Shown here: piece by piece, positions 1-64,000 of the stretch
Layout: each line of letters starts with the position of its first letter
How positions within the stretch are numbered: the first letter of the stretch is position 1
NCBI GenBank assembly: GCA_017449935.1
Contig: JAFSYP010000124.1
Location: forward strand, 26,885-90,884
DNA: 64,000 bases
Direction: 5' to 3'
DNA from: Clostridia bacterium
GTDB taxonomy: Bacteria > Bacillota > Clostridia > Oscillospirales > Acutalibacteraceae
The notes under the pieces: generated by a model
Told to the model about the DNA's origin: nothing
The model's database searches: none
The model's input: the letters and a program-made list of their open reading frames with translations, nothing else
Translations under genes and position numbers: made by a program

Positions 1-109
1 TCCGGATCGCGCGCAGTCCCGGATACAATAATAAGATCTCCAGGAAGGAACGTGCCGCGGGGTCGCGATCCCGCACGCTCTGCACGTCCTCCCGCAAACG
101 GTCAAACAT
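1..109 (-). CDS. cysE: Serine O-acetyltransferase, N-terminal part (runs off left edge)
   Basis: The 36 visible residues begin MFDRLREDV and continue through RDPAARS and LLYPGLRAI, which is the characteristic N-terminus of CysE, the enzyme that acetylates serine with acetyl-CoA as the first step of cysteine synthesis. The ATG at 109-107 follows GGAGG at 123-119 with good spacing. Only the helical N-terminal region is present, so the hexapeptide-repeat catalytic domain cannot be inspected. The gene lies directly downstream of a T-box leader whose specifier reads a Cys codon, which fits regulation by uncharged tRNA-Cys. Identification rests on a short but distinctive stretch. Confidence 0.88.
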
Positions 110-130
110 CAAAAACAACCTCCAAACTCA

Positions 131-356
131 AAAAACGCCCCCAAGCCCTATGGCTCGGAGGCGTCGATACGCGGTTCCACTCCGGTTTATCACTCAGACG
201 GGGTATCACGGTCCCACCCGGGCGGGCATTTCCTCCCGCCGGCTCCGGGACGCACTTCGCCGCCGCCGCGCAAGGACTCTCTCAGCCGCCGAAGTCCCTC
301 TCTGCTGCACGGAATGACGGGTACTCTTTCCCTTCATCGCCTGTACGAATTATTAT
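131..356 (-). promoter_or_regulatory. T-box leader, probable tRNA-Cys specificity, upstream of cysE
   Basis: Read on the minus strand, the leader has a GAAAGAGTA motif near 336, an AGAGAG box near 281-276, a specifier context GAAG-TGC-G with the Cys codon at 254-252, and the T-box core GTGGAACCGCG near 180-170. It ends in a terminator: CGCCTCCGAGCC, loop ATAG, GGCTTGGGGGCG, then a run of T at about 136-131. The T-box pairs competitively with the terminator stem, the standard antitermination design. A second look-alike, GGTGGGACCGTG, lies upstream and is probably part of another stem. Frame of the specifier was chosen by eye and by agreement with cysE. Confidence 0.85.
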
Positions 357-363
357 ATGCAAA

Positions 364-933
364 TTACTTGAAAAAGTCAATTCTTTTTTTTGCCTGGAAA
401 AAGTAGATCACGCCCGACACGACCGCGAACACGGTGGTGATCCAGACCAGTACGTTCGACACGGCGACGTACAGATCGGCACAGCCCGCGAACCGCGGCA
501 CATACAGCACTGCTTCACCCAGCAGCAGGATCAGCAGCACGAACGCCATCTGCGTCGCGGTCTTGATCTTGCCGAAGATGTTGGCGGGGATCACGACGCC
601 CTGCGCCGAAGCGATCAGCCGCATGGATGTGACGGCAAATTCCCGCGTGAGGATCAGCATCACGCACCACACGCTGCAAAGGTCCATTTTGAGGAACGCG
701 AGGAACGCCGCGGTCGTCAGCACCTTATCCGCGACGGGATCGAGCAGCATACCGAAGGCGGTGATCTGGTCGTGCTTGCGCGCGAGCTTTCCGTCGATCG
801 CGTCGGTCACGGACGCGGCGGCGAAGATGACCGCCGCGCACAGGAACTTGTGCGGGAAATCCGCCAGCAGGACGGCGAGAAAGACGGGCGTGATGCAGAA
901 CCGCGCCAGCGTCAGTTTATTCGGTGTGTTCAT
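364..933 (-). CDS. pgsA: CDP-diacylglycerol--glycerol-3-phosphate 3-phosphatidyltransferase
   Basis: A 189-residue integral membrane enzyme that makes phosphatidylglycerophosphate, the committed step to phosphatidylglycerol and cardiolipin. The CDP-alcohol phosphotransferase signature DGx2ARx8Gx3Dx3D is intact at about residues 44-67 (DGKLARKHD, then GMLLDPVADK). Several hydrophobic helices follow and the length is normal for the family. It starts 10 bases after rimO ends, so its ribosome binding site lies inside the end of rimO and it should be co-transcribed with recA-recX-rimO. The cysE T-box begins immediately after its stop codon. Confidence 0.96.
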   Translation of the reverse strand: MNTPNKLTLARFCITPVFLAVLLADFPHKFLCAAVIFAAASVTDAIDGKLARKHDQITAFGMLLDPVADKVLTTAAFLAFLKMDLCSVWCVMLILTREFAVTSMRLIASAQGVVIPANIFGKIKTATQMAFVLLILLLGEAVLYVPRFAGCADLYVAVSNVLVWITTVFAVVSGVIYFFQAKKRIDFFK

Positions 934-943
934 AAACGGCCTC

Positions 944-2275
944 TCAAAGATCGAGCATGTCGCGGCCGACGAGATCGTATTCCTTCGTGTCGATCACCAG
1001 CACGTCGACATATTCGCCCGGCTCATAGTCCTCGGTGCTCGTGAAATAGATCATCCCGTCGATCTCCGGCGCGTCCATATAGGTGCGGCCGATGTAGCAG
1101 TCGGCATAGGCGTCGTATTCCTCGACCAGCACGGTGTACGTCTTGCCGACGCGGGCAAGGTTTTTGTCCTCGACGATACTGTACTGGTCGTTCATCAATA
1201 TTTCGCCCCGATGCCGCTTGACGTCGTCCTCGACCTGGCCGTCCATATCGAACGCCGGCGTGCCCTCCTGCGGAGAAAAGGCGAAGCAGCCCATGCGGTC
1301 GAACTCCATCTCGTTAACGAACAGCGCCAGATTGTCGAACGCGTCCTCGTCCTCGCCGGGGAAGCCGGTCATGAACGTGGTGCGGATGACGATATCGGGC
1401 ATGGCCAGGCGCAGCTTTTCGATCAGTGCGCGGTTCTCCGCGGCCGTCCCGCGGCGGTTCATCGCCTGCAGGATGCGGTCGTCCGCGTGCTGGAGCGGCA
1501 GGTCCATATAGTGCAGCACCTTATGCTCGGTGCGCATGACTTCGATCAGCTCGTCGGTCACCTTGTCGGGATAGCAGTACAGCATCCGGATCCAGCGGAT
1601 GCCGTCGATCCCGCACAGCGCACGCAGCAGCTCCGGCAGACGCAGCTCGCCGTACAGATCCGCGCCGTAGTTGGTCGTGTCCTGCGCGATCAGGATCAGC
1701 TCCTTCACGCCCGACGCGGCAAGCTGCGACGCTTCTTCGAGGATGCTTTCCATTGGGCGGCTGCGGTATGCGCCGCGGATGTCGGGGATGGCGCAGTAGG
1801 CGCAGCAGTTGGAACAGCCGTCGGCGATCTTCAGATAGGCCCAGTATTCCGGCGTCGTCAGAAGACGCGGACTGCCCAGCGGCAGCCCCGACTGATCGGG
1901 ACACTCAAAGATCCGGTCGTCTGCCGTCAGAACTTTTTCGACCAGATCGGCGATTTCGCCGTCTGCGCCGATGCCGATCGCGGCGTCGACCTCCGGGAAC
2001 TCCGACAGGATCTCCTCGCGCTGCGTCTGGACAAGACAGCCGGTGACGACGATCTTGCGGATCACGCCTTCGTTCTTCAGCTCGACCATGTCCAGGATGT
2101 TTTCGATGGCCTCGCGCTTCGCGTCGTCGATGAAAGCGCAGGTGTTGATGATCACCGCGTCAGCGCCGTCGACGTAATCCACGATCTCAAAGCCCTTGTC
2201 GCGAAGTGCAGCCAGCATCGTTTCGGCGTCCACCTGATTTTTGGGGCAGCCCAGAGAGATCAATCCAACTCGCAT
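944..2275 (-). CDS. rimO: Ribosomal protein S12 methylthiotransferase RimO
   Basis: This 443-residue radical SAM enzyme methylthiolates an aspartate of ribosomal protein S12. The N-terminal MTTase domain carries three conserved cysteines (LGCPKN near 10, NTCAF near 46, TGCLVQ near 80). The radical SAM cluster motif CSNCCAYC lies near residue 160, followed by IPDIRG, which is typical of RimO rather than MiaB. A TRAM-like C-terminal domain ends the protein. It overlaps the end of recX by 16 bases, indicating translational coupling in the recA operon. Confidence 0.95.
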   Translation of the reverse strand: MRVGLISLGCPKNQVDAETMLAALRDKGFEIVDYVDGADAVIINTCAFIDDAKREAIENILDMVELKNEGVIRKIVVTGCLVQTQREEILSEFPEVDAAIGIGADGEIADLVEKVLTADDRIFECPDQSGLPLGSPRLLTTPEYWAYLKIADGCSNCCAYCAIPDIRGAYRSRPMESILEEASQLAASGVKELILIAQDTTNYGADLYGELRLPELLRALCGIDGIRWIRMLYCYPDKVTDELIEVMRTEHKVLHYMDLPLQHADDRILQAMNRRGTAAENRALIEKLRLAMPDIVIRTTFMTGFPGEDEDAFDNLALFVNEMEFDRMGCFAFSPQEGTPAFDMDGQVEDDVKRHRGEILMNDQYSIVEDKNLARVGKTYTVLVEEYDAYADCYIGRTYMDAPEIDGMIYFTSTEDYEPGEYVDVLVIDTKEYDLVGRDMLDL

Positions 2276-2889
2276 TCGTCCTCGTCTCCTTCGATTTCGA
2301 TTTGCCGCAGCGCGCTGCGGATGTCGCCGTAGCCGTAGCCCAGCCGCTGCAGCGCCGCGATTGTGCGCCGCAGGCCTTTTTCATCGCGGAACTTCCCCGC
2401 GAACTTTGTCTGTAACAATTCTATGATACACGCATCCGCCGCAAAGTCAAGCCCCCGCACGGCTTCTTCCGCCGTTTCGCGGTCGACGCCCTTCTGCAAA
2501 AGCTCCTGCATGATGCGCCGCGGCGCGCATTTTTTGCGCCGCAGCAGCTCCGAGGCATAGTTTTCCGCAAAGCGCGTATCGTCCAGCAGCCGCAGCGCTT
2601 CGAGCCGGTCCGCCGCTTTTTCGGCGGCCTCCTCGCCGAAGTCCTCACGCAGGCGCTCGACGAGCTGCCGGCGCGTGCGGTCCTGATAGGACAGCAGACC
2701 GGCGCCCTTGTTGAACGCGCGCCGATCGTTCGCGTCACGCAGGAACTTCGCCGCTTCATCGCCGGACAGCTCGGCGCCGTCCCGCAGACCGCAGGTGCTG
2801 AAATACAGGGAATCGACGGTGGTTTGGTACGCACCGTCGATATAAACGTGTACTTTGTCCCCTTTGCCGGGTTTGACGGTCAGGATCAT
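2260..2889 (-). CDS. recX: RecX-family regulator of RecA
   Basis: A 209-residue protein with the tandem three-helix repeats of RecX, for example the segment around LLSYQDRTRRQL and later LRLLDDTRFAENYAS and APRRIMQELLQKG, all hallmarks of the family. RecX binds RecA filaments and modulates their activity. The gene starts 7 bases after recA ends and overlaps rimO by 16 bases, so it belongs to the same transcript. The first ~60 residues form an additional N-terminal extension (MILTVKPGKGDKVHVY) seen in other Firmicute RecX proteins. Immediate recA adjacency supports the call. Confidence 0.93.
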   Translation of the reverse strand: MILTVKPGKGDKVHVYIDGAYQTTVDSLYFSTCGLRDGAELSGDEAAKFLRDANDRRAFNKGAGLLSYQDRTRRQLVERLREDFGEEAAEKAADRLEALRLLDDTRFAENYASELLRRKKCAPRRIMQELLQKGVDRETAEEAVRGLDFAADACIIELLQTKFAGKFRDEKGLRRTIAALQRLGYGYGDIRSALRQIEIEGDEDECELD

Positions 2890-2896
2890 ACTATAC

Positions 2897-4048
2897 TTAA
2901 TCGTCGTCCACGGCGATGTCCAGCTTGGACTTGGCTTCTTCCTTGGTCGTCGGCGCGCTTGCGCCCGTTTCGGCCGGCGCGTCGTCCGCCTTGCCTTTGC
3001 TCTTCTTCACGGGCTTGTTGGCGTCCATGATGCGGTCCTTGCTCTCCAGGATCTTTGCCTCGATCTCGGCGCACAGCGCGGGATCGTTCTTGAGAAGCTC
3101 CTTGACGTTGTCGCGCCCCTGCGCCAGACGCTGCTCGCCGTAGGAGAACCACGCGCCGCTCTTGCGGATGATGTCGAGCTTGACGCCCAGGTCGACGACC
3201 TCGCCCACGTGCGAGATGCCCTCGCCGAACATGATGTCGAACTCCGCCTCCTTGAAGGGGGGCGCGACCTTGTTCTTGACGATCTTGACGCGTGTGCGCG
3301 CGCCGACGAATTCGTTGCCCGCGAGCTTGATCGTTTCGATGCGGCGCACGTCCAGTCGCATGGTGGCGTAGAACTTGAGCGCGCGACCGCCGGTCGTCGT
3401 TTCGGGGTTGCCGAACATGACGCCGATCTTTTCGCGCAGCTGATTGATGAAGATGATGATGGTGTTCGTTTTCGACACCGTGCCGGCCAGCTTGCGCAGC
3501 GCCTGCGACATCAGACGTGCATGCTGTCCCATGTGCGAGTCGCCCATTTCGCCCTCGATCTCGGCACGCGGCGTCAGCGCGGCCACAGAGTCGACGACCA
3601 GCACGTCGATCGCGCCGGAACGCACCAGCGCTTCCGCGATCTCGAGCGCCTGCTCACCGTCGTCCGGCTGGGAGACGAGCAAGGAATTGATGTCCACGCC
3701 GATCTTTTCGGCATAGACCGGGTCGAGCGCGTGCTCGGCGTCGATGAACGCCGCTTCGCCGCCCTGCTTCTGTGCCTCGGCGACGACGTGCAGCGCCAGC
3801 GTCGTTTTGCCGGAGGACTCCGGACCGTAGATCTCGATGATCCTGCCGCGCGGCATACCGCCGATGCCGGTCGCCGCGTCGAGCGCGATGGAGCCGGTGG
3901 AGATGGCAGCGACATTCATGGTATGGTTCTCGCCCAGACGCATGACCGCGCCCTCGCCGTAATTCTTCTTGATCTGTGCCAGCGCTGTTTCAAGCGCTTT
4001 CTGTTTGTTGTCTTCATGGTTTTCGGGCTGTTTCTTGTTGACTGCCAT
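2897..4048 (-). CDS. recA: Recombinase RecA
   Basis: A 383-residue RecA with Walker A GPESSGKT, the [11 protein letters not shown] segment, Walker B ([10 protein letters not shown]), the L1/L2 DNA-binding loops and the [12 protein letters not shown] motif. It forms ATP-dependent filaments for homologous recombination and for LexA autocleavage. The ATG at 4048 was preferred over an in-frame ATG 28 codons upstream because GGAGG stands just ahead of it and the homologous region starts here. The C-terminal ~50 residues are a low-complexity charged tail (Lys/Ala, then acidic), as usual. First gene of recA-recX-rimO-pgsA. Confidence 0.98.
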
Positions 4049-4076
4049 TCCTTTTCCTCCGTTTCCGTACTGATTC

Positions 4077-4090
4077 TGTACAAATGTTCG
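4077..4090 (-). promoter_or_regulatory. Putative LexA (SOS) operator in the recA promoter
   Basis: The minus strand reads CGAACATTTGTACA, which matches the Firmicute LexA consensus CGAAC-N4-GTTCG at all of CGAAC and at GT-C. It sits about 14 bases downstream of the -10 box, where a bound repressor would block initiation. lexA itself is not in the window, so the match is the only direct evidence. Confidence 0.6.
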
Positions 4091-4103
4091 TTTATTCGTT
4101 GAC

Positions 4104-4132
4104 ATTATACCGTATTTCCGCGGCAAATGCAA
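4104..4132 (-). promoter_or_regulatory. recA sigma-A promoter
   Basis: Minus-strand TTGCAT (4132-4127) and a perfect TATAAT (4109-4104) are separated by 17 bases. The start of transcription would lie next to the LexA-like site at 4090-4077. Confidence 0.82.
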
Positions 4133-4169
4133 GCGCTAAATAAAAAATAAAGAAATTGCAAAAAAACAC

Positions 4170-4198
4170 TTGCTTTTTTTTGTTGAATCTGTTAATAT
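4170..4198 (+). promoter_or_regulatory. rpmB sigma-A promoter
   Basis: TTGCTT (4170-4175) and TAATAT (4193-4198) are 17 bases apart in an AT-rich stretch between the divergent recA and rpmB genes. The site fits a promoter about 65 bases ahead of rpmB. Confidence 0.6.
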
Positions 4199-4265
4199 AC
4201 TTTTTGCTATCTTTGATGATGAGTTTTGATAGGGCATAAATCGCTGTCGTAAGGAGGTGCCGATC

Positions 4266-4454
4266 ATGGCAAAGTGCGAGTTTTGCGGAAAGAGCGTTAC
4301 TTTCGGTATCAAGGTTTCCCATTCCCACAGACGTTCCAACAGAACATGGAAGCCCAACGTAAAGCGCGTCAAGGCAATCGTTGACGGATCCCCCAAGCGT
4401 GTGTACGCTTGCACCCGTTGCCTGCGCTCCGGCAAGGTCACCCGTGCCGTTTGA
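4266..4454 (+). CDS. rpmB: 50S ribosomal protein L28
   Basis: A 62-residue basic ribosomal protein. The start MAKCEFCGK is correct for L28, and the ATG at 4266 follows AAGGAGG at a normal distance. Four cysteines (CEFC near the N-terminus, CTRC near residue 50) indicate the zinc-binding variant of L28. It is transcribed alone, diverging from recA, and is closed by a strong terminator at 4486-4523. Confidence 0.97.
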   Translation: MAKCEFCGKSVTFGIKVSHSHRRSNRTWKPNVKRVKAIVDGSPKRVYACTRCLRSGKVTRAV

Positions 4455-4485
4455 GGTCGGAACCTTTTGAACGTGATCAACGCGT

Positions 4486-4523
4486 AAGGACTGTTTCTTC
4501 GGAAGCGGTCCTTCTTTCTTTTT
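4486..4523 (+). terminator. Rho-independent terminator of rpmB
   Basis: A 12-bp stem (AAGGACTGTTTC with GAAGCGGTCCTT, including G-T pairs) closes on a TTCG tetraloop and is followed by CTTTCTTTTT. Confidence 0.92.
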
Positions 4524-4546
4524 CGGCTGCAAATGCAGTATACCGC

Positions 4547-4576
4547 ATATGCTGTCCCAAAAAAAGGACAGCATAT
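4547..4576. repeat. Perfect 11-bp inverted repeat
   Basis: ATATGCTGTCC and GGACAGCATAT flank an A-rich 8-base loop. No T-run follows on either strand, so it is not a standard terminator. It could be an RNA hairpin or a protein-binding palindrome. Confidence 0.6.
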
Positions 4577-4683
4577 CGGGAATATATCACCGATCCGTTC
4601 CGACCGGCGATCCGTGCGGAACCCTTCCCGCAACCCGCAGGGACGGCCGTCTGCAATTATCTATGGCGTTTCACGACGCCGCG

Positions 4684-4704
4684 GCGGACGCGCAATGTGC
4701 GTCT
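4684..4704 (+). repeat. Dispersed palindromic repeat, copy 1
   Basis: GCGGACGCGCAATGTGCGTC closely matches the copy at 20249-20270, and the reverse complement of 29667-29686 is a weaker match. All three lie in non-coding DNA between genes. Confidence 0.55.
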
Positions 4705-4856
4705 ACAAAAAGCCTTTATATATCAACGATCTGCGACGTTCGTACCCGTAGGGACGCGGCCTGCCGCCTGCAAAACGAAACGTAAAGAACGTCATTCAGA
4801 GCGCGTCAGCGCGTGGGAATCCGTACCCCATTGTCGAGGCGAAAAAACATTCACAT

Positions 4857-4907
4857 ACGGAGAAACGGATCGCCGCGCTTCGCTTGCGATGACGCCCGCC
4901 GGAAACG
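4857..4907 (+). repeat. Dispersed intergenic repeat, copy 1
   Basis: About 50 bases starting ACGGAGAAACGGATCGCCGC and ending GATGACGCCCGCCGGAAACG match 20133-20181 almost base for base, with small indels. Both copies are intergenic. Confidence 0.65.
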
Positions 4908-4950
4908 AAAACGGCGTCGTACGGCGGCGCGAACTTTTTTGCGTCGGTCG

Positions 4951-4980
4951 TTGACAGCGCCGTCTGGAATTTGCTATAAT
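4951..4980 (+). promoter_or_regulatory. Sigma-A promoter of the epimerase operon
   Basis: Consensus TTGACA (4951-4956) and TATAAT (4975-4980) are separated by 18 bases, about 30 bases ahead of the start codon at 5012. Confidence 0.88.
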
Positions 4981-5011
4981 AAAAACAGTATTCAGAACTG
5001 GAGGGAACTCA

Positions 5012-5884
5012 ATGAAATACGGGATCTATTACGCCTACTGGGCGAAGGAATGGGGCGGTGATTTTCTGCCGTATATCGAGCGCGTGAAGAGGCTCGGCTT
5101 CGACGTGCTGGAGGTCGCGTGCGGCGCGTTCGACCGCGACGGCGACGAGACGTTCCGCGAGCTTCGCCGTGCGGCGGAATATCACGGGATCGCGCTTTCG
5201 GGCGGCTACGGCCCGCGTCCGGAGCACAATCTCGCCTCGCCCGACACGGCGGCGGTGGAGCGCGCGTTCGCGTTTTATGCCGACGTGTTCCGCAAGATGG
5301 AGCTGGCCGGTATCGACCGCATCGGCGGCGCGCTGTATTCCTACTGGCCGGTCGATTTTGCCGCGGGCTTCGACAAGGCGGCCGATACCGAGCGCAGCGT
5401 CAAAAACATGCGTCGTCTGGCGGACATGGCGGCCGACCGCGGCGTCACGCTCTGCATGGAATCGCTCAACCGGTTCGAGGGCTATATGATCAACGAATCC
5501 GCCGAGGACGTCGCGTACGTCCGGGCGGTGGACAAGCCGAACGTCAAGGCAATGCTCGACACGTTCCATATGAACATCGAGGAGGACTCTATGACGGACG
5601 CCATCCGCCGCACAAAGGGCACGCTGGGCCATTTCCATGTGGGCGAAGCGAACCGCCGCTGTCCCTACGCGGGCGGCCGGACGGACTGGAAAGCCATCGG
5701 CAGCGCGCTGCGTGAGATCGGCTACGACGGCTACGTCGTGATGGAGCCGTTCGTGCGCATGGGCGGCACGGTGGGCAAAAACGTCTCGCTCTGGCGCGAT
5801 CTGTCCGGCGGCGCGGACGACGCGCGTCTGGACGCGGAAGCCGCGGCTTCGGTCAGGTATCTGCGTGAAATGATGGAGGCGTAA
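5012..5884 (+). CDS. D-allulose (D-psicose)/D-tagatose 3-epimerase
   Basis: A 290-residue TIM-barrel sugar epimerase. It matches the clostridial D-allulose 3-epimerase pattern along its whole length: MKYGIYYAYW at the start, IGGALYSYWPVDF in the middle, and MLDTFHMNIEE and VVMEPFVRMGG later. The four metal ligands of the family are visible: Glu in MESLNRFE, Asp in MLDTFH, His in GHFHVGE and Glu in VMEPFV. These enzymes interconvert ketohexoses at C3 (fructose/allulose, sorbose/tagatose). The gene follows a consensus promoter and leads an operon with a phosphoesterase (4 bases on) and a VTT membrane protein. Substrate preference cannot be read from sequence. Confidence 0.92.
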   Translation: MKYGIYYAYWAKEWGGDFLPYIERVKRLGFDVLEVACGAFDRDGDETFRELRRAAEYHGIALSGGYGPRPEHNLASPDTAAVERAFAFYADVFRKMELAGIDRIGGALYSYWPVDFAAGFDKAADTERSVKNMRRLADMAADRGVTLCMESLNRFEGYMINESAEDVAYVRAVDKPNVKAMLDTFHMNIEEDSMTDAIRRTKGTLGHFHVGEANRRCPYAGGRTDWKAIGSALREIGYDGYVVMEPFVRMGGTVGKNVSLWRDLSGGADDARLDAEAAASVRYLREMMEA

Positions 5885-5888
5885 CGCG

Positions 5889-7046
5889 ATGCAGGTAGAA
5901 CGCAAGATCTGTTTTCCGAAAGGGCGGAAGCTGCGCATCATGCAGGTCAGCGACGTGCAGGATATGCACTTCATCCGCCGCGCGATGGTCGAAATGCTCG
6001 AGCGCGCGTACGATACCGTGCAGCCCGATCTTGTCGTGCTCACGGGCGACAATATCCACGGCAACCATCTGGACGAGGACCGTCTGGGACGCAAGACGGA
6101 CGAATTCTCCGTCATTCTGCGGCATATGGTCGACGCGCTGTACTATGTGGCCGAGCCGATCGAGAAGCGCGGGATCCCGTTCTGCATGATCTTCGGCAAC
6201 CACGACGACCTCAATCCGGTCACCAAGCAGGAGCAGGCGGACCTGTATAAGGATTATCCGCATTTCTTCGGTCTCAACGACAGCGAGCCGCAGCTCGACT
6301 GCGACACCTATAACGTTCCGATCTACACGAGCGACGGCGAAAAGATCGCCTTCAATCTGTGGATGCTCGATTCCGCCGGAAAGGACGACGGCACGGGCAA
6401 GGGCTTTGAATACGTCAAGGCGGAAGCGATCGAATGGTACCGTCGCCGGAGCGACGCGCTCAAGGCGCAGAACGGCGGCGCGCCCGTTCCCTCGCTGATG
6501 TTCCAGCACGTGCCTGTCCCGCAGGTGCGCGAGCTGTTTATCCCCTGCGGCGAGGACGATCCGAACGCGGTCAAGTGGCGCGGACCGGACGGCCTTCCCT
6601 ATAAGCTCGACTTTGAACGCGCCGACGGCTATGCCGACGAGTACCCGGACGTGTGCGATACGGATTTCGGCCAGCTCGACGCCATACGCGCGCAGGGCGA
6701 CGTGTGCGCGCTCGTGTTCGGTCACGACCACGCCAACAATTTCATCAGCGAGCTGGACGGCGTGAAGATCATCCAGACGCCCGCCGCGTCCTTCCGTTCC
6801 TACGGCACCGCCCGCGCCAGAGGCGTGCGCGTGTTCGAGATCGGCGAAGACGATCCGTGGAATGTTGACACATATACGCTCAGCTATTACGATCTGATGG
6901 GCAAAACGCCGCGCTCGATGCTTTCGTTTTTCATGAGCGCAGATGAGTACGACCGTACGCGCGTCGTCGCGTTCGGCGCGGCGGCTGCGGCCGCGCTGCT
7001 GGGCGGCACGGCGCTTGCGGTACGGCGGCTGCGCCGCGGGAAATAA
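5889..7046 (+). CDS. Calcineurin-like metallophosphoesterase with C-terminal membrane anchor
   Basis: A 385-residue protein with the dimetal phosphoesterase blocks in order: IMQVSDVQDMHF near 18, LTGDN near 54, FGNHDD near 100, FQHVP near 205 and FGHDHANN near 280. The first block has SDVQD where DxH is usual, which is common in the subgroup related to yeast Dcr2. The last ~30 residues form a hydrophobic helix rich in alanine followed by RRLRRGK, suggesting a C-terminal anchor with positive residues inside. No signal peptide is seen. It begins 4 bases after the epimerase gene. The substrate is unknown. Confidence 0.85.
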   Translation: MQVERKICFPKGRKLRIMQVSDVQDMHFIRRAMVEMLERAYDTVQPDLVVLTGDNIHGNHLDEDRLGRKTDEFSVILRHMVDALYYVAEPIEKRGIPFCMIFGNHDDLNPVTKQEQADLYKDYPHFFGLNDSEPQLDCDTYNVPIYTSDGEKIAFNLWMLDSAGKDDGTGKGFEYVKAEAIEWYRRRSDALKAQNGGAPVPSLMFQHVPVPQVRELFIPCGEDDPNAVKWRGPDGLPYKLDFERADGYADEYPDVCDTDFGQLDAIRAQGDVCALVFGHDHANNFISELDGVKIIQTPAASFRSYGTARARGVRVFEIGEDDPWNVDTYTLSYYDLMGKTPRSMLSFFMSADEYDRTRVVAFGAAAAAALLGGTALAVRRLRRGK

Positions 7047-7066
7047 CGGCAGAGGAGAGGAAAACG

Positions 7067-7795
7067 ATGTCGGAAAAGAAAGACTACGGGAAGCTGGTCA
7101 AGGTTTTGCAGATCGTCACCGGCGTGATCATGCTCGCGCTGGTGGTCTTCGGCGTCATCCTGATGAAAAAATACAACATCAACGCAAAGAATATCCCCGA
7201 ACTGAGCCAGAAGCTCAGCGAGTTTGCCAACGGCACGCTGATCGTGTCGCTCGTCATGATCGGGATCATGGTCGTCAAGTCCTTCTGTCTGATCCTGCCG
7301 CCCGCCGTCGTGATGAGCGTCTGCGCGTTCGCGCTGCCGAACCCTTGGGTCGCGTTTGTGGCGAACCTGATCGGCATGACGCTGAGTCTGGCGATCCCGT
7401 ATTTCCTCGGCCGGTTTACGGGCGCGGGCATGGTCGACACGCTCAAGCAGCGATTCAAGGCCGTGAAAAAGATCGAAGACTTTGCCGGCGCGAACGAATG
7501 GAAGATGACGGCGGTCGTCAAGTTTTCCGGTATCCTGCCCGGCGACCTGTCGAGCCTGCTGTTCGGCGCGATGAACATATCCTTTAAAAACTACATGATC
7601 GGCGCGACGCTCGGCAATCTCCCGCTGGTGATCGTGTATACGGCGTTCGGCGCGCTGCTCAAGGACGTGACGGAGAAGCCGTGGGTCCCCGCGATCCCGG
7701 TCGCCGTGATCGTCGTGTTCCTGCTGATCTCCGGCGTGCTGACCAAGAAGCTGATCTCCGATACGAAGAAGCAGAACGCGGCTTCTGCCGAATGA
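7067..7795 (+). CDS. TVP38/TMEM64-family (VTT/DedA-like) membrane protein
   Basis: A 242-residue polytopic membrane protein. The VTT core is recognisable: PPAVVMSVCAFALPNP, then GMTLSLAIPYFLGR, then a cytoplasmic segment, then FSGILPGDLSSLLFG with the conserved glycine/proline pattern of reentrant loops. Family members include lipid scramblases and transport proteins; the substrate here is not determined. It is the third gene of the epimerase operon, 20 bases after the phosphoesterase, and is closed by the terminator at 7809-7849. Confidence 0.87.
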   Translation: MSEKKDYGKLVKVLQIVTGVIMLALVVFGVILMKKYNINAKNIPELSQKLSEFANGTLIVSLVMIGIMVVKSFCLILPPAVVMSVCAFALPNPWVAFVANLIGMTLSLAIPYFLGRFTGAGMVDTLKQRFKAVKKIEDFAGANEWKMTAVVKFSGILPGDLSSLLFGAMNISFKNYMIGATLGNLPLVIVYTAFGALLKDVTEKPWVPAIPVAVIVVFLLISGVLTKKLISDTKKQNAASAE

Positions 7796-7808
7796 CTCTT
7801 TGACCTTT

Positions 7809-7849
7809 GCCCCGGTTGTCTGCGCATGCGCAGGCAGCCGGGCTTTTTG
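7809..7849 (+). terminator. Terminator of the epimerase operon
   Basis: GCCCCGGTTGTCTGCGC pairs with GCAGGCAGCCGGGC around an ATGC loop, followed by TTTTTG. Confidence 0.92.
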
Positions 7850-7906
7850 ATTTCGGCCGAATAAAAAAAGAATTTGTGAAAGTTTTATAAATAATGCATT
7901 TTCTAT

Positions 7907-7935
7907 TTGAAATATGCGAAAAAGTGTGCTATGAT
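7907..7935 (+). promoter_or_regulatory. Sigma-A promoter of the TPR/suf gene run
   Basis: TTGAAA (7907-7912) and TATGAT (7930-7935) are 17 bases apart in an AT-rich segment right after the upstream terminator. Confidence 0.8.
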
Positions 7936-7986
7936 ACAAAATGTATTATTATCATGGGATTTATTTCCGCGGAAAGGGGTTGCGGC

Positions 7987-9438
7987 GTGAAGGAACTGGA
8001 ATACGCGCAGTCCGTGCCGAAGGACAAGCGGTTTTGTACCATTTGCGGCGAGATCAAGCGTCTGCATTACTTTGAGGGGGACTCCACACACTGTCTTGCC
8101 TGCTGCGAAAAAATGCGGCATACGCATGTGCGCGCATGGAGCGTGCCGGTCGTTCTGGTACTGCTGCTTGCCGTGGCGGCGGCGGTCGTCCTCGCTTTGC
8201 AGACGGTCCCGTTCTGCAAAGAAATCCGCAAAGCGGACGCGGCGGCGGCGGACAAACGTCTGTACGACGCGTGTGATCTGTACGCCGCGGCGATCGCCGA
8301 GACCGAGACGCGCGGTCAGGCGCTGCTGCCGTTTTTGAAGGACAAGGGCGGCAGTCTGTTTGAGGCGGGCGTGCGCACGTGGGAAAAATACGCGTCGGTC
8401 TATGCGCAGACCAACTCCGAGTATGAGGCGGCCTCGATGGTGCAGAGCGCGCTGAACAAGGGCCAGATCGCCCGGTATCCGACGCTTGCCGCGCTGGACG
8501 AGGCGCGCGACGCGTACGACAAGACGCTCGCGTATGTGCAGGCATTGAACGAGAAATTCGATCTTGACGATCCGAAGAGCGCACAGTACGACGAGCTGAT
8601 GCAGGCGCTCCAGGAATATGCCGACAACAGCAAGTCGCGCTATATCAAGGGATATACGGCATACTATCAGGCGACCGCGGCAGCGTACTTCAGGTCGGAC
8701 GACCCGACGGCGGCGATCGAATATTATGATCGGATGCTTCAGTATCTGCCGGACGAGTATTTGACGGTATATACCGCAAAGGGGAACGCGGCGCTGCAGG
8801 CGAAGGACTATGCGGCCGTGATCGAGGCGTATGAGGCCATCCTTCAAAAAAACAGCAACTACGAGCAGGGGTATGTGGCGATCGCCGAGGCGGCGACGCG
8901 GCTGAGCGATACGGAAAAAGCGGAAGCGGCTCTCGAAAAGCTCAGCGGAAACGAAGCGTATTATTACCGCGTGAGCTTGTACCTTGCGATGATGCGCGAC
9001 GACCTTCCCGGGGCGCAAAAGCTGCAAAAGAAAGCGCGCGAGGCGCTCGACGAAAAGGCGGACGGGGTTTTCAACGAGATGCTGGCCAATCAGACCATCG
9101 GCCAGACAGACAAGAAGTTCCTGATCTCCTACATTGACTACGCCGCGATAGACGCCGCCGTTTCGCTGCTTGCGGACGATGCGGACGAAGCGTTCCGGAT
9201 GGGATACGACAAGGGCTTCAACTACGCCTACTATCTCGCCTATATCGCCGGTGACTATGACGCGATGACGCAGGGGCTTATCAATATCGCGACGCTGAGC
9301 GCGAGCCTTACGAAGAATGACGAGGCGCTGCAGACCATCGCGCAGGTCGGCGAATGCAATGAAGCGACGCAGAAGGTCATAGACGGCAAGCTGACCGCAC
9401 ACGACGTTTTTGTGGAAGGGAAGGCGGATATACTATGA
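7987..9438 (+). CDS. Zinc-ribbon, single-pass membrane protein with TPR repeats
   Basis: Not assigned to a named family. The 483-residue protein has a Cys4 cluster (FCTIC near 16, CLACC near 41), one strong membrane helix at about 52-76, then a long helical region in which residues ~230-330 look like TPR repeats (EYYDRMLQYLPDEYL, YEAILQKNSNYEQGY). The GTG at 7987 is chosen because AAAGGGG stands just upstream; an ATG at 7954 has no ribosome binding site. It resembles the zinc-ribbon-plus-membrane architecture of the kinases at the right end of the window but has no kinase domain. Its stop overlaps the next start by 4 bases. Confidence 0.72.
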   Translation: MKELEYAQSVPKDKRFCTICGEIKRLHYFEGDSTHCLACCEKMRHTHVRAWSVPVVLVLLLAVAAAVVLALQTVPFCKEIRKADAAAADKRLYDACDLYAAAIAETETRGQALLPFLKDKGGSLFEAGVRTWEKYASVYAQTNSEYEAASMVQSALNKGQIARYPTLAALDEARDAYDKTLAYVQALNEKFDLDDPKSAQYDELMQALQEYADNSKSRYIKGYTAYYQATAAAYFRSDDPTAAIEYYDRMLQYLPDEYLTVYTAKGNAALQAKDYAAVIEAYEAILQKNSNYEQGYVAIAEAATRLSDTEKAEAALEKLSGNEAYYYRVSLYLAMMRDDLPGAQKLQKKAREALDEKADGVFNEMLANQTIGQTDKKFLISYIDYAAIDAAVSLLADDADEAFRMGYDKGFNYAYYLAYIAGDYDAMTQGLINIATLSASLTKNDEALQTIAQVGECNEATQKVIDGKLTAHDVFVEGKADIL

Positions 9439-9980
9439 GCAGATTCACATGGGCGTTCGGCTTTCTGACCGTGCCCGGCGCGGTGATGCGCGCGTTTTTG
9501 GAGCATTTGATGCTGAAGATCTGCCGCGTTCCCGTGGAGGATACCGCCTATCTGCACCCGAGCGAGCTGTTCGGCCATGTCGAGCACAAGCCGGTGCGCA
9601 CGTTCGGCCGCGGTTTTGCGGTCTGTTTCGTGCCGGGGTTTTTCCTGTTCCTGTTCGGCGCGGCGACGGCCGGGACGGCTGCGCTGCAGCTGTTCGGGCT
9701 GGGGCTGCATTTTCGCAGCGTCGTCACGGGCGGCGTGAGCGTGATGTTTCTGGCGTGCGTCGTGCTGCTGTATCTGGGACTGAGCTTTTTGTGCCACGCG
9801 TTCCCGTCATATGAGGACGCGCTGTATCTGTGGGAAAGCCGCGAAACAGCGAAGCCGGCGGCGCGGATACTGCTGTTTCCGTTTACGGCGTGTATGCGCG
9901 CGGGCGCGTTTTTGTCGCGGTTCGGCGTGTGGCAGATCCTGTATGCCGCGCTGACGGCGATCCTGTTTATCAAATTTTAG
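9435..9980 (+). CDS. Uncharacterised membrane protein
   Basis: A 181-residue protein with roughly four hydrophobic segments (about 55-80, 92-115, 145-158 and 165-180) and a soluble loop containing CHAFPSYEDALYLWE. It has the general look of a remote zinc-metalloprotease-like membrane fold but lacks an HExxH motif, so no enzymatic role is claimed. It overlaps the TPR gene by 4 bases (ATGA) and precedes sufC by 12, implying co-expression with both. Confidence 0.7.
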   Translation: MSRFTWAFGFLTVPGAVMRAFLEHLMLKICRVPVEDTAYLHPSELFGHVEHKPVRTFGRGFAVCFVPGFFLFLFGAATAGTAALQLFGLGLHFRSVVTGGVSVMFLACVVLLYLGLSFLCHAFPSYEDALYLWESRETAKPAARILLFPFTACMRAGAFLSRFGVWQILYAALTAILFIKF

Positions 9981-9992
9981 GAGTATTACAGA

Positions 9993-10730
9993 ATGCTTGA
10001 ATTAAAGCACGTTTCTTTTCAGGTGGGCGACGCGCACGCGCAGGCGGAGATCCTGCGCGACGTGAGCTTCACGCTGAAGGACGGAAAATTTTTCGTGATC
10101 ACCGGTCCCAACGGCGGCGGCAAGTCGACGCTGGCGCGGCTGATCATGGGCATTGAAAAGCCAACGGCCGGGCAGATCCTGCTGAACGGCCGGGACGTGA
10201 CCGATCTGGACGTGACCGAGCGCGCAAGATGCGGGATCGGCTATGCGTTCCAGCAGCCGCCCCGTTTCAAGGGGCTGACGGTGCGGCGTCTGCTGAGCCT
10301 CGCGCACGGCAGCGATCTGCCGGAGGACGCGTGCTGCGCGTACCTGACGAACGTCGGCCTTTGCTCGCGCGACTACCTCAACCGCGAGGTGGACGCGTCG
10401 CTCTCCGGCGGCGAGGTCAAGCGTATCGAGATCGCCACGCTGATGGCGCGGGATCTGGAGGTCGCCATTTTCGACGAGCCGGAGGCGGGGATCGACCTGT
10501 GGAGCTTTTCCATGCTCGTCCAGTCGTTCAAAAACCTGTCGCGCGGCAGACACAAGAGCGTGATCCTCATCTCCCACCAGGAGCGCATCATGCAGCTGGC
10601 GGACGAGATATTGGTCGTGGCGGACGGGCAGGTCCGCGCGCGCGGCAGCCGCGACGAGATGCTTCCCCGGCTTTTGGGGCAGTTTGAAGAGGACTGCGGA
10701 TTCCGCGCAAAGGAGGTGACGGCACAATGA
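9993..10730 (+). CDS. sufC: Fe-S cluster assembly ATPase SufC
   Basis: A 245-residue ABC ATPase of the SufC type. Walker A GPNGGGKST is near residue 43, the Q-loop segment AFQQPPRFKG near 85, the signature LSGGEVKR near 138 and Walker B VAIFDEPEAGIDLW near 158. EPEAGID and the SGGEVKR signature are typical of SufC rather than of importers. SufC powers the scaffold of the SUF iron-sulfur machinery. Its stop overlaps the start of the SufB-like gene by 4 bases. No sufD, sufS or sufU gene is adjacent. Confidence 0.9.
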   Translation: MLELKHVSFQVGDAHAQAEILRDVSFTLKDGKFFVITGPNGGGKSTLARLIMGIEKPTAGQILLNGRDVTDLDVTERARCGIGYAFQQPPRFKGLTVRRLLSLAHGSDLPEDACCAYLTNVGLCSRDYLNREVDASLSGGEVKRIEIATLMARDLEVAIFDEPEAGIDLWSFSMLVQSFKNLSRGRHKSVILISHQERIMQLADEILVVADGQVRARGSRDEMLPRLLGQFEEDCGFRAKEVTAQ

Positions 10731-11650
10731 TGGACGAGCTGTTGTCCGGACTGCTGCGCAGCATCGCGGACATCGACGATATCCCGACGGACGGCGCCTA
10801 CAACATCCGCAAGGACGGCGAGGGCATGGCGCGCCGCTCGACCGAGACCGTGCAGATCACGCCCAAGAGCGGCAAACCCGGCATCGACGTGCGCGTCGCG
10901 CCGTTCTCCAAGGCGGACCGGGTGCATATCCCCGTCGTCATCACAAAGACCGGCGTCAACGATCTGGTCTACAACGATTTCTATATCGGCGAGGGCGCGG
11001 ACGTGGAGATCGTCGCGGGCTGCGGCATCCACAATTCCGGGTGCGAGGCGTCGGAGCATGACGGCATACACCGCTTCTTCGTCGGCAAGGGCGCGCACGT
11101 GCGCTATGTCGAGAAGCATTACGGCGAGGGCGACGGGACCGGCGAACGCATCCTCAACCCGACCACCGAGGTGCATCTTTCTGAGGACGCCGTGTGTGAG
11201 ATGGAGATGGTGCAGATCAAGGGCGTGGATTCCACGCTGCGCGAAACGACCGCCGATCTGGAAGCGGGCGCGAAGCTCGTGATTTTGGAGCGTCTGATGA
11301 CGCACGGCGCGCAGACGGCGCGCTCGAACGTGGAGATCCGTCTCAACGGCGCCGGATCGACGGCACAGATCATTTCGCGCTCCGTGGCAAAGGACAGCAG
11401 CGAGCAGGTGTTTTATCCCCGCGCCGTGGGCAACGCGCCGTGCCACGCGCACGTACAGTGCGACTCCATCATCATGGACGACGCGAAGATCCGTTCCATC
11501 CCGGAGATCGCAGCCAACCACTGCGACGCGCAGATCATCCACGAGGCCGCGATCGGCCGCATCAACAACGACCAGCTGACGAAGCTGCGGACGCTGGGAC
11601 TGACAGAGAGCGAAGCGGAAGCCGTCATCATCGAAGGCTTCTTAAAATAA
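10727..11650 (+). CDS. SufB/SufD-family Fe-S scaffold of the minimal two-gene SUF (SMS) type
   Basis: A 307-residue protein, much shorter than E. coli SufB (about 495), with the C-terminal beta-helix core of SufB/SufD: GADVEIVAGCGIHNSGCEAS, the LEAGAKLVI and ERLMTHGAQTARS segments, and the conserved end IHEAAIGRINNDQL. Cysteines near 92 and 98 and an acidic/His-rich core could hold a cluster. A lone sufC with one short SufB-like gene is the arrangement called minimal SUF or SMS in archaea and Clostridia. The absence of sufS/sufU in the neighbourhood is consistent with that. Confidence 0.85.
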   Translation: MMDELLSGLLRSIADIDDIPTDGAYNIRKDGEGMARRSTETVQITPKSGKPGIDVRVAPFSKADRVHIPVVITKTGVNDLVYNDFYIGEGADVEIVAGCGIHNSGCEASEHDGIHRFFVGKGAHVRYVEKHYGEGDGTGERILNPTTEVHLSEDAVCEMEMVQIKGVDSTLRETTADLEAGAKLVILERLMTHGAQTARSNVEIRLNGAGSTAQIISRSVAKDSSEQVFYPRAVGNAPCHAHVQCDSIIMDDAKIRSIPEIAANHCDAQIIHEAAIGRINNDQLTKLRTLGLTESEAEAVIIEGFLK

Positions 11651-11662
11651 GGAGGCAAAACA

Positions 11663-13162
11663 ATGGGAAAGACCAAGACTTCGGGCGAGAACGGTCTGAA
11701 GCTCAACTACGGCAAGACGATCCTGATGGGCTTTGCGTTCATGGCGTCGTCCATCGCGTGGGGCGTCTACGATCCGTTTGTGACGAAGATCCTCAACAGA
11801 ATGCTCGGCGCGTCGCCGACGATCGCGCACTGGAGCGAGGCGCTGGTGAATAAAGCGCCGTTCCTTCTGAAGCTGATGGAGGCGCAGGGCGAAAACGTCG
11901 GCTCCGCGGCGAAGGGCTTTACGCTCGTGCCGCTGTTCATCGGCATCATTATGACCTTTGACAATGTTTTCGGCGTGATCTTCCAGCCGACGTTCGGCAA
12001 GCTCTCCGACCGCTGCCACACGCGTTTCGGCAAGAGAAAGCCGTTTATCATGTTCGGCGCGCCCGTGGCGGCCGCGCTGTTCCTGCTGATCCCGCGCATG
12101 GAGCATTTGGGCTCGATCCCCGCGCTGATGACGTGCATCATCCTGTTCGTGTTCGTCATGTCGCTCTGGCGCGCGCCGTGCGTGGCGCTCATGCCGGACC
12201 TGACGCCGCCTTCGCTGCGCAGCGAGGGCAACGCGGTCATCAATCTGGTCGGCGGCGTCGGCTCGATGCTCGCGCTCGTCGCGGCGACGATCGTCTGCGC
12301 CGTGTACAAGATCCCGAACAACACAGAGCACGAGCTTTTGTATACGCCGCATGTCTTTGAGATGGCGGCGGTCATCATGGTCGTCTGTACGCTGGTCGTG
12401 ACGTTCCTTGTCAAGGAGCCGGACAGCCGTCTGCATACGGCGGCGGAGCGCAACAAGGACGCGGACGCGGCGGCCAGACGCGCGGCGGAAAAGCAGGCGC
12501 GCAAGGAAGAGAAGCAGGCGCTCAAGGCGATGAAGCTCACCAAGGGCGAGCGTACGAGCCTGATCCTGATGCTCTGCGGTCTGTTCTTCCTGTTCTGCGG
12601 CTCCAACTCCATTCAGACGTATTTCTCGCTGTTTGCGGAGGAGATCCTCGGCAAATCCACGGGCGAGGCGACCAAGATGATGGCGCTGTTTGCCATCTCC
12701 ACGGCGCTCGGCGCGCTGCCGGCGGGCTTCCTCGGCAAAAAGATCGGCCGCAAAAAGACGATCCTTCTGGGTCTCGGTCTTTTCATTGCGGCGTTCATCG
12801 TGTACCTGACGGTCGGCAACGCCAGCGCTTCTCTGCGTCTCGGCCTTGTATACGCGGCTCTGATCCTCGGCGGCTTTGCCAACATGCTGATCACGGTCAA
12901 CACGCTGCCGCTGGTGCTGGAGATCGGCGGCATCGCGAAGGTCGGCACCTTCACCGGCTATTACTACACCGCGACGTTCTCCGCGCAGATCGCCACGCCG
13001 ATCGTGTACGGCGTCGTCCGCGTGCTGACCGGTACATATGCTTCTCTGTTCATTTACTGCCCGATCTGTTTCACGCTTTCTCTGCTTTGCATTCTGGGCG
13101 TTCGCCACGGCGAGGCGATCCCGGACGAGATCATCAAGGAAGCCGAAATGGCGGACGATTGA
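11663..13162 (+). CDS. MFS transporter (GPH/SLC45-like sugar transporter)
   Basis: A 499-residue protein with about 12 hydrophobic segments in two halves. The MFS loop motif between helices 2 and 3 reads GKLSDRCHTRFGKRKPF, close to the GPH sugar:cation symporter pattern, and SLWRAPCVALMPDLTP follows in the TM4-5 region. A charged cytoplasmic loop rich in Ala/Lys/Arg lies near residues 255-290. The gene begins 12 bases after the SufB-like gene. The substrate is not determined from sequence; SLC45-type carriers move sugars. Confidence 0.85.
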   Translation: MGKTKTSGENGLKLNYGKTILMGFAFMASSIAWGVYDPFVTKILNRMLGASPTIAHWSEALVNKAPFLLKLMEAQGENVGSAAKGFTLVPLFIGIIMTFDNVFGVIFQPTFGKLSDRCHTRFGKRKPFIMFGAPVAAALFLLIPRMEHLGSIPALMTCIILFVFVMSLWRAPCVALMPDLTPPSLRSEGNAVINLVGGVGSMLALVAATIVCAVYKIPNNTEHELLYTPHVFEMAAVIMVVCTLVVTFLVKEPDSRLHTAAERNKDADAAARRAAEKQARKEEKQALKAMKLTKGERTSLILMLCGLFFLFCGSNSIQTYFSLFAEEILGKSTGEATKMMALFAISTALGALPAGFLGKKIGRKKTILLGLGLFIAAFIVYLTVGNASASLRLGLVYAALILGGFANMLITVNTLPLVLEIGGIAKVGTFTGYYYTATFSAQIATPIVYGVVRVLTGTYASLFIYCPICFTLSLLCILGVRHGEAIPDEIIKEAEMADD

Positions 13163-13180
13163 GTATAAGGAGGTTATTCT

Positions 13181-13888
13181 ATGGCACTCATCGAAGTGGA
13201 ACATCTCAGCAAATCCTACGGCAGTCATGTAGTTCTTGACGACATTTCCTTCGCGTTCGAGGGCGGCCAGATCATCGGCCTGCTCGGCCCGAACGGCAGC
13301 GGAAAGACGTCGCTGATCAAGATCCTCGTCGGACTTATCAAGGATTACTCCGGCGGCGCGTATATCGACGGCCATTCCGCCGATCCGCACACCAAGGCGA
13401 TGGTCGCGTATCTGCCCGAAAAGACGTATCTGCCGGACTGGATGCGCTGCGTCGACGCGATCGAGTTCTTCGCGGACTTCTATGCCGACTTTGATAAAGA
13501 CAAGGCGTATCGGATGCTCGAACGGTTCGAGCTTCCTCCCAAGCAGACGATCAAATCCATGTCCAAGGGTATGCAGGAAAAGCTGCAGCTGCTGCTGGTC
13601 ATGTGCCGCAACGCGAAGCTGTATATCCTCGACGAACCGCTCGGCGGCGTCGACCCCGCGGCGCGCGCGTTCATCCTTGACACGATCATGCGCAACCATC
13701 CCGAAGGCTCCACGATCCTGCTCTCCACGCATCTGATCCATGACGTGCAGGAGATCTTCGACTCCGTGCTGATGATCGGCCGCGGCAAGGTGCTGGTCAA
13801 GGCGCGCGTGGACGAGTTGTGTGTGGACGGTCGGACGATCGAAGACGTATTCAAGGAGGTATATCACTATGCTTGGCAAGTTAATTAA
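13181..13888 (+). CDS. ABC transporter ATP-binding protein
   Basis: A 235-residue ABC ATPase. Walker A GPNGSGKTS is near residue 37, the signature is the degenerate MSKGMQEK near 127, Walker B YILDEPLGGVDP near 149 and the switch His in LLSTHLI near 183. The SKGM form of the signature is common in Firmicute multidrug/bacitracin-type (YtrB-like) exporters. It overlaps the permease gene by 20 bases, so the two products should form one exporter. AGGAGG precedes the start. Confidence 0.9.
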   Translation: MALIEVEHLSKSYGSHVVLDDISFAFEGGQIIGLLGPNGSGKTSLIKILVGLIKDYSGGAYIDGHSADPHTKAMVAYLPEKTYLPDWMRCVDAIEFFADFYADFDKDKAYRMLERFELPPKQTIKSMSKGMQEKLQLLLVMCRNAKLYILDEPLGGVDPAARAFILDTIMRNHPEGSTILLSTHLIHDVQEIFDSVLMIGRGKVLVKARVDELCVDGRTIEDVFKEVYHYAWQVN

Positions 13889-14693
13889 GAATGAATTCAA
13901 GTCCACCGCGCATTCCATGTTCGGTGTGTTCATGGCGGCGGGCATCCTGTTTGCGGTCATGATGGTCGTGCTTCTGTTCAAGATCAAGATTCTCATGACG
14001 CTCACCACCGTCGCGATGGTCGCGATCGCCGTGGCGGTGCTGATTATCACGCTGTTCTCCATCGTCTCCTCGTTCAACAAATCGCTTTACGGCGCGCAGG
14101 GCTATCTGAGCTTCACGCTGCCGGTCACGGGCAAGCAGCTTCTGGCGGGCAAGACGATCGTGTCGATGATCTGGGTGACGATCAGCTTTGTGTTCACGAT
14201 CGTGATCTCGGCGTTCCTGGTCGTATACTGGGTCGCGCGGACGAGCGACAACGTCAAGCAGATCATCCAGTCCGTTTACGATCTGCTGCAGTCCATGCAG
14301 GGCTTCCCCAACCCGAAGACGATGATCAAGACGCTGATCCTGATCGTCGTGATCATGCTGATCCGCGCGTTGTGCATGATCTTCCGCGTGTCGTTCTCTC
14401 TGGCGGTCGCCAATACCAAGCGCTTCCAGAAATTCAACCCGATCTTCGTGGGCATCGTGGTCTATGCGATCCTGTTCGTTTTCCTGATGATCGCGCAGGT
14501 CGCCGCGATGGAGATCCCCTTCGGCATCGCGATCACGACGAACGGCATCAAGATGGCGATCGGCGCGGCGGCGTTCGCCGACTACAACAACCCGCCCATT
14601 CCGATCCTCGGCTACTGCTTTGAGATCGTGATGAGCGCCGTGCTGTATGTCGCGACCGGCAACATCATGACCAACCACATCAACATCAAATAA
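13869..14693 (+). CDS. ABC transporter permease
   Basis: A 274-residue membrane protein with about six hydrophobic helices (roughly 17-40, 45-68, 110-135, 165-190, 205-225 and 250-268). The segment YGAQGYLSFTLPVTGKQLL between helices 2 and 3 is a recurrent motif in permeases of this Firmicute ABC-2-like group. The ATG at 13869 is preferred because AAGGAGG precedes it. The stop codon overlaps the nadD start (TAATG). Likely partner of the ATPase gene it overlaps. Substrate unknown. Confidence 0.84.
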   Translation: MLGKLIKNEFKSTAHSMFGVFMAAGILFAVMMVVLLFKIKILMTLTTVAMVAIAVAVLIITLFSIVSSFNKSLYGAQGYLSFTLPVTGKQLLAGKTIVSMIWVTISFVFTIVISAFLVVYWVARTSDNVKQIIQSVYDLLQSMQGFPNPKTMIKTLILIVVIMLIRALCMIFRVSFSLAVANTKRFQKFNPIFVGIVVYAILFVFLMIAQVAAMEIPFGIAITTNGIKMAIGAAAFADYNNPPIPILGYCFEIVMSAVLYVATGNIMTNHINIK

Positions 14694-15838
14694 TGGCGAT
14701 CGGGATATTCGGCGGGACGTTCAACCCGCCGCACCTGGGGCATCTGCGGCTTTTGCGCGCGTTTGCGGACCGGTTTTCGCTCTCACGCGTGCTGGTGATT
14801 CCCACGTTCGTGCCGCCGCACAAGCTCTCGCCGGATCTGGCGGACGCCGGTATGCGGCTGGAAATGTGCCGGATGCTTTTTGACGATCACCGTTTTACGG
14901 TCAGCGATCTGGAGATCGCGCGCGGCGGAAAAAGCTACACGGTCGAAACGCTCGAAACGCTGCGCGCGCAGTATCCGGGCGAGGCGCTGTATCTGCTGAT
15001 CGGCTCCGACATGCTCGAGAGCTTCGACACATGGTACCGTGCCGACGACATCCGCAGGCTCTGCACCGTCTGCGCCGCCGTGCGCGAAAAGGGCAAAACG
15101 CTCGATCCGAACGGCGCGGTGCTGCTGGAAAACTTCGATCCGATCGAGATCAGCTCCACCGCCGTGCGCGAAAAGGTGCGTCTGGGTGAGGACGCCGCGC
15201 CGTATGTCGGCGAAGCGGTCGGCGCGTTCATACGCGGCAAGGGCCTGTATGCCGACGCGTACACGCAGTACCGGCGCCTGCTGCGGGAGAAGCTCGGCGC
15301 GTACCGCCTGCGCCACAGCTTTTGTGTTGCGGACAGCGCGAAGGCGCTCGCGCAGCAGTACGGCGAAGATCCGCAGAAGGCCTACTTCGCGGGACTGCTG
15401 CATGACGTGATGAAGGACGCGCCGCGCGATGAGCAGAAGGCCGTGATCGAACGCGGCGGAACAGTGCTCGGCGCCGACGAGCGCGCCAATCCGAAGCTCT
15501 GGCACGCGATGGCGGGAGAGGCGTTTCTGCGCACCGAGCTGTCCGTTGCCGACGAAGACGTGCTGCACGCCGTGCGGTACCATACCACCGGACGCGCCGG
15601 CATGTCGCTTTTGGAAAAGATCATCTACGTATCGGACTATTTGTCCGAAGACCGCGTGTATGACGGCGTGGACCGGATGCGGCGTCTGGCGTCGGAAAGC
15701 CTGGAGAGCGCGATGCTGTTCGGCCTGTCGTTCACCATATCGGAGCTTGCGAAAAGCGAGCAGCCGATCCACCCCGACAGCGTGGCGTGCTATAATGAGA
15801 TCGTATTGAATAACAACGGAAAGGACAGATCCATATGA
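14693..15838 (+). CDS. nadD: Nicotinate-nucleotide adenylyltransferase fused to a YqeK-type HD hydrolase
   Basis: A 381-residue two-domain protein. Residues 1-~190 are NadD, with GGTFNPPHLGH at the N-terminus and SSTAVREKV near 160; NadD adenylylates nicotinate mononucleotide in NAD synthesis. Residues ~195-381 are an HD phosphohydrolase with RHSFCVADSAKALA, GLLHDVMKD and YHTTGRAGMSLLEKI, matching YqeK, a diadenosine tetraphosphate hydrolase. In Bacillus these are separate neighbouring genes; fusion is known in Clostridia. The stop overlaps rsfS by 4 bases, preserving the usual nadD-yqeK-rsfS order. Confidence 0.93.
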   Translation: MAIGIFGGTFNPPHLGHLRLLRAFADRFSLSRVLVIPTFVPPHKLSPDLADAGMRLEMCRMLFDDHRFTVSDLEIARGGKSYTVETLETLRAQYPGEALYLLIGSDMLESFDTWYRADDIRRLCTVCAAVREKGKTLDPNGAVLLENFDPIEISSTAVREKVRLGEDAAPYVGEAVGAFIRGKGLYADAYTQYRRLLREKLGAYRLRHSFCVADSAKALAQQYGEDPQKAYFAGLLHDVMKDAPRDEQKAVIERGGTVLGADERANPKLWHAMAGEAFLRTELSVADEDVLHAVRYHTTGRAGMSLLEKIIYVSDYLSEDRVYDGVDRMRRLASESLESAMLFGLSFTISELAKSEQPIHPDSVACYNEIVLNNNGKDRSI

Positions 15839-16188
15839 CACCGAAAGAACTTGCCGTAAAAGCGGCGGAAATCCTCGACAAGAAAAAGGCCGAGGACATC
15901 AAGGTCATCGAAGTGACCGAACAGACCATCGTGGCGGATTATTTCGTGCTGGCGACCGGCACGTCCTCCACGCACGTCAAGGCGCTTGCGGACGACGTGG
16001 AGTACGAGCTTGAGCAGATCGGCGTGCACGACGGCCATATCGAAGGCCGCGCGACCGGCTGGGTGCTGCTCGATTACGGCGCCGTGCTTGTGCACGTATT
16101 TGACAAAGAGAGCCGCGCGTATTATAATTTAGAGCGGCTCTGGACGGACGCCAATCTGGTGGATCTGTCGGACATCATTACGGAATGA
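15835..16188 (+). CDS. rsfS: Ribosome silencing factor RsfS
   Basis: A 117-residue protein of normal family length. The motifs ADYFVLATGTSSTHVKAL and DYGAVLVHVFDKESRAYYNLE are diagnostic. RsfS binds ribosomal protein L14 and blocks subunit joining when nutrients are short. The gene overlaps the nadD-yqeK fusion by 4 bases and is followed 25 bases later by leuS. Confidence 0.96.
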   Translation: MTPKELAVKAAEILDKKKAEDIKVIEVTEQTIVADYFVLATGTSSTHVKALADDVEYELEQIGVHDGHIEGRATGWVLLDYGAVLVHVFDKESRAYYNLERLWTDANLVDLSDIITE

Positions 16189-16213
16189 TCTTCCGAAAGG
16201 ACTGTTATAAACG

Positions 16214-18622
16214 ATGAAAAACTACGACTTCAAAGCGGTCGAAAAAAAGTGGCAGCAAAAGTGGGAGGAGAGCGGCGTATTCCACGCCAAGCAGGACTTC
16301 ACGCTGCCGAAATACTATTGTCTCGTGGAGTTTCCCTATCCGTCCGGACAGGGACTGCACGTGGGGCATCCGCGCTCCTATACGGCGCTGGATACCGTCG
16401 CGCGCAAAAAGAGACTGCAGGGCTATAACGTGCTGTATCCGATGGGATGGGACGCGTTCGGTCTGCCCACGGAGAACTACGCGATCAAGAACCACATCCA
16501 TCCCGAGGTCGTGACGAAGAACAACGTCGCGCGCTTCAAGCAGCAGCTGCAGTCGCTGGGCTTCTCGTTCGACTGGAGCCGCGAGGTGAACACGACCGAT
16601 CCCGGCTACTACAAGTGGACGCAGTGGATCTTTTTGCAGCTTTATAAGAAGGGACTCGCCTATAAAAAGGAGATGTCCGTCAACTGGTGCACCTCCTGCA
16701 AGTGCGTGCTGGCGAACGAGGAAGTCGTCAACGGCGTGTGCGAGCGCTGCGGGAGCGAAGTCATCCACAAGGTCAAGAGCCAATGGATGCTCAAGATCAC
16801 GGAATACGCCCAGCGCCTGATCGACGATCTGGACGACCTGAACTTCATCGAGCGCGTCAAGGTGCAGCAGAAGAACTGGATCGGCCGTTCCACCGGCGCG
16901 CAGGTGACCTTCACCGCCACGACGGGCGATCCGATCGACGTGTATACCACCCGTCCCGACACGCTGTTCGGCGCGACGTATATGGTCGTCTCGCCCGAGC
17001 ATCCGCTGATCGAAAAGTGGGCGGACGTGCTGACGAATATGGACGCGATCCGCGCCTATCAGAACGAAGCGGCGCACAAGAGCGACTTCGAGCGCACCGA
17101 GGTCAACAAGGACAAGACGGGCGTCGAGCTTCTGGGCGTGCGCGCGATCAATCCCGTCAACGGCCGGGAGATCCCGATCTTCATTTCCGACTACGTTTTG
17201 GTGTCCTACGGCACCGGCGCGATCATGGCCGTGCCCGCGCACGACACGCGCGACTGGGAGTTCGCCAAAAAGTTCGATCTGCCGATCATCGAGGTCGTGC
17301 AGGGCGGCGACGTCGAGAAGGAAGCCTTCACCGACTGCGCCACGGGCGTGATGGTCAATTCCGACTTTTTGACCGGCCTGTCCGTCGAGGACGCGAAGGT
17401 CCGGATCATCGAATGGCTGACCGAAACCGGCAAAGGCTATCAAAAGGTCAACTATAAACTGCGCGACTGGGTATTCTCCCGCCAGCGCTACTGGGGCGAA
17501 CCGATCCCGATCGTCGAGTGCCCGAAGTGCGGCTTCGTGCCGCTGGACGAGAGCGAGCTGCCGCTGCGTCTGCCGGAGGTCGAGAGCTATGAGCCGACCG
17601 ATACGGGCGAGTCGCCGCTGGCGAAGCTGACCGACTGGGTCAACGTGAAGTGTCCGAAGTGCGGCGGCGACGCCAAGCGCGAGACCGACACCATGCCGCA
17701 GTGGGCCGGTTCGAGCTGGTACTTCCTGCGCTACTGCGATCCGCACAACGACGACGCGCTCGCATCGAAGGAAGCGCTCGAATACTGGACGCCGGTCGAC
17801 TGGTACAACGGCGGCATGGAACATACGACGCTGCATCTGCTGTACAGCCGCTTCTGGCACAAATTCCTGTATGACGTCGGCGTCGTGCCGACGAAGGAGC
17901 CGTACGCCAAGCGCACGAGCCACGGCATGATCCTGGGTGAGAACGGCGAAAAGATGTCCAAGTCCCGCGGCAACGTCGTCAACCCCGACGAGATCGTCGA
18001 CCAGTACGGCGCGGACACGATGCGTCTTTATGAAATGTTCATCGGCGACTTTGAAAAAGCCGCGCCGTGGAACAGCGACTCCATCAAGGGCTGCAAGCGC
18101 TTTTTGGACCGCTCCTGGGGCCTTCTGAACATCGTCGAAGACGGCGAATACCGCGAGGCGCTGACGGCGGACATGCACCGCACGATCCAGAAGGTCGGCG
18201 AGGACATCGACAATCTGAAGGCGAACACCGCCATCGCCGCGCTGATGACGCTGCTGAACAAATTCTACGACAGCGGCAAGGTGACGAGCGCGGAGCTGAA
18301 GACGTTCATCCTGCTGCTCAATCCGTTCGCGCCGCATCTGACGGAGGAAATGTGGGAAGCGCAGGGCTTCGGCGGCGTCGTGACCGACCAGAGCTGGCCG
18401 CAGTTCGATCCCGACAAGTGCAAGGACGAGACGGTCGAGATCGCCGTGCAGGTCAACGGCAAGATCAAGACGCGCCTGATCGTGGACGCCGCGGCTGGCT
18501 CCGCCGACGTGCTCGCGCTGGCGAAGGCGGACGAAAAAGTCGCGCCCGTCATCGACGGAAAGACGATCGTTAAGGAATTATACGTTCCCGGAAGATTGGT
18601 CAATATCGTTGTGAAAATGTGA
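16214..18622 (+). CDS. leuS: Leucyl-tRNA synthetase
   Basis: An 802-residue class I synthetase. The HIGH-equivalent is [14 protein letters not shown] near residue 45 and the KMSKS motif is KMSKSRG near 580. The CP1 editing domain is present between ([15 protein letters not shown] and the Thr-rich discriminating segment). Zinc-ligand cysteine pairs are visible at CTSCKC...CERC and at CPKCGF...CPKCGG. No T-box leader precedes it: the gap to rsfS is only 25 bases, so it is probably read from the upstream operon. Confidence 0.98.
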
Positions 18623-18666
18623 CAGAAACCGACGCGAAAAGTTCATAGAATATTCAAATAAGGTTC

Positions 18667-18695
18667 TTGACAATTCCCGTCGGCTCCTGTATAAT
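18667..18695 (+). promoter_or_regulatory. rpsU sigma-A promoter
   Basis: Perfect TTGACA (18667-18672) and TATAAT (18690-18695) with a 17-base spacer, about 50 bases ahead of rpsU. Confidence 0.92.
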
Positions 18696-18746
18696 AGCCC
18701 TGTTAGTTTTAAGTGGACCCCTGTGTTCATGAGGGGAGGGAACAGC

Positions 18747-18923
18747 ATGAGTCAGGTCAAAGTCAAGGAGAATGAGTCTCTTGACAGCGCTCTTCGGCGT
18801 TTCAAGCGTCAGACTTCCAGAGACGGTATCATCCAGGAAGTTCGCAAGAGAGAGCACTATGAGAAGCCGTCCGTCAGACGCAAGAAGAAGTCTGAGGCTG
18901 CTCGTAAGCACAAGTATAAGTAA
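18747..18923 (+). CDS. rpsU: 30S ribosomal protein S21
   Basis: A 58-residue basic protein. [15 protein letters not shown] near the N-terminus, the [13 protein letters not shown] segment and a Lys-rich tail are typical of S21. The ATG at 18747 follows GGGAGGG; an in-frame ATG 8 codons earlier lacks one. It has its own consensus promoter and terminator and so forms a single-gene unit. Confidence 0.97.
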
Positions 18924-18928
18924 GAGTT

Positions 18929-18960
18929 AAAGCAGGCAGTTTTGCCTGCTTTTCCTTTTT
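18929..18960 (+). terminator. rpsU terminator
   Basis: AAAGCAGGCA and TGCCTGCTTT form a 10-bp stem around GTTT, followed by TCCTTTTT. Confidence 0.93.
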
Positions 18961-18984
18961 AAGGATATGAAATTGGAGGACGCT

Positions 18985-20058
18985 ATGGAACGGTTTCAGG
19001 CACTGGCCGCCGCGCTTCCGCCGCACGCGGACGGCTTTTTGATCACAAGCGAAAGCAATATCTTTTATTTCACGGGCTTCCCGTGCGACGCGGCGCTGCT
19101 TTTGGCGACGCGCGCCGGCTGCTGGTTCTTCACCGACAGCCGCTATCTCGAAGCGGCGCAGCGCGTGATCCGCGGCGTGACGTTTTGTGATACGGCGCGC
19201 TTTGCCGCGGAGTTTCCGGCGGTGTGCGAGGCGAACGGCGTGCGCAAGCTTCTGGTTGAAACGGCGGCGATGACCGTGCGTGAGGCGCAGAAATACGCGG
19301 CGCTGCTGCCGCAGACGGAGCTTTTGTACGAGGACGATCTGGCGTTTTTGTCCGCGTTCCGCCGCCAAAAAAGCGACGCGGAAGCGCAGAAGATCGAGCG
19401 CGCACAGCGCATCGCCGAGGCCGCGCTCGAACAGATCCTGCCGATGGTCCGTCCGGGAAAAACGGAAAAGGAGATTGCGCTGGAGTTGGACTACACGATG
19501 CTGCGCATGGGCGCGGACGCGCTGTCGTTTCAGACGATCGTCGTCAGCGGCGAAAACTCCTCGCTGCCGCACGGCGTGCCCGGCAGCCGCCAACTGCGCG
19601 ACGGCGACTTTGTCACGATGGATTTCGGCGCGGTCGTGGACGGCTATCACAGCGACATGACGCGCACGTTCGCGCTCGGCAGCTGCACGCCGGAGATGCG
19701 CGAGGTTTACGAGACTGTGCTGCGCGCACAGACGGCGGCGCTGGCCGTCATGCATCCCGGCACGCTCTGCAAGGACGCGGACGCCGCGGCGCGCGACGTG
19801 ATCACCGCCGCAGGCTTCGGAGATTATTTCGGCCACGGCACCGGCCACGGCGTGGGCGTGCAGATCCACGAGCGGCCGAACGTCAGCCCGCGCAGCTCGG
19901 AAACGCTGCAGCTCGGCGACGTCGTGACGGCAGAGCCGGGGATTTATCTGCCCGGCCGATTCGGCGTGCGCATCGAGGATATGGTGCGCATCACGGAGGA
20001 CGGCCATTACAATTTCACAAAAGCAGACAAAGCGCTGCGCGTCCTGCCGATCCGGTAA
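18985..20058 (+). CDS. Xaa-Pro aminopeptidase-like M24 metallopeptidase
   Basis: A 357-residue two-domain peptidase. The N-terminal creatinase-like domain (ITSESNIFYFTGF) is followed by the pita-bread catalytic domain with all five metal ligands in context: TMDFGAVVDGYHSDMTRTF (two Asp), GHGTGHGVG (His), TAEPGIY (Glu) and VRIEDM (Glu). M24B enzymes remove N-terminal residues before proline. The ATG at 18985 is chosen because TTGGAGG stands 5-6 bases ahead; an ATG at 18967 is possible. In many Firmicutes a pepP homolog precedes efp, but efp is not here. Confidence 0.93.
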   Translation: MERFQALAAALPPHADGFLITSESNIFYFTGFPCDAALLLATRAGCWFFTDSRYLEAAQRVIRGVTFCDTARFAAEFPAVCEANGVRKLLVETAAMTVREAQKYAALLPQTELLYEDDLAFLSAFRRQKSDAEAQKIERAQRIAEAALEQILPMVRPGKTEKEIALELDYTMLRMGADALSFQTIVVSGENSSLPHGVPGSRQLRDGDFVTMDFGAVVDGYHSDMTRTFALGSCTPEMREVYETVLRAQTAALAVMHPGTLCKDADAAARDVITAAGFGDYFGHGTGHGVGVQIHERPNVSPRSSETLQLGDVVTAEPGIYLPGRFGVRIEDMVRITEDGHYNFTKADKALRVLPIR

Positions 20059-20132
20059 AGTCGCGCCAACTGAACCGCGTGCACATGCAGTGCACGGACA
20101 CATCCGTTCCGCCGCAAAAAAGCCTGTGCCTG

Positions 20133-20181
20133 ACGGAGAACGGATCGCCGCGCTTCGCGCGCGATGACGCCGCCGGAAGCG
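20133..20181 (+). repeat. Dispersed intergenic repeat, copy 2
   Basis: Near-identical to 4857-4907: ACGGAGAACGGATCGCCGCG, then CTTCGCGCGCGATGACG, then CCGCCGGAAGCG. Differences are short indels and substitutions. Confidence 0.65.
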
Positions 20182-20248
20182 ACAGCGGATAACAATGACG
20201 GGCGGTCATGTCGTCCGCAATCATAACATGGAAACGTACGGCGATGCA

Positions 20249-20270
20249 GCGGACGCGCGATGCGCGTCCC
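20249..20270 (+). repeat. Dispersed palindromic repeat, copy 2
   Basis: GCGGACGCGC, GAT, GCGCGTCC forms a near-perfect palindrome and matches the copy at 4684-4704; 29667-29686 carries a diverged copy. Confidence 0.55.
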
Positions 20271-20333
20271 TGCAATCAATTCGCGCTATATATTATAAGT
20301 AAAATATTTTTCAATATATAATGCAAAAAAGGC

Positions 20334-20362
20334 TTGAAAAAAATGCACGAATGTGCTATACT
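20334..20362 (+). promoter_or_regulatory. Sigma-A promoter upstream of the unknown gene-gyrB-gyrA run
   Basis: TTGAAA (20334-20339) and TATACT (20357-20362) have a 17-base spacer and lie about 34 bases ahead of the GTG start at 20396. Confidence 0.8.
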
Positions 20363-20395
20363 TACTCTATATTATTTTACATGGAGGATAATGCA

Positions 20396-23364
<2,969 letters not shown>

Positions 23365-23385
23365 GAAGGGAGGCGGCGTAAACGC

Positions 23386-25932
23386 ATGAAAAAGACGAAC
23401 AGTCTCGAGGAACAGCAGAAGCACGCGGAGTTTCGCGAGCATCTTCTGAACCAGAAGATCATCAACGTGGACCTCAACCGTGAGATGCGCAAGTCCTTCC
23501 TGGACTACTCCATGTCGGTCATCGTGTCCCGCGCGCTGCCCGACGTGCGCGACGGTCTGAAGCCCGTGCATCGCCGTATCCTCTACACGATGTACGAAAA
23601 CAACCTCTACCCCGACCGCGCCTACCGCAAGTGCGCCGATACGGTCGGCGCCGTGCTCGGCCGCTACCATCCGCACGGCGACGCGTCCGTCTATGACGCG
23701 ATGGTGCGTCTGGCGCAGTCGTTCTCCATGCGCTATATCCTCGTCGACGGCCACGGCAACTTCGGCTCTGTCGACGGCGACCCGCCTGCCGCGTACCGCT
23801 ACACCGAGTCCCGCATGAGCAAGATGGCCATGCGGATGCTCACCGATATCGACAAGGATACCGTCGACTTCATGCCCAACTACGACGACCGTCTCAAGGA
23901 GCCGGCCGTGCTGCCCAGCCGCTATCCGAACCTGCTGGTCAACGGCTCTGTCTCCGGCATCGCCGTGGGTATGGCGACGAACATCCCGCCCCACAATCTG
24001 GGCGAGGTGATCGACGGCATGTGCTGCCTGATCGACGATCCGGACGCGGATCTCGCCGAGCTGATGCAGTATATCCCCGGCCCCGATTTCCCGACGTACG
24101 GCATCATCATGGGCAAGGCGGGTATCCGTGCCGCATATGGCACCGGCAAGGGCAAGATCACCGTCCGCGCCCGCACGGAGATCGTCGAAAAGAAAAACGG
24201 CCGCTTCGAGATCCGCATTACCGAGCTGCCGTATATGGTCAACAAGGCGCGCCTGATCGAGAGCATCGCCGACCTCGTCAAGGAGAAACGCATCGACGGC
24301 ATCTCCGACGTCAACGACTATTCCTCCCGCAAGGGCATGTATATCTCCGTCGATCTCAAGCGCGAGGCAAATCCCCAGGTCGTGCTCAATCAGCTGTTCT
24401 CCTACACGCAGCTGCAGTCCACCTTCGGCGTCATCATGCTCGCCATCGTCGGCGGCGAGCCGAAGGTCCTCACGCTCAAGGAGATGCTCACGCACTACAT
24501 CAACTTCCAGTGCGAGGTGATCGAGCGCCGTACGCGCTTCGATCTGAAAAAAGCGCAGGACCGCGCGCATATCCTCGAAGGTCTGCTGACCGCGCTCGAT
24601 TTCATCGACGAAGTGATCGACATCCTGCGCCGTTCCAAATCCATCCCCGAAGGCAAGGAAGCGCTCATGGCGCGCTTTGCGCTCGACGACGTGCAGGCGA
24701 CCGCCATTGTGCAGATGCAGCTCGGCCGTCTGACCGGTCTGGAGCGCATCAAGCTGGAGGAAGAGCTGGCAGAGCTGCGCGAGCGGATCAAGGAATACCT
24801 GGAGATCCTCGGCAGCCACGAAAAGATACTGGAGCTTGTCAAGACCGAGGCGCTCGCCGTCAAGGAGAAATTCAACGACGAACGCCGCACGGAGATCGTG
24901 AACGTGACGGGCGAAATGGACATCGAGGATCTGATCCCCGAGGAGACCTGCGTCTTCACGCTCACGAATATGGGCTACATCAAGCGTATGCCCGTGGACA
25001 CCTACCAGCAGCAGCACCGCGGCGGCAAGGGCGTCAAGGGCATGACGCGGCGCGAGGAGGACGTGGCGCAGACCATGTTCACCTGCTCGACGCACGACCG
25101 CATCCTGTTCTTCACCACCGCCGGCAAGACGTACCGGCTCAAGGGGTACGAGATCCCCGAGGCCTCGCGCACCGGCAAGGGCATGAATATCGTCAACATC
25201 CTGCCCATCACGGGCGAAGAAAAGGTCAGCGCCATGATCCGCATCCCGGAGCATGACGAGGACAAATATCTGTGCATGGTCACGCGCAAGGGCGTCATCA
25301 AGCGCACGGAGCTGTCCGCGTACCGCAACGTCCGCAAGGGCGGCCTGATCGCCATCAATCTCGACGAGGGCGACGAGCTTGCGTGGGTGTTCGTCACGAG
25401 CGGCAGCGACGATCTTCTGGTCGCGACGCGCAACGGCATGTCTGTGCGCTTTAACGAGGAGGACGCGCGCGCCATCGGCCGCACCGCCAGAGGTATGCGC
25501 GCCGTGAAGCTGCGCGGCGACGACGAGGTCGTCGGCATGGTCATCGTGGAGCCGGGCAAGACGGTCCTGACCGTCAGCGAGACCGGCTACGGCCGCCGCA
25601 GTCTCCCGTCCGATTACCGCCTGCAGTCGCGCGGCGGCGTCGGCACCATCAACTACCATACCGAAAGATTCGGCAAGGTCGCCTCGGTCGCGATGGTCGA
25701 CGAGCGGGAGGACGTGATCCTTATCTCGTCCGACGGCATCATCATCCGCATCCCCGCCGGCGGCATCAGCACCTTTGCCCGCCCGTCGAAGGGCGTGCGC
25801 GTGATGCGCGTCAACGAGGGTGAAAAGCTGGCGACGATGGCGGTCGTCGCGCATGAAGACGACGGGACCGACGCAGAGGACGCCGGGGACGGCGCGCCGG
25901 AGGAAACGTCGGAAGAGACCGTAACGGAATAA
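23386..25932 (+). CDS. gyrA: DNA gyrase subunit A
   Basis: An 848-residue type IIA topoisomerase subunit. The active tyrosine lies in [14 protein letters not shown]. The C-terminal pinwheel carries a GyrA box, [12 protein letters not shown], which separates gyrase from topoisomerase IV. The quinolone-resistance region reads [17 protein letters not shown]: the residue equivalent to E. coli Ser83 is Ala, with Ser at the next position, and Asp87 is kept. The last ~25 residues are acidic. AAGGGAGG precedes the ATG. Forms the gyrase complex with the product of the adjacent gyrB. Confidence 0.98.
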
Positions 25933-25969
25933 AACCTGAAACCGTATTCACATAAAAGGAGGTTATCGC

Positions 25970-26371
25970 TTGAACATTGCATTGATCGCGCATGACTCGA
26001 AAAAAGAATTGATGGTGCAGTTTTGCATTGCCTATTGCGGCATCCTCAGCCGCCACAAGCTGCTGGCGACCGGCACGACCGGCAAGCTCGTCAGCGAGGC
26101 GACGGGGCTGGAGATCCAGCGTCTGCTGGCCGGTTCGCAGGGCGGCGATCAGCAGATCGCGTCCCTGATCGCCTGCAACGAGATCGACCTGCTGATCATG
26201 TTCCGCGACCCGCTTTCCCCGAAGCCGACAGAGCCGGACGAGGCCGGCCTGCTGCGTCTGTGCGACGTGCACAGCATCCCTGCCGCAACCAACATCGCCA
26301 CCGCCGAAGCGCTGATCCACAGTCTGAGCCGCGGCGACCTCGACTGGCGCGAGCTGGTGCGGGCAAAATAA
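25970..26371 (+). CDS. mgsA: Methylglyoxal synthase
   Basis: A 133-residue protein matching MgsA throughout: [14 protein letters not shown] at the start, [17 protein letters not shown]-like [13 protein letters not shown], the catalytic Asp in MFRDPL and the end [10 protein letters not shown]. It converts dihydroxyacetone phosphate to methylglyoxal and phosphate, a bypass that relieves sugar-phosphate stress. The start is TTG at 25970, with AAAGGAGG at a proper distance. It lies between gyrA and hisS in a co-directional run. Confidence 0.96.
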
Positions 26372-26385
26372 AAGGAGAATAACGT

Positions 26386-27702
26386 ATGGCGCTGATTACC
26401 AAAGCCATAAAGGGAACGCAGGACGTGCTGCCTGCGCTCAGCCACGAAAACCAGTACGTGGAGGAAACGATGCTGCGCGTCGCTTCGCGCTACGGCTTTC
26501 ACGAGATCCGCACGCCCGTGTTTGAACACACCGAGCTGTTCCAGCGCGGCGTCGGCGACACCACCGACGTGGTGCAGAAAGAAATGTACACCTTCGAGGA
26601 CAAGGGCGGCCGTTCGATCACGCTGCGCCCGGAAGGCACGGCAGGCGCCGTGCGCGCGTTCCTCGAGCACGGTCTGTTCAACGAAGCGCTGCCGCAAAAG
26701 GTCAGCTATCTGACCTCCTGCTACCGCTACGAAAAACCGCAGGCCGGCAGGCTGCGCGAATTCCACCAGTTCGGTGTGGAATGTCTGGGCGCGCCGGCGC
26801 CGTCCGCGGACGCGGAGCTGATCGGTCTGGCGCACACGATCTTTGAAACGCTCGGCGTCGGGGACCTCGCGCTGGAGATCAACTCCATCGGCTGCCCCGA
26901 ATGCCGCAAGCAGTATCACGCCGCGCTGAAGGCGTATTTCGCCGCGCACGAAACAGAGCTTTGCGAGACGTGCCGGGAGCGCCTGCAAAAGAACCCTATG
27001 CGCATCCTTGACTGTAAAAGCCCCGTTTGCAGCGCCGTAGCCGCTGATGCGCCCGTGGTGCTGGATTACCTGTGCGAGGACTGCAAAACGCATTTTGACG
27101 CGGTTCAGGCGCATCTGGACGCCATGATGATCCCTTACGTCGTCAATCCCCGCATCGTGCGCGGTCTCGACTACTACACGCGCACGGTGTTCGAGTTCGT
27201 GTCAAGCGGCATCGGCGCGCAGGGCACGGTCTGCGGCGGCGGACGGTACGACGGTCTGGTCGAAGAACTGGGCGGTCCGCACGTGCCCTCGCTGGGCTTT
27301 GCGCTGGGCATCGAGCGGTTGCTGCTGGTCATGCACAGCCAGGGAATCGAATTCCCGCAGCCCGACCCGTGTATGCTGTATATCGCCACGATGGGCGAGC
27401 GCGCCGCGCTGGCGGCGGCGTCTGTCGCGCAGGATCTGCGCGCGTCGGATTTCCCGGTGGAGGTCGACGTCTGCGGCCGTTCGCTCAAGGCGCAGATGAA
27501 ATATGCCGGCAAGATCGGCGCGCAGTACACGCTCGTGCTGGGCGACGACGAGATCGACCGGGGCGTTTACGCGCTCAAGGATATGACGAGCGGCGAAGTC
27601 ACACAGATCGCCGCCGATGAATTTTTGGAAACGTTCATTGAGAAGGCGATCCTCGCGATGGAATCGGATCTCAAGGAAATGTTCGGTTTGGAGGAAAAGT
27701 AA
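26386..27702 (+). CDS. hisS: Histidyl-tRNA synthetase
   Basis: A 438-residue class II synthetase. Motif 1 region begins IRTPVFEHTELFQRGVG; motif 2 reads RLREFHQFGVECLG; the His-specific motif is RGLDYYTRTVFE near 264; motif 3 is PSLGFALGIERLLL near 302. The C-terminal anticodon-binding domain follows. A four-cysteine set in the insertion (CPECRK, CETC) is visible. The stop codon is directly followed by the aspS ATG, so the pair hisS-aspS is kept as in many Firmicutes. Confidence 0.98.
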   Translation: MALITKAIKGTQDVLPALSHENQYVEETMLRVASRYGFHEIRTPVFEHTELFQRGVGDTTDVVQKEMYTFEDKGGRSITLRPEGTAGAVRAFLEHGLFNEALPQKVSYLTSCYRYEKPQAGRLREFHQFGVECLGAPAPSADAELIGLAHTIFETLGVGDLALEINSIGCPECRKQYHAALKAYFAAHETELCETCRERLQKNPMRILDCKSPVCSAVAADAPVVLDYLCEDCKTHFDAVQAHLDAMMIPYVVNPRIVRGLDYYTRTVFEFVSSGIGAQGTVCGGGRYDGLVEELGGPHVPSLGFALGIERLLLVMHSQGIEFPQPDPCMLYIATMGERAALAAASVAQDLRASDFPVEVDVCGRSLKAQMKYAGKIGAQYTLVLGDDEIDRGVYALKDMTSGEVTQIAADEFLETFIEKAILAMESDLKEMFGLEEK

Positions 27703-29490
27703 ATGGATTTCATGACAGGTCTGAAACGCACGATGTACTGCGGCGAGCCGCGTCTTGCGGACGCGGGCAAAGAGATCACGGTCGCCGGCTGGGTACAGCG
27801 CCAGCGCGATCTGGGCGCGCTGATCTTCATCGATCTGCGCGACCGCACCGGCATCCTGCAGCTTGCGTTCGACGAGAGCACCGACCGCGCGATCTTTGAA
27901 AAGGCGTTCGCGGCGCGCAACGAATACGTACTCATGGCGAAGGGCGTCGTACGCGAGCGTTCCTCCAAAAACACGGAGATCCCCACGGGCGAGGTCGAGC
28001 TGGAGGTCACGGACCTGCGCGTTCTCGCGAAGAGCGAAACGCCGCCGTTCGAGATCGTCGAAAACTGCCCGACGGCGGAGCTGACGCGCCTGCGCTACCG
28101 CTACCTTGACCTGCGCCGTCCCGACCTGCAGCGCAATATCCTGCTGCGGCATAAGGTCGCGAAGGCCACGCGCGACTACTTCGACGAAAACGGCTTTGTC
28201 GAAATCGAAACGCCGATCCTGATCCGTTCCACGCCCGAGGGCGCGCGCGACTTCCTCGTTCCCAGCCGCATCCACAAGGGCTCGTTTTACGCGCTGCCGC
28301 AGTCGCCGCAGCTGTACAAGCAGCTTTCGATGGTCGCCGGCTTCGACCGCTATATGCAGATCGCGCGCTGCTTCCGCGACGAGGACCTGCGCGCCGACCG
28401 GCAGCCGGAATTCACGCAGGTCGACCTGGAGATGTCCTTCGTGGACGTCGAGGACGTGCTCGCGATCGGCGAGGGCTACATCCGCCGTCTGTTCAAGGAC
28501 GTGCTGGACGTCGAGATCCCCATGCCGCTGCCGCGTCTGACCTACACCGAGGCGATGGAGCGCTACGGCTCCGACAAGCCCGACACGCGTTACGGCATGG
28601 AGCTGTACGACCTGACCGAGGTTGTGCGGGATTGCGGCTTCGGCGTGTTCTCCGGCGCTGTTGCCGGCGGCGGCTCCGTGCGCGGCATCACCGCCAAGGG
28701 CGCGTTCGCAACGCTCACCCGCAAGGAAGTGGACAAGCTGACCGAAACGGTCAAGGGCATCGGCGCAAAGGGACTCGCGTGGGCAAGGCTCGGCGAGGAC
28801 GGCACCGTGTCCTCTTCCTTCATGAAATTCCTGACCGAGGACGAGAGCCGCGCGCTGCTCGAAAAAGCCGGCGCCGAACCGGGCGACGTGGTGCTGATCG
28901 TCGGCGACACGAAAAACGCGCTGGTGCTGTCCGTCCTGGGCGCGCTGCGTCAGGAGGTCGCTAAAAAGCTCGACGTCATCCCGAAAGGGCAGTTCAATTT
29001 CCTGTGGATCACCGAGTTTCCCTTCTTCGATTGGGACGAGGAAACGAAACAGTTCGTTGCGATGCACCATCCCTTCACCGCGCCGATGGACGAGTGTCTG
29101 CCGTATCTCGAAAGCGACAAGGCCAACGTCCGCGCCAAGGCGTACGACCTGGTGCTTAACGGAATCGAGCTGTCCTCCGGCTCCATCCGCATCACAAATC
29201 CCGAGCTGCAGGGCCGCATCTTCAAGCTGCTCGGTCTCTCCGACGAGGAAGCGCACGAGAAGTTCGGCTTCCTGACCGACGCGTTCCGCTACGGCGCGCC
29301 GCCGCACGGCGGTATGGGCCTGGGCCTGGATCGCATCGTGATGCAGATGCTCGGCTGCGAGAGCCTGCGCGACGTGGTCGCCTTCCCGAAGGTGCAGAAC
29401 GCCTCCGAGCCGATGACCGAGTGCCCCGCCCGCGTGGACGGCGTGCAGCTCGACGACCTGGGCATCGCGCTGCAGAAGAGCGAGGATTGA
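27703..29490 (+). CDS. aspS: Aspartyl-tRNA synthetase (bacterial type)
   Basis: A 595-residue class II synthetase. The OB-fold anticodon domain (VAGWVQRQRDLGALIFIDLR) is followed by motif 2 (IARCFRDEDLRADRQPEFTQVD split around FRDED), the bacterial GAD insertion (about 290-420) and motif 3 (GGMGLGLDRIVM near 545). Whether the enzyme is discriminating or also charges tRNA-Asn cannot be told from the window, since gatCAB genes are not present here. It starts at the base after the hisS stop. Confidence 0.98.
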   Translation: MDFMTGLKRTMYCGEPRLADAGKEITVAGWVQRQRDLGALIFIDLRDRTGILQLAFDESTDRAIFEKAFAARNEYVLMAKGVVRERSSKNTEIPTGEVELEVTDLRVLAKSETPPFEIVENCPTAELTRLRYRYLDLRRPDLQRNILLRHKVAKATRDYFDENGFVEIETPILIRSTPEGARDFLVPSRIHKGSFYALPQSPQLYKQLSMVAGFDRYMQIARCFRDEDLRADRQPEFTQVDLEMSFVDVEDVLAIGEGYIRRLFKDVLDVEIPMPLPRLTYTEAMERYGSDKPDTRYGMELYDLTEVVRDCGFGVFSGAVAGGGSVRGITAKGAFATLTRKEVDKLTETVKGIGAKGLAWARLGEDGTVSSSFMKFLTEDESRALLEKAGAEPGDVVLIVGDTKNALVLSVLGALRQEVAKKLDVIPKGQFNFLWITEFPFFDWDEETKQFVAMHHPFTAPMDECLPYLESDKANVRAKAYDLVLNGIELSSGSIRITNPELQGRIFKLLGLSDEEAHEKFGFLTDAFRYGAPPHGGMGLGLDRIVMQMLGCESLRDVVAFPKVQNASEPMTECPARVDGVQLDDLGIALQKSED

Positions 29491-29581
29491 TCCGTTTTTT
29501 AGAAAATGGCTATTCGCGTTTCCTGTGCTCGATCTTTCCGTACAGCAGACGCTTTTCAATTTCATCCATATCGCAGGGCGC

Positions 29582-29609
29582 GGACGGCAGGTCTGCGTCC
29601 TGCTTTTTT
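29582..29609 (+). terminator. Probable aspS terminator
   Basis: GGACG and CGTCC pair around a nine-base loop and are followed, after TG, by CTTTTTT. The stem is short. Confidence 0.5.
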
Positions 29610-29626
29610 GGCTCTTGAGAGACAAT

Positions 29627-29657
29627 AAAGGGGCTGCCTTAGCGTGACAGCCCCTTT
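29627..29657. terminator. Bidirectional terminator between convergent genes
   Basis: AAAGGGGCTG and CAGCCCCTTT form a perfect 10-bp stem. T-rich sequence follows on the plus strand (GATTTTG); on the minus strand it is weaker (ATTG). It would end the SAM-riboswitch transcript from the right and read-through from aspS. Confidence 0.78.
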
Positions 29658-29666
29658 GATTTTGTT

Positions 29667-29686
29667 GGGACGCAGTACGCGTCCGC
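29667..29686 (-). repeat. Dispersed palindromic repeat, diverged copy 3
   Basis: The minus strand reads GCGGACGCGTACTGCGTCCC, matching the ends of the copies at 4684-4704 and 20249-20270. Confidence 0.4.
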
Positions 29687-29691
29687 GGACG

Positions 29692-29994
29692 TCACGGTTT
29701 GTCGGGCCGGAAGTGCTTCGCGCCGCGGACGAACTTTTCGTAATCCACGCGGTGGAAGCCGTGCGCGTCGCCGCATTGGAACCGGATATTCCCGTTGGCG
29801 CCGACATAGCGGATCGTGCCGTCGTGCAGCGCCATGACCGTCGCGTACGGATGGGCAGTCGGTCTGTCCCGGCCGATCGTGAAGCCTTCGGCTTCGGCGT
29901 CCCGCAGGAACCGGTTGCCGATCCGCGCATGCCGCAGCAGGATGTAAACGTCGCCTTTCAGTGTCTTGCGCAGGTTGGTGAGTGTTCTTTCCAT
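29692..29994 (-). CDS. Uncharacterised 100-residue protein under SAM-I riboswitch control
   Basis: I do not recognise this protein. It is short, soluble, basic, and contains no signal peptide or membrane helix. The sequence has a helical N-terminal half (MERTLTNLRKTLKGDVYILL) and a likely beta-rich C-terminal half (ATVMALHDGTIRYVGANGNI, then FHRVDYEKFVRG). ATG at 29994 follows GGAGG at 30007-30003 with 8 bases between; an in-frame ATG upstream would lie inside the leader. The gene is alone: a SAM-I riboswitch, an intrinsic terminator and a hairpin that hides the ribosome binding site precede it, and a terminator follows it. The riboswitch points to methionine/SAM metabolism. Confidence 0.75.
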   Translation of the reverse strand: MERTLTNLRKTLKGDVYILLRHARIGNRFLRDAEAEGFTIGRDRPTAHPYATVMALHDGTIRYVGANGNIRFQCGDAHGFHRVDYEKFVRGAKHFRPDKP

Positions 29995-30002
29995 TTGTTT
30001 TT

Positions 30003-30036
30003 CCTCCGTGTTTTTTATTTCAAGAGTACACGGAGG
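30003..30036 (-). promoter_or_regulatory. Hairpin sequestering the ribosome binding site
   Basis: On the minus strand CCTCCGTGT (30036-30028) is the exact complement of ACACGGAGG (30011-30003), which contains the GGAGG used by the 100-residue protein. The 9-bp stem lies after the riboswitch terminator, so it would act only on read-through transcripts. Confidence 0.75.
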
Positions 30037-30040
30037 GCAC

Positions 30041-30068
30041 AAAAAACGCGCCCATCGTCCGACAGGCG
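30041..30068 (-). terminator. Expression-platform terminator of the SAM-I riboswitch
   Basis: Minus-strand GCGCC (30068-30064) pairs with GGCGC (30053-30049), extended to CGCGCC/GGGCGCG, and is followed by TTTTTT at 30046-30041. Confidence 0.85.
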
Positions 30069-30087
30069 CGTCACCGGGATCTATGCC

Positions 30088-30171
30088 GCCTATCGTTCAG
30101 CCGTTAGCACCTTACCTTCCGGCAGGTTGCTGTGCAGTCGTCGGGGCTGTCCCTCGTGCACTCTTGATAGA
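30088..30171 (-). promoter_or_regulatory. SAM-I riboswitch (S-box) aptamer
   Basis: Read on the minus strand: P1 strand CTATCAAGAG, P2 strand GTGCA with GAGGGACAGCCCCGACGA, P2 closing TGCAC, then AGCAACC, P3 around ACCT...AGGT, then AAGGTGCTAAC, and P1 closing GATAG. These are the conserved core elements of S-box RNAs in the right order. SAM binding normally stabilises the terminator, so low SAM allows transcription. Confidence 0.93.
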
Positions 30172-30179
30172 ACGGTTTA

Positions 30180-30208
30180 ACCTTAACACAAAACCCGATA
30201 TGTGTCAA
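30180..30208 (-). promoter_or_regulatory. Candidate promoter of the SAM-I leader
   Basis: Perfect minus-strand TTGACA (30208-30203), 17-base spacer, and a poor -10 TAAGGT (30185-30180). The transcript would start just before the riboswitch. Confidence 0.55.
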
Positions 30209-30220
30209 GCTGTTTTTCGG

Positions 30221-30255
30221 AAAAAGGAAAGAGCCGCCGTGAAGCGGTTCTTTCC
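30221..30255 (-). terminator. Terminator of the large surface-protein gene
   Basis: On the minus strand GGAAAGAACCGC pairs with GCGGCTCTTTCC around TTCACG, followed by TTTTT. It lies about 160 bases past the stop codon. Confidence 0.82.
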
Positions 30256-30418
30256 TTGTTTCAGGGGGTTGTTATTGAGGAGGGGGGGAGCCTCTTTCGA
30301 GGCGGGTCCGGGAGCGGTGCGGCTCCGTTCCCTGAACCTGATTTGAGTATACAGGAAGAATATGAAAAAGGCATGAACGAATCGTAAAAGTACCATGAAA
30401 AAACGGTTAAGGAAGCAT

Positions 30419-33400
30419 TTACGGCTGCACGACGTTCGCGCGGAGCATACCGCACGCGCGCAGCAGATCGCCGTCCGTCGCGTCGATCGTACCGTTGTTG
30501 TCCGCGTCGGCAGCGCGGTACGCCGCTGCGCCGCCGCTGCTCTGCTTGGTCAGCCTGCCCGCAACGTACGCATAGACCAGCGCGGCGTCGACGCCGTTGC
30601 ACTGGCCGTCGCCGTCCACGTCGCCCACCAGCACGAACGTCTTGCTGTCGAGCGTATGGCTGCTGCTGTCGAGCAGTCGGATCGTGCAGCGGGTATGCAC
30701 CGCCTCGTCGCTGCCCATCGTTCTGCCCGTCTCGTCGTGGATCACCAGCGAGGAGGCGGCGTTGTCGAACTGGGCGATGATCTGCGCGACCGTATTATGC
30801 GTCACGTCGATGCCCGTGACGATGCCGTCTGTGTAGTCGATCGTCATATGCGACGTGCTCTTGAGCGAGAGCGTGGTCGTGTCGAGCAAGCCGGACGTAT
30901 TGATAAAGAAGCGGTCGTTGCTCACGGTGAAGCCGCTGCACAGCGACGCGATATTGCTGCCGGAGAGCATCGGCGTGCCGATGGTATAAACGGACGGCGT
31001 GAGCACCGCCGTCGGATGCGTGCCGGCGACTGTGACTGTTTTGCCGCTCGAAAGGTAGACGTCATTGTTCGCGTCGATCTGTACGGAATCGAGCGTCAGC
31101 GTGCCCGCGTTATACGCTGCGGCGCCGTTTGCGGTCGCCGTATTGGACGCGACGCTGCCGCCGCTGACGGTGAAGCTGCCGTTCTGGATATACAGACCGC
31201 CGCCGTTGCGCGCGCTGTTTGCGCTGATCGCGCCCTGCGAAAGCGAGCCGGTCCCGCTCTGGACGAACATGCCGCCGCCGAGCCTGGCGCTGTTGCCGCT
31301 GAGCTCGCCGCTGATGCTGACTTCGCTCGTCGTGGATTCGCCCTCGTCGTCGATCGTGATGACCGTGATCGTGCCGCCGGGCATGGTCACGGAGCCGGTC
31401 GCGGTGTAAATACCGCCGCCGTTCTGCGACGCGGTGTTCGAGGCGATCGTGCCGCCTTCAAACGCGACCGTGCCGGTATTGTACAGCGCGCCGCCGTTCG
31501 TCGCGCTGCACGCGGTGATCGAGCCGCCCTGCATGGAGACGGAGCCGGTATTGTACAGCGCGCCGCCGCTCGTTGCGGTCGATCCGGTGATCGTGCCGCC
31601 CGTGATCTCCGTCGTACCGGTACTGTGGATCGCGCCGCCGCTCACACCGGAGCAGTTGCGGATCGCGCCGCCGGAGATCTCCAGCGTGCCAAGATTGCGG
31701 ATCGCCGCGCCGTTTCCGGACGACGACGCGTTTTGCAGCGTCGCGCCGTCCTTGATCCGGACGGTGCCGTTATTTTCCACGATGCACGTGCCGTACGTGC
31801 CGTACAGCGCGCTGCCGCCGTCCACGACGAGCGCGTTGTCATTCGTTGTGCCGTTCGCGCCGAATTCGAGCGTGGCGTCTGAGGCGACAGTGAACATCGC
31901 GCCCGTGCAGGTCTGATACCGTGTGATCGTGCGCGTGCCGGTGTTTTCACCGACGATGGTGACCGTTACGTTTCCTCTGACCTCAATGGTCTCCTCGACG
32001 CTGTCGTCCGCGATCATGGTGATCAGACCGGTCTCGGTGCCGATGGCGTCCACCGCCTCCTTGAGCGAGGTATAGTACACGTCGTACGAGCCGAACACGC
32101 TGACCTTCGCCACATTATGGATCTCCTTGGCGATCAGCTTGCCGGAGGAATTGATATGCAGTTCCGTCGTCGCGCCCGAAGGCACGTTCAGGAGGTATTT
32201 TGCGTAGTTCGCGGCGCAGAAGTCGCCCGTCAGCACCTGCGTGCCGGCCGTGTAATTGGCGGCTGTCAGCGAAGCGATCAGGCCGTCGGCCGTCAGACGG
32301 CCGGTATTTTTCACGGTGCGGCCGCTCGGCAGATAGACGTCGTCCGTGCTGTCAAGGTACACGCCCTCGGAGAATTCCAGCACGTTGCCCTGATAGACGC
32401 CGACCGCGGAAGGCGCCGTGTTGCCGGACACCGTGCCGCCGCTCATCTGCAGCTTGCCCGTGTTGTAGAATGCGCCGCCGCGCACGGTCGCCGTGTTGCC
32501 GGACGCCGTGCCGCCGCTCCAGAGTACGGTGCTGTTCTGGTTGTAAACGCCGCCGCCGTTCTGCGCCGTGTTGCCGGAAACGGTCAGGCCGCGCAGCTCC
32601 ACCTCCGCGCCGGTACCCAGAAGATAAACGCCGCCGCCGTTTTGCGCCGTGTTGCCGGACACCGTGCCGCCGTCGGCGTACAGCACGCCGCCGTTCATGT
32701 AGATGCCGCCGCCGTTCTGCGCCGTGTTGCCGCTGATTTTGCCGCCCTGCATGAGCAGCGTGCCGCCGTCCGACAGGACGCCGCCGCCGTTTCCGGACGA
32801 CGTGTTCGCCGTGATGAGGACGCCGTCCTGCATCGTGACGGTGCCGGTGGAACTGATCGAGATCGGCGCGCTGCCGCTCGCGGAAGAACCGCCGCCGTTC
32901 AGACACAGCTTATCCGTCCCCGTACCGACGAGCGTCAGGCTGCCGGAGACCGTGAAGAAGCTGCCGGTATAGCTCGCGCCGCGCGTGAGCGTGCGCGTCT
33001 GCGCGTTGTCCGTGACCGTCACGCTGCCCGTGATCGTCGCCGTGTCGGTAATCGTCGAGTCGCGCAGAACGACCAGCGTCCCATCGCCCGTGCCGATGTG
33101 CGACGCGCCGAGCTTGACGGACGCGTAGTATGTATTCATTTCGCCGTCCACTTCCGCCATGACGGTATAGACGCCCTTGAGCACGGCCGCGCTTTCCTTG
33201 GACGTGTTCTTGAGCAGCGAATTCGTGGAGTTATAGAAGACCTTCAGCTCCGGGCAGTAGTCGAAATACTGATCCATGCCGCGGTCCACCCAGTAGGTGG
33301 AGCTGAAGCCGGTGAACGCGGAGATGCTCGTCGGCTCGGCCATCTGCGCGGTCGTCTTGGGCGTGGCGTTCGTGTCGGAAACGCCGCTGCGCTCGGAGTC

Positions 33401-35386
33401 GTAATAGCAGTACCGCACCGTGCCGTTCTGGAAATAGCCCATCACGGCGCCGACCTGCTGGGCGCCCTTGACGTAACCGATGTTGTAGCAGTTGGTGAAG
33501 CCGTTGGCGTCGGCGCTGTTCTGATAGCCGACCAGACCGCCGACCGAAACGCCGCCGTCCACAAGCCCGTTGTTGTAGCAGTACTGGATCGCGCCGTAGT
33601 TGGTTCCGATGACGCCGCCCGTACGCTGCATACCGGTGACCTTGCCCTTATTGAAGCAGCTGATGACGCTGCCGCCGTTGTTTGCGCCGGTGACGCCGCC
33701 CGACCAGTTGCCGCCGTCCACGTCGCCGACGTTGCCGCTGGTGCGGATTGTGCCGGTGTTGGAGCCGGCGATGCCGCCCGTGTAATACATCGACTGCACG
33801 GAGGAATAATTGAAGCAGTTCTCGATCGTGCCCTCATTGGACGCCGCGATCGCGCCGGAATAATTGTAGCCGACGATCTTTGACCTGTCGAGGAAAATAT
33901 TCTTGACCGTGCCGCCGGTCCCGATGCAGCCGAACAGGCCGGTATAGTTCACGGTGTTGTCGGGCAGATAAATGCCGCTGATGCGGTATTCGCCGCCGTC
34001 AAACGTACCGATAAAGGGCGAAGACTCCGTGCCGATCGGCGTCCATACGTTGGACGTTTCGTCAAAGATGCCGGGGTTGAGCAGGATGTCGCGCATGACC
34101 TTGCCCTTGGCGGACCTGTTCTGCGCCACGCCGGAGAGCGTGCCGTTGACCAGACGCGCGAACCATGCCAGCTCGCTGCCGCTGGTGATCAGGTACGTCC
34201 CGGAGCTGTCCGTTTCCGGCTCGCCGATCGAGCCGTCCCAGCCGATGAGCTGCCAGCGCAGGATGGGATAGCCGTTGTTGGTATTGAAGTAGTCGCCGAC
34301 GTAGATCTCGAACGCGAAATTCAGCGTTGTCAGAAAGCTGTCGTCCATCATCAGCTCATGCTCGGCGGCCGTGGCGTAGCTGTCGCTGCCGGTCGTCAGA
34401 TCGCGGTCGTAGTAGCACTTGGCGTACCGCGTGCCGTACGTCACGTTGCCGAAGCACAGGCCGGTGAACTCGCCCGAGCAGCTGACCGTGCCGATGTTGT
34501 ACATGCACAGCAGCATACCGTACAGCGTATAGCCGACCAGACCGCCGCAGGAATTGTTCGATGCGGTGATCGCGCCCTTGTTGTAGCTGTGGGTGACCTC
34601 GCTGCCGGAGGCCGTGCCGATGATGCCGCCGACGTAGGAAGCGCCGCTGATCGCGCCCGTGTTGCAGCAGCCGTTGACGGACGTGTTGCTGAAGCAGTAG
34701 CCGGCGATGCCGCCGATACGCAGCGTGCCGCTGACCGCGGCGTTGTTTTCGCAGTTGAGCACCGTACCCTCGAGCGTGTTGTTTCCGACGATGCCGCCCG
34801 CGTTCGGGCCGGTGCAGGTGACCGTACCGGAGACGCGGCAGCCGGAGATCGCGCCGCCCTCCGACACGCCGGCGATGCCGCCGATGTTCTTGCTGCCCTC
34901 GATCACGGCGCCGGTCAGCACCACGTCGTTGATCTCGGCAGGCGTGTAGACCGTTTCGGTGACGGGATCGCCGTTCGTATCATAGGTCGTTTGCGTCGTC
35001 GCCGTCGCGGCGATATAACCGAACAGACCGCGGCCTTCCTCGCTGCCCGTCACCTTCAGGTTCGAGATCGTGTAGCCGCCGCCGTTGTAGACGCCCTTGA
35101 ACTTCTGCGTCGAGGTGCCGATCGGCGTGAAGGGACGGCTGCCCATGTCGAGGTTAGTCGTCTGCTTCGCCTTGATGCTCGGATAGCCGGAGTTGACGCG
35201 GTTGGAGAACCACGCCAGCTTTTCTCCGGAGTCGATCAGATAATAGCCCTCGGCGTTCATCGACGGCGTCGCCGTCCCGCCGCCCCAGGGGGAGGCCAGC
35301 GCGGACAGGCACGCAAAGGGGATCAGGGCCGCCGTCACCGCAAACGTCAGCAGCCACGCCAGGACGGATTTTGTATATCGTTTCAT
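30419..35386 (-). CDS. Secreted GLUG-repeat, beta-helix surface protein with C-terminal dockerin
   Basis: A 1655-residue protein. A signal peptide occupies residues 1-~31 (MKRYTKSVLAWLL, ending SALA). Residues ~40-700 hold GLUG-type repeats (GLFGYI, NIGGIAGVSEGG, VGGLVGYQN). Residues ~770-1000 and 1160-1470 hold right-handed beta-helix repeats resembling autotransporter/PMP repeats (SGNTAQNGGGVY, TASGGALYNTG). The last ~70 residues are a dockerin with two calcium loops, DVDGDGQCNG and DADNNGTIDAT. Dockerins bind cohesins, so it may attach to a scaffoldin. ATG at 35386 has AGGAG upstream. It has its own promoter. No sortase motif or membrane anchor is seen. Confidence 0.88.
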   Translation of the reverse strand: MKRYTKSVLAWLLTFAVTAALIPFACLSALASPWGGGTATPSMNAEGYYLIDSGEKLAWFSNRVNSGYPSIKAKQTTNLDMGSRPFTPIGTSTQKFKGVYNGGGYTISNLKVTGSEEGRGLFGYIAATATTQTTYDTNGDPVTETVYTPAEINDVVLTGAVIEGSKNIGGIAGVSEGGAISGCRVSGTVTCTGPNAGGIVGNNTLEGTVLNCENNAAVSGTLRIGGIAGYCFSNTSVNGCCNTGAISGASYVGGIIGTASGSEVTHSYNKGAITASNNSCGGLVGYTLYGMLLCMYNIGTVSCSGEFTGLCFGNVTYGTRYAKCYYDRDLTTGSDSYATAAEHELMMDDSFLTTLNFAFEIYVGDYFNTNNGYPILRWQLIGWDGSIGEPETDSSGTYLITSGSELAWFARLVNGTLSGVAQNRSAKGKVMRDILLNPGIFDETSNVWTPIGTESSPFIGTFDGGEYRISGIYLPDNTVNYTGLFGCIGTGGTVKNIFLDRSKIVGYNYSGAIAASNEGTIENCFNYSSVQSMYYTGGIAGSNTGTIRTSGNVGDVDGGNWSGGVTGANNGGSVISCFNKGKVTGMQRTGGVIGTNYGAIQYCYNNGLVDGGVSVGGLVGYQNSADANGFTNCYNIGYVKGAQQVGAVMGYFQNGTVRYCYYDSERSGVSDTNATPKTTAQMAEPTSISAFTGFSSTYWVDRGMDQYFDYCPELKVFYNSTNSLLKNTSKESAAVLKGVYTVMAEVDGEMNTYYASVKLGASHIGTGDGTLVVLRDSTITDTATITGSVTVTDNAQTRTLTRGASYTGSFFTVSGSLTLVGTGTDKLCLNGGGSSASGSAPISISSTGTVTMQDGVLITANTSSGNGGGVLSDGGTLLMQGGKISGNTAQNGGGIYMNGGVLYADGGTVSGNTAQNGGGVYLLGTGAEVELRGLTVSGNTAQNGGGVYNQNSTVLWSGGTASGNTATVRGGAFYNTGKLQMSGGTVSGNTAPSAVGVYQGNVLEFSEGVYLDSTDDVYLPSGRTVKNTGRLTADGLIASLTAANYTAGTQVLTGDFCAANYAKYLLNVPSGATTELHINSSGKLIAKEIHNVAKVSVFGSYDVYYTSLKEAVDAIGTETGLITMIADDSVEETIEVRGNVTVTIVGENTGTRTITRYQTCTGAMFTVASDATLEFGANGTTNDNALVVDGGSALYGTYGTCIVENNGTVRIKDGATLQNASSSGNGAAIRNLGTLEISGGAIRNCSGVSGGAIHSTGTTEITGGTITGSTATSGGALYNTGSVSMQGGSITACSATNGGALYNTGTVAFEGGTIASNTASQNGGGIYTATGSVTMPGGTITVITIDDEGESTTSEVSISGELSGNSARLGGGMFVQSGTGSLSQGAISANSARNGGGLYIQNGSFTVSGGSVASNTATANGAAAYNAGTLTLDSVQIDANNDVYLSSGKTVTVAGTHPTAVLTPSVYTIGTPMLSGSNIASLCSGFTVSNDRFFINTSGLLDTTTLSLKSTSHMTIDYTDGIVTGIDVTHNTVAQIIAQFDNAASSLVIHDETGRTMGSDEAVHTRCTIRLLDSSSHTLDSKTFVLVGDVDGDGQCNGVDAALVYAYVAGRLTKQSSGGAAAYRAADADNNGTIDATDGDLLRACGMLRANVVQP

Positions 35387-35429
35387 GAGACACCGCTCCT
35401 TTTTAGACTTTTACACTATTACAGTTTCT

Positions 35430-35458
35430 ATTGTACAATACTCGCGGTCGGATTTCAA
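35430..35458 (-). promoter_or_regulatory. Sigma-A promoter of the large surface-protein gene
   Basis: Minus-strand TTGAAA (35458-35453) and TACAAT (35435-35430), spacer 17 bases. Confidence 0.82.
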
Positions 35459-35489
35459 TAGGCAGAATGGAGATTTTCGGCGTCTTCCA

Positions 35490-35518
35490 TTGACACTTAT
35501 GCACAAAGAATATATAAT
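35490..35518 (+). promoter_or_regulatory. Sigma-A promoter of the alkaline phosphatase gene
   Basis: Perfect TTGACA (35490-35495) and TATAAT (35513-35518), spacer 17 bases. It diverges from the surface-protein promoter 32 bases away. Confidence 0.92.
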
Positions 35519-35548
35519 AACTCTATAAAACAAAAGGAGGAGCTGTAA

Positions 35549-36790
35549 ATGAAAAGATTAACGGTATTTCTTCTGACGGCAATCCTTGTGCTGACGAGCG
35601 CCGCGCCGATCGCGGCCGCCGAAAGCGCAAAGACCTATACCAACGTGATCCTGATGATCGGCGACGGCATGGGCGAAAACCATCTTGCGCTCGCCAAGCA
35701 GGAGCGCGGCATTTCCCTGTATATGGAGAACAACTGCGACGTGCGCGGGTATTCCAAGACGCGCTCCGTCAGCAACCGCGTCACCGACAGCGCGGCAGGC
35801 GGCACGGCGCTGGCGACCGGCGTGCGCACGAACAACCGCTACGTTGCGTCCTATTTCTATGATCCGCTGTGCTGGTTCTCCATGCCCCGCACGCTGGCAG
35901 AGGCCGCGAAGGACAGCGGCCGCCGTTCCGGCGTCATCACGACCGACCGGACGGACGGCGCCACGCCCTCATCCTTTACCGTGCACACGTCCGACCGCGA
36001 CAATTCCGCCGACATCAGCGCGCAGCAGGCGAAGTCCCCGCTCGACCTGATCTGGGGCGGCACGGTGGAAACGTTCAGCGCGGCCGAGGCCGAAGCGAAC
36101 GGCTTCACCGTCGTGACGACGGCGCAGGAAATGCAGGCGCTGGAGCCGGGCAGCAAGAGCTTCGCGCAGTTCGACGTCAACACGATGTGGCGCACCAAAG
36201 TACCGGAGGGCTCAACGTCCCCCACGCTCTCGCAGATGACGGAAAAGGCGATCGACCTGCTGCAGAACCGGAACGGCTTCTTCCTGATGGTCGAGGGCGC
36301 GCACATCGACAAGCACAGCCACGGCAGCAACGACGCCGACAATTACGATAAAAAAGTCTCGAACGCCGCCCAAGCGGTCGAGGAGTTCGACCATGCGATC
36401 GAGGTCGCGGCGGAATTCGCCAAGCAGGACGGCAATACGCTCGTCGTCGTCACCGCCGACCATGAGACCGGCGGCATCACGCTCAAGGACGGCAAATATG
36501 TCTATACCAAAACCTCGCACACCAACGCGGACGTGCCGGTGTTCGTCTTCGGCAGCAAGGATCTGCTGGCCGCGGGCGAGCACATCGAGAACCGTCAGGT
36601 CGCCCGCCGCATCGGCAAAGCGATGGGACTGCCCGCCGAGGCGTTCCCCGCGTCGATGCCCGGCAAGATCACGGTCTATGCCCGCAAGGCGCTGCCCCGT
36701 CTGCGCGAGGGCGTGGACGCCGACAGCATCCAAGAGGTCTGGGCGCTGACGCGCGACCTGTTCCGGAACCTCTTCCCGAAGAAGGGCTGA
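35549..36790 (+). CDS. Secreted alkaline phosphatase (PhoA/PhoB-type)
   Basis: A 413-residue metalloenzyme with a signal peptide (residues 1-~24, MKRLTVFLLTAIL to AAA). Active-site blocks are all present: LMIGDGMG (metal Asp) near 36, TDSAAGGTALATG (nucleophile Ser) near 80, EGAHIDKHSHGSND (metal Asp/His) near 249, TADHETGG near 302 and the final His in KTSHTNADVP near 325. It hydrolyses phosphate monoesters outside the cell. AGGAGG precedes the ATG. The ceramidase-like gene starts 6 bases after the stop, so the two are coupled. No Pho box was identified. Confidence 0.94.
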   Translation: MKRLTVFLLTAILVLTSAAPIAAAESAKTYTNVILMIGDGMGENHLALAKQERGISLYMENNCDVRGYSKTRSVSNRVTDSAAGGTALATGVRTNNRYVASYFYDPLCWFSMPRTLAEAAKDSGRRSGVITTDRTDGATPSSFTVHTSDRDNSADISAQQAKSPLDLIWGGTVETFSAAEAEANGFTVVTTAQEMQALEPGSKSFAQFDVNTMWRTKVPEGSTSPTLSQMTEKAIDLLQNRNGFFLMVEGAHIDKHSHGSNDADNYDKKVSNAAQAVEEFDHAIEVAAEFAKQDGNTLVVVTADHETGGITLKDGKYVYTKTSHTNADVPVFVFGSKDLLAAGEHIENRQVARRIGKAMGLPAEAFPASMPGKITVYARKALPRLREGVDADSIQEVWALTRDLFRNLFPKKG

Positions 36791-36796
36791 TAAATC

Positions 36797-38299
36797 ATGG
36801 ATATGAACACGATCAAAGAGGAAGCCGGCCGAAAGAGCAGGGCCGCGCTGTATGATGCGCTGCGCGGCGTTTACCGCGCGGCGGGGCGTCTGGCGCTGAA
36901 CGCGCGCCCTTCCCCGCAGATCCCGCAGGCCGCGGCGGCGGATTGGCAGAGCGCGTGCGGCAAGCGATTCTGCGTCGGCTTCGGCAAGGCGACGCTTCTG
37001 CCGGACGACTTCCTGCAAAAAACATACTATGTCGCCGGATACAGCGAGAACAATCCCGCGACCGGCTGTTTGGACGAGCCGTATGCGCACGCCGTCTGGC
37101 TGGACGATCAGACCGGACGCGGCGCGATATTGCTGGTGACGGCGGACACCGTCGGGCTGCTGAACGCTGACGTCGAGCAGATCCGCGCGGAGCTGTCGGA
37201 CTTCTGCCGCACGACCGACTGCCGCGGCGTCCACATCATGAGCACGCACGACCACGCGTCCATCGACACGATGGGCAACTGGGGACCGCTGCCGCGCACG
37301 GGACGGGACAAGGCGTACATGGCGTTTTTCCGCGCACAGGTCAAAAGCGCCGCCATCGCCGCCTACCGGGACCGCCGCGACGGCGATCTGTATCTGGGCG
37401 AGACGGAGGTCCCCGACATGCAGGAGGACATCCGCACACCGTACGTCTTTTCCAGAACGCTCACGCGTCTGCGCTTCGTCCCGAAGGACGGCACGCGCGA
37501 GACATGGCTGGTGCATTTTGCTTCGCATTCCGAATCGCTTCAGGGCTGCAATTCCCGTGTGAGCGCGGACTTCCCCGGATACATGCGTCGCGCGATCTTT
37601 GAACAGACCGGCGCCGAAACGGCTTATTTCGTCGGCGCGATCGGCGGCATGATCTCCATGAAGATCGACAACGAACGGGAGATCCGCGACGCGGGCGGCG
37701 ACTTTGCCGCGTCCACGAAAGCCATCGGCGAAAAGCTCGCCGGCTATGCGCTCTCCATCCGTTGGGAAAAGAAGCTCAAGCCCTGTATCAATCAGCTGCG
37801 CCAGACGTTCTACGTCGACGCGGACAATACAATGCTGCTGACCGCGAAATACGCCGGCATCCTGCGCGCAAAAAGCTATCGCCGCCGCGGCACGGCGCTG
37901 GGACTCGCGCTGCGCACGGAAATGACGTATCTTGCAATCGGGCAGCTTTCGCTTTTGCTGGTGCCGGGCGAACTGTTCCCGGAGCTCGCGTACGGCGGGT
38001 ATCTGGACGGCGCGGAATCCGCGACCGGTCTGGGCGCCGAAGCCGATCCCGAACCGCTCACGCAGATCGCCGGCGACCCCGCGCTGCGCATCGTCGGACT
38101 GGCGAACGACGAGCTGGGCTATATCCTGCCGCCGAACGATTTCCTGCTGCATCCCGAAACGCCGTATTTCTCGGCGACGCGCGACCGCCACGGCCGGCGC
38201 CACTACGAGGAGACGAATTCCCTCGGCCCGCGCACGGCGGAAACGATCGCCACCGTCTTCCGCACCATGATGGCGCAGATCGACCGCAGCCGCGCGTAA
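36797..38299 (+). CDS. Neutral/alkaline ceramidase N-terminal-domain-like hydrolase
   Basis: A 500-residue protein resembling the catalytic domain of neutral ceramidases (PF04734 type): GFGKATLLPDDF near the N-terminus, THDHASIDTMGNWGP with paired His ligands near 152, HFASHSESLQG near 238 and LLLVPGELFPEL near 394. In classical enzymes the related motifs hold zinc and the active serine. The substrate here is inferred to be an ester or amide and is not known. There is no obvious signal peptide, unlike secreted ceramidases and unlike the phosphatase next door. It is probably co-transcribed with that gene. Confidence 0.75.
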   Translation: MDMNTIKEEAGRKSRAALYDALRGVYRAAGRLALNARPSPQIPQAAAADWQSACGKRFCVGFGKATLLPDDFLQKTYYVAGYSENNPATGCLDEPYAHAVWLDDQTGRGAILLVTADTVGLLNADVEQIRAELSDFCRTTDCRGVHIMSTHDHASIDTMGNWGPLPRTGRDKAYMAFFRAQVKSAAIAAYRDRRDGDLYLGETEVPDMQEDIRTPYVFSRTLTRLRFVPKDGTRETWLVHFASHSESLQGCNSRVSADFPGYMRRAIFEQTGAETAYFVGAIGGMISMKIDNEREIRDAGGDFAASTKAIGEKLAGYALSIRWEKKLKPCINQLRQTFYVDADNTMLLTAKYAGILRAKSYRRRGTALGLALRTEMTYLAIGQLSLLLVPGELFPELAYGGYLDGAESATGLGAEADPEPLTQIAGDPALRIVGLANDELGYILPPNDFLLHPETPYFSATRDRHGRRHYEETNSLGPRTAETIATVFRTMMAQIDRSRA

Positions 38300-38381
38300 A
38301 TACGCGGCCGTCCGCATTGGGGCGCCGCCGGTGCAAACCGGCACGGCGAAAAAACCGTTCCGATCCTCTGCAAAATAACCG

Positions 38382-38409
38382 TTGCAATTCTCATATTTTA
38401 TGGTACAAT
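38382..38409 (+). promoter_or_regulatory. Sigma-A promoter of the PAP2 gene
   Basis: TTGCAA (38382-38387) and TACAAT (38404-38409), spacer 16 bases. Confidence 0.68.
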
Positions 38410-38458
38410 ATGAATAACTATGGGGTAAGATCTACCCGTGAAAAGGAGAAGTGAGTCT

Positions 38459-39070
38459 ATGGATTTTTCCGCGTTTCTGAATTTTGACGCCGCTGTGTTC
38501 CAGTGGGTCGAGCAGCTGCACAACTTCGCCATCGACGGCGCGATCGGCGCCGTGCTGGTGTTTCTGACGAAGCTGTTCGACACCGGTTTTATCTGGATGA
38601 TCGTGGCCGCCATCCTGTTCTGCTTCCGCAAAACGCGCCGCGCCGGCGTGACGATGGCTGCCGCGCTGGTCGTGATGGTGGTCTGCAATAACCTGGTGCT
38701 GAAAAACCTCTTTGCACGTCCGCGTCCGTTCGATCTGGACTGGCCGGCGATGAAGAACGGATGGCAGTACGTCTATCCGCAGTTGGTTGACAAGCCGTCG
38801 AGCTTCTCCTTCCCGTCCGGGCACGCGTCCTCCGGCTTTGCCGCGGCGACCGGATTGTGCGTTTCCAAAAAACCGTATCTGTTTATTCCGGGCATTCTGC
38901 TGGCGGCGATCGTCGCGTTTTCGCGCATCTATGTGGAGGTGCATTATCCCACCGACGTGATCTTCGGCGCGCTGCTGGGGATCGTGTACGGCCTGATCGC
39001 CGTGTTCGTATGCAGGCTGCTCATTAAGATCGTCAATGAAAAGACGAAGCTGAAGCTGTTCCGCGAATAA
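38459..39070 (+). CDS. PAP2-family membrane phosphatase (possible undecaprenyl-diphosphatase)
   Basis: A 203-residue protein with about five membrane helices. The three PAP2 phosphatase motifs are intact: KNLFARPRP near 82, FPSGHASSG near 118 and SRIYVEVHYPTDV near 154. Family members dephosphorylate lipid phosphates such as undecaprenyl diphosphate. ATG at 38459 is used because AAAGGAG precedes it; the upstream in-frame GTG overlaps that site. The fucose genes begin 18 bases after its stop, so read-through into them is possible. Confidence 0.88.
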   Translation: MDFSAFLNFDAAVFQWVEQLHNFAIDGAIGAVLVFLTKLFDTGFIWMIVAAILFCFRKTRRAGVTMAAALVVMVVCNNLVLKNLFARPRPFDLDWPAMKNGWQYVYPQLVDKPSSFSFPSGHASSGFAAATGLCVSKKPYLFIPGILLAAIVAFSRIYVEVHYPTDVIFGALLGIVYGLIAVFVCRLLIKIVNEKTKLKLFRE

Positions 39071-39088
39071 AAAGAAAGGACTGTTATC

Positions 39089-39511
39089 ATGCTCAAGAAT
39101 ATCTCTCCGATCCTCTCTCCGGAGCTTTTGAAGATCCTGATGGAAATGGGACACGGCGACGAGATCGTCATCGGCGACGGCAATTTCCCCGCCGCCTCCG
39201 TCGCGCAGCGTCTGGTGCGTCTGGACGGCCACGGCGTGCCGGAGATCCTCGACGCCGTACTGCGCCTGATGCCGCTGGATACCTACGTCGACGCGCCCGT
39301 CGCGCTGATGGACAACGGCGACAGCGCGAACCGTCCGGAGATCTGGGCGGTCTATGAGGACGTGGTCAAAAAGAACGAGGGCGAAAAGGCTTTCGAGCTG
39401 GTGGAGCGCTTCGCGTTCTATGACCGCGCCAAAAAGGCGTACGCCGTCATCGCCACGGGCGAAACGGCGATCTATGCCAACGTCATTCTGAAAAAGGGAG
39501 TCGTCGTGTGA
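39089..39511 (+). CDS. fucU: L-fucose mutarotase (RbsD/FucU family)
   Basis: A 140-residue protein with the RbsD/FucU pattern: SPELLKILMEMGHGDEIVIGDGNFP at the N-terminus (split by the His-Gly-Asp motif), RLDGHGVPEILDAVL, and RFAFYDRAKKAYAVIATGE near the C-terminus with the conserved Tyr/Arg-Lys. FucU interconverts alpha and beta L-fucose and feeds the isomerase. The kinase start codon overlaps its stop codon. The neighbouring isomerase supports fucose rather than ribose as substrate. Confidence 0.9.
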   Translation: MLKNISPILSPELLKILMEMGHGDEIVIGDGNFPAASVAQRLVRLDGHGVPEILDAVLRLMPLDTYVDAPVALMDNGDSANRPEIWAVYEDVVKKNEGEKAFELVERFAFYDRAKKAYAVIATGETAIYANVILKKGVVV

Positions 39512-40983
39512 TGCAAAAGCCTATCCGCGCTCTGGCGTTTGACTTCGGCGCGTCGTCCGGCCGCGCGATCCTCGGCATGTTCGACGGCGAAAAGATCGCG
39601 CTGACCGAGGTGCACCGTTTTTCCAACGATCCTGTGGACGTGCACGGCACGACCTACTGGGACACGCTGCGGCTGTTCTTCGAGATCAAGCAGGGCATTC
39701 TCAAGGCCAAGCTCGCCGGCGGGTTCGACTGCATCGGCATCGACACCTGGGGCGTGGACTTCGGTCTGCTGGACGAGTTCGGCTGTCTGGTGGAGAACCC
39801 GATCCATTACCGCGATCTGCGCACGAAGGGCATGATCGAGGAAGCGTTCAAGGTCATCCCGAAAGAGGAATTTTACAAAAAGACCGGCATCCAGTTCATG
39901 GAGCTGAACACGGTGTTCCAGCTGCTGAGCCTGCGGAAATACCGTCCGCACATCCTGGAGCGCGCGCACCGTCTGCTGTTCACGCCTGACCTGTTCGCCT
40001 ATATGCTCACGGGCGAGATGCACACGGAGTATTCCATCGCCACCACGTCGCAGATGATCGACATCGAAACGCGGACGTGGAGCGGCGAGATACTGGACAA
40101 GTTCGGCATCCCGCGCCGGCTGTTCACCGACATCGTGCCGTCCGGCACCGTGACGGGACAGCTCTCGCCGGACGTCTGCCGCGAGTGCGGCGTCGAGCCG
40201 GTCCCCGTGATCGCCGTCTGCGGACACGATACGCAGTCCGCCATCAGCGCCGTCCCCAGTAGTGAAAAGGATTTCGTCTTTCTTTCGAGCGGGACGTGGT
40301 CGCTGTTCGGCACAGAGCTGGACGCGCCGATCGTCAACGAAAAGTCGCTGGAGATCAACGTCACGAACGAGGGCGGCTACGGCGGCGTCACCGGCTTTTT
40401 AAAGAACATCATCGGACTGTGGCTCATTCAGGAGAGCCGCCGGCAGTGGGCGCGGGAAGGACAGAACTATTCCTACGCCGACCTCGAACGGCTCGCGCTC
40501 GAAAGCAAGCCCTTCCGATGCTTCATCGACCCCGACGCGCCGGAATTCGTCCCGCGCGGCGACATTCCGCAGCGTGTGCGGGATTACTGCGCAAAGACGG
40601 GACAGTACGTCCCGCAGACCGTGGGCGAGATCATGCGCTGTATCTACGAAAGTCTGGCGATGAAGTACCGTCAGACGCTCGAAAAAATCTCCGCCTGCAC
40701 CGAAAAGACGTACGGCGTGATCCACGTCATCGGCGGCGGCGTCAAGGACACGCTGCTGTGCCGGATGACCGCGAACGCCTGTGGCGTGCCGGTCAAGGCA
40801 GGCCCGATCGAGGCGACCGTGCTGGGCAACATCGCCGTGCAGCTGATCGCCGAAGGCGCCGTGCGCGACATCGCCGAGGCACGGCAGATCGTCTCGCGCA
40901 GCGAAACGGTGCGCGACTATCTGCCCGAAGACGTCGATGCGTGGCGTGAGGCGTTCGCCGCCTACACGCAGGCGACGGCATAA
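39511..40983 (+). CDS. FGGY carbohydrate kinase, rhamnulokinase family; probable L-fuculokinase
   Basis: A 490-residue FGGY kinase. The N-terminal phosphate motif is AFDFGASSGRA, GIDTWGVDFGLLD follows near 77, CGHDTQSA near 235 and the nucleotide-site motif VIGGGVKDTLLCRM near 407. The sequence is closest in style to rhamnulokinase, but its place between fucU and fucI implies action on L-fuculose. ATG at 39511 overlaps the fucU stop (TGATG); GTG at 39508 is an alternative. AGGGAG lies 10 bases upstream. Confidence 0.88.
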   Translation: MQKPIRALAFDFGASSGRAILGMFDGEKIALTEVHRFSNDPVDVHGTTYWDTLRLFFEIKQGILKAKLAGGFDCIGIDTWGVDFGLLDEFGCLVENPIHYRDLRTKGMIEEAFKVIPKEEFYKKTGIQFMELNTVFQLLSLRKYRPHILERAHRLLFTPDLFAYMLTGEMHTEYSIATTSQMIDIETRTWSGEILDKFGIPRRLFTDIVPSGTVTGQLSPDVCRECGVEPVPVIAVCGHDTQSAISAVPSSEKDFVFLSSGTWSLFGTELDAPIVNEKSLEINVTNEGGYGGVTGFLKNIIGLWLIQESRRQWAREGQNYSYADLERLALESKPFRCFIDPDAPEFVPRGDIPQRVRDYCAKTGQYVPQTVGEIMRCIYESLAMKYRQTLEKISACTEKTYGVIHVIGGGVKDTLLCRMTANACGVPVKAGPIEATVLGNIAVQLIAEGAVRDIAEARQIVSRSETVRDYLPEDVDAWREAFAAYTQATA

Positions 40984-41049
40984 AGCGCGTCGCAGCAGCT
41001 GATTTAACTTATTATTACCTTCAGATTTAAACAGAAAGGAAGCATTACA

Positions 41050-42843
41050 ATGGCACAACAAAGACTGATCGGAGACTATCCCGTGATCGGCATCCGCCGC
41101 ATCATCGACGCAAGAAGAGGTCCGCTGAAGGTGCGCGAATCCCTCGAGGATCAGACGATGGGCATGGCGCTCGCCGTCAAGAAGCTGTACGAGGAGAATC
41201 TGCGCTATACCGACGGCGAACCGATCAAGGTCGTCATCTCCGACACCTCCATCGGCCGCGTGGCCGAGGCTGCCGCCTGCGCGCGTCAGTTCCAGAAGGA
41301 GGGCGTTTCCGTCACGCTGTCCGTCACGCCCTGCTGGTGCTACGGCTCCGAGACGATGGACATGGACCCCATGACGATCAAGGGCGTCTGGGGCTTCAAC
41401 GCCACCGAGCGTCCCGGCGCGGTGTATCTCGCGGCCGTCCTCGCCGCCCACGCGCAGAAGGGTCTGCCCGCGTTCGGCATCTACGGCAAGGACGTGCAGG
41501 ACAAGGACGATATGTCCATCCCGGACGACGTGCGTGAAAAGCTGCTGCGCTTCGGCAAGGCCGCCGTCGCCGCCGCCACGATGCGCGGCAAGAGCTATCT
41601 GCAGATCGGCTCGATCTGCATGGGCATCGCCGGCTCCATCGTCAATTCCGAATTTGTCGAGGAATACCTCGGGATGCGCGTCGAGTCCGTGGACGAGGTC
41701 GAGATCATCCGCCGCATGGCCGAAGGCATCTATGACGAAGCAGAGTACCAGAAGGCGCTGGCGTGGACAAAGGCAAACTGCCCCGAAGGCTTCGATAAAA
41801 ACCCCGAATTCGTCCGCAAGAGCGACGAGGAAAAGGAAAAGGACTGGGAGTTCTCCGTCAAGATGATGTGCATCATCAAGGACCTGATGAACGGCAATCC
41901 GAACCTGCCCGCGGGCCGCGAGGAAGAGATGGTCGGCCACAACGCCATCGCCGCCGGCTTCCAGGGCCAGCGTCAGTGGACGGACTTCTATCCCAACGCC
42001 GACTTCGCCGAAGCGCTGCTGAACACGTCCTTCGATTGGAACGGCGCGCGCGAGCCGTACGTCCTCGCCACCGAGAACGATACGCTCAACGGCTTGTCCA
42101 TGCTGCTCGGCAAGCTGCTGACCAACCGCGCGCAGATGTTCGCCGACGTGCGTACATACTGGAGCCCCGAGGCGGTCAAGCGCGTGACCGGTTATGAGCT
42201 GGAAGGCGTCGCCAAGGACGCGATGGGCTTCATCCACCTGATCAATTCCGGCGCGTGCTGTCTGGACGCGTGCGGCGAATGCACGGACGAGAACGGCGTA
42301 AACGTGATGAAGGAATGGTTCAACGTCACGGAAGAGGATATTGCGAAGATGCTCAAAGCGACCGACTGGTGCACCTCCGACCGCGGCTACTTCCGTGGCG
42401 GCGGATATTCGTCGCACTTCCTGACGCGCGCCGAAATGCCCGCTACGATGTACCGTCTGAACATCGTCAAGGGTCTGGGCCCGATGCTCCAGATCGCCGA
42501 GGGCTACACCGTGCGTCTGCCCGACGACGTGTCCAAGATCCTCTGGGACCGCACCGACCCGACGTGGCCGTGCACCTGGTTCGCGCCGCGTCTGACCGGC
42601 GAGGGCGCGTTCGCCTCCGCGTACGACCTGATGAACAACTGGGGCGCCAACCACGGCGCCATCTCCTACGGCCATATCGGCGCCGATCTGATCGCGCTCG
42701 CCTCGATCCTGCGCATCCCCGTGTCGCTGCATAACGTCGCGGACAAGGACATCTTCCGTCCGGCGTGCTGGAACGCGTTCGGCATGGACAAGGAGGGCCA
42801 GGATTACCGCGCCTGCGCGGCTTACGGCCCGCTGTATAAATAA
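41050..42843 (+). CDS. fucI: L-fucose isomerase
   Basis: A 597-residue protein of the FucI family, with the expected length (about 590). Family stretches include [15 protein letters not shown] at the N-terminus, [16 protein letters not shown] near 95, GDIP-like [15 protein letters not shown], and the metal-binding Glu/Asp region near [13 protein letters not shown]. The product converts L-fucose to L-fuculose. It follows the kinase by 66 bases; AGAAAGGAAG precedes the ATG. A stem-loop with T-run follows the stop. Confidence 0.95.
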
Positions 42844-42850
42844 GATCTCG

Positions 42851-42897
42851 TTTCAGATGGCAGACCGCGTCCGGCCTGCCGTCTGAAATCTGTTTTT
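42851..42897 (+). terminator. Terminator after fucI
   Basis: TTTCAGA-T-GGCAG pairs with CTGCC-G-TCTGAAA, followed by TCTGTTTTT. One mismatch in the stem. It is close enough to the next gene to act as a partial terminator. Confidence 0.75.
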
Positions 42898-42908
42898 CGG
42901 GGGGAATT

Positions 42909-43667
42909 ATGTTTAAAGAAAGCAAGCTCATGTACGCCCTGGCCGCGGCGGTGATTCTCTTCGTGATCGCGCAGTCGGTCTTCTTTCTCGTGAAAGCGTG
43001 GAAGCAGGGAAAGAAGCTGGGCCTGTCGAGCCAGACGATGCGCGGCACCGTGACGTCCAGCGTGCTGTTCTCCATCGCGCCCGCCGTGTCCGTCGTGGCG
43101 ACGGTCATCGTGCTGGCCAAAGCGCTGGGCATCGTGCTGCCGTGGATCCGCCTGTCGGTCATCGGCAACATCACATATGAAACGACCGCTGCCGAAGCTG
43201 CGCTGAACGTCTTCAACAGCAGCGTGAGCGAGCCCGTGCAGGACCCGCAGCAGTTCGCCGCAATCATCTGGGTCATGACGGTCGGCTGCATCTTCCCGCT
43301 GATCCTGCTGCCGATCTTCCTCAAGTCGATCCAGAAAAAGATCGGCCACGCCGCCGCGACCAACGCCAAGCTCGCGGACGTCATCTCCGCCGCCGCGTTC
43401 ATCGGTCTGATCGCCGCGTTTATCGCGCGCTCGATCGTCGGCGTCGGCACGAAGGACAATCCCGCCGACGGCGCCGGTACGCTGTCGGTGCTGGTGCTGG
43501 TCGTCTCCGTTTTGCTGATGGTGATTCTCACAAAGCTGTGCGACCGGTTCAAACTTAAATGGCTCGAAAACTTCACCATGCCGCTGAGTATGATCGGCGC
43601 CATGGGCGCGGCGATCCTGCTGACGCGGTATCTGCCGCCCGAAATGCTGATCGAATGGAGGTATTGA
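42909..43667 (+). CDS. DUF5058-family membrane protein
   Basis: A 252-residue polytopic protein with about six helices (roughly 6-28, 48-72, 112-135, 155-178, 193-210 and 222-240). The pattern VLFSIAPAVSVVATVIVLAK and TTAAEAALN is typical, in my reading, of DUF5058. It lacks ATPase or known transporter signatures. The gene follows fucI across a stem-loop and is 1 base ahead of the next membrane-protein gene, so the two products likely form a complex. A role in uptake or efflux is inferred from context only. Confidence 0.75.
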   Translation: MFKESKLMYALAAAVILFVIAQSVFFLVKAWKQGKKLGLSSQTMRGTVTSSVLFSIAPAVSVVATVIVLAKALGIVLPWIRLSVIGNITYETTAAEAALNVFNSSVSEPVQDPQQFAAIIWVMTVGCIFPLILLPIFLKSIQKKIGHAAATNAKLADVISAAAFIGLIAAFIARSIVGVGTKDNPADGAGTLSVLVLVVSVLLMVILTKLCDRFKLKWLENFTMPLSMIGAMGAAILLTRYLPPEMLIEWRY

Positions 43668-43668
43668 C

Positions 43669-44322
43669 ATGAAGTCGTATTTTGACAAAGTCCATACCTG
43701 GGGACGCATCTCGTGCATCACAACGATCTGTGTGCTGTTTTTGGTGCCGATCGTGTTCTGCATCCATTACAACGCCTGGCCGCCTCTTCAGGGCGTTCTG
43801 AAGGGTCTGGCGGCCGTGATGCCGCTGTACTGGGCGACCGCCGTGGCGGAAGTCATCAGCTACGCGCCGCTGCTGGGCGCGGGCGGCAGCTATCTTTCGT
43901 TCGTGACGGGCAACATCGCCAACCTCAAGCTCCCCTGCGCGATCTCCGCGATCGAAAACGCAAAGGTGCGCCCCAACACGGAGGAGGGCGAGGTCGTCAC
44001 GACCATCTCCATCGCCGCCTCGTCACTCACGACGACGGTCATCATCGCGCTTGGCGTGCTGCTGTTCCGGCCGATCCTGCCGAAGATCACTGCGCCCGAG
44101 TCGGTCTTTGCGCCGGCCTTCCAGCAGATCATCCCCGCGCTGTTCGGCGCGATCGGCGCGTCCTATTTCATCCGGCATCTGAAGATCTCCGTCCTGCCGA
44201 TCCTGGCCGGCGCGCTTGTGCTGGTGTTTGTTCCGTCGATGCAGATCGGCGTGCTTATCATCATCACGATCGTCGTCTCCATCGGCGGCGCGTATCTCAT
44301 GTACAAAAAGAACTGGGTCTGA
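43669..44322 (+). CDS. Partner membrane protein of DUF5058
   Basis: A 217-residue protein with about five to six helices and a central loop KLPCAISAIENAKVRPNTEEGEV broken by charged residues. It is adjacent to the DUF5058 gene with one base between, in an arrangement that looks obligately paired. It shares the Gly/Ala/Ser-rich segment YAPLLGAGGSYLSF, which could form part of a pathway through the membrane. It is unrecognised as a named family. A strong terminator at 44340-44380 closes the unit. Confidence 0.75.
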   Translation: MKSYFDKVHTWGRISCITTICVLFLVPIVFCIHYNAWPPLQGVLKGLAAVMPLYWATAVAEVISYAPLLGAGGSYLSFVTGNIANLKLPCAISAIENAKVRPNTEEGEVVTTISIAASSLTTTVIIALGVLLFRPILPKITAPESVFAPAFQQIIPALFGAIGASYFIRHLKISVLPILAGALVLVFVPSMQIGVLIIITIVVSIGGAYLMYKKNWV

Positions 44323-44339
44323 TCCCAAAGCAGTCAAAT

Positions 44340-44380
44340 CCGCGTCCTTCCGCCGACCGGCGGAGGGGCGCGGGTTTTTT
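44340..44380 (+). terminator. Terminator of the fucose/DUF5058 unit
   Basis: CCGCGTCC, CCGCC, loop, GGCGG, GGGGCGCGG and GTTTTTT form a GC-rich stem with a T-run. Confidence 0.93.
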
Positions 44381-44446
44381 AATGTTCACGGCATTCCGGG
44401 ATGAACAAAAATCCGAAAAAAAAACAGCAATAATTGTCTGTCCGTC

Positions 44447-44475
44447 TTGCGGATCGGAGGGTATTATGATATAAT
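44447..44475 (+). promoter_or_regulatory. Sigma-A promoter of the HD-GYP gene
   Basis: TTGCGG (44447-44452) and TATAAT (44470-44475), spacer 17 bases. Confidence 0.72.
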
Positions 44476-44526
44476 ATAATCAATCAGAGGATTTCACAGG
44501 CGCACAAAGACGCCAATAGAGTCCGC

Positions 44527-45909
44527 ATGGAGGAACCGGATTTGAAAAAGGATAAGACGAGCGTCCCCCCGAAAAACAGACACCGTATTCTGATGATCAT
44601 TTTAGCGCTGCTGGTGATGATAACGGTGATCGCGGTCGCTTTAACGAGCGTTCTCATCTTCAACCGCACTACGCGCAGTTACAGAGAGCAGATCATCATT
44701 GACGTTTCCAAGCTGGCTGCCGAGCAGATCGACGGCGACCGGATAAACGATTGGCTGCGCGACGGCGCAGACGACGGGTATATGGAAACAGGCCGTTTGC
44801 TGGACAGCATCCTCGAAAACACACCCTACCTGCAATATCTCTACGTATATCAGATCGTGCCCGACGGATGTCACGTTGTTTTTGATTTTGACACGACCGT
44901 GGACAGTCTGACCGGATATGACGAGCGTCCCGATATCGACGCGTCCGCTTTGGGCACTGTGGTGCCTTTTGATGATAGCTTTGCGGATTATCTGCCCACG
45001 CTTTTGGCCGGCGGCAGAATCGACACCATCGAAAGCAATGACAGCTACGGCTGGCTGTTGTCGCGGTACGAACCGGTCTTTGACTCCAACGGCAAGTGTG
45101 TGGCGTATGTCGGCGCAGATATTTCCATGAAAGGCATTTACGATTACGTCAAAACCTATATCATACAAATCGCGATCATCGCCGCCGTTTTCTTTGCCGG
45201 ATGCATCCTGGTCGGGATGCGGATCTATATCGGCGTACGCCGTGCGGATGAGATGGAAAACCTGCTCAGTCAGCAGAAGCGTGACAAAGAATTAACGCGG
45301 GAGATCATCGAAGCATTCGCGAAGGTGGTCGACTTGAAGGATTCCTACACGCAAGGCCATTCCTTCCGCGTAGCGCAGTACACCGAGATGCTGGCGCGCG
45401 AATTGGGGTACGACGACGAAACAGTGGAGATTTACCATAATATTGCTCTGATGCACGACATCGGCAAAGTCGGGATCCCGGACAGCGTGCTCAACAAGCA
45501 GGGCAAACTGACGGATGAGGAATTCGCCCTCATCAAGTCCCATGCGGCCAGAGGATACGATGTGCTCAAGAATATCAGCCTGATGCCGGAAATCGCCGTC
45601 GGCGCACGTGCGCACCATGAGCGCCCGGACGGCAAGGGGTATCCGCAGGGGCTGAAGAAAGAGGAGATCCCGCGTGTGGCGCAGATCATTGCCGTCGCGG
45701 ACTGCTTTGACGCGATGTATTCCAATCGTCCCTACCGACCGCGCATGAATTTTGACAAGGTCGTGTCCATCATCAAAGAAGTGTCCGGCACACAGCTCAC
45801 GCCGGATGTTGTGGACGCGTTCCTGCGGCTGGTCGACAAAGGCGAATTCCGCGCGCCCGACGACGACGGCGGCGGCAGTACGGAAACCATTGAGAATATC
45901 CGCAAATAA
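44527..45909 (+). CDS. Membrane HD-GYP phosphodiesterase with extracytoplasmic sensor
   Basis: A 460-residue protein. Membrane helices at ~23-45 and ~215-240 flank a ~170-residue extracytoplasmic domain, probably Cache/PAS-like. The cytoplasmic HD-GYP domain (about 258-455) has HSFRVAQYTEMLA, the HD pair in LMHDIGKVGIPD, AHHERPDGKGYP (GYP motif) and VADCFDAMYSNRPYR. Such domains hydrolyse cyclic di-GMP or related dinucleotides. ATG at 44527 has no clear ribosome binding site, whereas TTG at 44542 has GGAGG eight bases upstream, so the true start may be 44542. Monocistronic, with promoter and terminator. Confidence 0.92.
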   Translation: MEEPDLKKDKTSVPPKNRHRILMIILALLVMITVIAVALTSVLIFNRTTRSYREQIIIDVSKLAAEQIDGDRINDWLRDGADDGYMETGRLLDSILENTPYLQYLYVYQIVPDGCHVVFDFDTTVDSLTGYDERPDIDASALGTVVPFDDSFADYLPTLLAGGRIDTIESNDSYGWLLSRYEPVFDSNGKCVAYVGADISMKGIYDYVKTYIIQIAIIAAVFFAGCILVGMRIYIGVRRADEMENLLSQQKRDKELTREIIEAFAKVVDLKDSYTQGHSFRVAQYTEMLARELGYDDETVEIYHNIALMHDIGKVGIPDSVLNKQGKLTDEEFALIKSHAARGYDVLKNISLMPEIAVGARAHHERPDGKGYPQGLKKEEIPRVAQIIAVADCFDAMYSNRPYRPRMNFDKVVSIIKEVSGTQLTPDVVDAFLRLVDKGEFRAPDDDGGGSTETIENIRK

Positions 45910-45938
45910 ACGTTCTGAAAAACGCATAACAGAAAATC

Positions 45939-45983
45939 GGGGAACGGTCAGACGCCTGCAAACGGCGGCCCGTTCCCCTTTTC
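45939..45983 (+). terminator. Terminator of the HD-GYP gene
   Basis: GGGGAACGG (45939-45947) and CCGTTCCCC (45970-45978) are perfectly complementary and followed by TTTTCGTT. Confidence 0.85.
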
Positions 45984-46029
45984 GTTGTCGTTTGCGTTCA
46001 TCTTATTTGTAGGGGCGGCTTTTCTGTTT

Positions 46030-46617
46030 CTAAATCTCACGCAGCTCGTCGAGCGTTTTTTCAAAGCCGGGCAGGAAGTGCGTCAGATAATGCTCCGCCT
46101 CCGGGCAGTGCATGGCGCGGATGGCTTCGAGCGTGGAGGCCGCCGCCTTCTCAAACTCCATATTGCCGGCCTGGCGTTCGGCGATGCATTTGGTCAGCGC
46201 GCAGATCTTGTCCGCCGCCTTGACGAACCGCCACAGCGGCTCGTCCGCCGCCTGCGGCAGGAACAGCGGCCGGTAATCGTCCCGCAGCGCTTCGGGCAGC
46301 AGGGACAGGATCGTTTCGCACGCGCTCTCCTCCACCGTGCGGTAAGCGTCGCGCACCTGCTCGTTATAATATTTGACCGGCGTGGGCATGTCGCCCGTCA
46401 GGATCTCCGGCGCGTCGTGGAACAGCGCCAGCACCGCCGCGCGTTCGGCGGACAGCGGCTGCGCCGCCGTTTTGTTATGCAGCAGCACCAGCACGTGCGC
46501 CGTGATCGCGACGTCCAGACTGTGCTCGCTCAGGTTTTCTTCATGGGCGTTGCGCATGAGCGCCCAGCGGTTGATGTATTTCATTCGCGCCATCAAGGCA
46601 AAAAAATGACTGTCCAT
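46030..46617 (-). CDS. YfbR-like HD-domain 5'-deoxynucleotidase
   Basis: A 195-residue HD hydrolase. FFALMARMKYINRWALMRN at the N-terminus, EHSLDVAITAHVL, the HD pair in LALFHDAPEILTGD and the later AADKICALTKCI match YfbR/YpgQ-like nucleotidases, which dephosphorylate dNMPs. ATG at 46617 follows AAAGGAG; an earlier in-frame ATG lies on that site. The gene is convergent with HD-GYP and divergent from the LRR gene, and has a consensus-like promoter at 46642-46670. Confidence 0.9.
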   Translation of the reverse strand: MDSHFFALMARMKYINRWALMRNAHEENLSEHSLDVAITAHVLVLLHNKTAAQPLSAERAAVLALFHDAPEILTGDMPTPVKYYNEQVRDAYRTVEESACETILSLLPEALRDDYRPLFLPQAADEPLWRFVKAADKICALTKCIAERQAGNMEFEKAAASTLEAIRAMHCPEAEHYLTHFLPGFEKTLDELREI

Positions 46618-46641
46618 AGGTCTTGCTCCTTTCATCTGTTC

Positions 46642-46670
46642 ATTGTATCACGTCCCGTTCCGCTTTGCAA
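46642..46670 (-). promoter_or_regulatory. Sigma-A promoter of the YfbR-like gene
   Basis: Minus-strand TTGCAA (46670-46665) and TACAAT (46647-46642), spacer 17 bases. Confidence 0.78.
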
Positions 46671-46733
46671 GAAAAACGAACAATTACATTTTTCACGTTA
46701 AATATGACATCCGGCACATTTTTCGTTCGGGAT

Positions 46734-46774
46734 GTGGTATTGTGCAGACGTCGACGGGGGGACAGGAAAACCCC
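46734..46774 (+). promoter_or_regulatory. Shared leader element, copy 1 (LRR gene)
   Basis: GTGGTATTGT, then GCAGACGTCGACGGGGG, matches 49546-49572 with one mismatch over 27 bases. It contains a possible extended -10 box (TGGTATTGT), a GACGTC palindrome and a G4/C4 stem that closes over GACAGGAAAA. Confidence 0.75.
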
Positions 46775-46803
46775 GCAAGAAAAATAAAAAGGAGAAGACA
46801 AAC

Positions 46804-47718
46804 ATGAAAAACACACTCAAGAAACTGCTCGCCCTCTGCGCGGTGATCGCCGTGCTGCTGACCGTCCTCGCGCTGCCCGCTTCCGCCAAATCCGCCGCCG
46901 GATTTCGGTACTACCTGACAGAAGCCTGGTACGATGACGAAGAAATGTATGCCGTCGTCACCGGCTGCAGCGCCGACGTCAACGGCAAACTGACCATCCC
47001 GGAGAAGCTCAACGGACACAAAGTATTCATGATCGCCGCAGCCGCTTTTTCCGACCGCAAGGATATCACGTCCGTCGTGATCCCGGACACGGTGGATTTC
47101 GTGGAAGAGTTTGCGTTCGAGAACTGCAAGAATCTGCGCACGCTGACGATCGGCGCAGCTTACGTCGAACGCGGCGCATTCTCCGGCTGTACGTCGCTCA
47201 GGACCGTGCACATCACCGCATACGGTTACGAGTATATGACGTGTGAAGGCAACTGGTCGGACTCGGACAACGATCCGCTCTTCAACGCAGAGGTCGATTG
47301 GGTGCACTACAACAAGCCGTGCGACACGGACAGCAAGACGATCTCCGCCGTTACCGGTCAGAAGAAGACGTTGACCTGTACGTATGCCGGCGTCAAAAAG
47401 ACGGACGCCTACCATTGGTACTGGGGAGAAGGTTACTGCATGACGTCGGATATGGATCTTGAAGACTGCGACAGCGCTTCCGTTACGCTGCGCGCATCGT
47501 ATCCCGACGACGGAATCATCGTCTGTGAGGTCGTTGACGCTAACGGAGACGTGGTCTGCATCCAGAGCTTCTTCATCCATGTGCGCGCGTCGCTCGGCTT
47601 CCGTATGCGCAGCGCGGCGGAACAGTCGTGGCTGTACGGCGTGACGAATTACACGCTCAATCACATCCGCTGGCAGTACGTCAATCCCGCGCTGGACGCG
47701 CTCGGCATTGAGTATTGA
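46804..47718 (+). CDS. Secreted leucine-rich-repeat (BspA-type) protein
   Basis: A 304-residue protein with a signal peptide (residues 1-~28; KKLLALCAVIAVLL ending PASAKS). Residues ~75-140 contain BspA-type LRR_5 units (IPDTVDFVEEFAFENCKNL, GAFSGCTSLRTVHI). The C-terminal ~130 residues have the look of an Ig-like domain (KKTLTCTYAG, YHWYWGEG, IVCEVVDANGDVV). No anchor motif is seen, so it is probably released or bound non-covalently. ATG at 46804 follows AAGGAG. Its leader is shared with the 23-residue peptide genes further on. Confidence 0.85.
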   Translation: MKNTLKKLLALCAVIAVLLTVLALPASAKSAAGFRYYLTEAWYDDEEMYAVVTGCSADVNGKLTIPEKLNGHKVFMIAAAAFSDRKDITSVVIPDTVDFVEEFAFENCKNLRTLTIGAAYVERGAFSGCTSLRTVHITAYGYEYMTCEGNWSDSDNDPLFNAEVDWVHYNKPCDTDSKTISAVTGQKKTLTCTYAGVKKTDAYHWYWGEGYCMTSDMDLEDCDSASVTLRASYPDDGIIVCEVVDANGDVVCIQSFFIHVRASLGFRMRSAAEQSWLYGVTNYTLNHIRWQYVNPALDALGIEY

Positions 47719-47758
47719 GCCGTCGTACAGGTTGGAAACGCAAGGTGAACCGCAAACA

Positions 47759-47786
47759 GAAAAAGACGTTTCGGCGTCTTTTTTTG
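47759..47786 (+). terminator. Terminator of the secreted LRR gene
   Basis: AAAAGACG and CGTCTTTT pair around TTTCGG, followed by TTTG. Confidence 0.88.
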
Positions 47787-47815
47787 TTGACAAAACGGGG
47801 AATTTGTAATACTGT
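47787..47815 (+). promoter_or_regulatory. Promoter of the first kinase gene
   Basis: Perfect TTGACA (47787-47792), 17-base spacer and TACTGT (47810-47815) directly after the preceding terminator. Confidence 0.75.
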
Positions 47816-47846
47816 AAGTGTGAGTGTGAAAAAGGGGAGAATTGGG

Positions 47847-49397
47847 ATGCAGAGATGTCTGGGGTGTATGCAGTTGTTCGGCAAAGAGTATGATGTTTGC
47901 CCGTATTGCGGATACTTTGTCGGAACTCCGGCAGTATCGAGAAACCATCTGGAGCCGGGGACAGTGCTGCAAAGGCGTTACACGCTCGGCAGGGTGCTCG
48001 GACAGGGCGGCTTCGGCGTTACCTATATCGCATGGGATCACAAGCTCGAGAGACCTGTGGCGATCAAGGAGTATTTGCCGCATGCTTTTGCATCCCGCAT
48101 GACCGGCACCAAAAGAGTGACGTGCTTCAATGAGGAAGCGCAGCGGCAATTCCTGCATGGTCTGCAGAAGACGCGCCGGGAAACGAAAGCACTGTCACGA
48201 TTCGACGCGCTGGAAAGCGTTGTCAAGGTTTATGACTGTGTAGAAGAAAACGGTACGGCATACATCATTATGGAGTTATTGCGCGGCAAGACTGTCAAGG
48301 AAATCGTGGATCAACGCGGCAAATTGACATTTGTACAGACGATGCGGATCATGACGCCGGTATTGGAGACGCTCGACGCAATGCACAAGGCCGGTATGAT
48401 CCATCGTGACGTCGCGCCGGACAACATCTTTGTGTGCAAGGACCACAAAATAAAGCTGTTGGATTTCGGCGCGGCGAGAGTTATCAGCGATGCGGACGAA
48501 AAAACACTGTCTGTGATGCTCAAGGCCGGCTATGCGCCGATCGAACAATACAGCAGCAAAGTCAGACAAGGCGCATATACAGACGTGTACGCCGCGAGCG
48601 CAACGCTGTATAAGATGCTGACGGGTGAAACGCCGCCGGACAGTTTGAGCCGCGAGATGGACGGGGATGAACCTGACTTACTCCGGAATACTGACGCGCC
48701 GCAATCGGCGCAGAGAGAGATTCTGCGCGGGATGGCACAAAATCCGGACAAGCGCACACAAAGTGCTGAGAAATTACTGCAGGGACTGCAGCAAGCGATT
48801 CGAAAAAAGGAAAGGAAACAATCGGCCGGAGCTTTGAAAAGGGCCACTGCGTATTTGCGGGTCCTTATCTTGCGGTTTGGCGCTTGGGGACGAAATGCGA
48901 TACAGAAAATGCATATATTCTGTCAGCCAAAAGTGCAGCACAAAAAAAGAGTTGCGTTGGTTTTGGTAATGATAAGTGTTGTGTTGAGCGTTGTGGCTTG
49001 GATAGCTCATAGCCGGCGAACGCCAGACATGGAAGATGTGAGTCTTCTTGTATCCGAAACACAGACGGCGCCATCTTCACTGTTGTCTCAATCATCGAAA
49101 ACCACAACCACCGTCTCTGAAAACAGGACCGTCTTTCGCAAACGTGCAATCATCTCCATTAGTGTGGACGGCTTTTTGGCGATCGTTGTGTTGGGTACGG
49201 TTGCTGTACTCCATAAAAAACAGGCCGCATTTGAACAGGAAGAGGATGACCTGTACGAAAAAACCTTTGAAGAGGGCTATCATGGCCCGGTAAACGATCC
49301 GGATGCTTCACAGGATAGCACGTCGGGCAATATTGAAGAAAGCGAGAAATATACTGTCGTGTCCTTGGATGAAAAGGATTACGAAGATCGAGAATAA
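47847..49397 (+). CDS. Zinc-ribbon Ser/Thr protein kinase with two membrane helices
   Basis: A 516-residue kinase. An N-terminal zinc ribbon (C4, C7, C18, C21; CLGC and CPYC) precedes the Hanks-type domain at ~38-300. Catalytic features are intact: glycine loop GQGGFG, VAIKEYLP lysine, IHRDVAPDN catalytic loop and LLDFGAAR. Membrane helices at ~368-388 and ~433-456 enclose a ~44-residue loop; the last ~60 residues are acidic. It lacks the PASTA repeats of housekeeping PrkC. The 3' part is visibly more AT-rich than the rest of the window, suggesting a different history. ATG at 47847 is preceded by AGGGGAG. Confidence 0.92.
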   Translation: MQRCLGCMQLFGKEYDVCPYCGYFVGTPAVSRNHLEPGTVLQRRYTLGRVLGQGGFGVTYIAWDHKLERPVAIKEYLPHAFASRMTGTKRVTCFNEEAQRQFLHGLQKTRRETKALSRFDALESVVKVYDCVEENGTAYIIMELLRGKTVKEIVDQRGKLTFVQTMRIMTPVLETLDAMHKAGMIHRDVAPDNIFVCKDHKIKLLDFGAARVISDADEKTLSVMLKAGYAPIEQYSSKVRQGAYTDVYAASATLYKMLTGETPPDSLSREMDGDEPDLLRNTDAPQSAQREILRGMAQNPDKRTQSAEKLLQGLQQAIRKKERKQSAGALKRATAYLRVLILRFGAWGRNAIQKMHIFCQPKVQHKKRVALVLVMISVVLSVVAWIAHSRRTPDMEDVSLLVSETQTAPSSLLSQSSKTTTTVSENRTVFRKRAIISISVDGFLAIVVLGTVAVLHKKQAAFEQEEDDLYEKTFEEGYHGPVNDPDASQDSTSGNIEESEKYTVVSLDEKDYEDRE

Positions 49398-49518
49398 GAG
49401 TCCCGGTGTATGCGCGTCAAAGGCACTTTGCTTTTACGGAGAAACGTCAAATCGGTAATTATCGAACCGATCAATTGATTGTCGATCATTAAAAATTACA
49501 AAAAATGCATTAAGAATT

Positions 49519-49547
49519 ACAACCCGCCCAAATATGAGGCGGGTTGT
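49519..49547. repeat. Perfect 10-bp inverted repeat upstream of the peptide genes
   Basis: ACAACCCGCC (49519-49528) and GGCGGGTTGT (49538-49547) flank a nine-base loop. The right arm overlaps the shared leader element. It could be an operator or the end of an upstream transcript; no T-run follows. Confidence 0.65.
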
Positions 49548-49585
49548 GGTATTGTACAGACGTCGACGGGGGACAGAGAACCCCC
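49546..49585 (+). promoter_or_regulatory. Shared leader element, copy 2 (peptide genes)
   Basis: GTGGTATTGT, then ACAGACGTCGACGGGGG, equals the element at 46734-46760 apart from one base. A G5/C5 stem around ACAGAGAA follows. The distance to the first peptide ATG is 26 bases. Confidence 0.75.
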
Positions 49586-49611
49586 AAAAAACAGGAGAAA
49601 GGAGAACGACC

Positions 49612-49683
49612 ATGGAGTTCATCGTCACCGCCATCATCGTAGCGTCCGCAGCCGTCATCGTCGCGCTGATCGCGACCCGCTGA
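49612..49683 (+). CDS. 23-residue hydrophobic peptide 1
   Basis: The frame encodes MEFIVTAIIVASAAVIVALI followed by ATR: one membrane-spanning helix with a single acidic residue at the start and Arg at the end. ATG follows GAAAGGAGAACGACC, a strong ribosome binding site. It is too short for standard gene callers. It resembles small membrane proteins and type I toxins, but no antisense RNA was identified. A second peptide of identical length follows 42 bases later. Confidence 0.72.
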   Translation: MEFIVTAIIVASAAVIVALIATR

Positions 49684-49725
49684 GGAAAAGCAGTAGGGAA
49701 AGACTGAAAGAAAGGAGAACGCGTC

Positions 49726-49797
49726 ATGACGCTCATCATCGTCACTTCCATCCTGGCAGCCGCAGCCGTGACTGTCGCCGCGATCGTTTGCAGATAA
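49726..49797 (+). CDS. 23-residue hydrophobic peptide 2
   Basis: The frame encodes MTLIIVTSILAAAAVTVAAI followed by VCR. Length, helix position and C-terminal Arg match peptide 1, and both are preceded by the same AAAGGAGAACG site. The two look like paralogs from a tandem duplication. A terminator at 49816-49839 ends the unit. Residues after MTLII are comparable to the transmembrane helix of the protease-FHA protein at 58428, which also begins MTLII, though this may be coincidence in a low-complexity helix. Confidence 0.72.
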   Translation: MTLIIVTSILAAAAVTVAAIVCR

Positions 49798-49815
49798 ATG
49801 AATACACACGGGCAC

Positions 49816-49839
49816 AAAAGACGCTTCGGCGTCTTTTTT
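49816..49839 (+). terminator. Terminator of the peptide genes
   Basis: AAAAGACGC and GCGTCTTTT close on TTCG, with further T residues. Confidence 0.9.
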
Positions 49840-50005
49840 ATGATTATGCAGATCGAAAAAAAGGGGAATAATGTGTCAAAAAATTCAATAGAAAGGTATA
49901 CTTTTTCGGATATATATGTTATAATACATAAAATATGCCTCTGCAGGTTGACTTCACTATCCGCACGCCGGAATTGTACGGCGCCGTCTTCGAGGAATGG
50001 GAATT

Positions 50006-50728
50006 ATGATCGAGATCCTTCTTTTCAGCAGCGATCTGTTGGAGCTGTCCGCGCTGAAGAAAAAAGCGGAACAGATCATCGGATCGATGAATCATACTCT
50101 TCTCTCTTTCGGCAACGTGATGGATATGATGGACTATATCCATTCGTCGCGTCCGGACAAGATGATGATCTTCTTTTCCGAAAACAGCGTGATCCCCGGG
50201 ATCGAAGCGTCTTTGAAGATCTACTCCATGAATCCGAAGAGCCGGTTTTGTCTGATCCGCCGGGATGCGCCGGATGATCTGGAGGCGATGTTCTTTAACG
50301 GCGTTTCCTATTACGTCCCCTCGGTGCAGGACGACGTGCGGCTTGCGCGGTGTTTCCGGCGTTTTTTTGAATTCTACGACGAGTCGTACAATAAAATGCT
50401 CATGCTGAAAAACAAGGCCGGAGAGCAGGCGATCCCGATCCGGCAGATCCTGTACTGCATGAGCGACAAGCGAAAGGTCATCTTTGTCGGCAAAGAAAGA
50501 TCCTGGGAGTTTTACTACAAGCTCGACGAGATCGAAAAGATGGCGGGAAACAACTTCCTGCGCTGTCATCAAAGCTATCTGGTCAACATGGACCGGATCG
50601 AAAAGTTCGTGGAGGACGGTCTGCTGCTGACGTCGGGCGACTTCGTCCCGGTCAGCCGAAAGAAATACTTTTCCTCCAAACGCGCGTATTTATCCTATGT
50701 TACGGATTCCAAAGAACCTATTTTATAA
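50006..50728 (+). CDS. LytTR-family DNA-binding regulator with degenerate receiver-like domain
   Basis: A 240-residue protein. Residues ~1-125 have a receiver-like alpha/beta pattern (IEILLFSSDLLEL) but I do not see the standard phosphoacceptor Asp. Residues ~135-235 are a LytTR domain: IPIRQILYCMSDKRKVIFVG, then FLRCHQSYLVNMDRI and the end GDFVPVSRKKY. LytTR proteins bind imperfect direct repeats in promoters. ATG at 50006 is preferred, with GAGGA 9 bases upstream; ATG at 49997 is also in frame. It sits immediately before the kinase-FHA block and is the only transcription factor in it. A TATAAT lies at 49920-49925. Confidence 0.87.
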   Translation: MIEILLFSSDLLELSALKKKAEQIIGSMNHTLLSFGNVMDMMDYIHSSRPDKMMIFFSENSVIPGIEASLKIYSMNPKSRFCLIRRDAPDDLEAMFFNGVSYYVPSVQDDVRLARCFRRFFEFYDESYNKMLMLKNKAGEQAIPIRQILYCMSDKRKVIFVGKERSWEFYYKLDEIEKMAGNNFLRCHQSYLVNMDRIEKFVEDGLLLTSGDFVPVSRKKYFSSKRAYLSYVTDSKEPIL

Positions 50729-50743
50729 GTAAGGAGAAAAAAC

Positions 50744-52207
50744 ATGACGATCGAAATGAACGGGCGCACCTACTGCAACCGATGCTTTTCTCCCGTCCCG
50801 CAGGGCGCGCAGTGCGTGTGCAAGAACACGGCGAACGATCCGTCCCTGCTGGCGAACGGCGCCATTTTGTCGGGCAGATATATCGTCGGCAACGGCTTTC
50901 GGGAGACGGACGTGGTCACGGAATATATCGGATTTGATTCCAAGATGAATTGCCGCGTCGTCATCAAGGAATTCTTTCCGCGGCTGCTTTCGCGCCGGAA
51001 CGCGGACGGTTCTCTGTCTGTGATCGACGCCGACAAGCGCACCGCGTACAAACAGCTCATGCAGGCCTTTGTGCAAAGGCTGCAGAAGATCTCAAGCCTC
51101 GCACAGGAGAGCGCCGCAGTGCGCATCCGGGATGCGTTCTATGCAAACGAAACGTCCTATTTCATCGTCGAGGAGATCCGCGGCATTTCCGCCGCCGAGT
51201 ATGGCGCGCACGGCGCCGTGATGGAGCGCGCGGCGGCGCTGCATACGCTGCGTTCGCTGCTTCTGGGGATATACATGCTGCATGCCAACGGGATCGTGCA
51301 CGGCAATCTCTGCCCCGATACGGTCTATCTGGTCGGCAAAGCGGTGGTGATAGACGGGTTTGAGCCGTCGACCGGCGTTGTGTCCGCCGTGCTTCGGGAT
51401 TCCGTACCGGCCAAGATCAACACCGGATTCCTTCCGATCTCCGCCTACGGCAGCAGCAAGAACAAACCGTCCGTCGATATTTTTTCGGCAGGCGCGATTT
51501 TGTATTTTCTGTTGACAGGCAAAAAGCCGTCGTCCATGTTCAGCGAGGAGAAGCGGCTCGACGCGCAGGCGCTCTCACAGAGCCGCGCCGGCGAAGAACT
51601 GACGAAGCTCATTCTGAACATGTGCGGGCAGGGCGCGTACGCCTATGAGAGCGCGGAGGCGGCGATCCGGGACCTGAACCCGATCCTTCGGGCAAGCAAT
51701 CTCGAGGAGATCCCCCTGCCGAACGAGGAGAAGGCGGCGCCGCTTTCACCGGTCGCTTCGCCGAGCGTTCCGGAATCGCCGGTCGCCGCGCCGAAAAAGA
51801 ACAAGCGCAGCAACATCCTGATCGTCGCAGCCGCAGCCGCGCTCATTCTGATCGTGCTGGGCGTTGTGCTCGGTCTCAAGCTTGCGCATAAGCCGGCAAA
51901 GCCCGACGAATCCGTCACACAGACCGACTCGTCGGTCACGGAAGTCTCGGCGACCGAAGCGCAGACGACGGCGCCTGCCGAGACTCGGACGCAGACGAAA
52001 GTGACACACGAAGCGCCGACCGAACCGACGGCGCAGGGAACTACGGCCGTGTCCACTTCGTCCGGGCAGATCGTCGTCCCGACGACGCAGGAATCGCCGG
52101 AAACCACGACCGCGGCCGACGACGACACGTCCACGACGCAGTCGAAAACATCCCCTGTGCTGCCGCCGCCTCCCACGACGTCCAAGCCGCAGATTGTGAC
52201 GCCCTGA
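50744..52207 (+). CDS. Zinc-ribbon membrane pseudokinase with Thr-rich extracytoplasmic tail
   Basis: A 487-residue protein with the same design as the neighbouring kinases: Cys4 ribbon (CNRC, CVC), kinase fold ~38-310, membrane helix ~356-380, Thr/Ser-rich tail ~381-487. Key residues are lost. The HRDxxPDN loop reads VHGNLCPDTV, so the catalytic Asp is Asn and the metal-binding Asn is Thr. DFG is IDGFEP. The glycine loop is not recognisable. The VAIK lysine is kept (VVIKEFFP). It should fold and may bind partners but is unlikely to phosphorylate. It follows the LytTR gene by 15 bases. Confidence 0.88.
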   Translation: MTIEMNGRTYCNRCFSPVPQGAQCVCKNTANDPSLLANGAILSGRYIVGNGFRETDVVTEYIGFDSKMNCRVVIKEFFPRLLSRRNADGSLSVIDADKRTAYKQLMQAFVQRLQKISSLAQESAAVRIRDAFYANETSYFIVEEIRGISAAEYGAHGAVMERAAALHTLRSLLLGIYMLHANGIVHGNLCPDTVYLVGKAVVIDGFEPSTGVVSAVLRDSVPAKINTGFLPISAYGSSKNKPSVDIFSAGAILYFLLTGKKPSSMFSEEKRLDAQALSQSRAGEELTKLILNMCGQGAYAYESAEAAIRDLNPILRASNLEEIPLPNEEKAAPLSPVASPSVPESPVAAPKKNKRSNILIVAAAAALILIVLGVVLGLKLAHKPAKPDESVTQTDSSVTEVSATEAQTTAPAETRTQTKVTHEAPTEPTAQGTTAVSTSSGQIVVPTTQESPETTTAADDDTSTTQSKTSPVLPPPPTTSKPQIVTP

Positions 52208-52322
52208 TCGCCAAACAGCGGCAAAATGTTCTTTTTTGCGCCTGTTATGTCATTTTTGGCGCTGGAATACGCCCGGAAAATCCTGCATACTTAAAGCACA
52301 AAATATGCAGGAGGCAATCATT

Positions 52323-53042
52323 ATGAAATTCAGTATTCTCGGAAAACGGATCGCGGCGTGTGTGGTTGACGCATTGATTATCAACAGCGTGAGTGCGGTG
52401 CTCTACGCCGTGACAGAGATCTGGTACGTTTCTTTTCTTTCCGTCGTCGTCGGTTTTGCGTACTATACGCTGTTCGAGGGCGGCGAATGGCACGCAACGC
52501 CGGGCAAGCGGCTGTTCGGGATGCAGGTCGTGAACGCGAACGGCTTCGGGATCGATTACGGTACGGCCGCCGTGCGCAGTCTGTCCCGGTTTTTGTCCGG
52601 TATTTTCCTGGGCGCCGGCTTCTGGATGGCGCTGTTTTCGGATAACCGGCAGACGCTGCACGACAAGCTCGCCGGCACGTTTGTGGTAGACTGCGACGCA
52701 GCTGCCGAGCGTGGCGCGTGCCGGGACGCAGGTCATGCCGTTGTCGGCGTGACGGGTGAGCTGGCGGGTATGCGCTTCCCGGTGAACGGCAACGGCGTGA
52801 TGATCGGCCGTGACGCGATCTCCTGTCAGATCGTGTTCAAGCATACCAAAGGCATCAGCCGTCTGCACTGCTTCCTGTCCTACAATCCGGCCAGCGGCAT
52901 GTTTATCCTGAGCGACCGCAACTCCACCTACGGCACGTTTACGTCCCGCGGCGTGCGCGTGACGCCGCAGAGAAGCGTTGCGCTCAAGAGCGGCGAGCGA
53001 TTCTGCCTGGCGACGAAAGACGCAATGTTTGAAGTGGTTTAA
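52323..53042 (+). CDS. RDD-FHA membrane protein 1
   Basis: A 239-residue protein. Residues 1-~130 are an RDD-type membrane domain (GKRIAACVVDALIIN, then ATPGKRLFGMQVV and DNRQTLHDKLAGTFVV). Residues ~150-238 are an FHA domain with IGRDA, the Ser-His pair in GISRLHCFL and the Asn-Gly motif in RNSTYGTF, so the phosphothreonine-binding residues are intact. ATG at 52323 follows AGGAGG; 115 bases separate it from the pseudokinase gene. A second RDD-FHA protein of similar size is encoded at 60774. Confidence 0.9.
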   Translation: MKFSILGKRIAACVVDALIINSVSAVLYAVTEIWYVSFLSVVVGFAYYTLFEGGEWHATPGKRLFGMQVVNANGFGIDYGTAAVRSLSRFLSGIFLGAGFWMALFSDNRQTLHDKLAGTFVVDCDAAAERGACRDAGHAVVGVTGELAGMRFPVNGNGVMIGRDAISCQIVFKHTKGISRLHCFLSYNPASGMFILSDRNSTYGTFTSRGVRVTPQRSVALKSGERFCLATKDAMFEVV

Positions 53043-53078
53043 CGGGCTGCCTGAAGAAAAAGCGGAGGGGACGACATT

Positions 53079-55373
53079 ATGCTCACGATCCAGAATAAAA
53101 AACTTTGCGAACACTGTTTCGCGCCGATCTCCGAAGACGGCGTCTGTACCGTATGCAACGGGGAATCGAACCGCACGAACTATCCTGCCGCGCTGCCGGA
53201 GGGCACGATCCTTCAGGGACGCTATATCATCGGCAAGGTGCTGGGCAAGGGCGGCTTCGGCGTGACCTATCTCAGCTATGACGCGACGGAAGAGCAGCGC
53301 GTCGCCATCAAAGAGTATCTCCCGGAATCCTACGCATACCGCAACGCCGGCGGAACGGAAGTCCTTGCGACCGGCGGAGACGGCGAGAGCGTGTTTCGCA
53401 ACGGCGCCGCGCAGTTTTACCGCGAAGCGCAGCTGGTCGCCCGCTTCAACGGCAACCCGAATATCATCAGCGTCTATAAGAGCTTTTGCGAAAACAATAC
53501 CGTGTATTTCGTCATGGAATACCTTGAAGGGCGCGATCTCAAACGGTTCCTTCGTGAAAACGGCGGAACGCTGACCGCGGAACAGACGCTGGAGATCGCG
53601 TCGTACATCACGGACGCGCTGATCATCGTACATTCCGCGAATATCCTGCATCGGGATATTTCGCCGGACAATATCTATATGTGTGCGGACGGCCGCATCA
53701 AGCTGATCGACTTCGGCGCCGCGCGTCAGGTCGTGGGAAGAGAGTCGCAGAGTCTTTCCGTGATCTTCAAGCAGGGCTTCGCGCCGCTGGAGCAGTATCA
53801 GAAAAAAGGCAATCACGGCCCCTGGACAGACATCTACGCGCTGGGCGCGACGATGTACTATGCACTGACCGGCAAAGTGATCGACGACGCCATGACGCGT
53901 CTGGCGAACCCGGATCTTGACATGACGGGCATCCCGACAGGGCTTGCCGCCGTGCTGAGCAAGATGCTCATGGTCCAGGAGCGCGACCGCTTCCAGAGCG
54001 CGATCGAGCTGAAGAGAGCGCTGTCCGCGCTGGAGGTCTCTATGGACGAGCTCCCCGACGGCGTGCAGCCGGCTTTGCCGCATCTGGAGGAGGTGTCCGC
54101 GCTGGAGGCGCTGCCGCAGACGGAGGTGCAGCCGCTGCCGCCGATCGGATCGCCGGCGCCGCAAACGCCGAAACGCCGCGGCGCGCTTGCGCAGGTCCTG
54201 GTCATTGCGATCGCGGCGGTCTTGATCGCCGGAATCTTTGCGTTCGTCTTCTTTACTTCGGGCGACCGCAAAAAAGGCGGCGCCGCGGACGCGCAGGATA
54301 CCACGGCCGTGACGCAGCCGCAGAGCGACGCGCAGGAGAGCCTGACGCAGGGCGGCACGACGAAGCCGGGCGAATCGCAGACAAGCGTTTCGAGCTCCGA
54401 GGCGGGCACGGAGCAGACGAAGCAGCAGATCATCGTGCCGTCGACGAAGCCGTCCGAAACGAAAAAGCAGAAGGAGCCGTATAAGACCGGTACGGGCAAC
54501 GCCGCCAACGGCAACGGCATGTGCGAATACTATAAAGCCGACGGAACGGTAGAGTATGTTTATTATGTCGACTTTCGGGATAATTCGACGATCTACCGCA
54601 TGAAGCCGGATGCGAGCGAAAAGCAGAGAGTCGCGAACGTTTCCGCGACCAGATTCCTGCTGGTCGGCAGTACGATCTTTTTTGCGAACAGAGACGACGA
54701 TTATACGCTGTATCGGATGACGCTGTCCGGCGACTCCGTACAGAAGGTCTGCGACGACCAGCCTTATTCGATGTATTCGGACGGCAAGTGGCTCTACTAC
54801 CGTGCGTTCAATCAGGAAAACAGCCTGTGCCGCATTCGCGTGAACGGCACGAAGCACGAGCAGTTGACGGATTTCCCCGTGGCTTGGTTCCTGTTTGAGG
54901 ACGACACGCTGTATTTCGCGGACAAAGCCGATTCCTATTATTACCGGATGAACCCGGACGGCAGCGACAAGCGCCTGCTGACCAAGAGCCAGGTGTATTT
55001 GCCGACGTTCTATGACGGACGGATCTACTTCAGCGATGCGGACGCCGCGATCTGGAGCATGAAGCCGGACGGAACGGATATGAAGGCCGTGATCGAGGAT
55101 GCGGGTTACTATTTCAACGTCTGTCAGGGCCACGTCTTTTTCCTGTCGCTGGTGGATGAGTATGTGTATTCCGCGGATCTGAACGGCAAGAACCTGCGCA
55201 AGGTGCAGAAGCTCCCCGGCATGAGCAACGAGAGCGGCGTCGATACCCAATACAATGCGATCTATACGACGGAAAACGCGATCATCGTCTGCTACGGTAC
55301 GGCAAACGGTTATCAGCTCAAGATATTCAGATACGATACGGGTGCAGACGGAAGAATAACTGTATTGACTTGA
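53079..55373 (+). CDS. Zinc-ribbon Ser/Thr kinase with extracytoplasmic DUF5050-like propeller
   Basis: A 764-residue receptor-like kinase. C10/C13 and C23/C26 form the ribbon. The kinase domain (~45-310) has GKGGFG, VAIKEYLP, LHRDISPDN near 190 and IDFGAAR near 211. A membrane helix lies at ~371-394, then a Ser/Thr/Gln-rich linker. Residues ~485-764 consist of repeats of DUF5050/propeller type (SDGKWLYYRAFNQ, IYFSDADAAIWSMKPDGTD). The outer domain suggests ligand or cell-wall sensing. It is 36 bases after the RDD-FHA gene and 16 before the next kinase gene. Confidence 0.92.
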   Translation: MLTIQNKKLCEHCFAPISEDGVCTVCNGESNRTNYPAALPEGTILQGRYIIGKVLGKGGFGVTYLSYDATEEQRVAIKEYLPESYAYRNAGGTEVLATGGDGESVFRNGAAQFYREAQLVARFNGNPNIISVYKSFCENNTVYFVMEYLEGRDLKRFLRENGGTLTAEQTLEIASYITDALIIVHSANILHRDISPDNIYMCADGRIKLIDFGAARQVVGRESQSLSVIFKQGFAPLEQYQKKGNHGPWTDIYALGATMYYALTGKVIDDAMTRLANPDLDMTGIPTGLAAVLSKMLMVQERDRFQSAIELKRALSALEVSMDELPDGVQPALPHLEEVSALEALPQTEVQPLPPIGSPAPQTPKRRGALAQVLVIAIAAVLIAGIFAFVFFTSGDRKKGGAADAQDTTAVTQPQSDAQESLTQGGTTKPGESQTSVSSSEAGTEQTKQQIIVPSTKPSETKKQKEPYKTGTGNAANGNGMCEYYKADGTVEYVYYVDFRDNSTIYRMKPDASEKQRVANVSATRFLLVGSTIFFANRDDDYTLYRMTLSGDSVQKVCDDQPYSMYSDGKWLYYRAFNQENSLCRIRVNGTKHEQLTDFPVAWFLFEDDTLYFADKADSYYYRMNPDGSDKRLLTKSQVYLPTFYDGRIYFSDADAAIWSMKPDGTDMKAVIEDAGYYFNVCQGHVFFLSLVDEYVYSADLNGKNLRKVQKLPGMSNESGVDTQYNAIYTTENAIIVCYGTANGYQLKIFRYDTGADGRITVLT

Positions 55374-55389
55374 GGAGAGGGGAACCCCG

Positions 55390-56745
55390 ATGATTCAACT
55401 CAGCGGTAAGAATCTGTGCGCCGGATGCTTCGCACAGATTCCGGAAGGAACCGAAGTATGTCCGCACTGCGGATTCGGAAAAAAACATAAGGTCGTTCCG
55501 GGCGCTTTGCCGCCCGGGACGATCCTGCATGCACAGTACCTGCTCGGCGCGACGCTCGGCGCCGGCGGGTTCAGCATTACCTATCGCGCATATGACACGC
55601 GCGCGGGAAAGGTCGTTGCGGTCAAGGAGTTCTTTCCGTCCTCGCTGGTGGAGCGTCCGGACGGCGAGCTGACTGTTTCCGTGATCTCGTCGAATAACCG
55701 GGAGATGTATGAAAAGTATCTCAAGCGGTTCTATGAGGAAGCGCAGATCCTCTCCACGCTGAATCATCCGAATATCGTTCGCGTCTTCAAAATGTACTAT
55801 GAGAACGACACGGCGTATTATACGATGGAGCTTCTGGACGGGAGCGACCTGAACCGGTATGCGGTCAAGAAGGGCGGCCGCATTTCGGAGGAAGAGATGA
55901 TCTCGATCACGGCGTGCGTGGCGGAAGCGCTGGAGACCGTGCACCGCAGAGGGCTTCTGCATCGGGATATTGCGCCGGATAATATTTACATGTGCCGGGA
56001 CGGTCGCGTCAAGCTGATCGACTTCGGCGCGGCGCGGACGCTGTCGATGGACGGCTCGCGCAGCCTGTCCGTGATCCTGAAGCCGGGCTTCGCGCCGGTC
56101 GAGCAATATCAGAAGCGCGGCAAGCAGGGACCGTGGACGGATATTTACGCGTTGGGCGCGACGATGTATTTGTGCCTGACCGGCGAGATGCCGCTGGCGG
56201 CAGCGGATCGGATCCGCTATCCGGAGTTAAATCTGCAGTGTTCGCCTGCGCTCGCGCAGGTGATCCGGAAAATGATGGCGGTCCAGATCCAGGATCGGTA
56301 CGCGGACGTCACGGCGTTCAAAAAGGACTTTTTTGCCGCCGCCGTACAGATCTCCTCGGCAAAACAGGGCGGATCGCCGAAAAAGGCCGAACCGGCGCCT
56401 TCCGCAGCACAGGCAGTCGCAGCGGCGAAAGGACCGTCCAGAGGGACCGGCGAAACGCCGCCGGTCGAATCCAAGCCGGTCGAACAAACCCCGTTCCGGC
56501 AGCCGCAGGCCGCACAGCAGCCGACCGCGCAGGCGCAGGCCGTGCAGCAGCCGATCGCGCAGCCGCAGGGCGTACAGCCTCCGTTCCGGACGCCGCAGGC
56601 CGTACAGCAGCCGGGCGTATGGGGACAGAACAGTCAGCCGCCCCAACCGCGCGGCGGCAAGTATGAGAGGACGATCATTTATATTCTTGGCGGACTGGTG
56701 GCGCTCCTGGTTATACTGCTCATCATTATCCTTTTGAATCTGTGA
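55390..56745 (+). CDS. Zinc-ribbon Ser/Thr kinase with Pro/Gln-rich linker and C-terminal membrane helix
   Basis: A 451-residue kinase. The ribbon is CAGC and CPHC. Kinase motifs are intact: GAGGFS for the glycine loop, VAVKEFFP, LHRDIAPDN near 191 and IDFGAART near 211. Residues ~355-425 are a low-complexity Ala/Pro/Gln repeat (PQAAQQPTAQAQAVQQP). The final 24 residues are a tail-anchor helix, so almost nothing lies outside the cell. It may therefore act as an intracellular relay. It follows the propeller kinase by 16 bases and is followed by a small FHA gene. Confidence 0.9.
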   Translation: MIQLSGKNLCAGCFAQIPEGTEVCPHCGFGKKHKVVPGALPPGTILHAQYLLGATLGAGGFSITYRAYDTRAGKVVAVKEFFPSSLVERPDGELTVSVISSNNREMYEKYLKRFYEEAQILSTLNHPNIVRVFKMYYENDTAYYTMELLDGSDLNRYAVKKGGRISEEEMISITACVAEALETVHRRGLLHRDIAPDNIYMCRDGRVKLIDFGAARTLSMDGSRSLSVILKPGFAPVEQYQKRGKQGPWTDIYALGATMYLCLTGEMPLAAADRIRYPELNLQCSPALAQVIRKMMAVQIQDRYADVTAFKKDFFAAAVQISSAKQGGSPKKAEPAPSAAQAVAAAKGPSRGTGETPPVESKPVEQTPFRQPQAAQQPTAQAQAVQQPIAQPQGVQPPFRTPQAVQQPGVWGQNSQPPQPRGGKYERTIIYILGGLVALLVILLIIILLNL

Positions 56746-56877
56746 TTTCTGCCGCAATTGTAATATTCAACCGCATCATGTAATTTTCGGTACTGTTTTT
56801 TCGGGCCAAAATGTTGTTTAATAAAGGTGCAAAGGGCAAACGCACCGGAAATATAAAAAGTATAGGAGAAAGAGACT

Positions 56878-57483
56878 ATGGCTATTCAACAATGCGCAAA
56901 CGGACACATCTACGACGACAGCAAATCCGCAAGCTGTCCCTACTGCTCCGGCGAGAACGCCATCAGCCCGACCATCGCGCTGGGCGAGAGCGTTCCTCCG
57001 ACGCCCGGATTCGATCCGACGCAGGTGCTTTCCAGCGTTCCGACCGGTTCCCAGATCGAGGAAATGGGCGTTACGATCGCGCCGCCGACGACGCCTTCGC
57101 GTCAGGGCAAGACCGAGTTCGGCGACATGACGATGAACTCCGAGGTCAAGCCTGTGCGCGGCTGGCTCGTGATCATCGACGGCGAGAAGAACGGCATGGA
57201 CTTCCGCCTGCACACGGCGCGGAACACCATCGGACGCGGCAGGGATAACGACATTTCGTTCGACTTCGACAAATCCATCTCCGAGGTCAACAATGTTTCC
57301 GTGATCTATGACGATCGCAACAACCTGTTCTTTATCCAGGCGGGCGAGAACGCGACCAACAACGTCTACGTCAACAACACGCTGCTTCTGGAGCCCAGAC
57401 AGCTCAAGGACAACGACATCGTTGAGATCGGCAATACGAAGCTGATCTTCCGCTCTCTGTGCAACGAAACATTCTGCTATTGA
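56878..57483 (+). CDS. Small soluble FHA protein with N-terminal Cys motif
   Basis: A 201-residue soluble protein. The start has CANGH and CPYC, a likely zinc knuckle. Residues ~45-80 form a Thr/Pro-rich linker (TIAPPTTPSRQGKTEF) that could be a kinase target. Residues ~95-195 are an FHA domain with TIGRGRDNDI and NNVYVNN. The usual Ser-x-x-His pair is replaced by SISEVNNVS, so the His is missing and phosphothreonine binding is uncertain. The plan resembles GarA/OdhI: a tail that is phosphorylated and binds its own FHA. It follows a 132-base gap and precedes a PP2C gene by 24 bases. Confidence 0.85.
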   Translation: MAIQQCANGHIYDDSKSASCPYCSGENAISPTIALGESVPPTPGFDPTQVLSSVPTGSQIEEMGVTIAPPTTPSRQGKTEFGDMTMNSEVKPVRGWLVIIDGEKNGMDFRLHTARNTIGRGRDNDISFDFDKSISEVNNVSVIYDDRNNLFFIQAGENATNNVYVNNTLLLEPRQLKDNDIVEIGNTKLIFRSLCNETFCY

Positions 57484-57507
57484 TCCTGAACCCGGGAAGG
57501 TGATCCA

Positions 57508-58401
57508 ATGTTCAACTCCAGAAAGAACGGCGTCTCCGACGCACCCGAGGCGCAGCCCGAAAGACGTTTTTCGCCGACGACGCCCCTGCGGCCGATGCCG
57601 CCGGCAGATCAATCGCTTTCGATTCGGTTGGGCGACGGCAGCGTCCTTCGCATGGGGAACGCGCAGCATCAGGGCAGGCGTCCGTATCAGGAAGACAGCT
57701 GCGGCTACTCCAATCTTTCCGACGCCGCGCTGATCGCGCAGAAGGGCGTTCTGGCCGTTCTGGCGGATGGCATGGGCGGTCTGGCAAACGGCAAAGAGGT
57801 TTCGACAGCGACCGTACGCGGCATGATCGACTTCTTCAATTCGTACAGCGCCGTGTGCCGCGGCGGCAGCGATCTGCTGCGCAGAGCCGCGCAGGTCAAC
57901 GAGGAGATCTGCCGCACGTACTGCCCGACCGGCAAGGTGGAGGCAGGCTCCACGCTCGTTTGCGCGCAGATCATGCACGGCAGGCTGCACTGGCTGTGCA
58001 TCGGCGACAGCCGGATGTATCTGCGGCGCGGCGGGATGCTGTACCAGATCAACGAGGATCACGATTATCTCAATCAGTTGCTGACCGACGCCATTCGGGA
58101 TAAGGGCACCGTTGAGGACGCTTTCAATGACCCGAAGAAGGACGTGCTCGTCCGCTGCATCGGCAACCGGGATCTTTCTCTGGCGGACGCCAGTACGGCC
58201 GGACTGGAGCTGCAGGACGGCGACAAGATCCTGCTCTGCTCGGACGGCGTATACAATGCGCTGCCGCTGCAGGCCATCAACGCACTTATGGAAAATCCGC
58301 CGCAGAATGCCGCACAGAGCATTGCCGATGCGGTCGTGGCACAGAATATTCAGTCGCAGGATAATCTGACGATTGTGATGATTCAATACAATAATAATTA
58401 A
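57508..58401 (+). CDS. PP2C-family protein phosphatase 1
   Basis: A 297-residue metal-dependent Ser/Thr phosphatase. After a ~45-residue Pro/Arg-rich N-terminus come the PP2C motifs: RRPYQEDSCGY near 53, VLADGMGG near 87, CIGDSRMY near 168, LLCSDGVYN near 245 and the end DNLTIVMIQ. All metal-binding Asp residues are present. It should reverse the phosphorylation carried out by the cluster kinases. It lies between a small FHA gene and the protease-FHA gene, with 24 and 26 base gaps. Confidence 0.93.
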   Translation: MFNSRKNGVSDAPEAQPERRFSPTTPLRPMPPADQSLSIRLGDGSVLRMGNAQHQGRRPYQEDSCGYSNLSDAALIAQKGVLAVLADGMGGLANGKEVSTATVRGMIDFFNSYSAVCRGGSDLLRRAAQVNEEICRTYCPTGKVEAGSTLVCAQIMHGRLHWLCIGDSRMYLRRGGMLYQINEDHDYLNQLLTDAIRDKGTVEDAFNDPKKDVLVRCIGNRDLSLADASTAGLELQDGDKILLCSDGVYNALPLQAINALMENPPQNAAQSIADAVVAQNIQSQDNLTIVMIQYNNN

Positions 58402-58427
58402 CACAATAAGTAACGGAGGAAAAAATC

Positions 58428-60005
58428 ATGAAAAGACTCAGCAAAGTATTGGCAATCCTTTTTGCGCTGGCGCTGGTTTACCAGATGTTCGGCATGACCG
58501 CATCGGCGAAGGACAAGGAGGTCGCTGTCGCCGACATGCAGAAGAGCGTCGTCTTTATCGAAATGACCGTAGAGTTTACCGCAAAGAATCTGGCGATCCA
58601 GAATTACTATACCGGAGAGTCTACCCCGCTTTCCAAATCGGCAAGCTATACCGGTACAGGCTTTGCGATCGGCGTCCCCGGCGAACCCGTACAGTATATC
58701 GCGACCTGCGACCACGTTGTCGAGTTTCCGAACGGCGTTTACCTGATCACGCTGGACGAGGAGTATAACGTCCTGGAAATCGAACAGGCAGAGGAAGGAA
58801 CCAGCTATCCGGAAATGGTCGAAGACGAAAAGAAAGGCCTTATTTACTGCTTCGATTATTTTGAGGCCAGAACAGTTGAGCTCAAAGCGATCTATTCTCT
58901 GGCGTCCAACGACTCGGTTTCGCTCAGCTTGATCGCGAGCAATTATGAAGAGGACGTCGCGCTCTGCAAGATCGCGACAAACGAACCGACCGACAAGATC
59001 GCCGCGCGTCCGCTGCGCCTGAAGGAAAACGTTGCCGTGGGCGACAGTGTATATGCGATCGGCTATCCGTATACCGCAAGGTACAACAATTCGGAAGGCA
59101 GATACGACTCCGCCGACTCCGTCGTGACCGGCGGCGTGATCTCCAAGATCCAGTTGACCGAAGGTCACCGTCATGCCAAGCAGCAGTTCTATACCTACAT
59201 GATCGACGCCAACATCACCAACGGCAATTCCGGCGGCCCGCTGTTTACGAAGGACGGCGCTGTCATCGGCGTCAACTCCTTCGGCCACACCCTGACCGAG
59301 GCAGCTCCCGCCAATTATGCGATCGCGATGGAATCTCTGATCAAGCTGCTGGACAATACGCACACGCCCTACGTTCTCGATGACGGTATAGAGGAAACCA
59401 ACATGACGCTGATCATCGCCATCGCGGCTGCGGCCGTCGTGCTGATCGCGGCAGTGATCATCGTGATCGCGCTGCGCAATAAGCAGAAGGCGAAGAACGT
59501 CCCCGCATTCGCAGCGTCCGATGCCGCGATGCCCGAAGCGGTCCCGGCGATGGCCGGCCAGGCAAACTTCAATGTGCCGCCCATGCAGGCAGGCGACGAT
59601 CTCGGCAGCACGGTCGTGTCCGACAATACCGCTGCGCAGAGCGCTCCCGCAGAGAAAGAGCCGTCTCCCGCTCCCGCTGCCGCACCGGCTTCCGGCAAGA
59701 AGTATCTGCTCGGCATCAGCGGCCCGATGGAAGGCAAGAAGTACTCCATCGAAGACAGAGCGGTCATCGGCAGAGATTCCGCAAGATGCAACGTCGTATT
59801 CCCGACGAACCAGCCCGGCGTCAGCGGCACGCACTGTGAAGTCGTCCGCACCGGCAACGTGCTTTCACTGAAGGATCTCGGTTCCACATACGGCACCTTC
59901 CTCAGAGACGGCACAAAGATCACACCGAACGTTCCCGTCGTGCTCAAGAGCGGCGACCAGTTCATCGTCGGTGACAAGGAGATCATTTTCGAGGTCAGAT
60001 ATTAA
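58428..60005 (+). CDS. Extracytoplasmic trypsin-like protease fused through a membrane helix to a cytoplasmic FHA
   Basis: A 525-residue protein. An N-terminal signal/anchor (1-~27) precedes an S1C/HtrA-like protease at ~28-315 with a complete triad: His in ATCDHVVEF near 95, Asp in EEDVALCK near 176 and Ser in NGNSGGPL near 267. There is no PDZ domain. A membrane helix spans ~325-349, followed by a Pro/Ala-rich linker and an FHA domain at ~425-525 with IGRDSARC, the Ser-His pair in GVSGTHCEVV and STYGTF. This links an outer protease to an inner phosphothreonine reader in one chain. Confidence 0.9.
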   Translation: MKRLSKVLAILFALALVYQMFGMTASAKDKEVAVADMQKSVVFIEMTVEFTAKNLAIQNYYTGESTPLSKSASYTGTGFAIGVPGEPVQYIATCDHVVEFPNGVYLITLDEEYNVLEIEQAEEGTSYPEMVEDEKKGLIYCFDYFEARTVELKAIYSLASNDSVSLSLIASNYEEDVALCKIATNEPTDKIAARPLRLKENVAVGDSVYAIGYPYTARYNNSEGRYDSADSVVTGGVISKIQLTEGHRHAKQQFYTYMIDANITNGNSGGPLFTKDGAVIGVNSFGHTLTEAAPANYAIAMESLIKLLDNTHTPYVLDDGIEETNMTLIIAIAAAAVVLIAAVIIVIALRNKQKAKNVPAFAASDAAMPEAVPAMAGQANFNVPPMQAGDDLGSTVVSDNTAAQSAPAEKEPSPAPAAAPASGKKYLLGISGPMEGKKYSIEDRAVIGRDSARCNVVFPTNQPGVSGTHCEVVRTGNVLSLKDLGSTYGTFLRDGTKITPNVPVVLKSGDQFIVGDKEIIFEVRY

Positions 60006-60042
60006 ATCTTAGTCGGGAAATCCGACGGAATGGGTAGAAATC

Positions 60043-60777
60043 ATGATGACTTTTCAAACTTATGCGTATACCAGTCCCGGAGGGCGGACCAACAACGAGG
60101 ACATGTATCTGTGCTCCGAAGGGCTCTGGACGCTGGCAGACGGATTGGGCGGACATGATTGCGGCGAGGTCGCTTCCAGAGAGGCCGTATACTGTACGGA
60201 CACGCTCTGGAAGCAGCGCGGCTGCCCGACGGACGAAGCGTCGCTGCTTCGGATCCTGTCGGACGTCAACAAGTATATTCTGCGCCTGCAAAAGGAAGAG
60301 CCCGCGCGCGCATCCATGCGCAGCACGCTCGTCTTCGTCGTGACGGACGGCAGGACGCTCCGCTATGCCCACGTCGGAGACAGTCGATTCTATCTGTTTC
60401 GAGGCAACAAACTCGCAGCGCAGTCGGAAGACCATTCCGTCTGCGCCGCGGTTGCGCGGTTGGGCGAGATCCGGTATGAGGACATCCGGTTCAACGAGGA
60501 TCGGAACAAGCTGCTGAAGGTGATCGGCAACGAGGAGGATCTGAAGATCCAATCGCTCCCGCCCGCGCTGCCGCTGCAGCCGGGCGACGCCTTCCTGCTC
60601 TGCACGGACGGTTTCTGGGAATACGTCTATGAGCAGGAGATGGAGATCGACCTGTCCAAATCCGAGAGCGCGGAGGAATGGCTGACGTATATGACCAAGC
60701 GTCTGCTTCTGCGCACGCGGAACAAAAACAACGACAATTTCACGGCAATCTGTGTACGGGTGGGTGCAGACGTATGA
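60043..60777 (+). CDS. PP2C-family protein phosphatase 2
   Basis: A 244-residue PP2C. Motifs in order: GRTNNEDMY near 17, LADGLGGHD near 32, AHVGDSRFYL near 112, LLCTDGFWEYV near 189 and the end NKNNDNFTAICV. All metal ligands are present. It is distinct from the other PP2C by lacking the N-terminal extension. ATG at 60046 is an alternative start. The gene overlaps the next by 4 bases. Confidence 0.93.
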   Translation: MMTFQTYAYTSPGGRTNNEDMYLCSEGLWTLADGLGGHDCGEVASREAVYCTDTLWKQRGCPTDEASLLRILSDVNKYILRLQKEEPARASMRSTLVFVVTDGRTLRYAHVGDSRFYLFRGNKLAAQSEDHSVCAAVARLGEIRYEDIRFNEDRNKLLKVIGNEEDLKIQSLPPALPLQPGDAFLLCTDGFWEYVYEQEMEIDLSKSESAEEWLTYMTKRLLLRTRNKNNDNFTAICVRVGADV

Positions 60778-61529
60778 GCACACAACCAATGAAAGCGAAT
60801 GTGCGCGAACGTGCGGCGGCAGCGATGATCGATCTGCTTTTGATCGTGCTTTTGGATGCTGCGATCATACTGCCGCTGTATTTTCTGCTGCATTTACCCC
60901 CGGCCGTATGCCTCGGCGCCATGCCGGTATGCCACGTCCTGTACTGCACGCTGTTCTGTCTGGGCAGCATGGGCGCGACGCCCGGTATGTTTTTTTGTAA
61001 GCTCTGCGTCGGAAACCGTGACGCGGAATCTGTCGGTGCGGATCGGCTCCTGCTTCGCGCCGTGTTCAGCTTCTTCAGCTGCCTGCCGCTCGGCCTCGGG
61101 CTGCTGCTTATGCTTTCGGACAAGGAACACTGCACGGTCTACGACTATGCGAGCGGCGTGTTTGTCTATTCGCTCCGGCAGTCGGACGCGCCGAAGCATA
61201 CGCTGGCGTTTCTGCGCGTGCGCAGCGCCGACGGAGAAACGGTCGAATATGAGGTCCCGACATCCGGCGTGATGATCGGCCGCAATCCGGAGAGCTGCCA
61301 GATCCTGTTCCCCGCAGCGGAACCGGACGTCAGCCGGCAGCACTGCATCGTAAAGTTCAATCCGCAGACCGGGATGTTCCTGCTCAGGGACTGCGGCTCG
61401 ACCTGCGGCACGTTTTTGGAGGACGGCACGCGCGTCTGCGCGGACCAATTCACGGCGTTGAACGCGGGCGACGCGTTCTATGTCGGCGCGAAGAAGAATC
61501 GGTTCGTTCCGGTGCTTCGGGAAGAATAA
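60774..61529 (+). CDS. RDD-FHA membrane protein 2
   Basis: A 251-residue protein with an RDD-like membrane domain (about 10-140: RERAAAAMIDLLLIVLLDAA, then ATPGMFFCKLCVG and SDKEHCTVYDYASGVFV) and an FHA domain at ~160-250 with IGRNPESC, the Ser-His pair in DVSRQHCIV and STCGTFLEDG. It parallels the protein at 52323 in both domains, so the block may contain two related half-modules. The ATG overlaps the PP2C stop, giving translational coupling of a phosphatase with a phosphothreonine reader. Confidence 0.88.
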   Translation: MSTQPMKANVRERAAAAMIDLLLIVLLDAAIILPLYFLLHLPPAVCLGAMPVCHVLYCTLFCLGSMGATPGMFFCKLCVGNRDAESVGADRLLLRAVFSFFSCLPLGLGLLLMLSDKEHCTVYDYASGVFVYSLRQSDAPKHTLAFLRVRSADGETVEYEVPTSGVMIGRNPESCQILFPAAEPDVSRQHCIVKFNPQTGMFLLRDCGSTCGTFLEDGTRVCADQFTALNAGDAFYVGAKKNRFVPVLREE

Positions 61530-61571
61530 GCGTTCCGTGATGCGAAGAAATCAGAAAAAGGGGGACCGATC

Positions 61572-63860
61572 ATGCTGATCGACGGAGAACAGCTTTGTCC
61601 GTATTGTTTTTCGCCGCTGCTTCAGGGCGTCTGTCCGGACGGCTGCGCCGAAGCGCATCGCAGCGTGGTCGCGCTGCCTCTCGGCGCGACGCTGAACGGT
61701 AAATTCCGGATCGGAAAGCTCCTGGGCAAGGGCGGCTTCGGCATCACCTATCTGGCGTACGATACCGAGAAGCATGATCGCGTGGCGATCAAGGAGTATT
61801 TCCCGGATCATATGGTGCACCGCAACACGGGCGAAACGATGGTGCTGCTGAGCGAAAGCGACGCGGAAAACAAGGCGAGCTATCTTGCCGGCGCGGAAAA
61901 ATACTACAACGAAGCGATGCTGCTGTCCCGGTTCAAGGGGATGGAAAGCATCGTGGACGTTTATGAGTTCTTCTATGCCAACAATACGGTATACTATACC
62001 ATGGAATACATCGACGGCATGGATCTCAAAACATATATCCGCCGCTGCGGCGGAAAGATACCGGAAAACGAGCTGGTCTACATCGCGCAGAAGATCGCCG
62101 AAGCGCTCATTCAGGTGCACAGCACGGGCTTTCTGCATCGGGATATCGCGCCGGACAATATTTGTCTGTGCCGGGACGGCCGGGTCAAACTGATCGACTT
62201 CGGCGCGGCGCGTCAGGTGGTCGGCGAAAAATCCAAGAGCCTGTCCGTGATCCTCAAACAGGGCTTTGCCCCGATCGAGCAGTATCAGACGCACGGCCGG
62301 CAGGGACCGTGGACCGACCTGTATGCGCTGGGCGCGACGCTGTATTACGGCGGGACGGGAGAGCTGATCGACGACGCCTCCACCAGAGTGGTCGACGAAA
62401 CGCTGGACGTCTCCGCGTTTTCCAAAGAGTTCGGCGAGATCCTTGTCAAAATGCTGCACGTGCGTATTTCCGAAAGGATGCAGAGCGCGGTGGATCTGCA
62501 GCTGGCGCTTTTGAGAACGCTGATCGAACCGCAGCCGTTCCGCATCGACGGAGTGCAGCAGACGCAGTCTGCCGTACACGCCGTGCAATCGGACGTGCCG
62601 ACGGACACGATCCGCGAGAGCACGGAAAACCGGTCCGTCAATTTCGGAGAGAAGCGGTATATCCAGGGCCATCAGCGCGCTTCGCGAAGAGCGGCGCTGA
62701 TCTGCGGCGCGGGGTGCATCCTGCAATTGGCGGCGCTGATCGCGTTTTTGCTGCTTGCGCCTGTCGGAAAGCTGTTTCTGTATATTCCGCCGGCGCTGCT
62801 CTGCGGCTTGTCTGAGTGGCTCGGCATACGCGAATGCCGCCGATTTGCCAAGCTGGCTGACGCGCAGAAGGATCGGTACAACAAGGTCGTGCATGACGCG
62901 CGCATCCGTCCGTCTGTGTGGCTTCGGACGGGCAGCTTTGCGCTGTGCGCGGCGATCTGCGTCGTGGCTCTTATCATCGGGACGCGGGCGTATCCCGCTT
63001 TGCAGTATAAAAAAGGGACCGCGGAATATGCCGAGGGCGCATATACGCAGGCGCTCAGGCGTCTGACGCTGGCGGGGGATTACGCCGACGCCGACGAGCG
63101 GCGGCGGGACTGCGAATACCGCATCGCCCAGTCACTCATGGACGCACACGAGTATCTGGACGCCATCGAGCATTTTGAAAACGCGCGGGATTATGCGGAC
63201 AGCGCGGAAAAGATCAAGGGCTGTATGTATCTGTACGCGAGCGGCGATATGGACGCGGAACAGTCCGAGGATTTTTTGTGCGCGCTTTCTGAGGAAGGGT
63301 TCCGGAACAGCCGGGAGCTGTACGAGGAAATGACGCGCTGGAGCATCACGCTGACCGCGGCGTCCGACGATGATTTTTCCAAGGATCAGGACACGCTGAA
63401 TCTGTACGGATTCATTTATTTTAATTTTTCCGTGAACGGCGGAAAAAAAGGAGAGAGCATCCGGTTGAAGGTGCGGATCACCGACACGGGCGGCCGGACG
63501 ATCACGGAAACGTATAAGAATGCGTTTAAGAGGGGCCACAGGGAATCGTATTATCTGGGGTACCCGTATCCTCATATCGGCAATGTGCGGAGCGGAAAAA
63601 TGACCGCAGAGATCCTCAATGCCGATACGGACAAGGTTTTGGCGAAAAAGACCGTAAATCTCGGCAGCGTCGGCGCCTTCACCGTGCGCGTACAGGCGGA
63701 CGCTTCGCTGTATGATCAGCCGGACGGGAATGCTTCCCCGTCGGCGGACGTGCGGGCGGGAGAGCTTTACACGGTTGAAGAGGTCAAAAACGGATTCGGT
63801 TTAATAGATACCGACAACATGCGCGGCTGGCTCGCGCTGGACGATACGGAGAGGGAGTAA
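61572..63860 (+). CDS. Zinc-ribbon Ser/Thr kinase with multi-helix membrane region, TPR-like and SH3-like ectodomain
   Basis: A 762-residue receptor-like kinase. The ribbon is CPYC with CPDGC. The kinase domain (~42-310) has GKGGFG, VAIKEYFP near 72, LHRDIAPDN near 189 and IDFGAARQV near 210. Membrane helices occupy ~374-418 (two segments) and ~456-474. The outer part (~475-762) contains TPR/Sel1-like helices (YAEGAYTQALRRL, YLDAIEHFENARDYADS) and ends in an SH3b-like domain (SLYDQPDGN, GFGLIDTDNMRGWL). SH3b domains often bind cell wall. It begins 42 bases after the RDD-FHA gene. Confidence 0.9.
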   Translation: MLIDGEQLCPYCFSPLLQGVCPDGCAEAHRSVVALPLGATLNGKFRIGKLLGKGGFGITYLAYDTEKHDRVAIKEYFPDHMVHRNTGETMVLLSESDAENKASYLAGAEKYYNEAMLLSRFKGMESIVDVYEFFYANNTVYYTMEYIDGMDLKTYIRRCGGKIPENELVYIAQKIAEALIQVHSTGFLHRDIAPDNICLCRDGRVKLIDFGAARQVVGEKSKSLSVILKQGFAPIEQYQTHGRQGPWTDLYALGATLYYGGTGELIDDASTRVVDETLDVSAFSKEFGEILVKMLHVRISERMQSAVDLQLALLRTLIEPQPFRIDGVQQTQSAVHAVQSDVPTDTIRESTENRSVNFGEKRYIQGHQRASRRAALICGAGCILQLAALIAFLLLAPVGKLFLYIPPALLCGLSEWLGIRECRRFAKLADAQKDRYNKVVHDARIRPSVWLRTGSFALCAAICVVALIIGTRAYPALQYKKGTAEYAEGAYTQALRRLTLAGDYADADERRRDCEYRIAQSLMDAHEYLDAIEHFENARDYADSAEKIKGCMYLYASGDMDAEQSEDFLCALSEEGFRNSRELYEEMTRWSITLTAASDDDFSKDQDTLNLYGFIYFNFSVNGGKKGESIRLKVRITDTGGRTITETYKNAFKRGHRESYYLGYPYPHIGNVRSGKMTAEILNADTDKVLAKKTVNLGSVGAFTVRVQADASLYDQPDGNASPSADVRAGELYTVEEVKNGFGLIDTDNMRGWLALDDTERE

Positions 63861-63864
63861 AACG

Positions 63865-64000
63865 ATGGAGAACATTCTGCAGGGAAGGAATCTGTGCCCG
63901 CACTGTTTCACGAAGCTGGACGAAGCGGGAGCCTGTCCGCAGTGCGGCGCGGCGGAGCATGTGCACAAGTATCCGAAGGCGCTTGCGGAGGGCGTCGTGC
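63865..64000 (+). CDS. Start of another zinc-ribbon kinase (runs off right edge)
   Basis: The first 45 residues show the ribbon (C11, C14, C24, C27; CPHC and CPQC) and then YPKALAEGVV, aligning with the LPxGTxL segment that precedes the kinase domain in the other members. The kinase domain itself is beyond the edge. It starts 4 bases after the preceding kinase gene, so the island continues rightward. Confidence 0.75.
   Translation, partial: MENILQGRNLCPHCFTKLDEAGACPQCGAAEHVHKYPKALAEGVV

What the first reader, a model, noticed from the sequence alone, without database searches (positions are those of the whole stretch)
47847..64000. Accessory kinase-FHA-PP2C signalling island
At least four catalytically intact Hanks-type kinases (47847, 53079, 55390, 61572), a fifth cut by the edge (63865), a pseudokinase (50744), four FHA proteins and two PP2C phosphatases lie in 16 kb, mostly with gaps of under 45 bases. 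All kinases share an N-terminal zinc ribbon, an LPxGTxLxxRY-like pre-kinase segment and no PASTA repeats, so they are distinct from the housekeeping PrkC/Stp pair. Their outer parts differ. This looks like a multi-input, shared-output phosphothreonine network. No secretion or tellurium-resistance genes (VWA/TerD) are in view that would place it in a known FHA system.
Basis: partly seen in the sequence, partly recalled or inferred. Interest (0 to 1): 0.85.

Follow-up and report, generated by a model that had tools for sequence, protein, structure and literature searches.

The report
Kinase-FHA-phosphatase island with micropeptide promoter
A bacterium, apparently of the Clostridia, carries a compact set of protein kinases, phosphatases and phospho-binding proteins that belongs to a widespread bacterial signalling module, here joined to a gene regulator and to a pair of tiny membrane-like peptides that may be one of its outputs.

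Summary
Window 47847-64000 holds four intact zinc-ribbon Hanks kinases, one pseudokinase, four FHA proteins, two PP2C phosphatases and the start of another zinc-ribbon protein. The contig ends at the window edge. TerD and WXG100 were not found in the draft genome. A paralogous operon (C78), of the same order in five genus genomes, joins LytTR, zinc-ribbon FHA, FHA and pseudokinase, with PP2C next in four; its LytTR has Glu for Asp in 6 of 6, one from another genus. Best reading: a multi-sensor phosphothreonine network with a transcriptional arm. New variant of a known kind; the wiring is inferred.

The parts
46679..46710 (+). degenerate direct repeat (four mismatches to the pattern), 21-bp period, before the leader of a secreted LRR protein
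46804..47718 (+). secreted BspA-type LRR protein; a relative in G087 (C25, 46% identity over 308 aa) also follows a motif copy (two mismatches)
   Evidence: Pfam LRR_5
47847..49397 (+). kinase K1: zinc ribbon, intact Hanks kinase domain, transmembrane segments (read from sequence)
49491..49522 (+). direct repeat AAAAATTACAA / AAGAATTACAA, period 21 bp (LytTR-type spacing)
49520..49555 (+). palindrome CAACCCGCCC..GGCGGGTTG followed by a -10-like TATTGT
49612..49683 (+). micropeptide A, 23 aa, hydrophobic, with a Shine-Dalgarno
   Evidence: pN/pS 0.26 pooled over 12 distinct sequences
49726..49797 (+). micropeptide B, 23 aa, hydrophobic, with a Shine-Dalgarno
   Evidence: pN/pS 0.25 pooled over 6 distinct sequences
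49816..49839 (+). intrinsic-terminator-like hairpin with T run
   Evidence: also in the C15 and C78 copies
49997..50728 (+). LytTR transcription regulator; N-terminal domain not matched as a receiver by Pfam, no Asp at the phosphoacceptor place (Ser in the alignment, a Glu directly after it); start may be 50006
50744..52207 (+). pseudokinase (HGN, DGF), zinc ribbon, Thr/Pro-rich outer part
52323..53042 (+). RDD membrane domain plus FHA (GRD, SRLH kept)
53079..55373 (+). kinase with outer DUF5050 domain
55390..56745 (+). kinase with C-terminal membrane anchor only
   Evidence: anchor read from sequence
56878..57483 (+). zinc ribbon plus FHA (marker gene of the widespread module; SR.HA replaced by SEVNN)
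57508..58401 (+). PP2C phosphatase a; motif Asp residues invariant in the 8 aligned sequences
58428..60005 (+). exported trypsin-like protease, membrane segment (read from sequence), C-terminal FHA; H96, D176, S268 invariant in 7 of 7
60043..60777 (+). PP2C phosphatase b
60774..61529 (+). RDD membrane domain plus FHA (GRN, SRQH kept)
61572..63860 (+). kinase with a large outer region without Pfam match
63865..64000 (+). start of another zinc-ribbon protein, probably a kinase, cut by the contig end

Best explanation
The block is an accessory phospho-Ser/Thr signalling island built on a widespread module: zinc-ribbon membrane kinases, PP2C phosphatases, a zinc-ribbon FHA protein and membrane FHA proteins (trypsin-FHA, RDD-FHA; VWA-FHA or PrsW-FHA in others). 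Likely mechanism (inferred): kinases with different outer domains sense different cell-surface states and phosphorylate threonines on themselves and on shared partners; FHA domains gather on these marks and so control an exported protease and membrane proteins from inside the cell; the two PP2Cs reset the marks; the pseudokinase is a scaffold or regulator. In this genus a transcriptional arm is added: a LytTR protein that has lost the receiver aspartate is encoded beside the pseudokinase (window) or beside zinc-ribbon FHA, FHA and pseudokinase (paralogous operon on C78), and the C78 type, perhaps the window type too, most likely drives promoters with two direct repeats 21 bp apart, which precede tandem 22-27-aa hydrophobic peptides, secreted proteins and, in a relative, a kinase gene and the LytTR operon itself. 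Shown: gene content, conservation of gene order, loss of catalytic and acceptor residues, selection on the peptides, the repeated promoter. Inferred: phosphorylation, FHA binding, LytTR binding, any role of the peptides.
For: Module: (49 loci with full flanks: kinase within 5 kb in 48, PP2C 45, another FHA 47, trypsin-FHA 23, VWA 26; at 5-10 kb, in 41 loci with flanks of 9 kb or more, kinase in 8 and PP2C in 7). Transcriptional arm: LytTR-(zinc-ribbon FHA)-FHA order in 6 of 6 genomes where this LytTR was found, pseudokinase next in 5 of 6; Glu at the phosphoacceptor in 6 of 6, while two distant LytTR proteins have Asp and the DDE pocket; HRD Asp lost in 6 of 6 pseudokinases, window included. 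Motif with at most one mismatch in 4 of 5 genus genomes with this LytTR and 0 of 6 without (Fisher 0.015). Sites stand before the LytTR operon and before a kinase in G087 (no mismatch); before the micropeptide unit that precedes the LytTR operon on C78 (three mismatches); before two families of secreted proteins in both G000 and G087 (zero to four mismatches; the proteins are 46% and 34% identical); and before other tandem hydrophobic ORFs in a second genus, G133, on the contig of its LytTR (two mismatches). LytTR sites in print: paired 9-bp repeats 10-13 bp apart (PMC11347149, PMC6193735, passages).
Against: No step is tested biochemically. The window's own LytTR is only 28-31% identical to the C78 type and may bind another site. 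G158 has the LytTR but no motif match (59% complete genome); G008 has a one-mismatch site although one search found no such LytTR in it. At three mismatches the reversed control gives as many or more matches in G057, G106 and G121, and two further two-mismatch sites of G133 (C9) lie in a repeat that looks like coding DNA. Fisher treats related genomes as independent. LytTR was within 5 kb of the widespread module in 0 of 49 loci, so the transcriptional arm is a local addition. The micropeptide unit has no kinase next to it at 8 of 14 loci seen. The trypsin-FHA was not found in G087, the one other genus member in that sample. The window's zinc-ribbon FHA has lost residues usual for phosphothreonine binding. 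The order-level sample held this LytTR in 1 of 394 genomes, the window's own.
Confidence: 0.65

Rival explanations
1. Ordinary accessory kinase cluster: lineage-specific duplication of surface-sensing kinases with their usual FHA and PP2C partners, without a common output; LytTR and micropeptides are chance neighbours in a repeat-rich region.
For: Window kinases are similar in DNA to each other and to C78, C15, C10 and C35 copies. Of 14 micropeptide loci seen, 8 have no kinase next to them on the stretch held: C101; G087 C9 and C18; G156 C36; G153 C66 and C81; G133 C23 twice.
Against: LytTR-FHA-FHA order is conserved in six genomes, with the pseudokinase next in five; the micropeptide unit lies beside a K1-type kinase at the other 6 of 14 loci (C90, C15, C78; G087 C2; G156 C98, C103); the motif precedes a kinase and the LytTR operon in G087.
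Confidence: 0.25
2. The hydrophobic peptides are type I toxin-antitoxin toxins or selfish repeats; the direct-repeat promoter serves them alone and the kinases are hitch-hikers.
For: 23-aa very hydrophobic ORFs in multiple copies with strong Shine-Dalgarno sites and a terminator; GRAVY 1.4-2.6 for the six that I computed.
Against: Similar promoters stand before secreted-protein genes in two genomes and before a kinase and the LytTR operon in G087. An antisense RNA was not looked for specifically; the Rfam scan of window, L012, L015 and L171 gave no match there.
Confidence: 0.12
3. The block is part of a secretion or stress system (type VII secretion, Ter) whose other genes lie beyond the contig end.
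For: Contig ends inside the block; VWA-FHA genes accompany the module elsewhere.
Against: No WXG100 and no TerD match in the draft, which is 87% complete; among the 30 proteins in or beside relatives of the module that I scanned, none is a secretion-machine component by Pfam (a chosen subset).
Confidence: 0.05

Closest known systems
PASTA kinase / Stp phosphatase pair (PrkC/Stk1-Stp1)
   Same: Hanks kinase with PP2C partner at the membrane
   Different: No PASTA; zinc ribbon; many kinases and FHA proteins; a true PASTA pair lies elsewhere in this genome; the NCBIfam Stk1 and Stp1 models score below their cut-offs on K1 (172.8 of 450) and on PP2C a (121.6 of 230)
Kinase + PP2C + VWA neighbourhoods of GAP1-N2 GTPase systems (PMC7159879, passages)
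   Different: Those are described for actinobacteria beside GTPases; none of the 30 neighbours scanned was a GTPase of that kind, and FHA, trypsin-FHA and RDD-FHA are central here
KKP prophage kinase-kinase-phosphatase module (PMC11341870, passages)
   Same: PP2C with kinases and FHA
   Different: No PP2C-kinase-kinase triplet with cold-shock and FHA fusions in the window
Pseudo-receiver regulators such as RitR (named as lacking the aspartate in PMC4601284, passages; its link to the kinase StkP is recalled)
   Same: Response regulator without phosphoacceptor, candidate target of a Ser/Thr kinase
   Different: LytTR output domain, and encoded in one operon with FHA and pseudokinase
AgrA-PSM-Pmt of staphylococci (recalled; search listing only)
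   Same: LytTR regulator, short hydrophobic peptides in tandem, ABC-2 permease beside the regulator (C78-type operon)
   Different: No histidine kinase or pheromone gene noticed beside it; peptides look transmembrane rather than amphipathic (helical moment 0.19-0.77); receiver Asp lost
LytTR regulatory systems of Streptococcus mutans (PMC6193735, passages)
   Same: LytTR, direct repeats with 21-bp period, autoregulation suspected
   Different: Those pair LytTR with an inhibitory membrane protein; here with FHA and pseudokinase

Membership tests
Widespread zinc-ribbon-FHA / PP2C / kinase module | zinc-ribbon FHA gene with PP2C, kinase and membrane FHA genes within 5 kb | tested here: met
   window gene order; 80 loci
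PASTA kinase / Stp pair | PASTA repeats on the kinase | tested here: not met
   PASTA kinase elsewhere in the genome
Ter stress system | TerD-type genes | tested here: not met
   own draft genome (87% complete)
Type VII secretion locus | WXG100 genes | tested here: not met
   own draft genome (87% complete)
KKP module | PP2C followed by two kinases, with cold-shock and FHA fusions | tested here: not met
   Pfam architecture; definition from passages
Two-component LytTR response regulator | LytTR DNA-binding domain | tested here: met
Two-component LytTR response regulator | phosphoacceptor Asp in the receiver | tested here: not met
   Glu in 6 of 6 C78-type proteins; window copy has Ser there followed by Glu, no Asp
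LytTR regulon | paired direct repeats with about two helical turns between starts | tested here: met
   spacing rule from passages. Binding itself is not testable with these tools
Phenol-soluble modulins | amphipathic helix | tested here: not met
   low helical moments, no amphipathic control computed
Phosphothreonine-binding FHA | GR and SRxH signature residues (signature recalled) | tested here: inconclusive
   kept in both RDD-FHA proteins, partly in trypsin-FHA, largely lost in the window zinc-ribbon FHA
Known anti-phage defence kinases | system-specific PADLOC match beyond a generic kinase domain | tested here: not met
   kinases match many kinase models at once (PD-T4-6, mad6, MkoA and others); weak PP2C and trypsin matches; none for the zinc-ribbon FHA (best 25 rows shown per protein)

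The most novel reading that the evidence does not exclude
A phosphothreonine counterpart of an Agr- or LRS-like system: Hanks kinases, a conserved pseudokinase and FHA proteins, instead of a histidine kinase, gate a LytTR activator whose receiver is frozen with Glu, and this activator switches on a multi-locus regulon of tandem transmembrane micropeptides, surface proteins and further kinases, giving positive feedback.
Probability: 0.33. Interest if true: 0.82.

Novelty: new variant of a known kind. Interest (0 to 1): 0.62.

Why it matters
To my knowledge (recalled) the outputs of bacterial FHA-kinase-phosphatase modules are mostly unknown. Here an output can be guessed from sequence: a regulator without a receiver phosphate site, a conserved promoter and tiny peptides under purifying selection. 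That makes a direct test possible of whether Ser/Thr phosphorylation can replace the histidine-kinase input of a LytTR regulator, and offers a function for a conserved pseudokinase. The wider module is common enough (412 relatives of one marker gene) for the answer to reach well beyond this genus.

Tried and rejected
Extending the contig: it ends at the window edge. The low ends of C78 and C15 do not continue the edge gene by inspection; their high ends and the other contigs were not checked. Secretion or Ter system: rejected for the draft. Defence system: only generic matches. PSM membership: rejected on helical moment. Rfam for the leader: no match; the scan found a SAM riboswitch in the window and a group II intron in L171. 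NCBIfam: no protein of ten reached its curated cut-off. Distance histogram of AAATKACA pairs (9 pairs at 21 bp, 1 at 8, 1 at 39; reversed word none) is not used as proof, because many of those loci were fetched with the 21-bp pattern. LytTR order-level search: own genome only, 1 of 394. PP2C was not found on the G158 contig. In the distant LytTR of G057 (keeps Asp) a two-mismatch site lies about 1 kb upstream, but the reversed control gives 8 matches against 7 in that genome. Novelty in print rests on ten full-text searches of open-licence papers, judged from listings, and on passages of five papers; none listed showed the module with LytTR or these peptides, but subscription papers are not held. 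My note says six kinase matches on C90; one search shows five.
Full report
WHAT IS THERE. The window is contig C90, bases 26885-90884, of a 2.95-Mb draft genome (87% complete), and the contig ends where the window ends. One family member, G028, matches the contig of a Candidatus Gallacutalibacter record (Clostridia) in length and sequence, so the organism is probably a clostridium. From 47847 on, Pfam and alignment confirm four intact Hanks kinases, a pseudokinase, four FHA proteins and two PP2C phosphatases on one strand, with ten of fourteen gaps under 45 bases. All 12 kinases or pseudokinases aligned carry four conserved N-terminal cysteines; the pre-kinase segment is clear in the kinases and looser in the pseudokinases. 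The window kinases have no PASTA match; the genome's PASTA kinase lies beside its own PP2C on C53. Outer parts differ: DUF5050 at 53079, membrane anchor only at 55390, a large region without Pfam match at 61572. The edge gene shows 45 aa with a zinc ribbon only. Trypsin-FHA keeps H, D and S of the protease triad in 7 of 7 aligned sequences.

IT IS A WIDESPREAD MODULE. In 150 family genomes a relative of the trypsin-FHA is found in 10 and of the zinc-ribbon FHA in 11, own genome included in both counts. In six of the nine relatives (G028, G078, G091, G106, G121, G124) zinc-ribbon FHA, PP2C and trypsin-FHA are consecutive or nearly so, five of the six with a kinase on the fetched stretch (the G124 contig is 5.6 kb). 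Of the other three, G015 has kinase, PP2C, PrsW-FHA and FHA without the zinc-ribbon FHA, and G029 and G096 show no such cluster on contigs of 8.1 and 6.1 kb. A scan of species genomes with one peptide pattern gave 412 relatives of the zinc-ribbon FHA, of which the best 80 were returned (the first is the query's own genome). By record title they come from Bacillota, Synergistota, several groups of Proteobacteria, Acidobacteria and others. With both flanks of at least 5 kb (49 of 80 loci), a kinase lies within 5 kb in 48, PP2C in 45, another FHA in 47, trypsin-FHA in 23, VWA in 26, RDD-FHA in 2 and LytTR in 0; over all 80, truncated loci included, the figures are 64, 72, 70, 33, 38, 2 and 0. Further out (5-10 kb; 41 loci with 9 kb or more on both sides) kinase falls to 8 and PP2C to 7, and LytTR occurs once. 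Genes were recognised with single window or G028 sequences as queries, so these are lower bounds. So the genes travel together, and VWA-FHA, absent from the window, is a usual member. TerD and WXG100 were not found in the draft genome. The 30 proteins in or beside relatives that I scanned by Pfam (a chosen subset) include VWA-FHA, PrsW-FHA, an ABC transporter with FHA domains, and in some Gram-negatives MotA/ExbB-like and coiled-coil proteins; the rest are unrelated enzymes, chaperones and the like, with no secretion machine. PADLOC gave only generic matches. No NCBIfam model reached its cut-off for any of ten proteins.

Between kinase K1 and the pseudokinase lie a LytTR gene (49997) and, before it, a small transcription unit: two direct repeats with a 21-bp period (49491-49522), a palindrome, a -10-like TATTGT, two 23-aa hydrophobic ORFs with strong Shine-Dalgarno sites (49612-49683, 49726-49797) and a terminator hairpin (49816-49839). 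DNA search of 11 genus genomes found further copies in the own genome at C15, C101 and C78, the leader alone at C15 and before the LRR gene at 46804, and partial or divergent copies in G087, G156 and G153; a 35-base match in G155 looks like chance. The peptides vary mostly at synonymous positions: pN/pS 0.26 (A, 12 distinct sequences) and 0.25 (B, 6 distinct), pooled over all pairs and so not independent. Of 14 micropeptide loci seen, 6 have a K1-type kinase next to them and 8 do not.

A PARALOGOUS OPERON. On C78 the same parts recur: K1-type kinase, micropeptide unit, ABC-2 permease, LytTR, zinc-ribbon FHA, FHA, pseudokinase, PP2C, two kinases. The run ABC-2 permease-LytTR-(zinc-ribbon FHA)-FHA-pseudokinase is found in G000, G087, G153, G156 and G158; PP2C follows in four of these, and none was detected in the last 1.1 kb of the G158 contig. 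G133, of another genus, has LytTR-(zinc-ribbon FHA)-FHA only, with two PP2Cs and two kinases beside a second zinc-ribbon FHA on another contig. In all six LytTR proteins the phosphoacceptor Asp is Glu and the usual N-terminal acidic pair is a single Asp; two more distant LytTR proteins keep Asp and DDE. The window copy has no Asp at that place (Ser in the alignment, followed by Glu) and no acidic pair. All six pseudokinases examined, window included, lack the HRD aspartate; five also lack the VAIK lysine, which the window copy keeps. These features are expected if a histidine kinase is not the input.

THE PROMOTER MOTIF. LytTR proteins bind paired 9-bp direct repeats 10-13 bp apart (PMC11347149 and PMC6193735, passages only). 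The 21-bp period seen here fits. With at most one mismatch the pattern occurs in G000 (4), G087 (6), G153 (3) and G156 (1), and in none of the seven other genus genomes; the C78-type LytTR occurs in G000, G087, G153, G156 and G158 (Fisher 0.015, relatedness ignored). At up to three mismatches the 11 genomes give 28 matches against 8 for the reversed pattern; outside the genus the reversed pattern gives as many or more in G057, G106 and G121. Downstream of the sites: micropeptides; a K1 kinase and the LytTR operon (both G087); secreted LRR proteins in G000 (four mismatches) and G087 (two), 46% identical over 308 aa; a second secreted family in G000 (none) and G087 (three), 34% identical over 287 aa; and other exported or unknown proteins. 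In G133 two sites, with two mismatches each, on the LytTR contig each precede two tandem hydrophobic ORFs of 23-27 aa with other sequences; three overlapping matches on its C9 lie in a repeat that looks like coding DNA. That a second genus shows the same layout with different peptides is the strongest single support; the one-mismatch site of G008, where no such LytTR was found, speaks against a strict link.

MECHANISM AND LIMITS. I read the island as a multi-sensor phosphothreonine network with membrane outputs (protease, RDD proteins) and a transcriptional arm. Kinase activity, FHA binding, LytTR binding and the purpose of the peptides are inferred. The window LytTR is distant from the C78 type (28-31% identity). 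Two of four FHA domains depart from the canonical residues (signature recalled). The LytTR clade is rare: 3 strong matches in 150 family genomes (a fourth, G057, at 30% identity, keeps Asp) and 1 of 394 in the order sample, and the trypsin-FHA of the window was not found in G087. Similar ideas exist in print: kinase-PP2C-VWA neighbourhoods with zinc-ribbon kinases (PMC7159879, passages), KKP (PMC11341870, passages) and aspartate-less regulators (PMC4601284, passages). None of the papers listed by my ten full-text searches, judged from the listings, joins such a module to a LytTR regulator and micropeptides. Hence: new variant of a known kind.

Noticed in passing
window 49488-49839; C15:4853-5194, C78:10343-10680, C101:22006-22349 of the own genome; G087, G156, G153, G133: Repeated small transcription unit with tandem 22-27-aa hydrophobic ORFs under purifying selection (tested for the genus forms A and B); also occurs without a kinase next to it (for example C101, G153 C66 and C81, G133 C23).
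   Followed up: yes
window 46679-46743: The same leader and a degenerate copy of the repeats stand before a secreted LRR protein; a relative in G087 has a motif copy too.
   Followed up: partly
L084 12136-14457: ABC-2 transporter fused to FHA domains beside the module, another possible phosphothreonine-controlled output.
   Followed up: no
L116 3196-4823, L093 9150-9962: A MotA/ExbB-like protein and a coiled-coil protein accompany the module in some Gram-negatives; the sequence cluster of the latter spans 12 loci, that of the former 7.
   Followed up: no
window 44001-52000: GC is 0.53-0.56 here against 0.58-0.63 elsewhere in the window, perhaps a sign of recent acquisition around LytTR and K1.
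   Followed up: no
window 30087-30173: SAM riboswitch on the minus strand.
   Followed up: no
L217 10182-13577 (G087): A kinase of the paralogous operon carries outer DUF6273 and BspA-type LRR domains, the same repeat type as the secreted protein at 46804.
   Followed up: no
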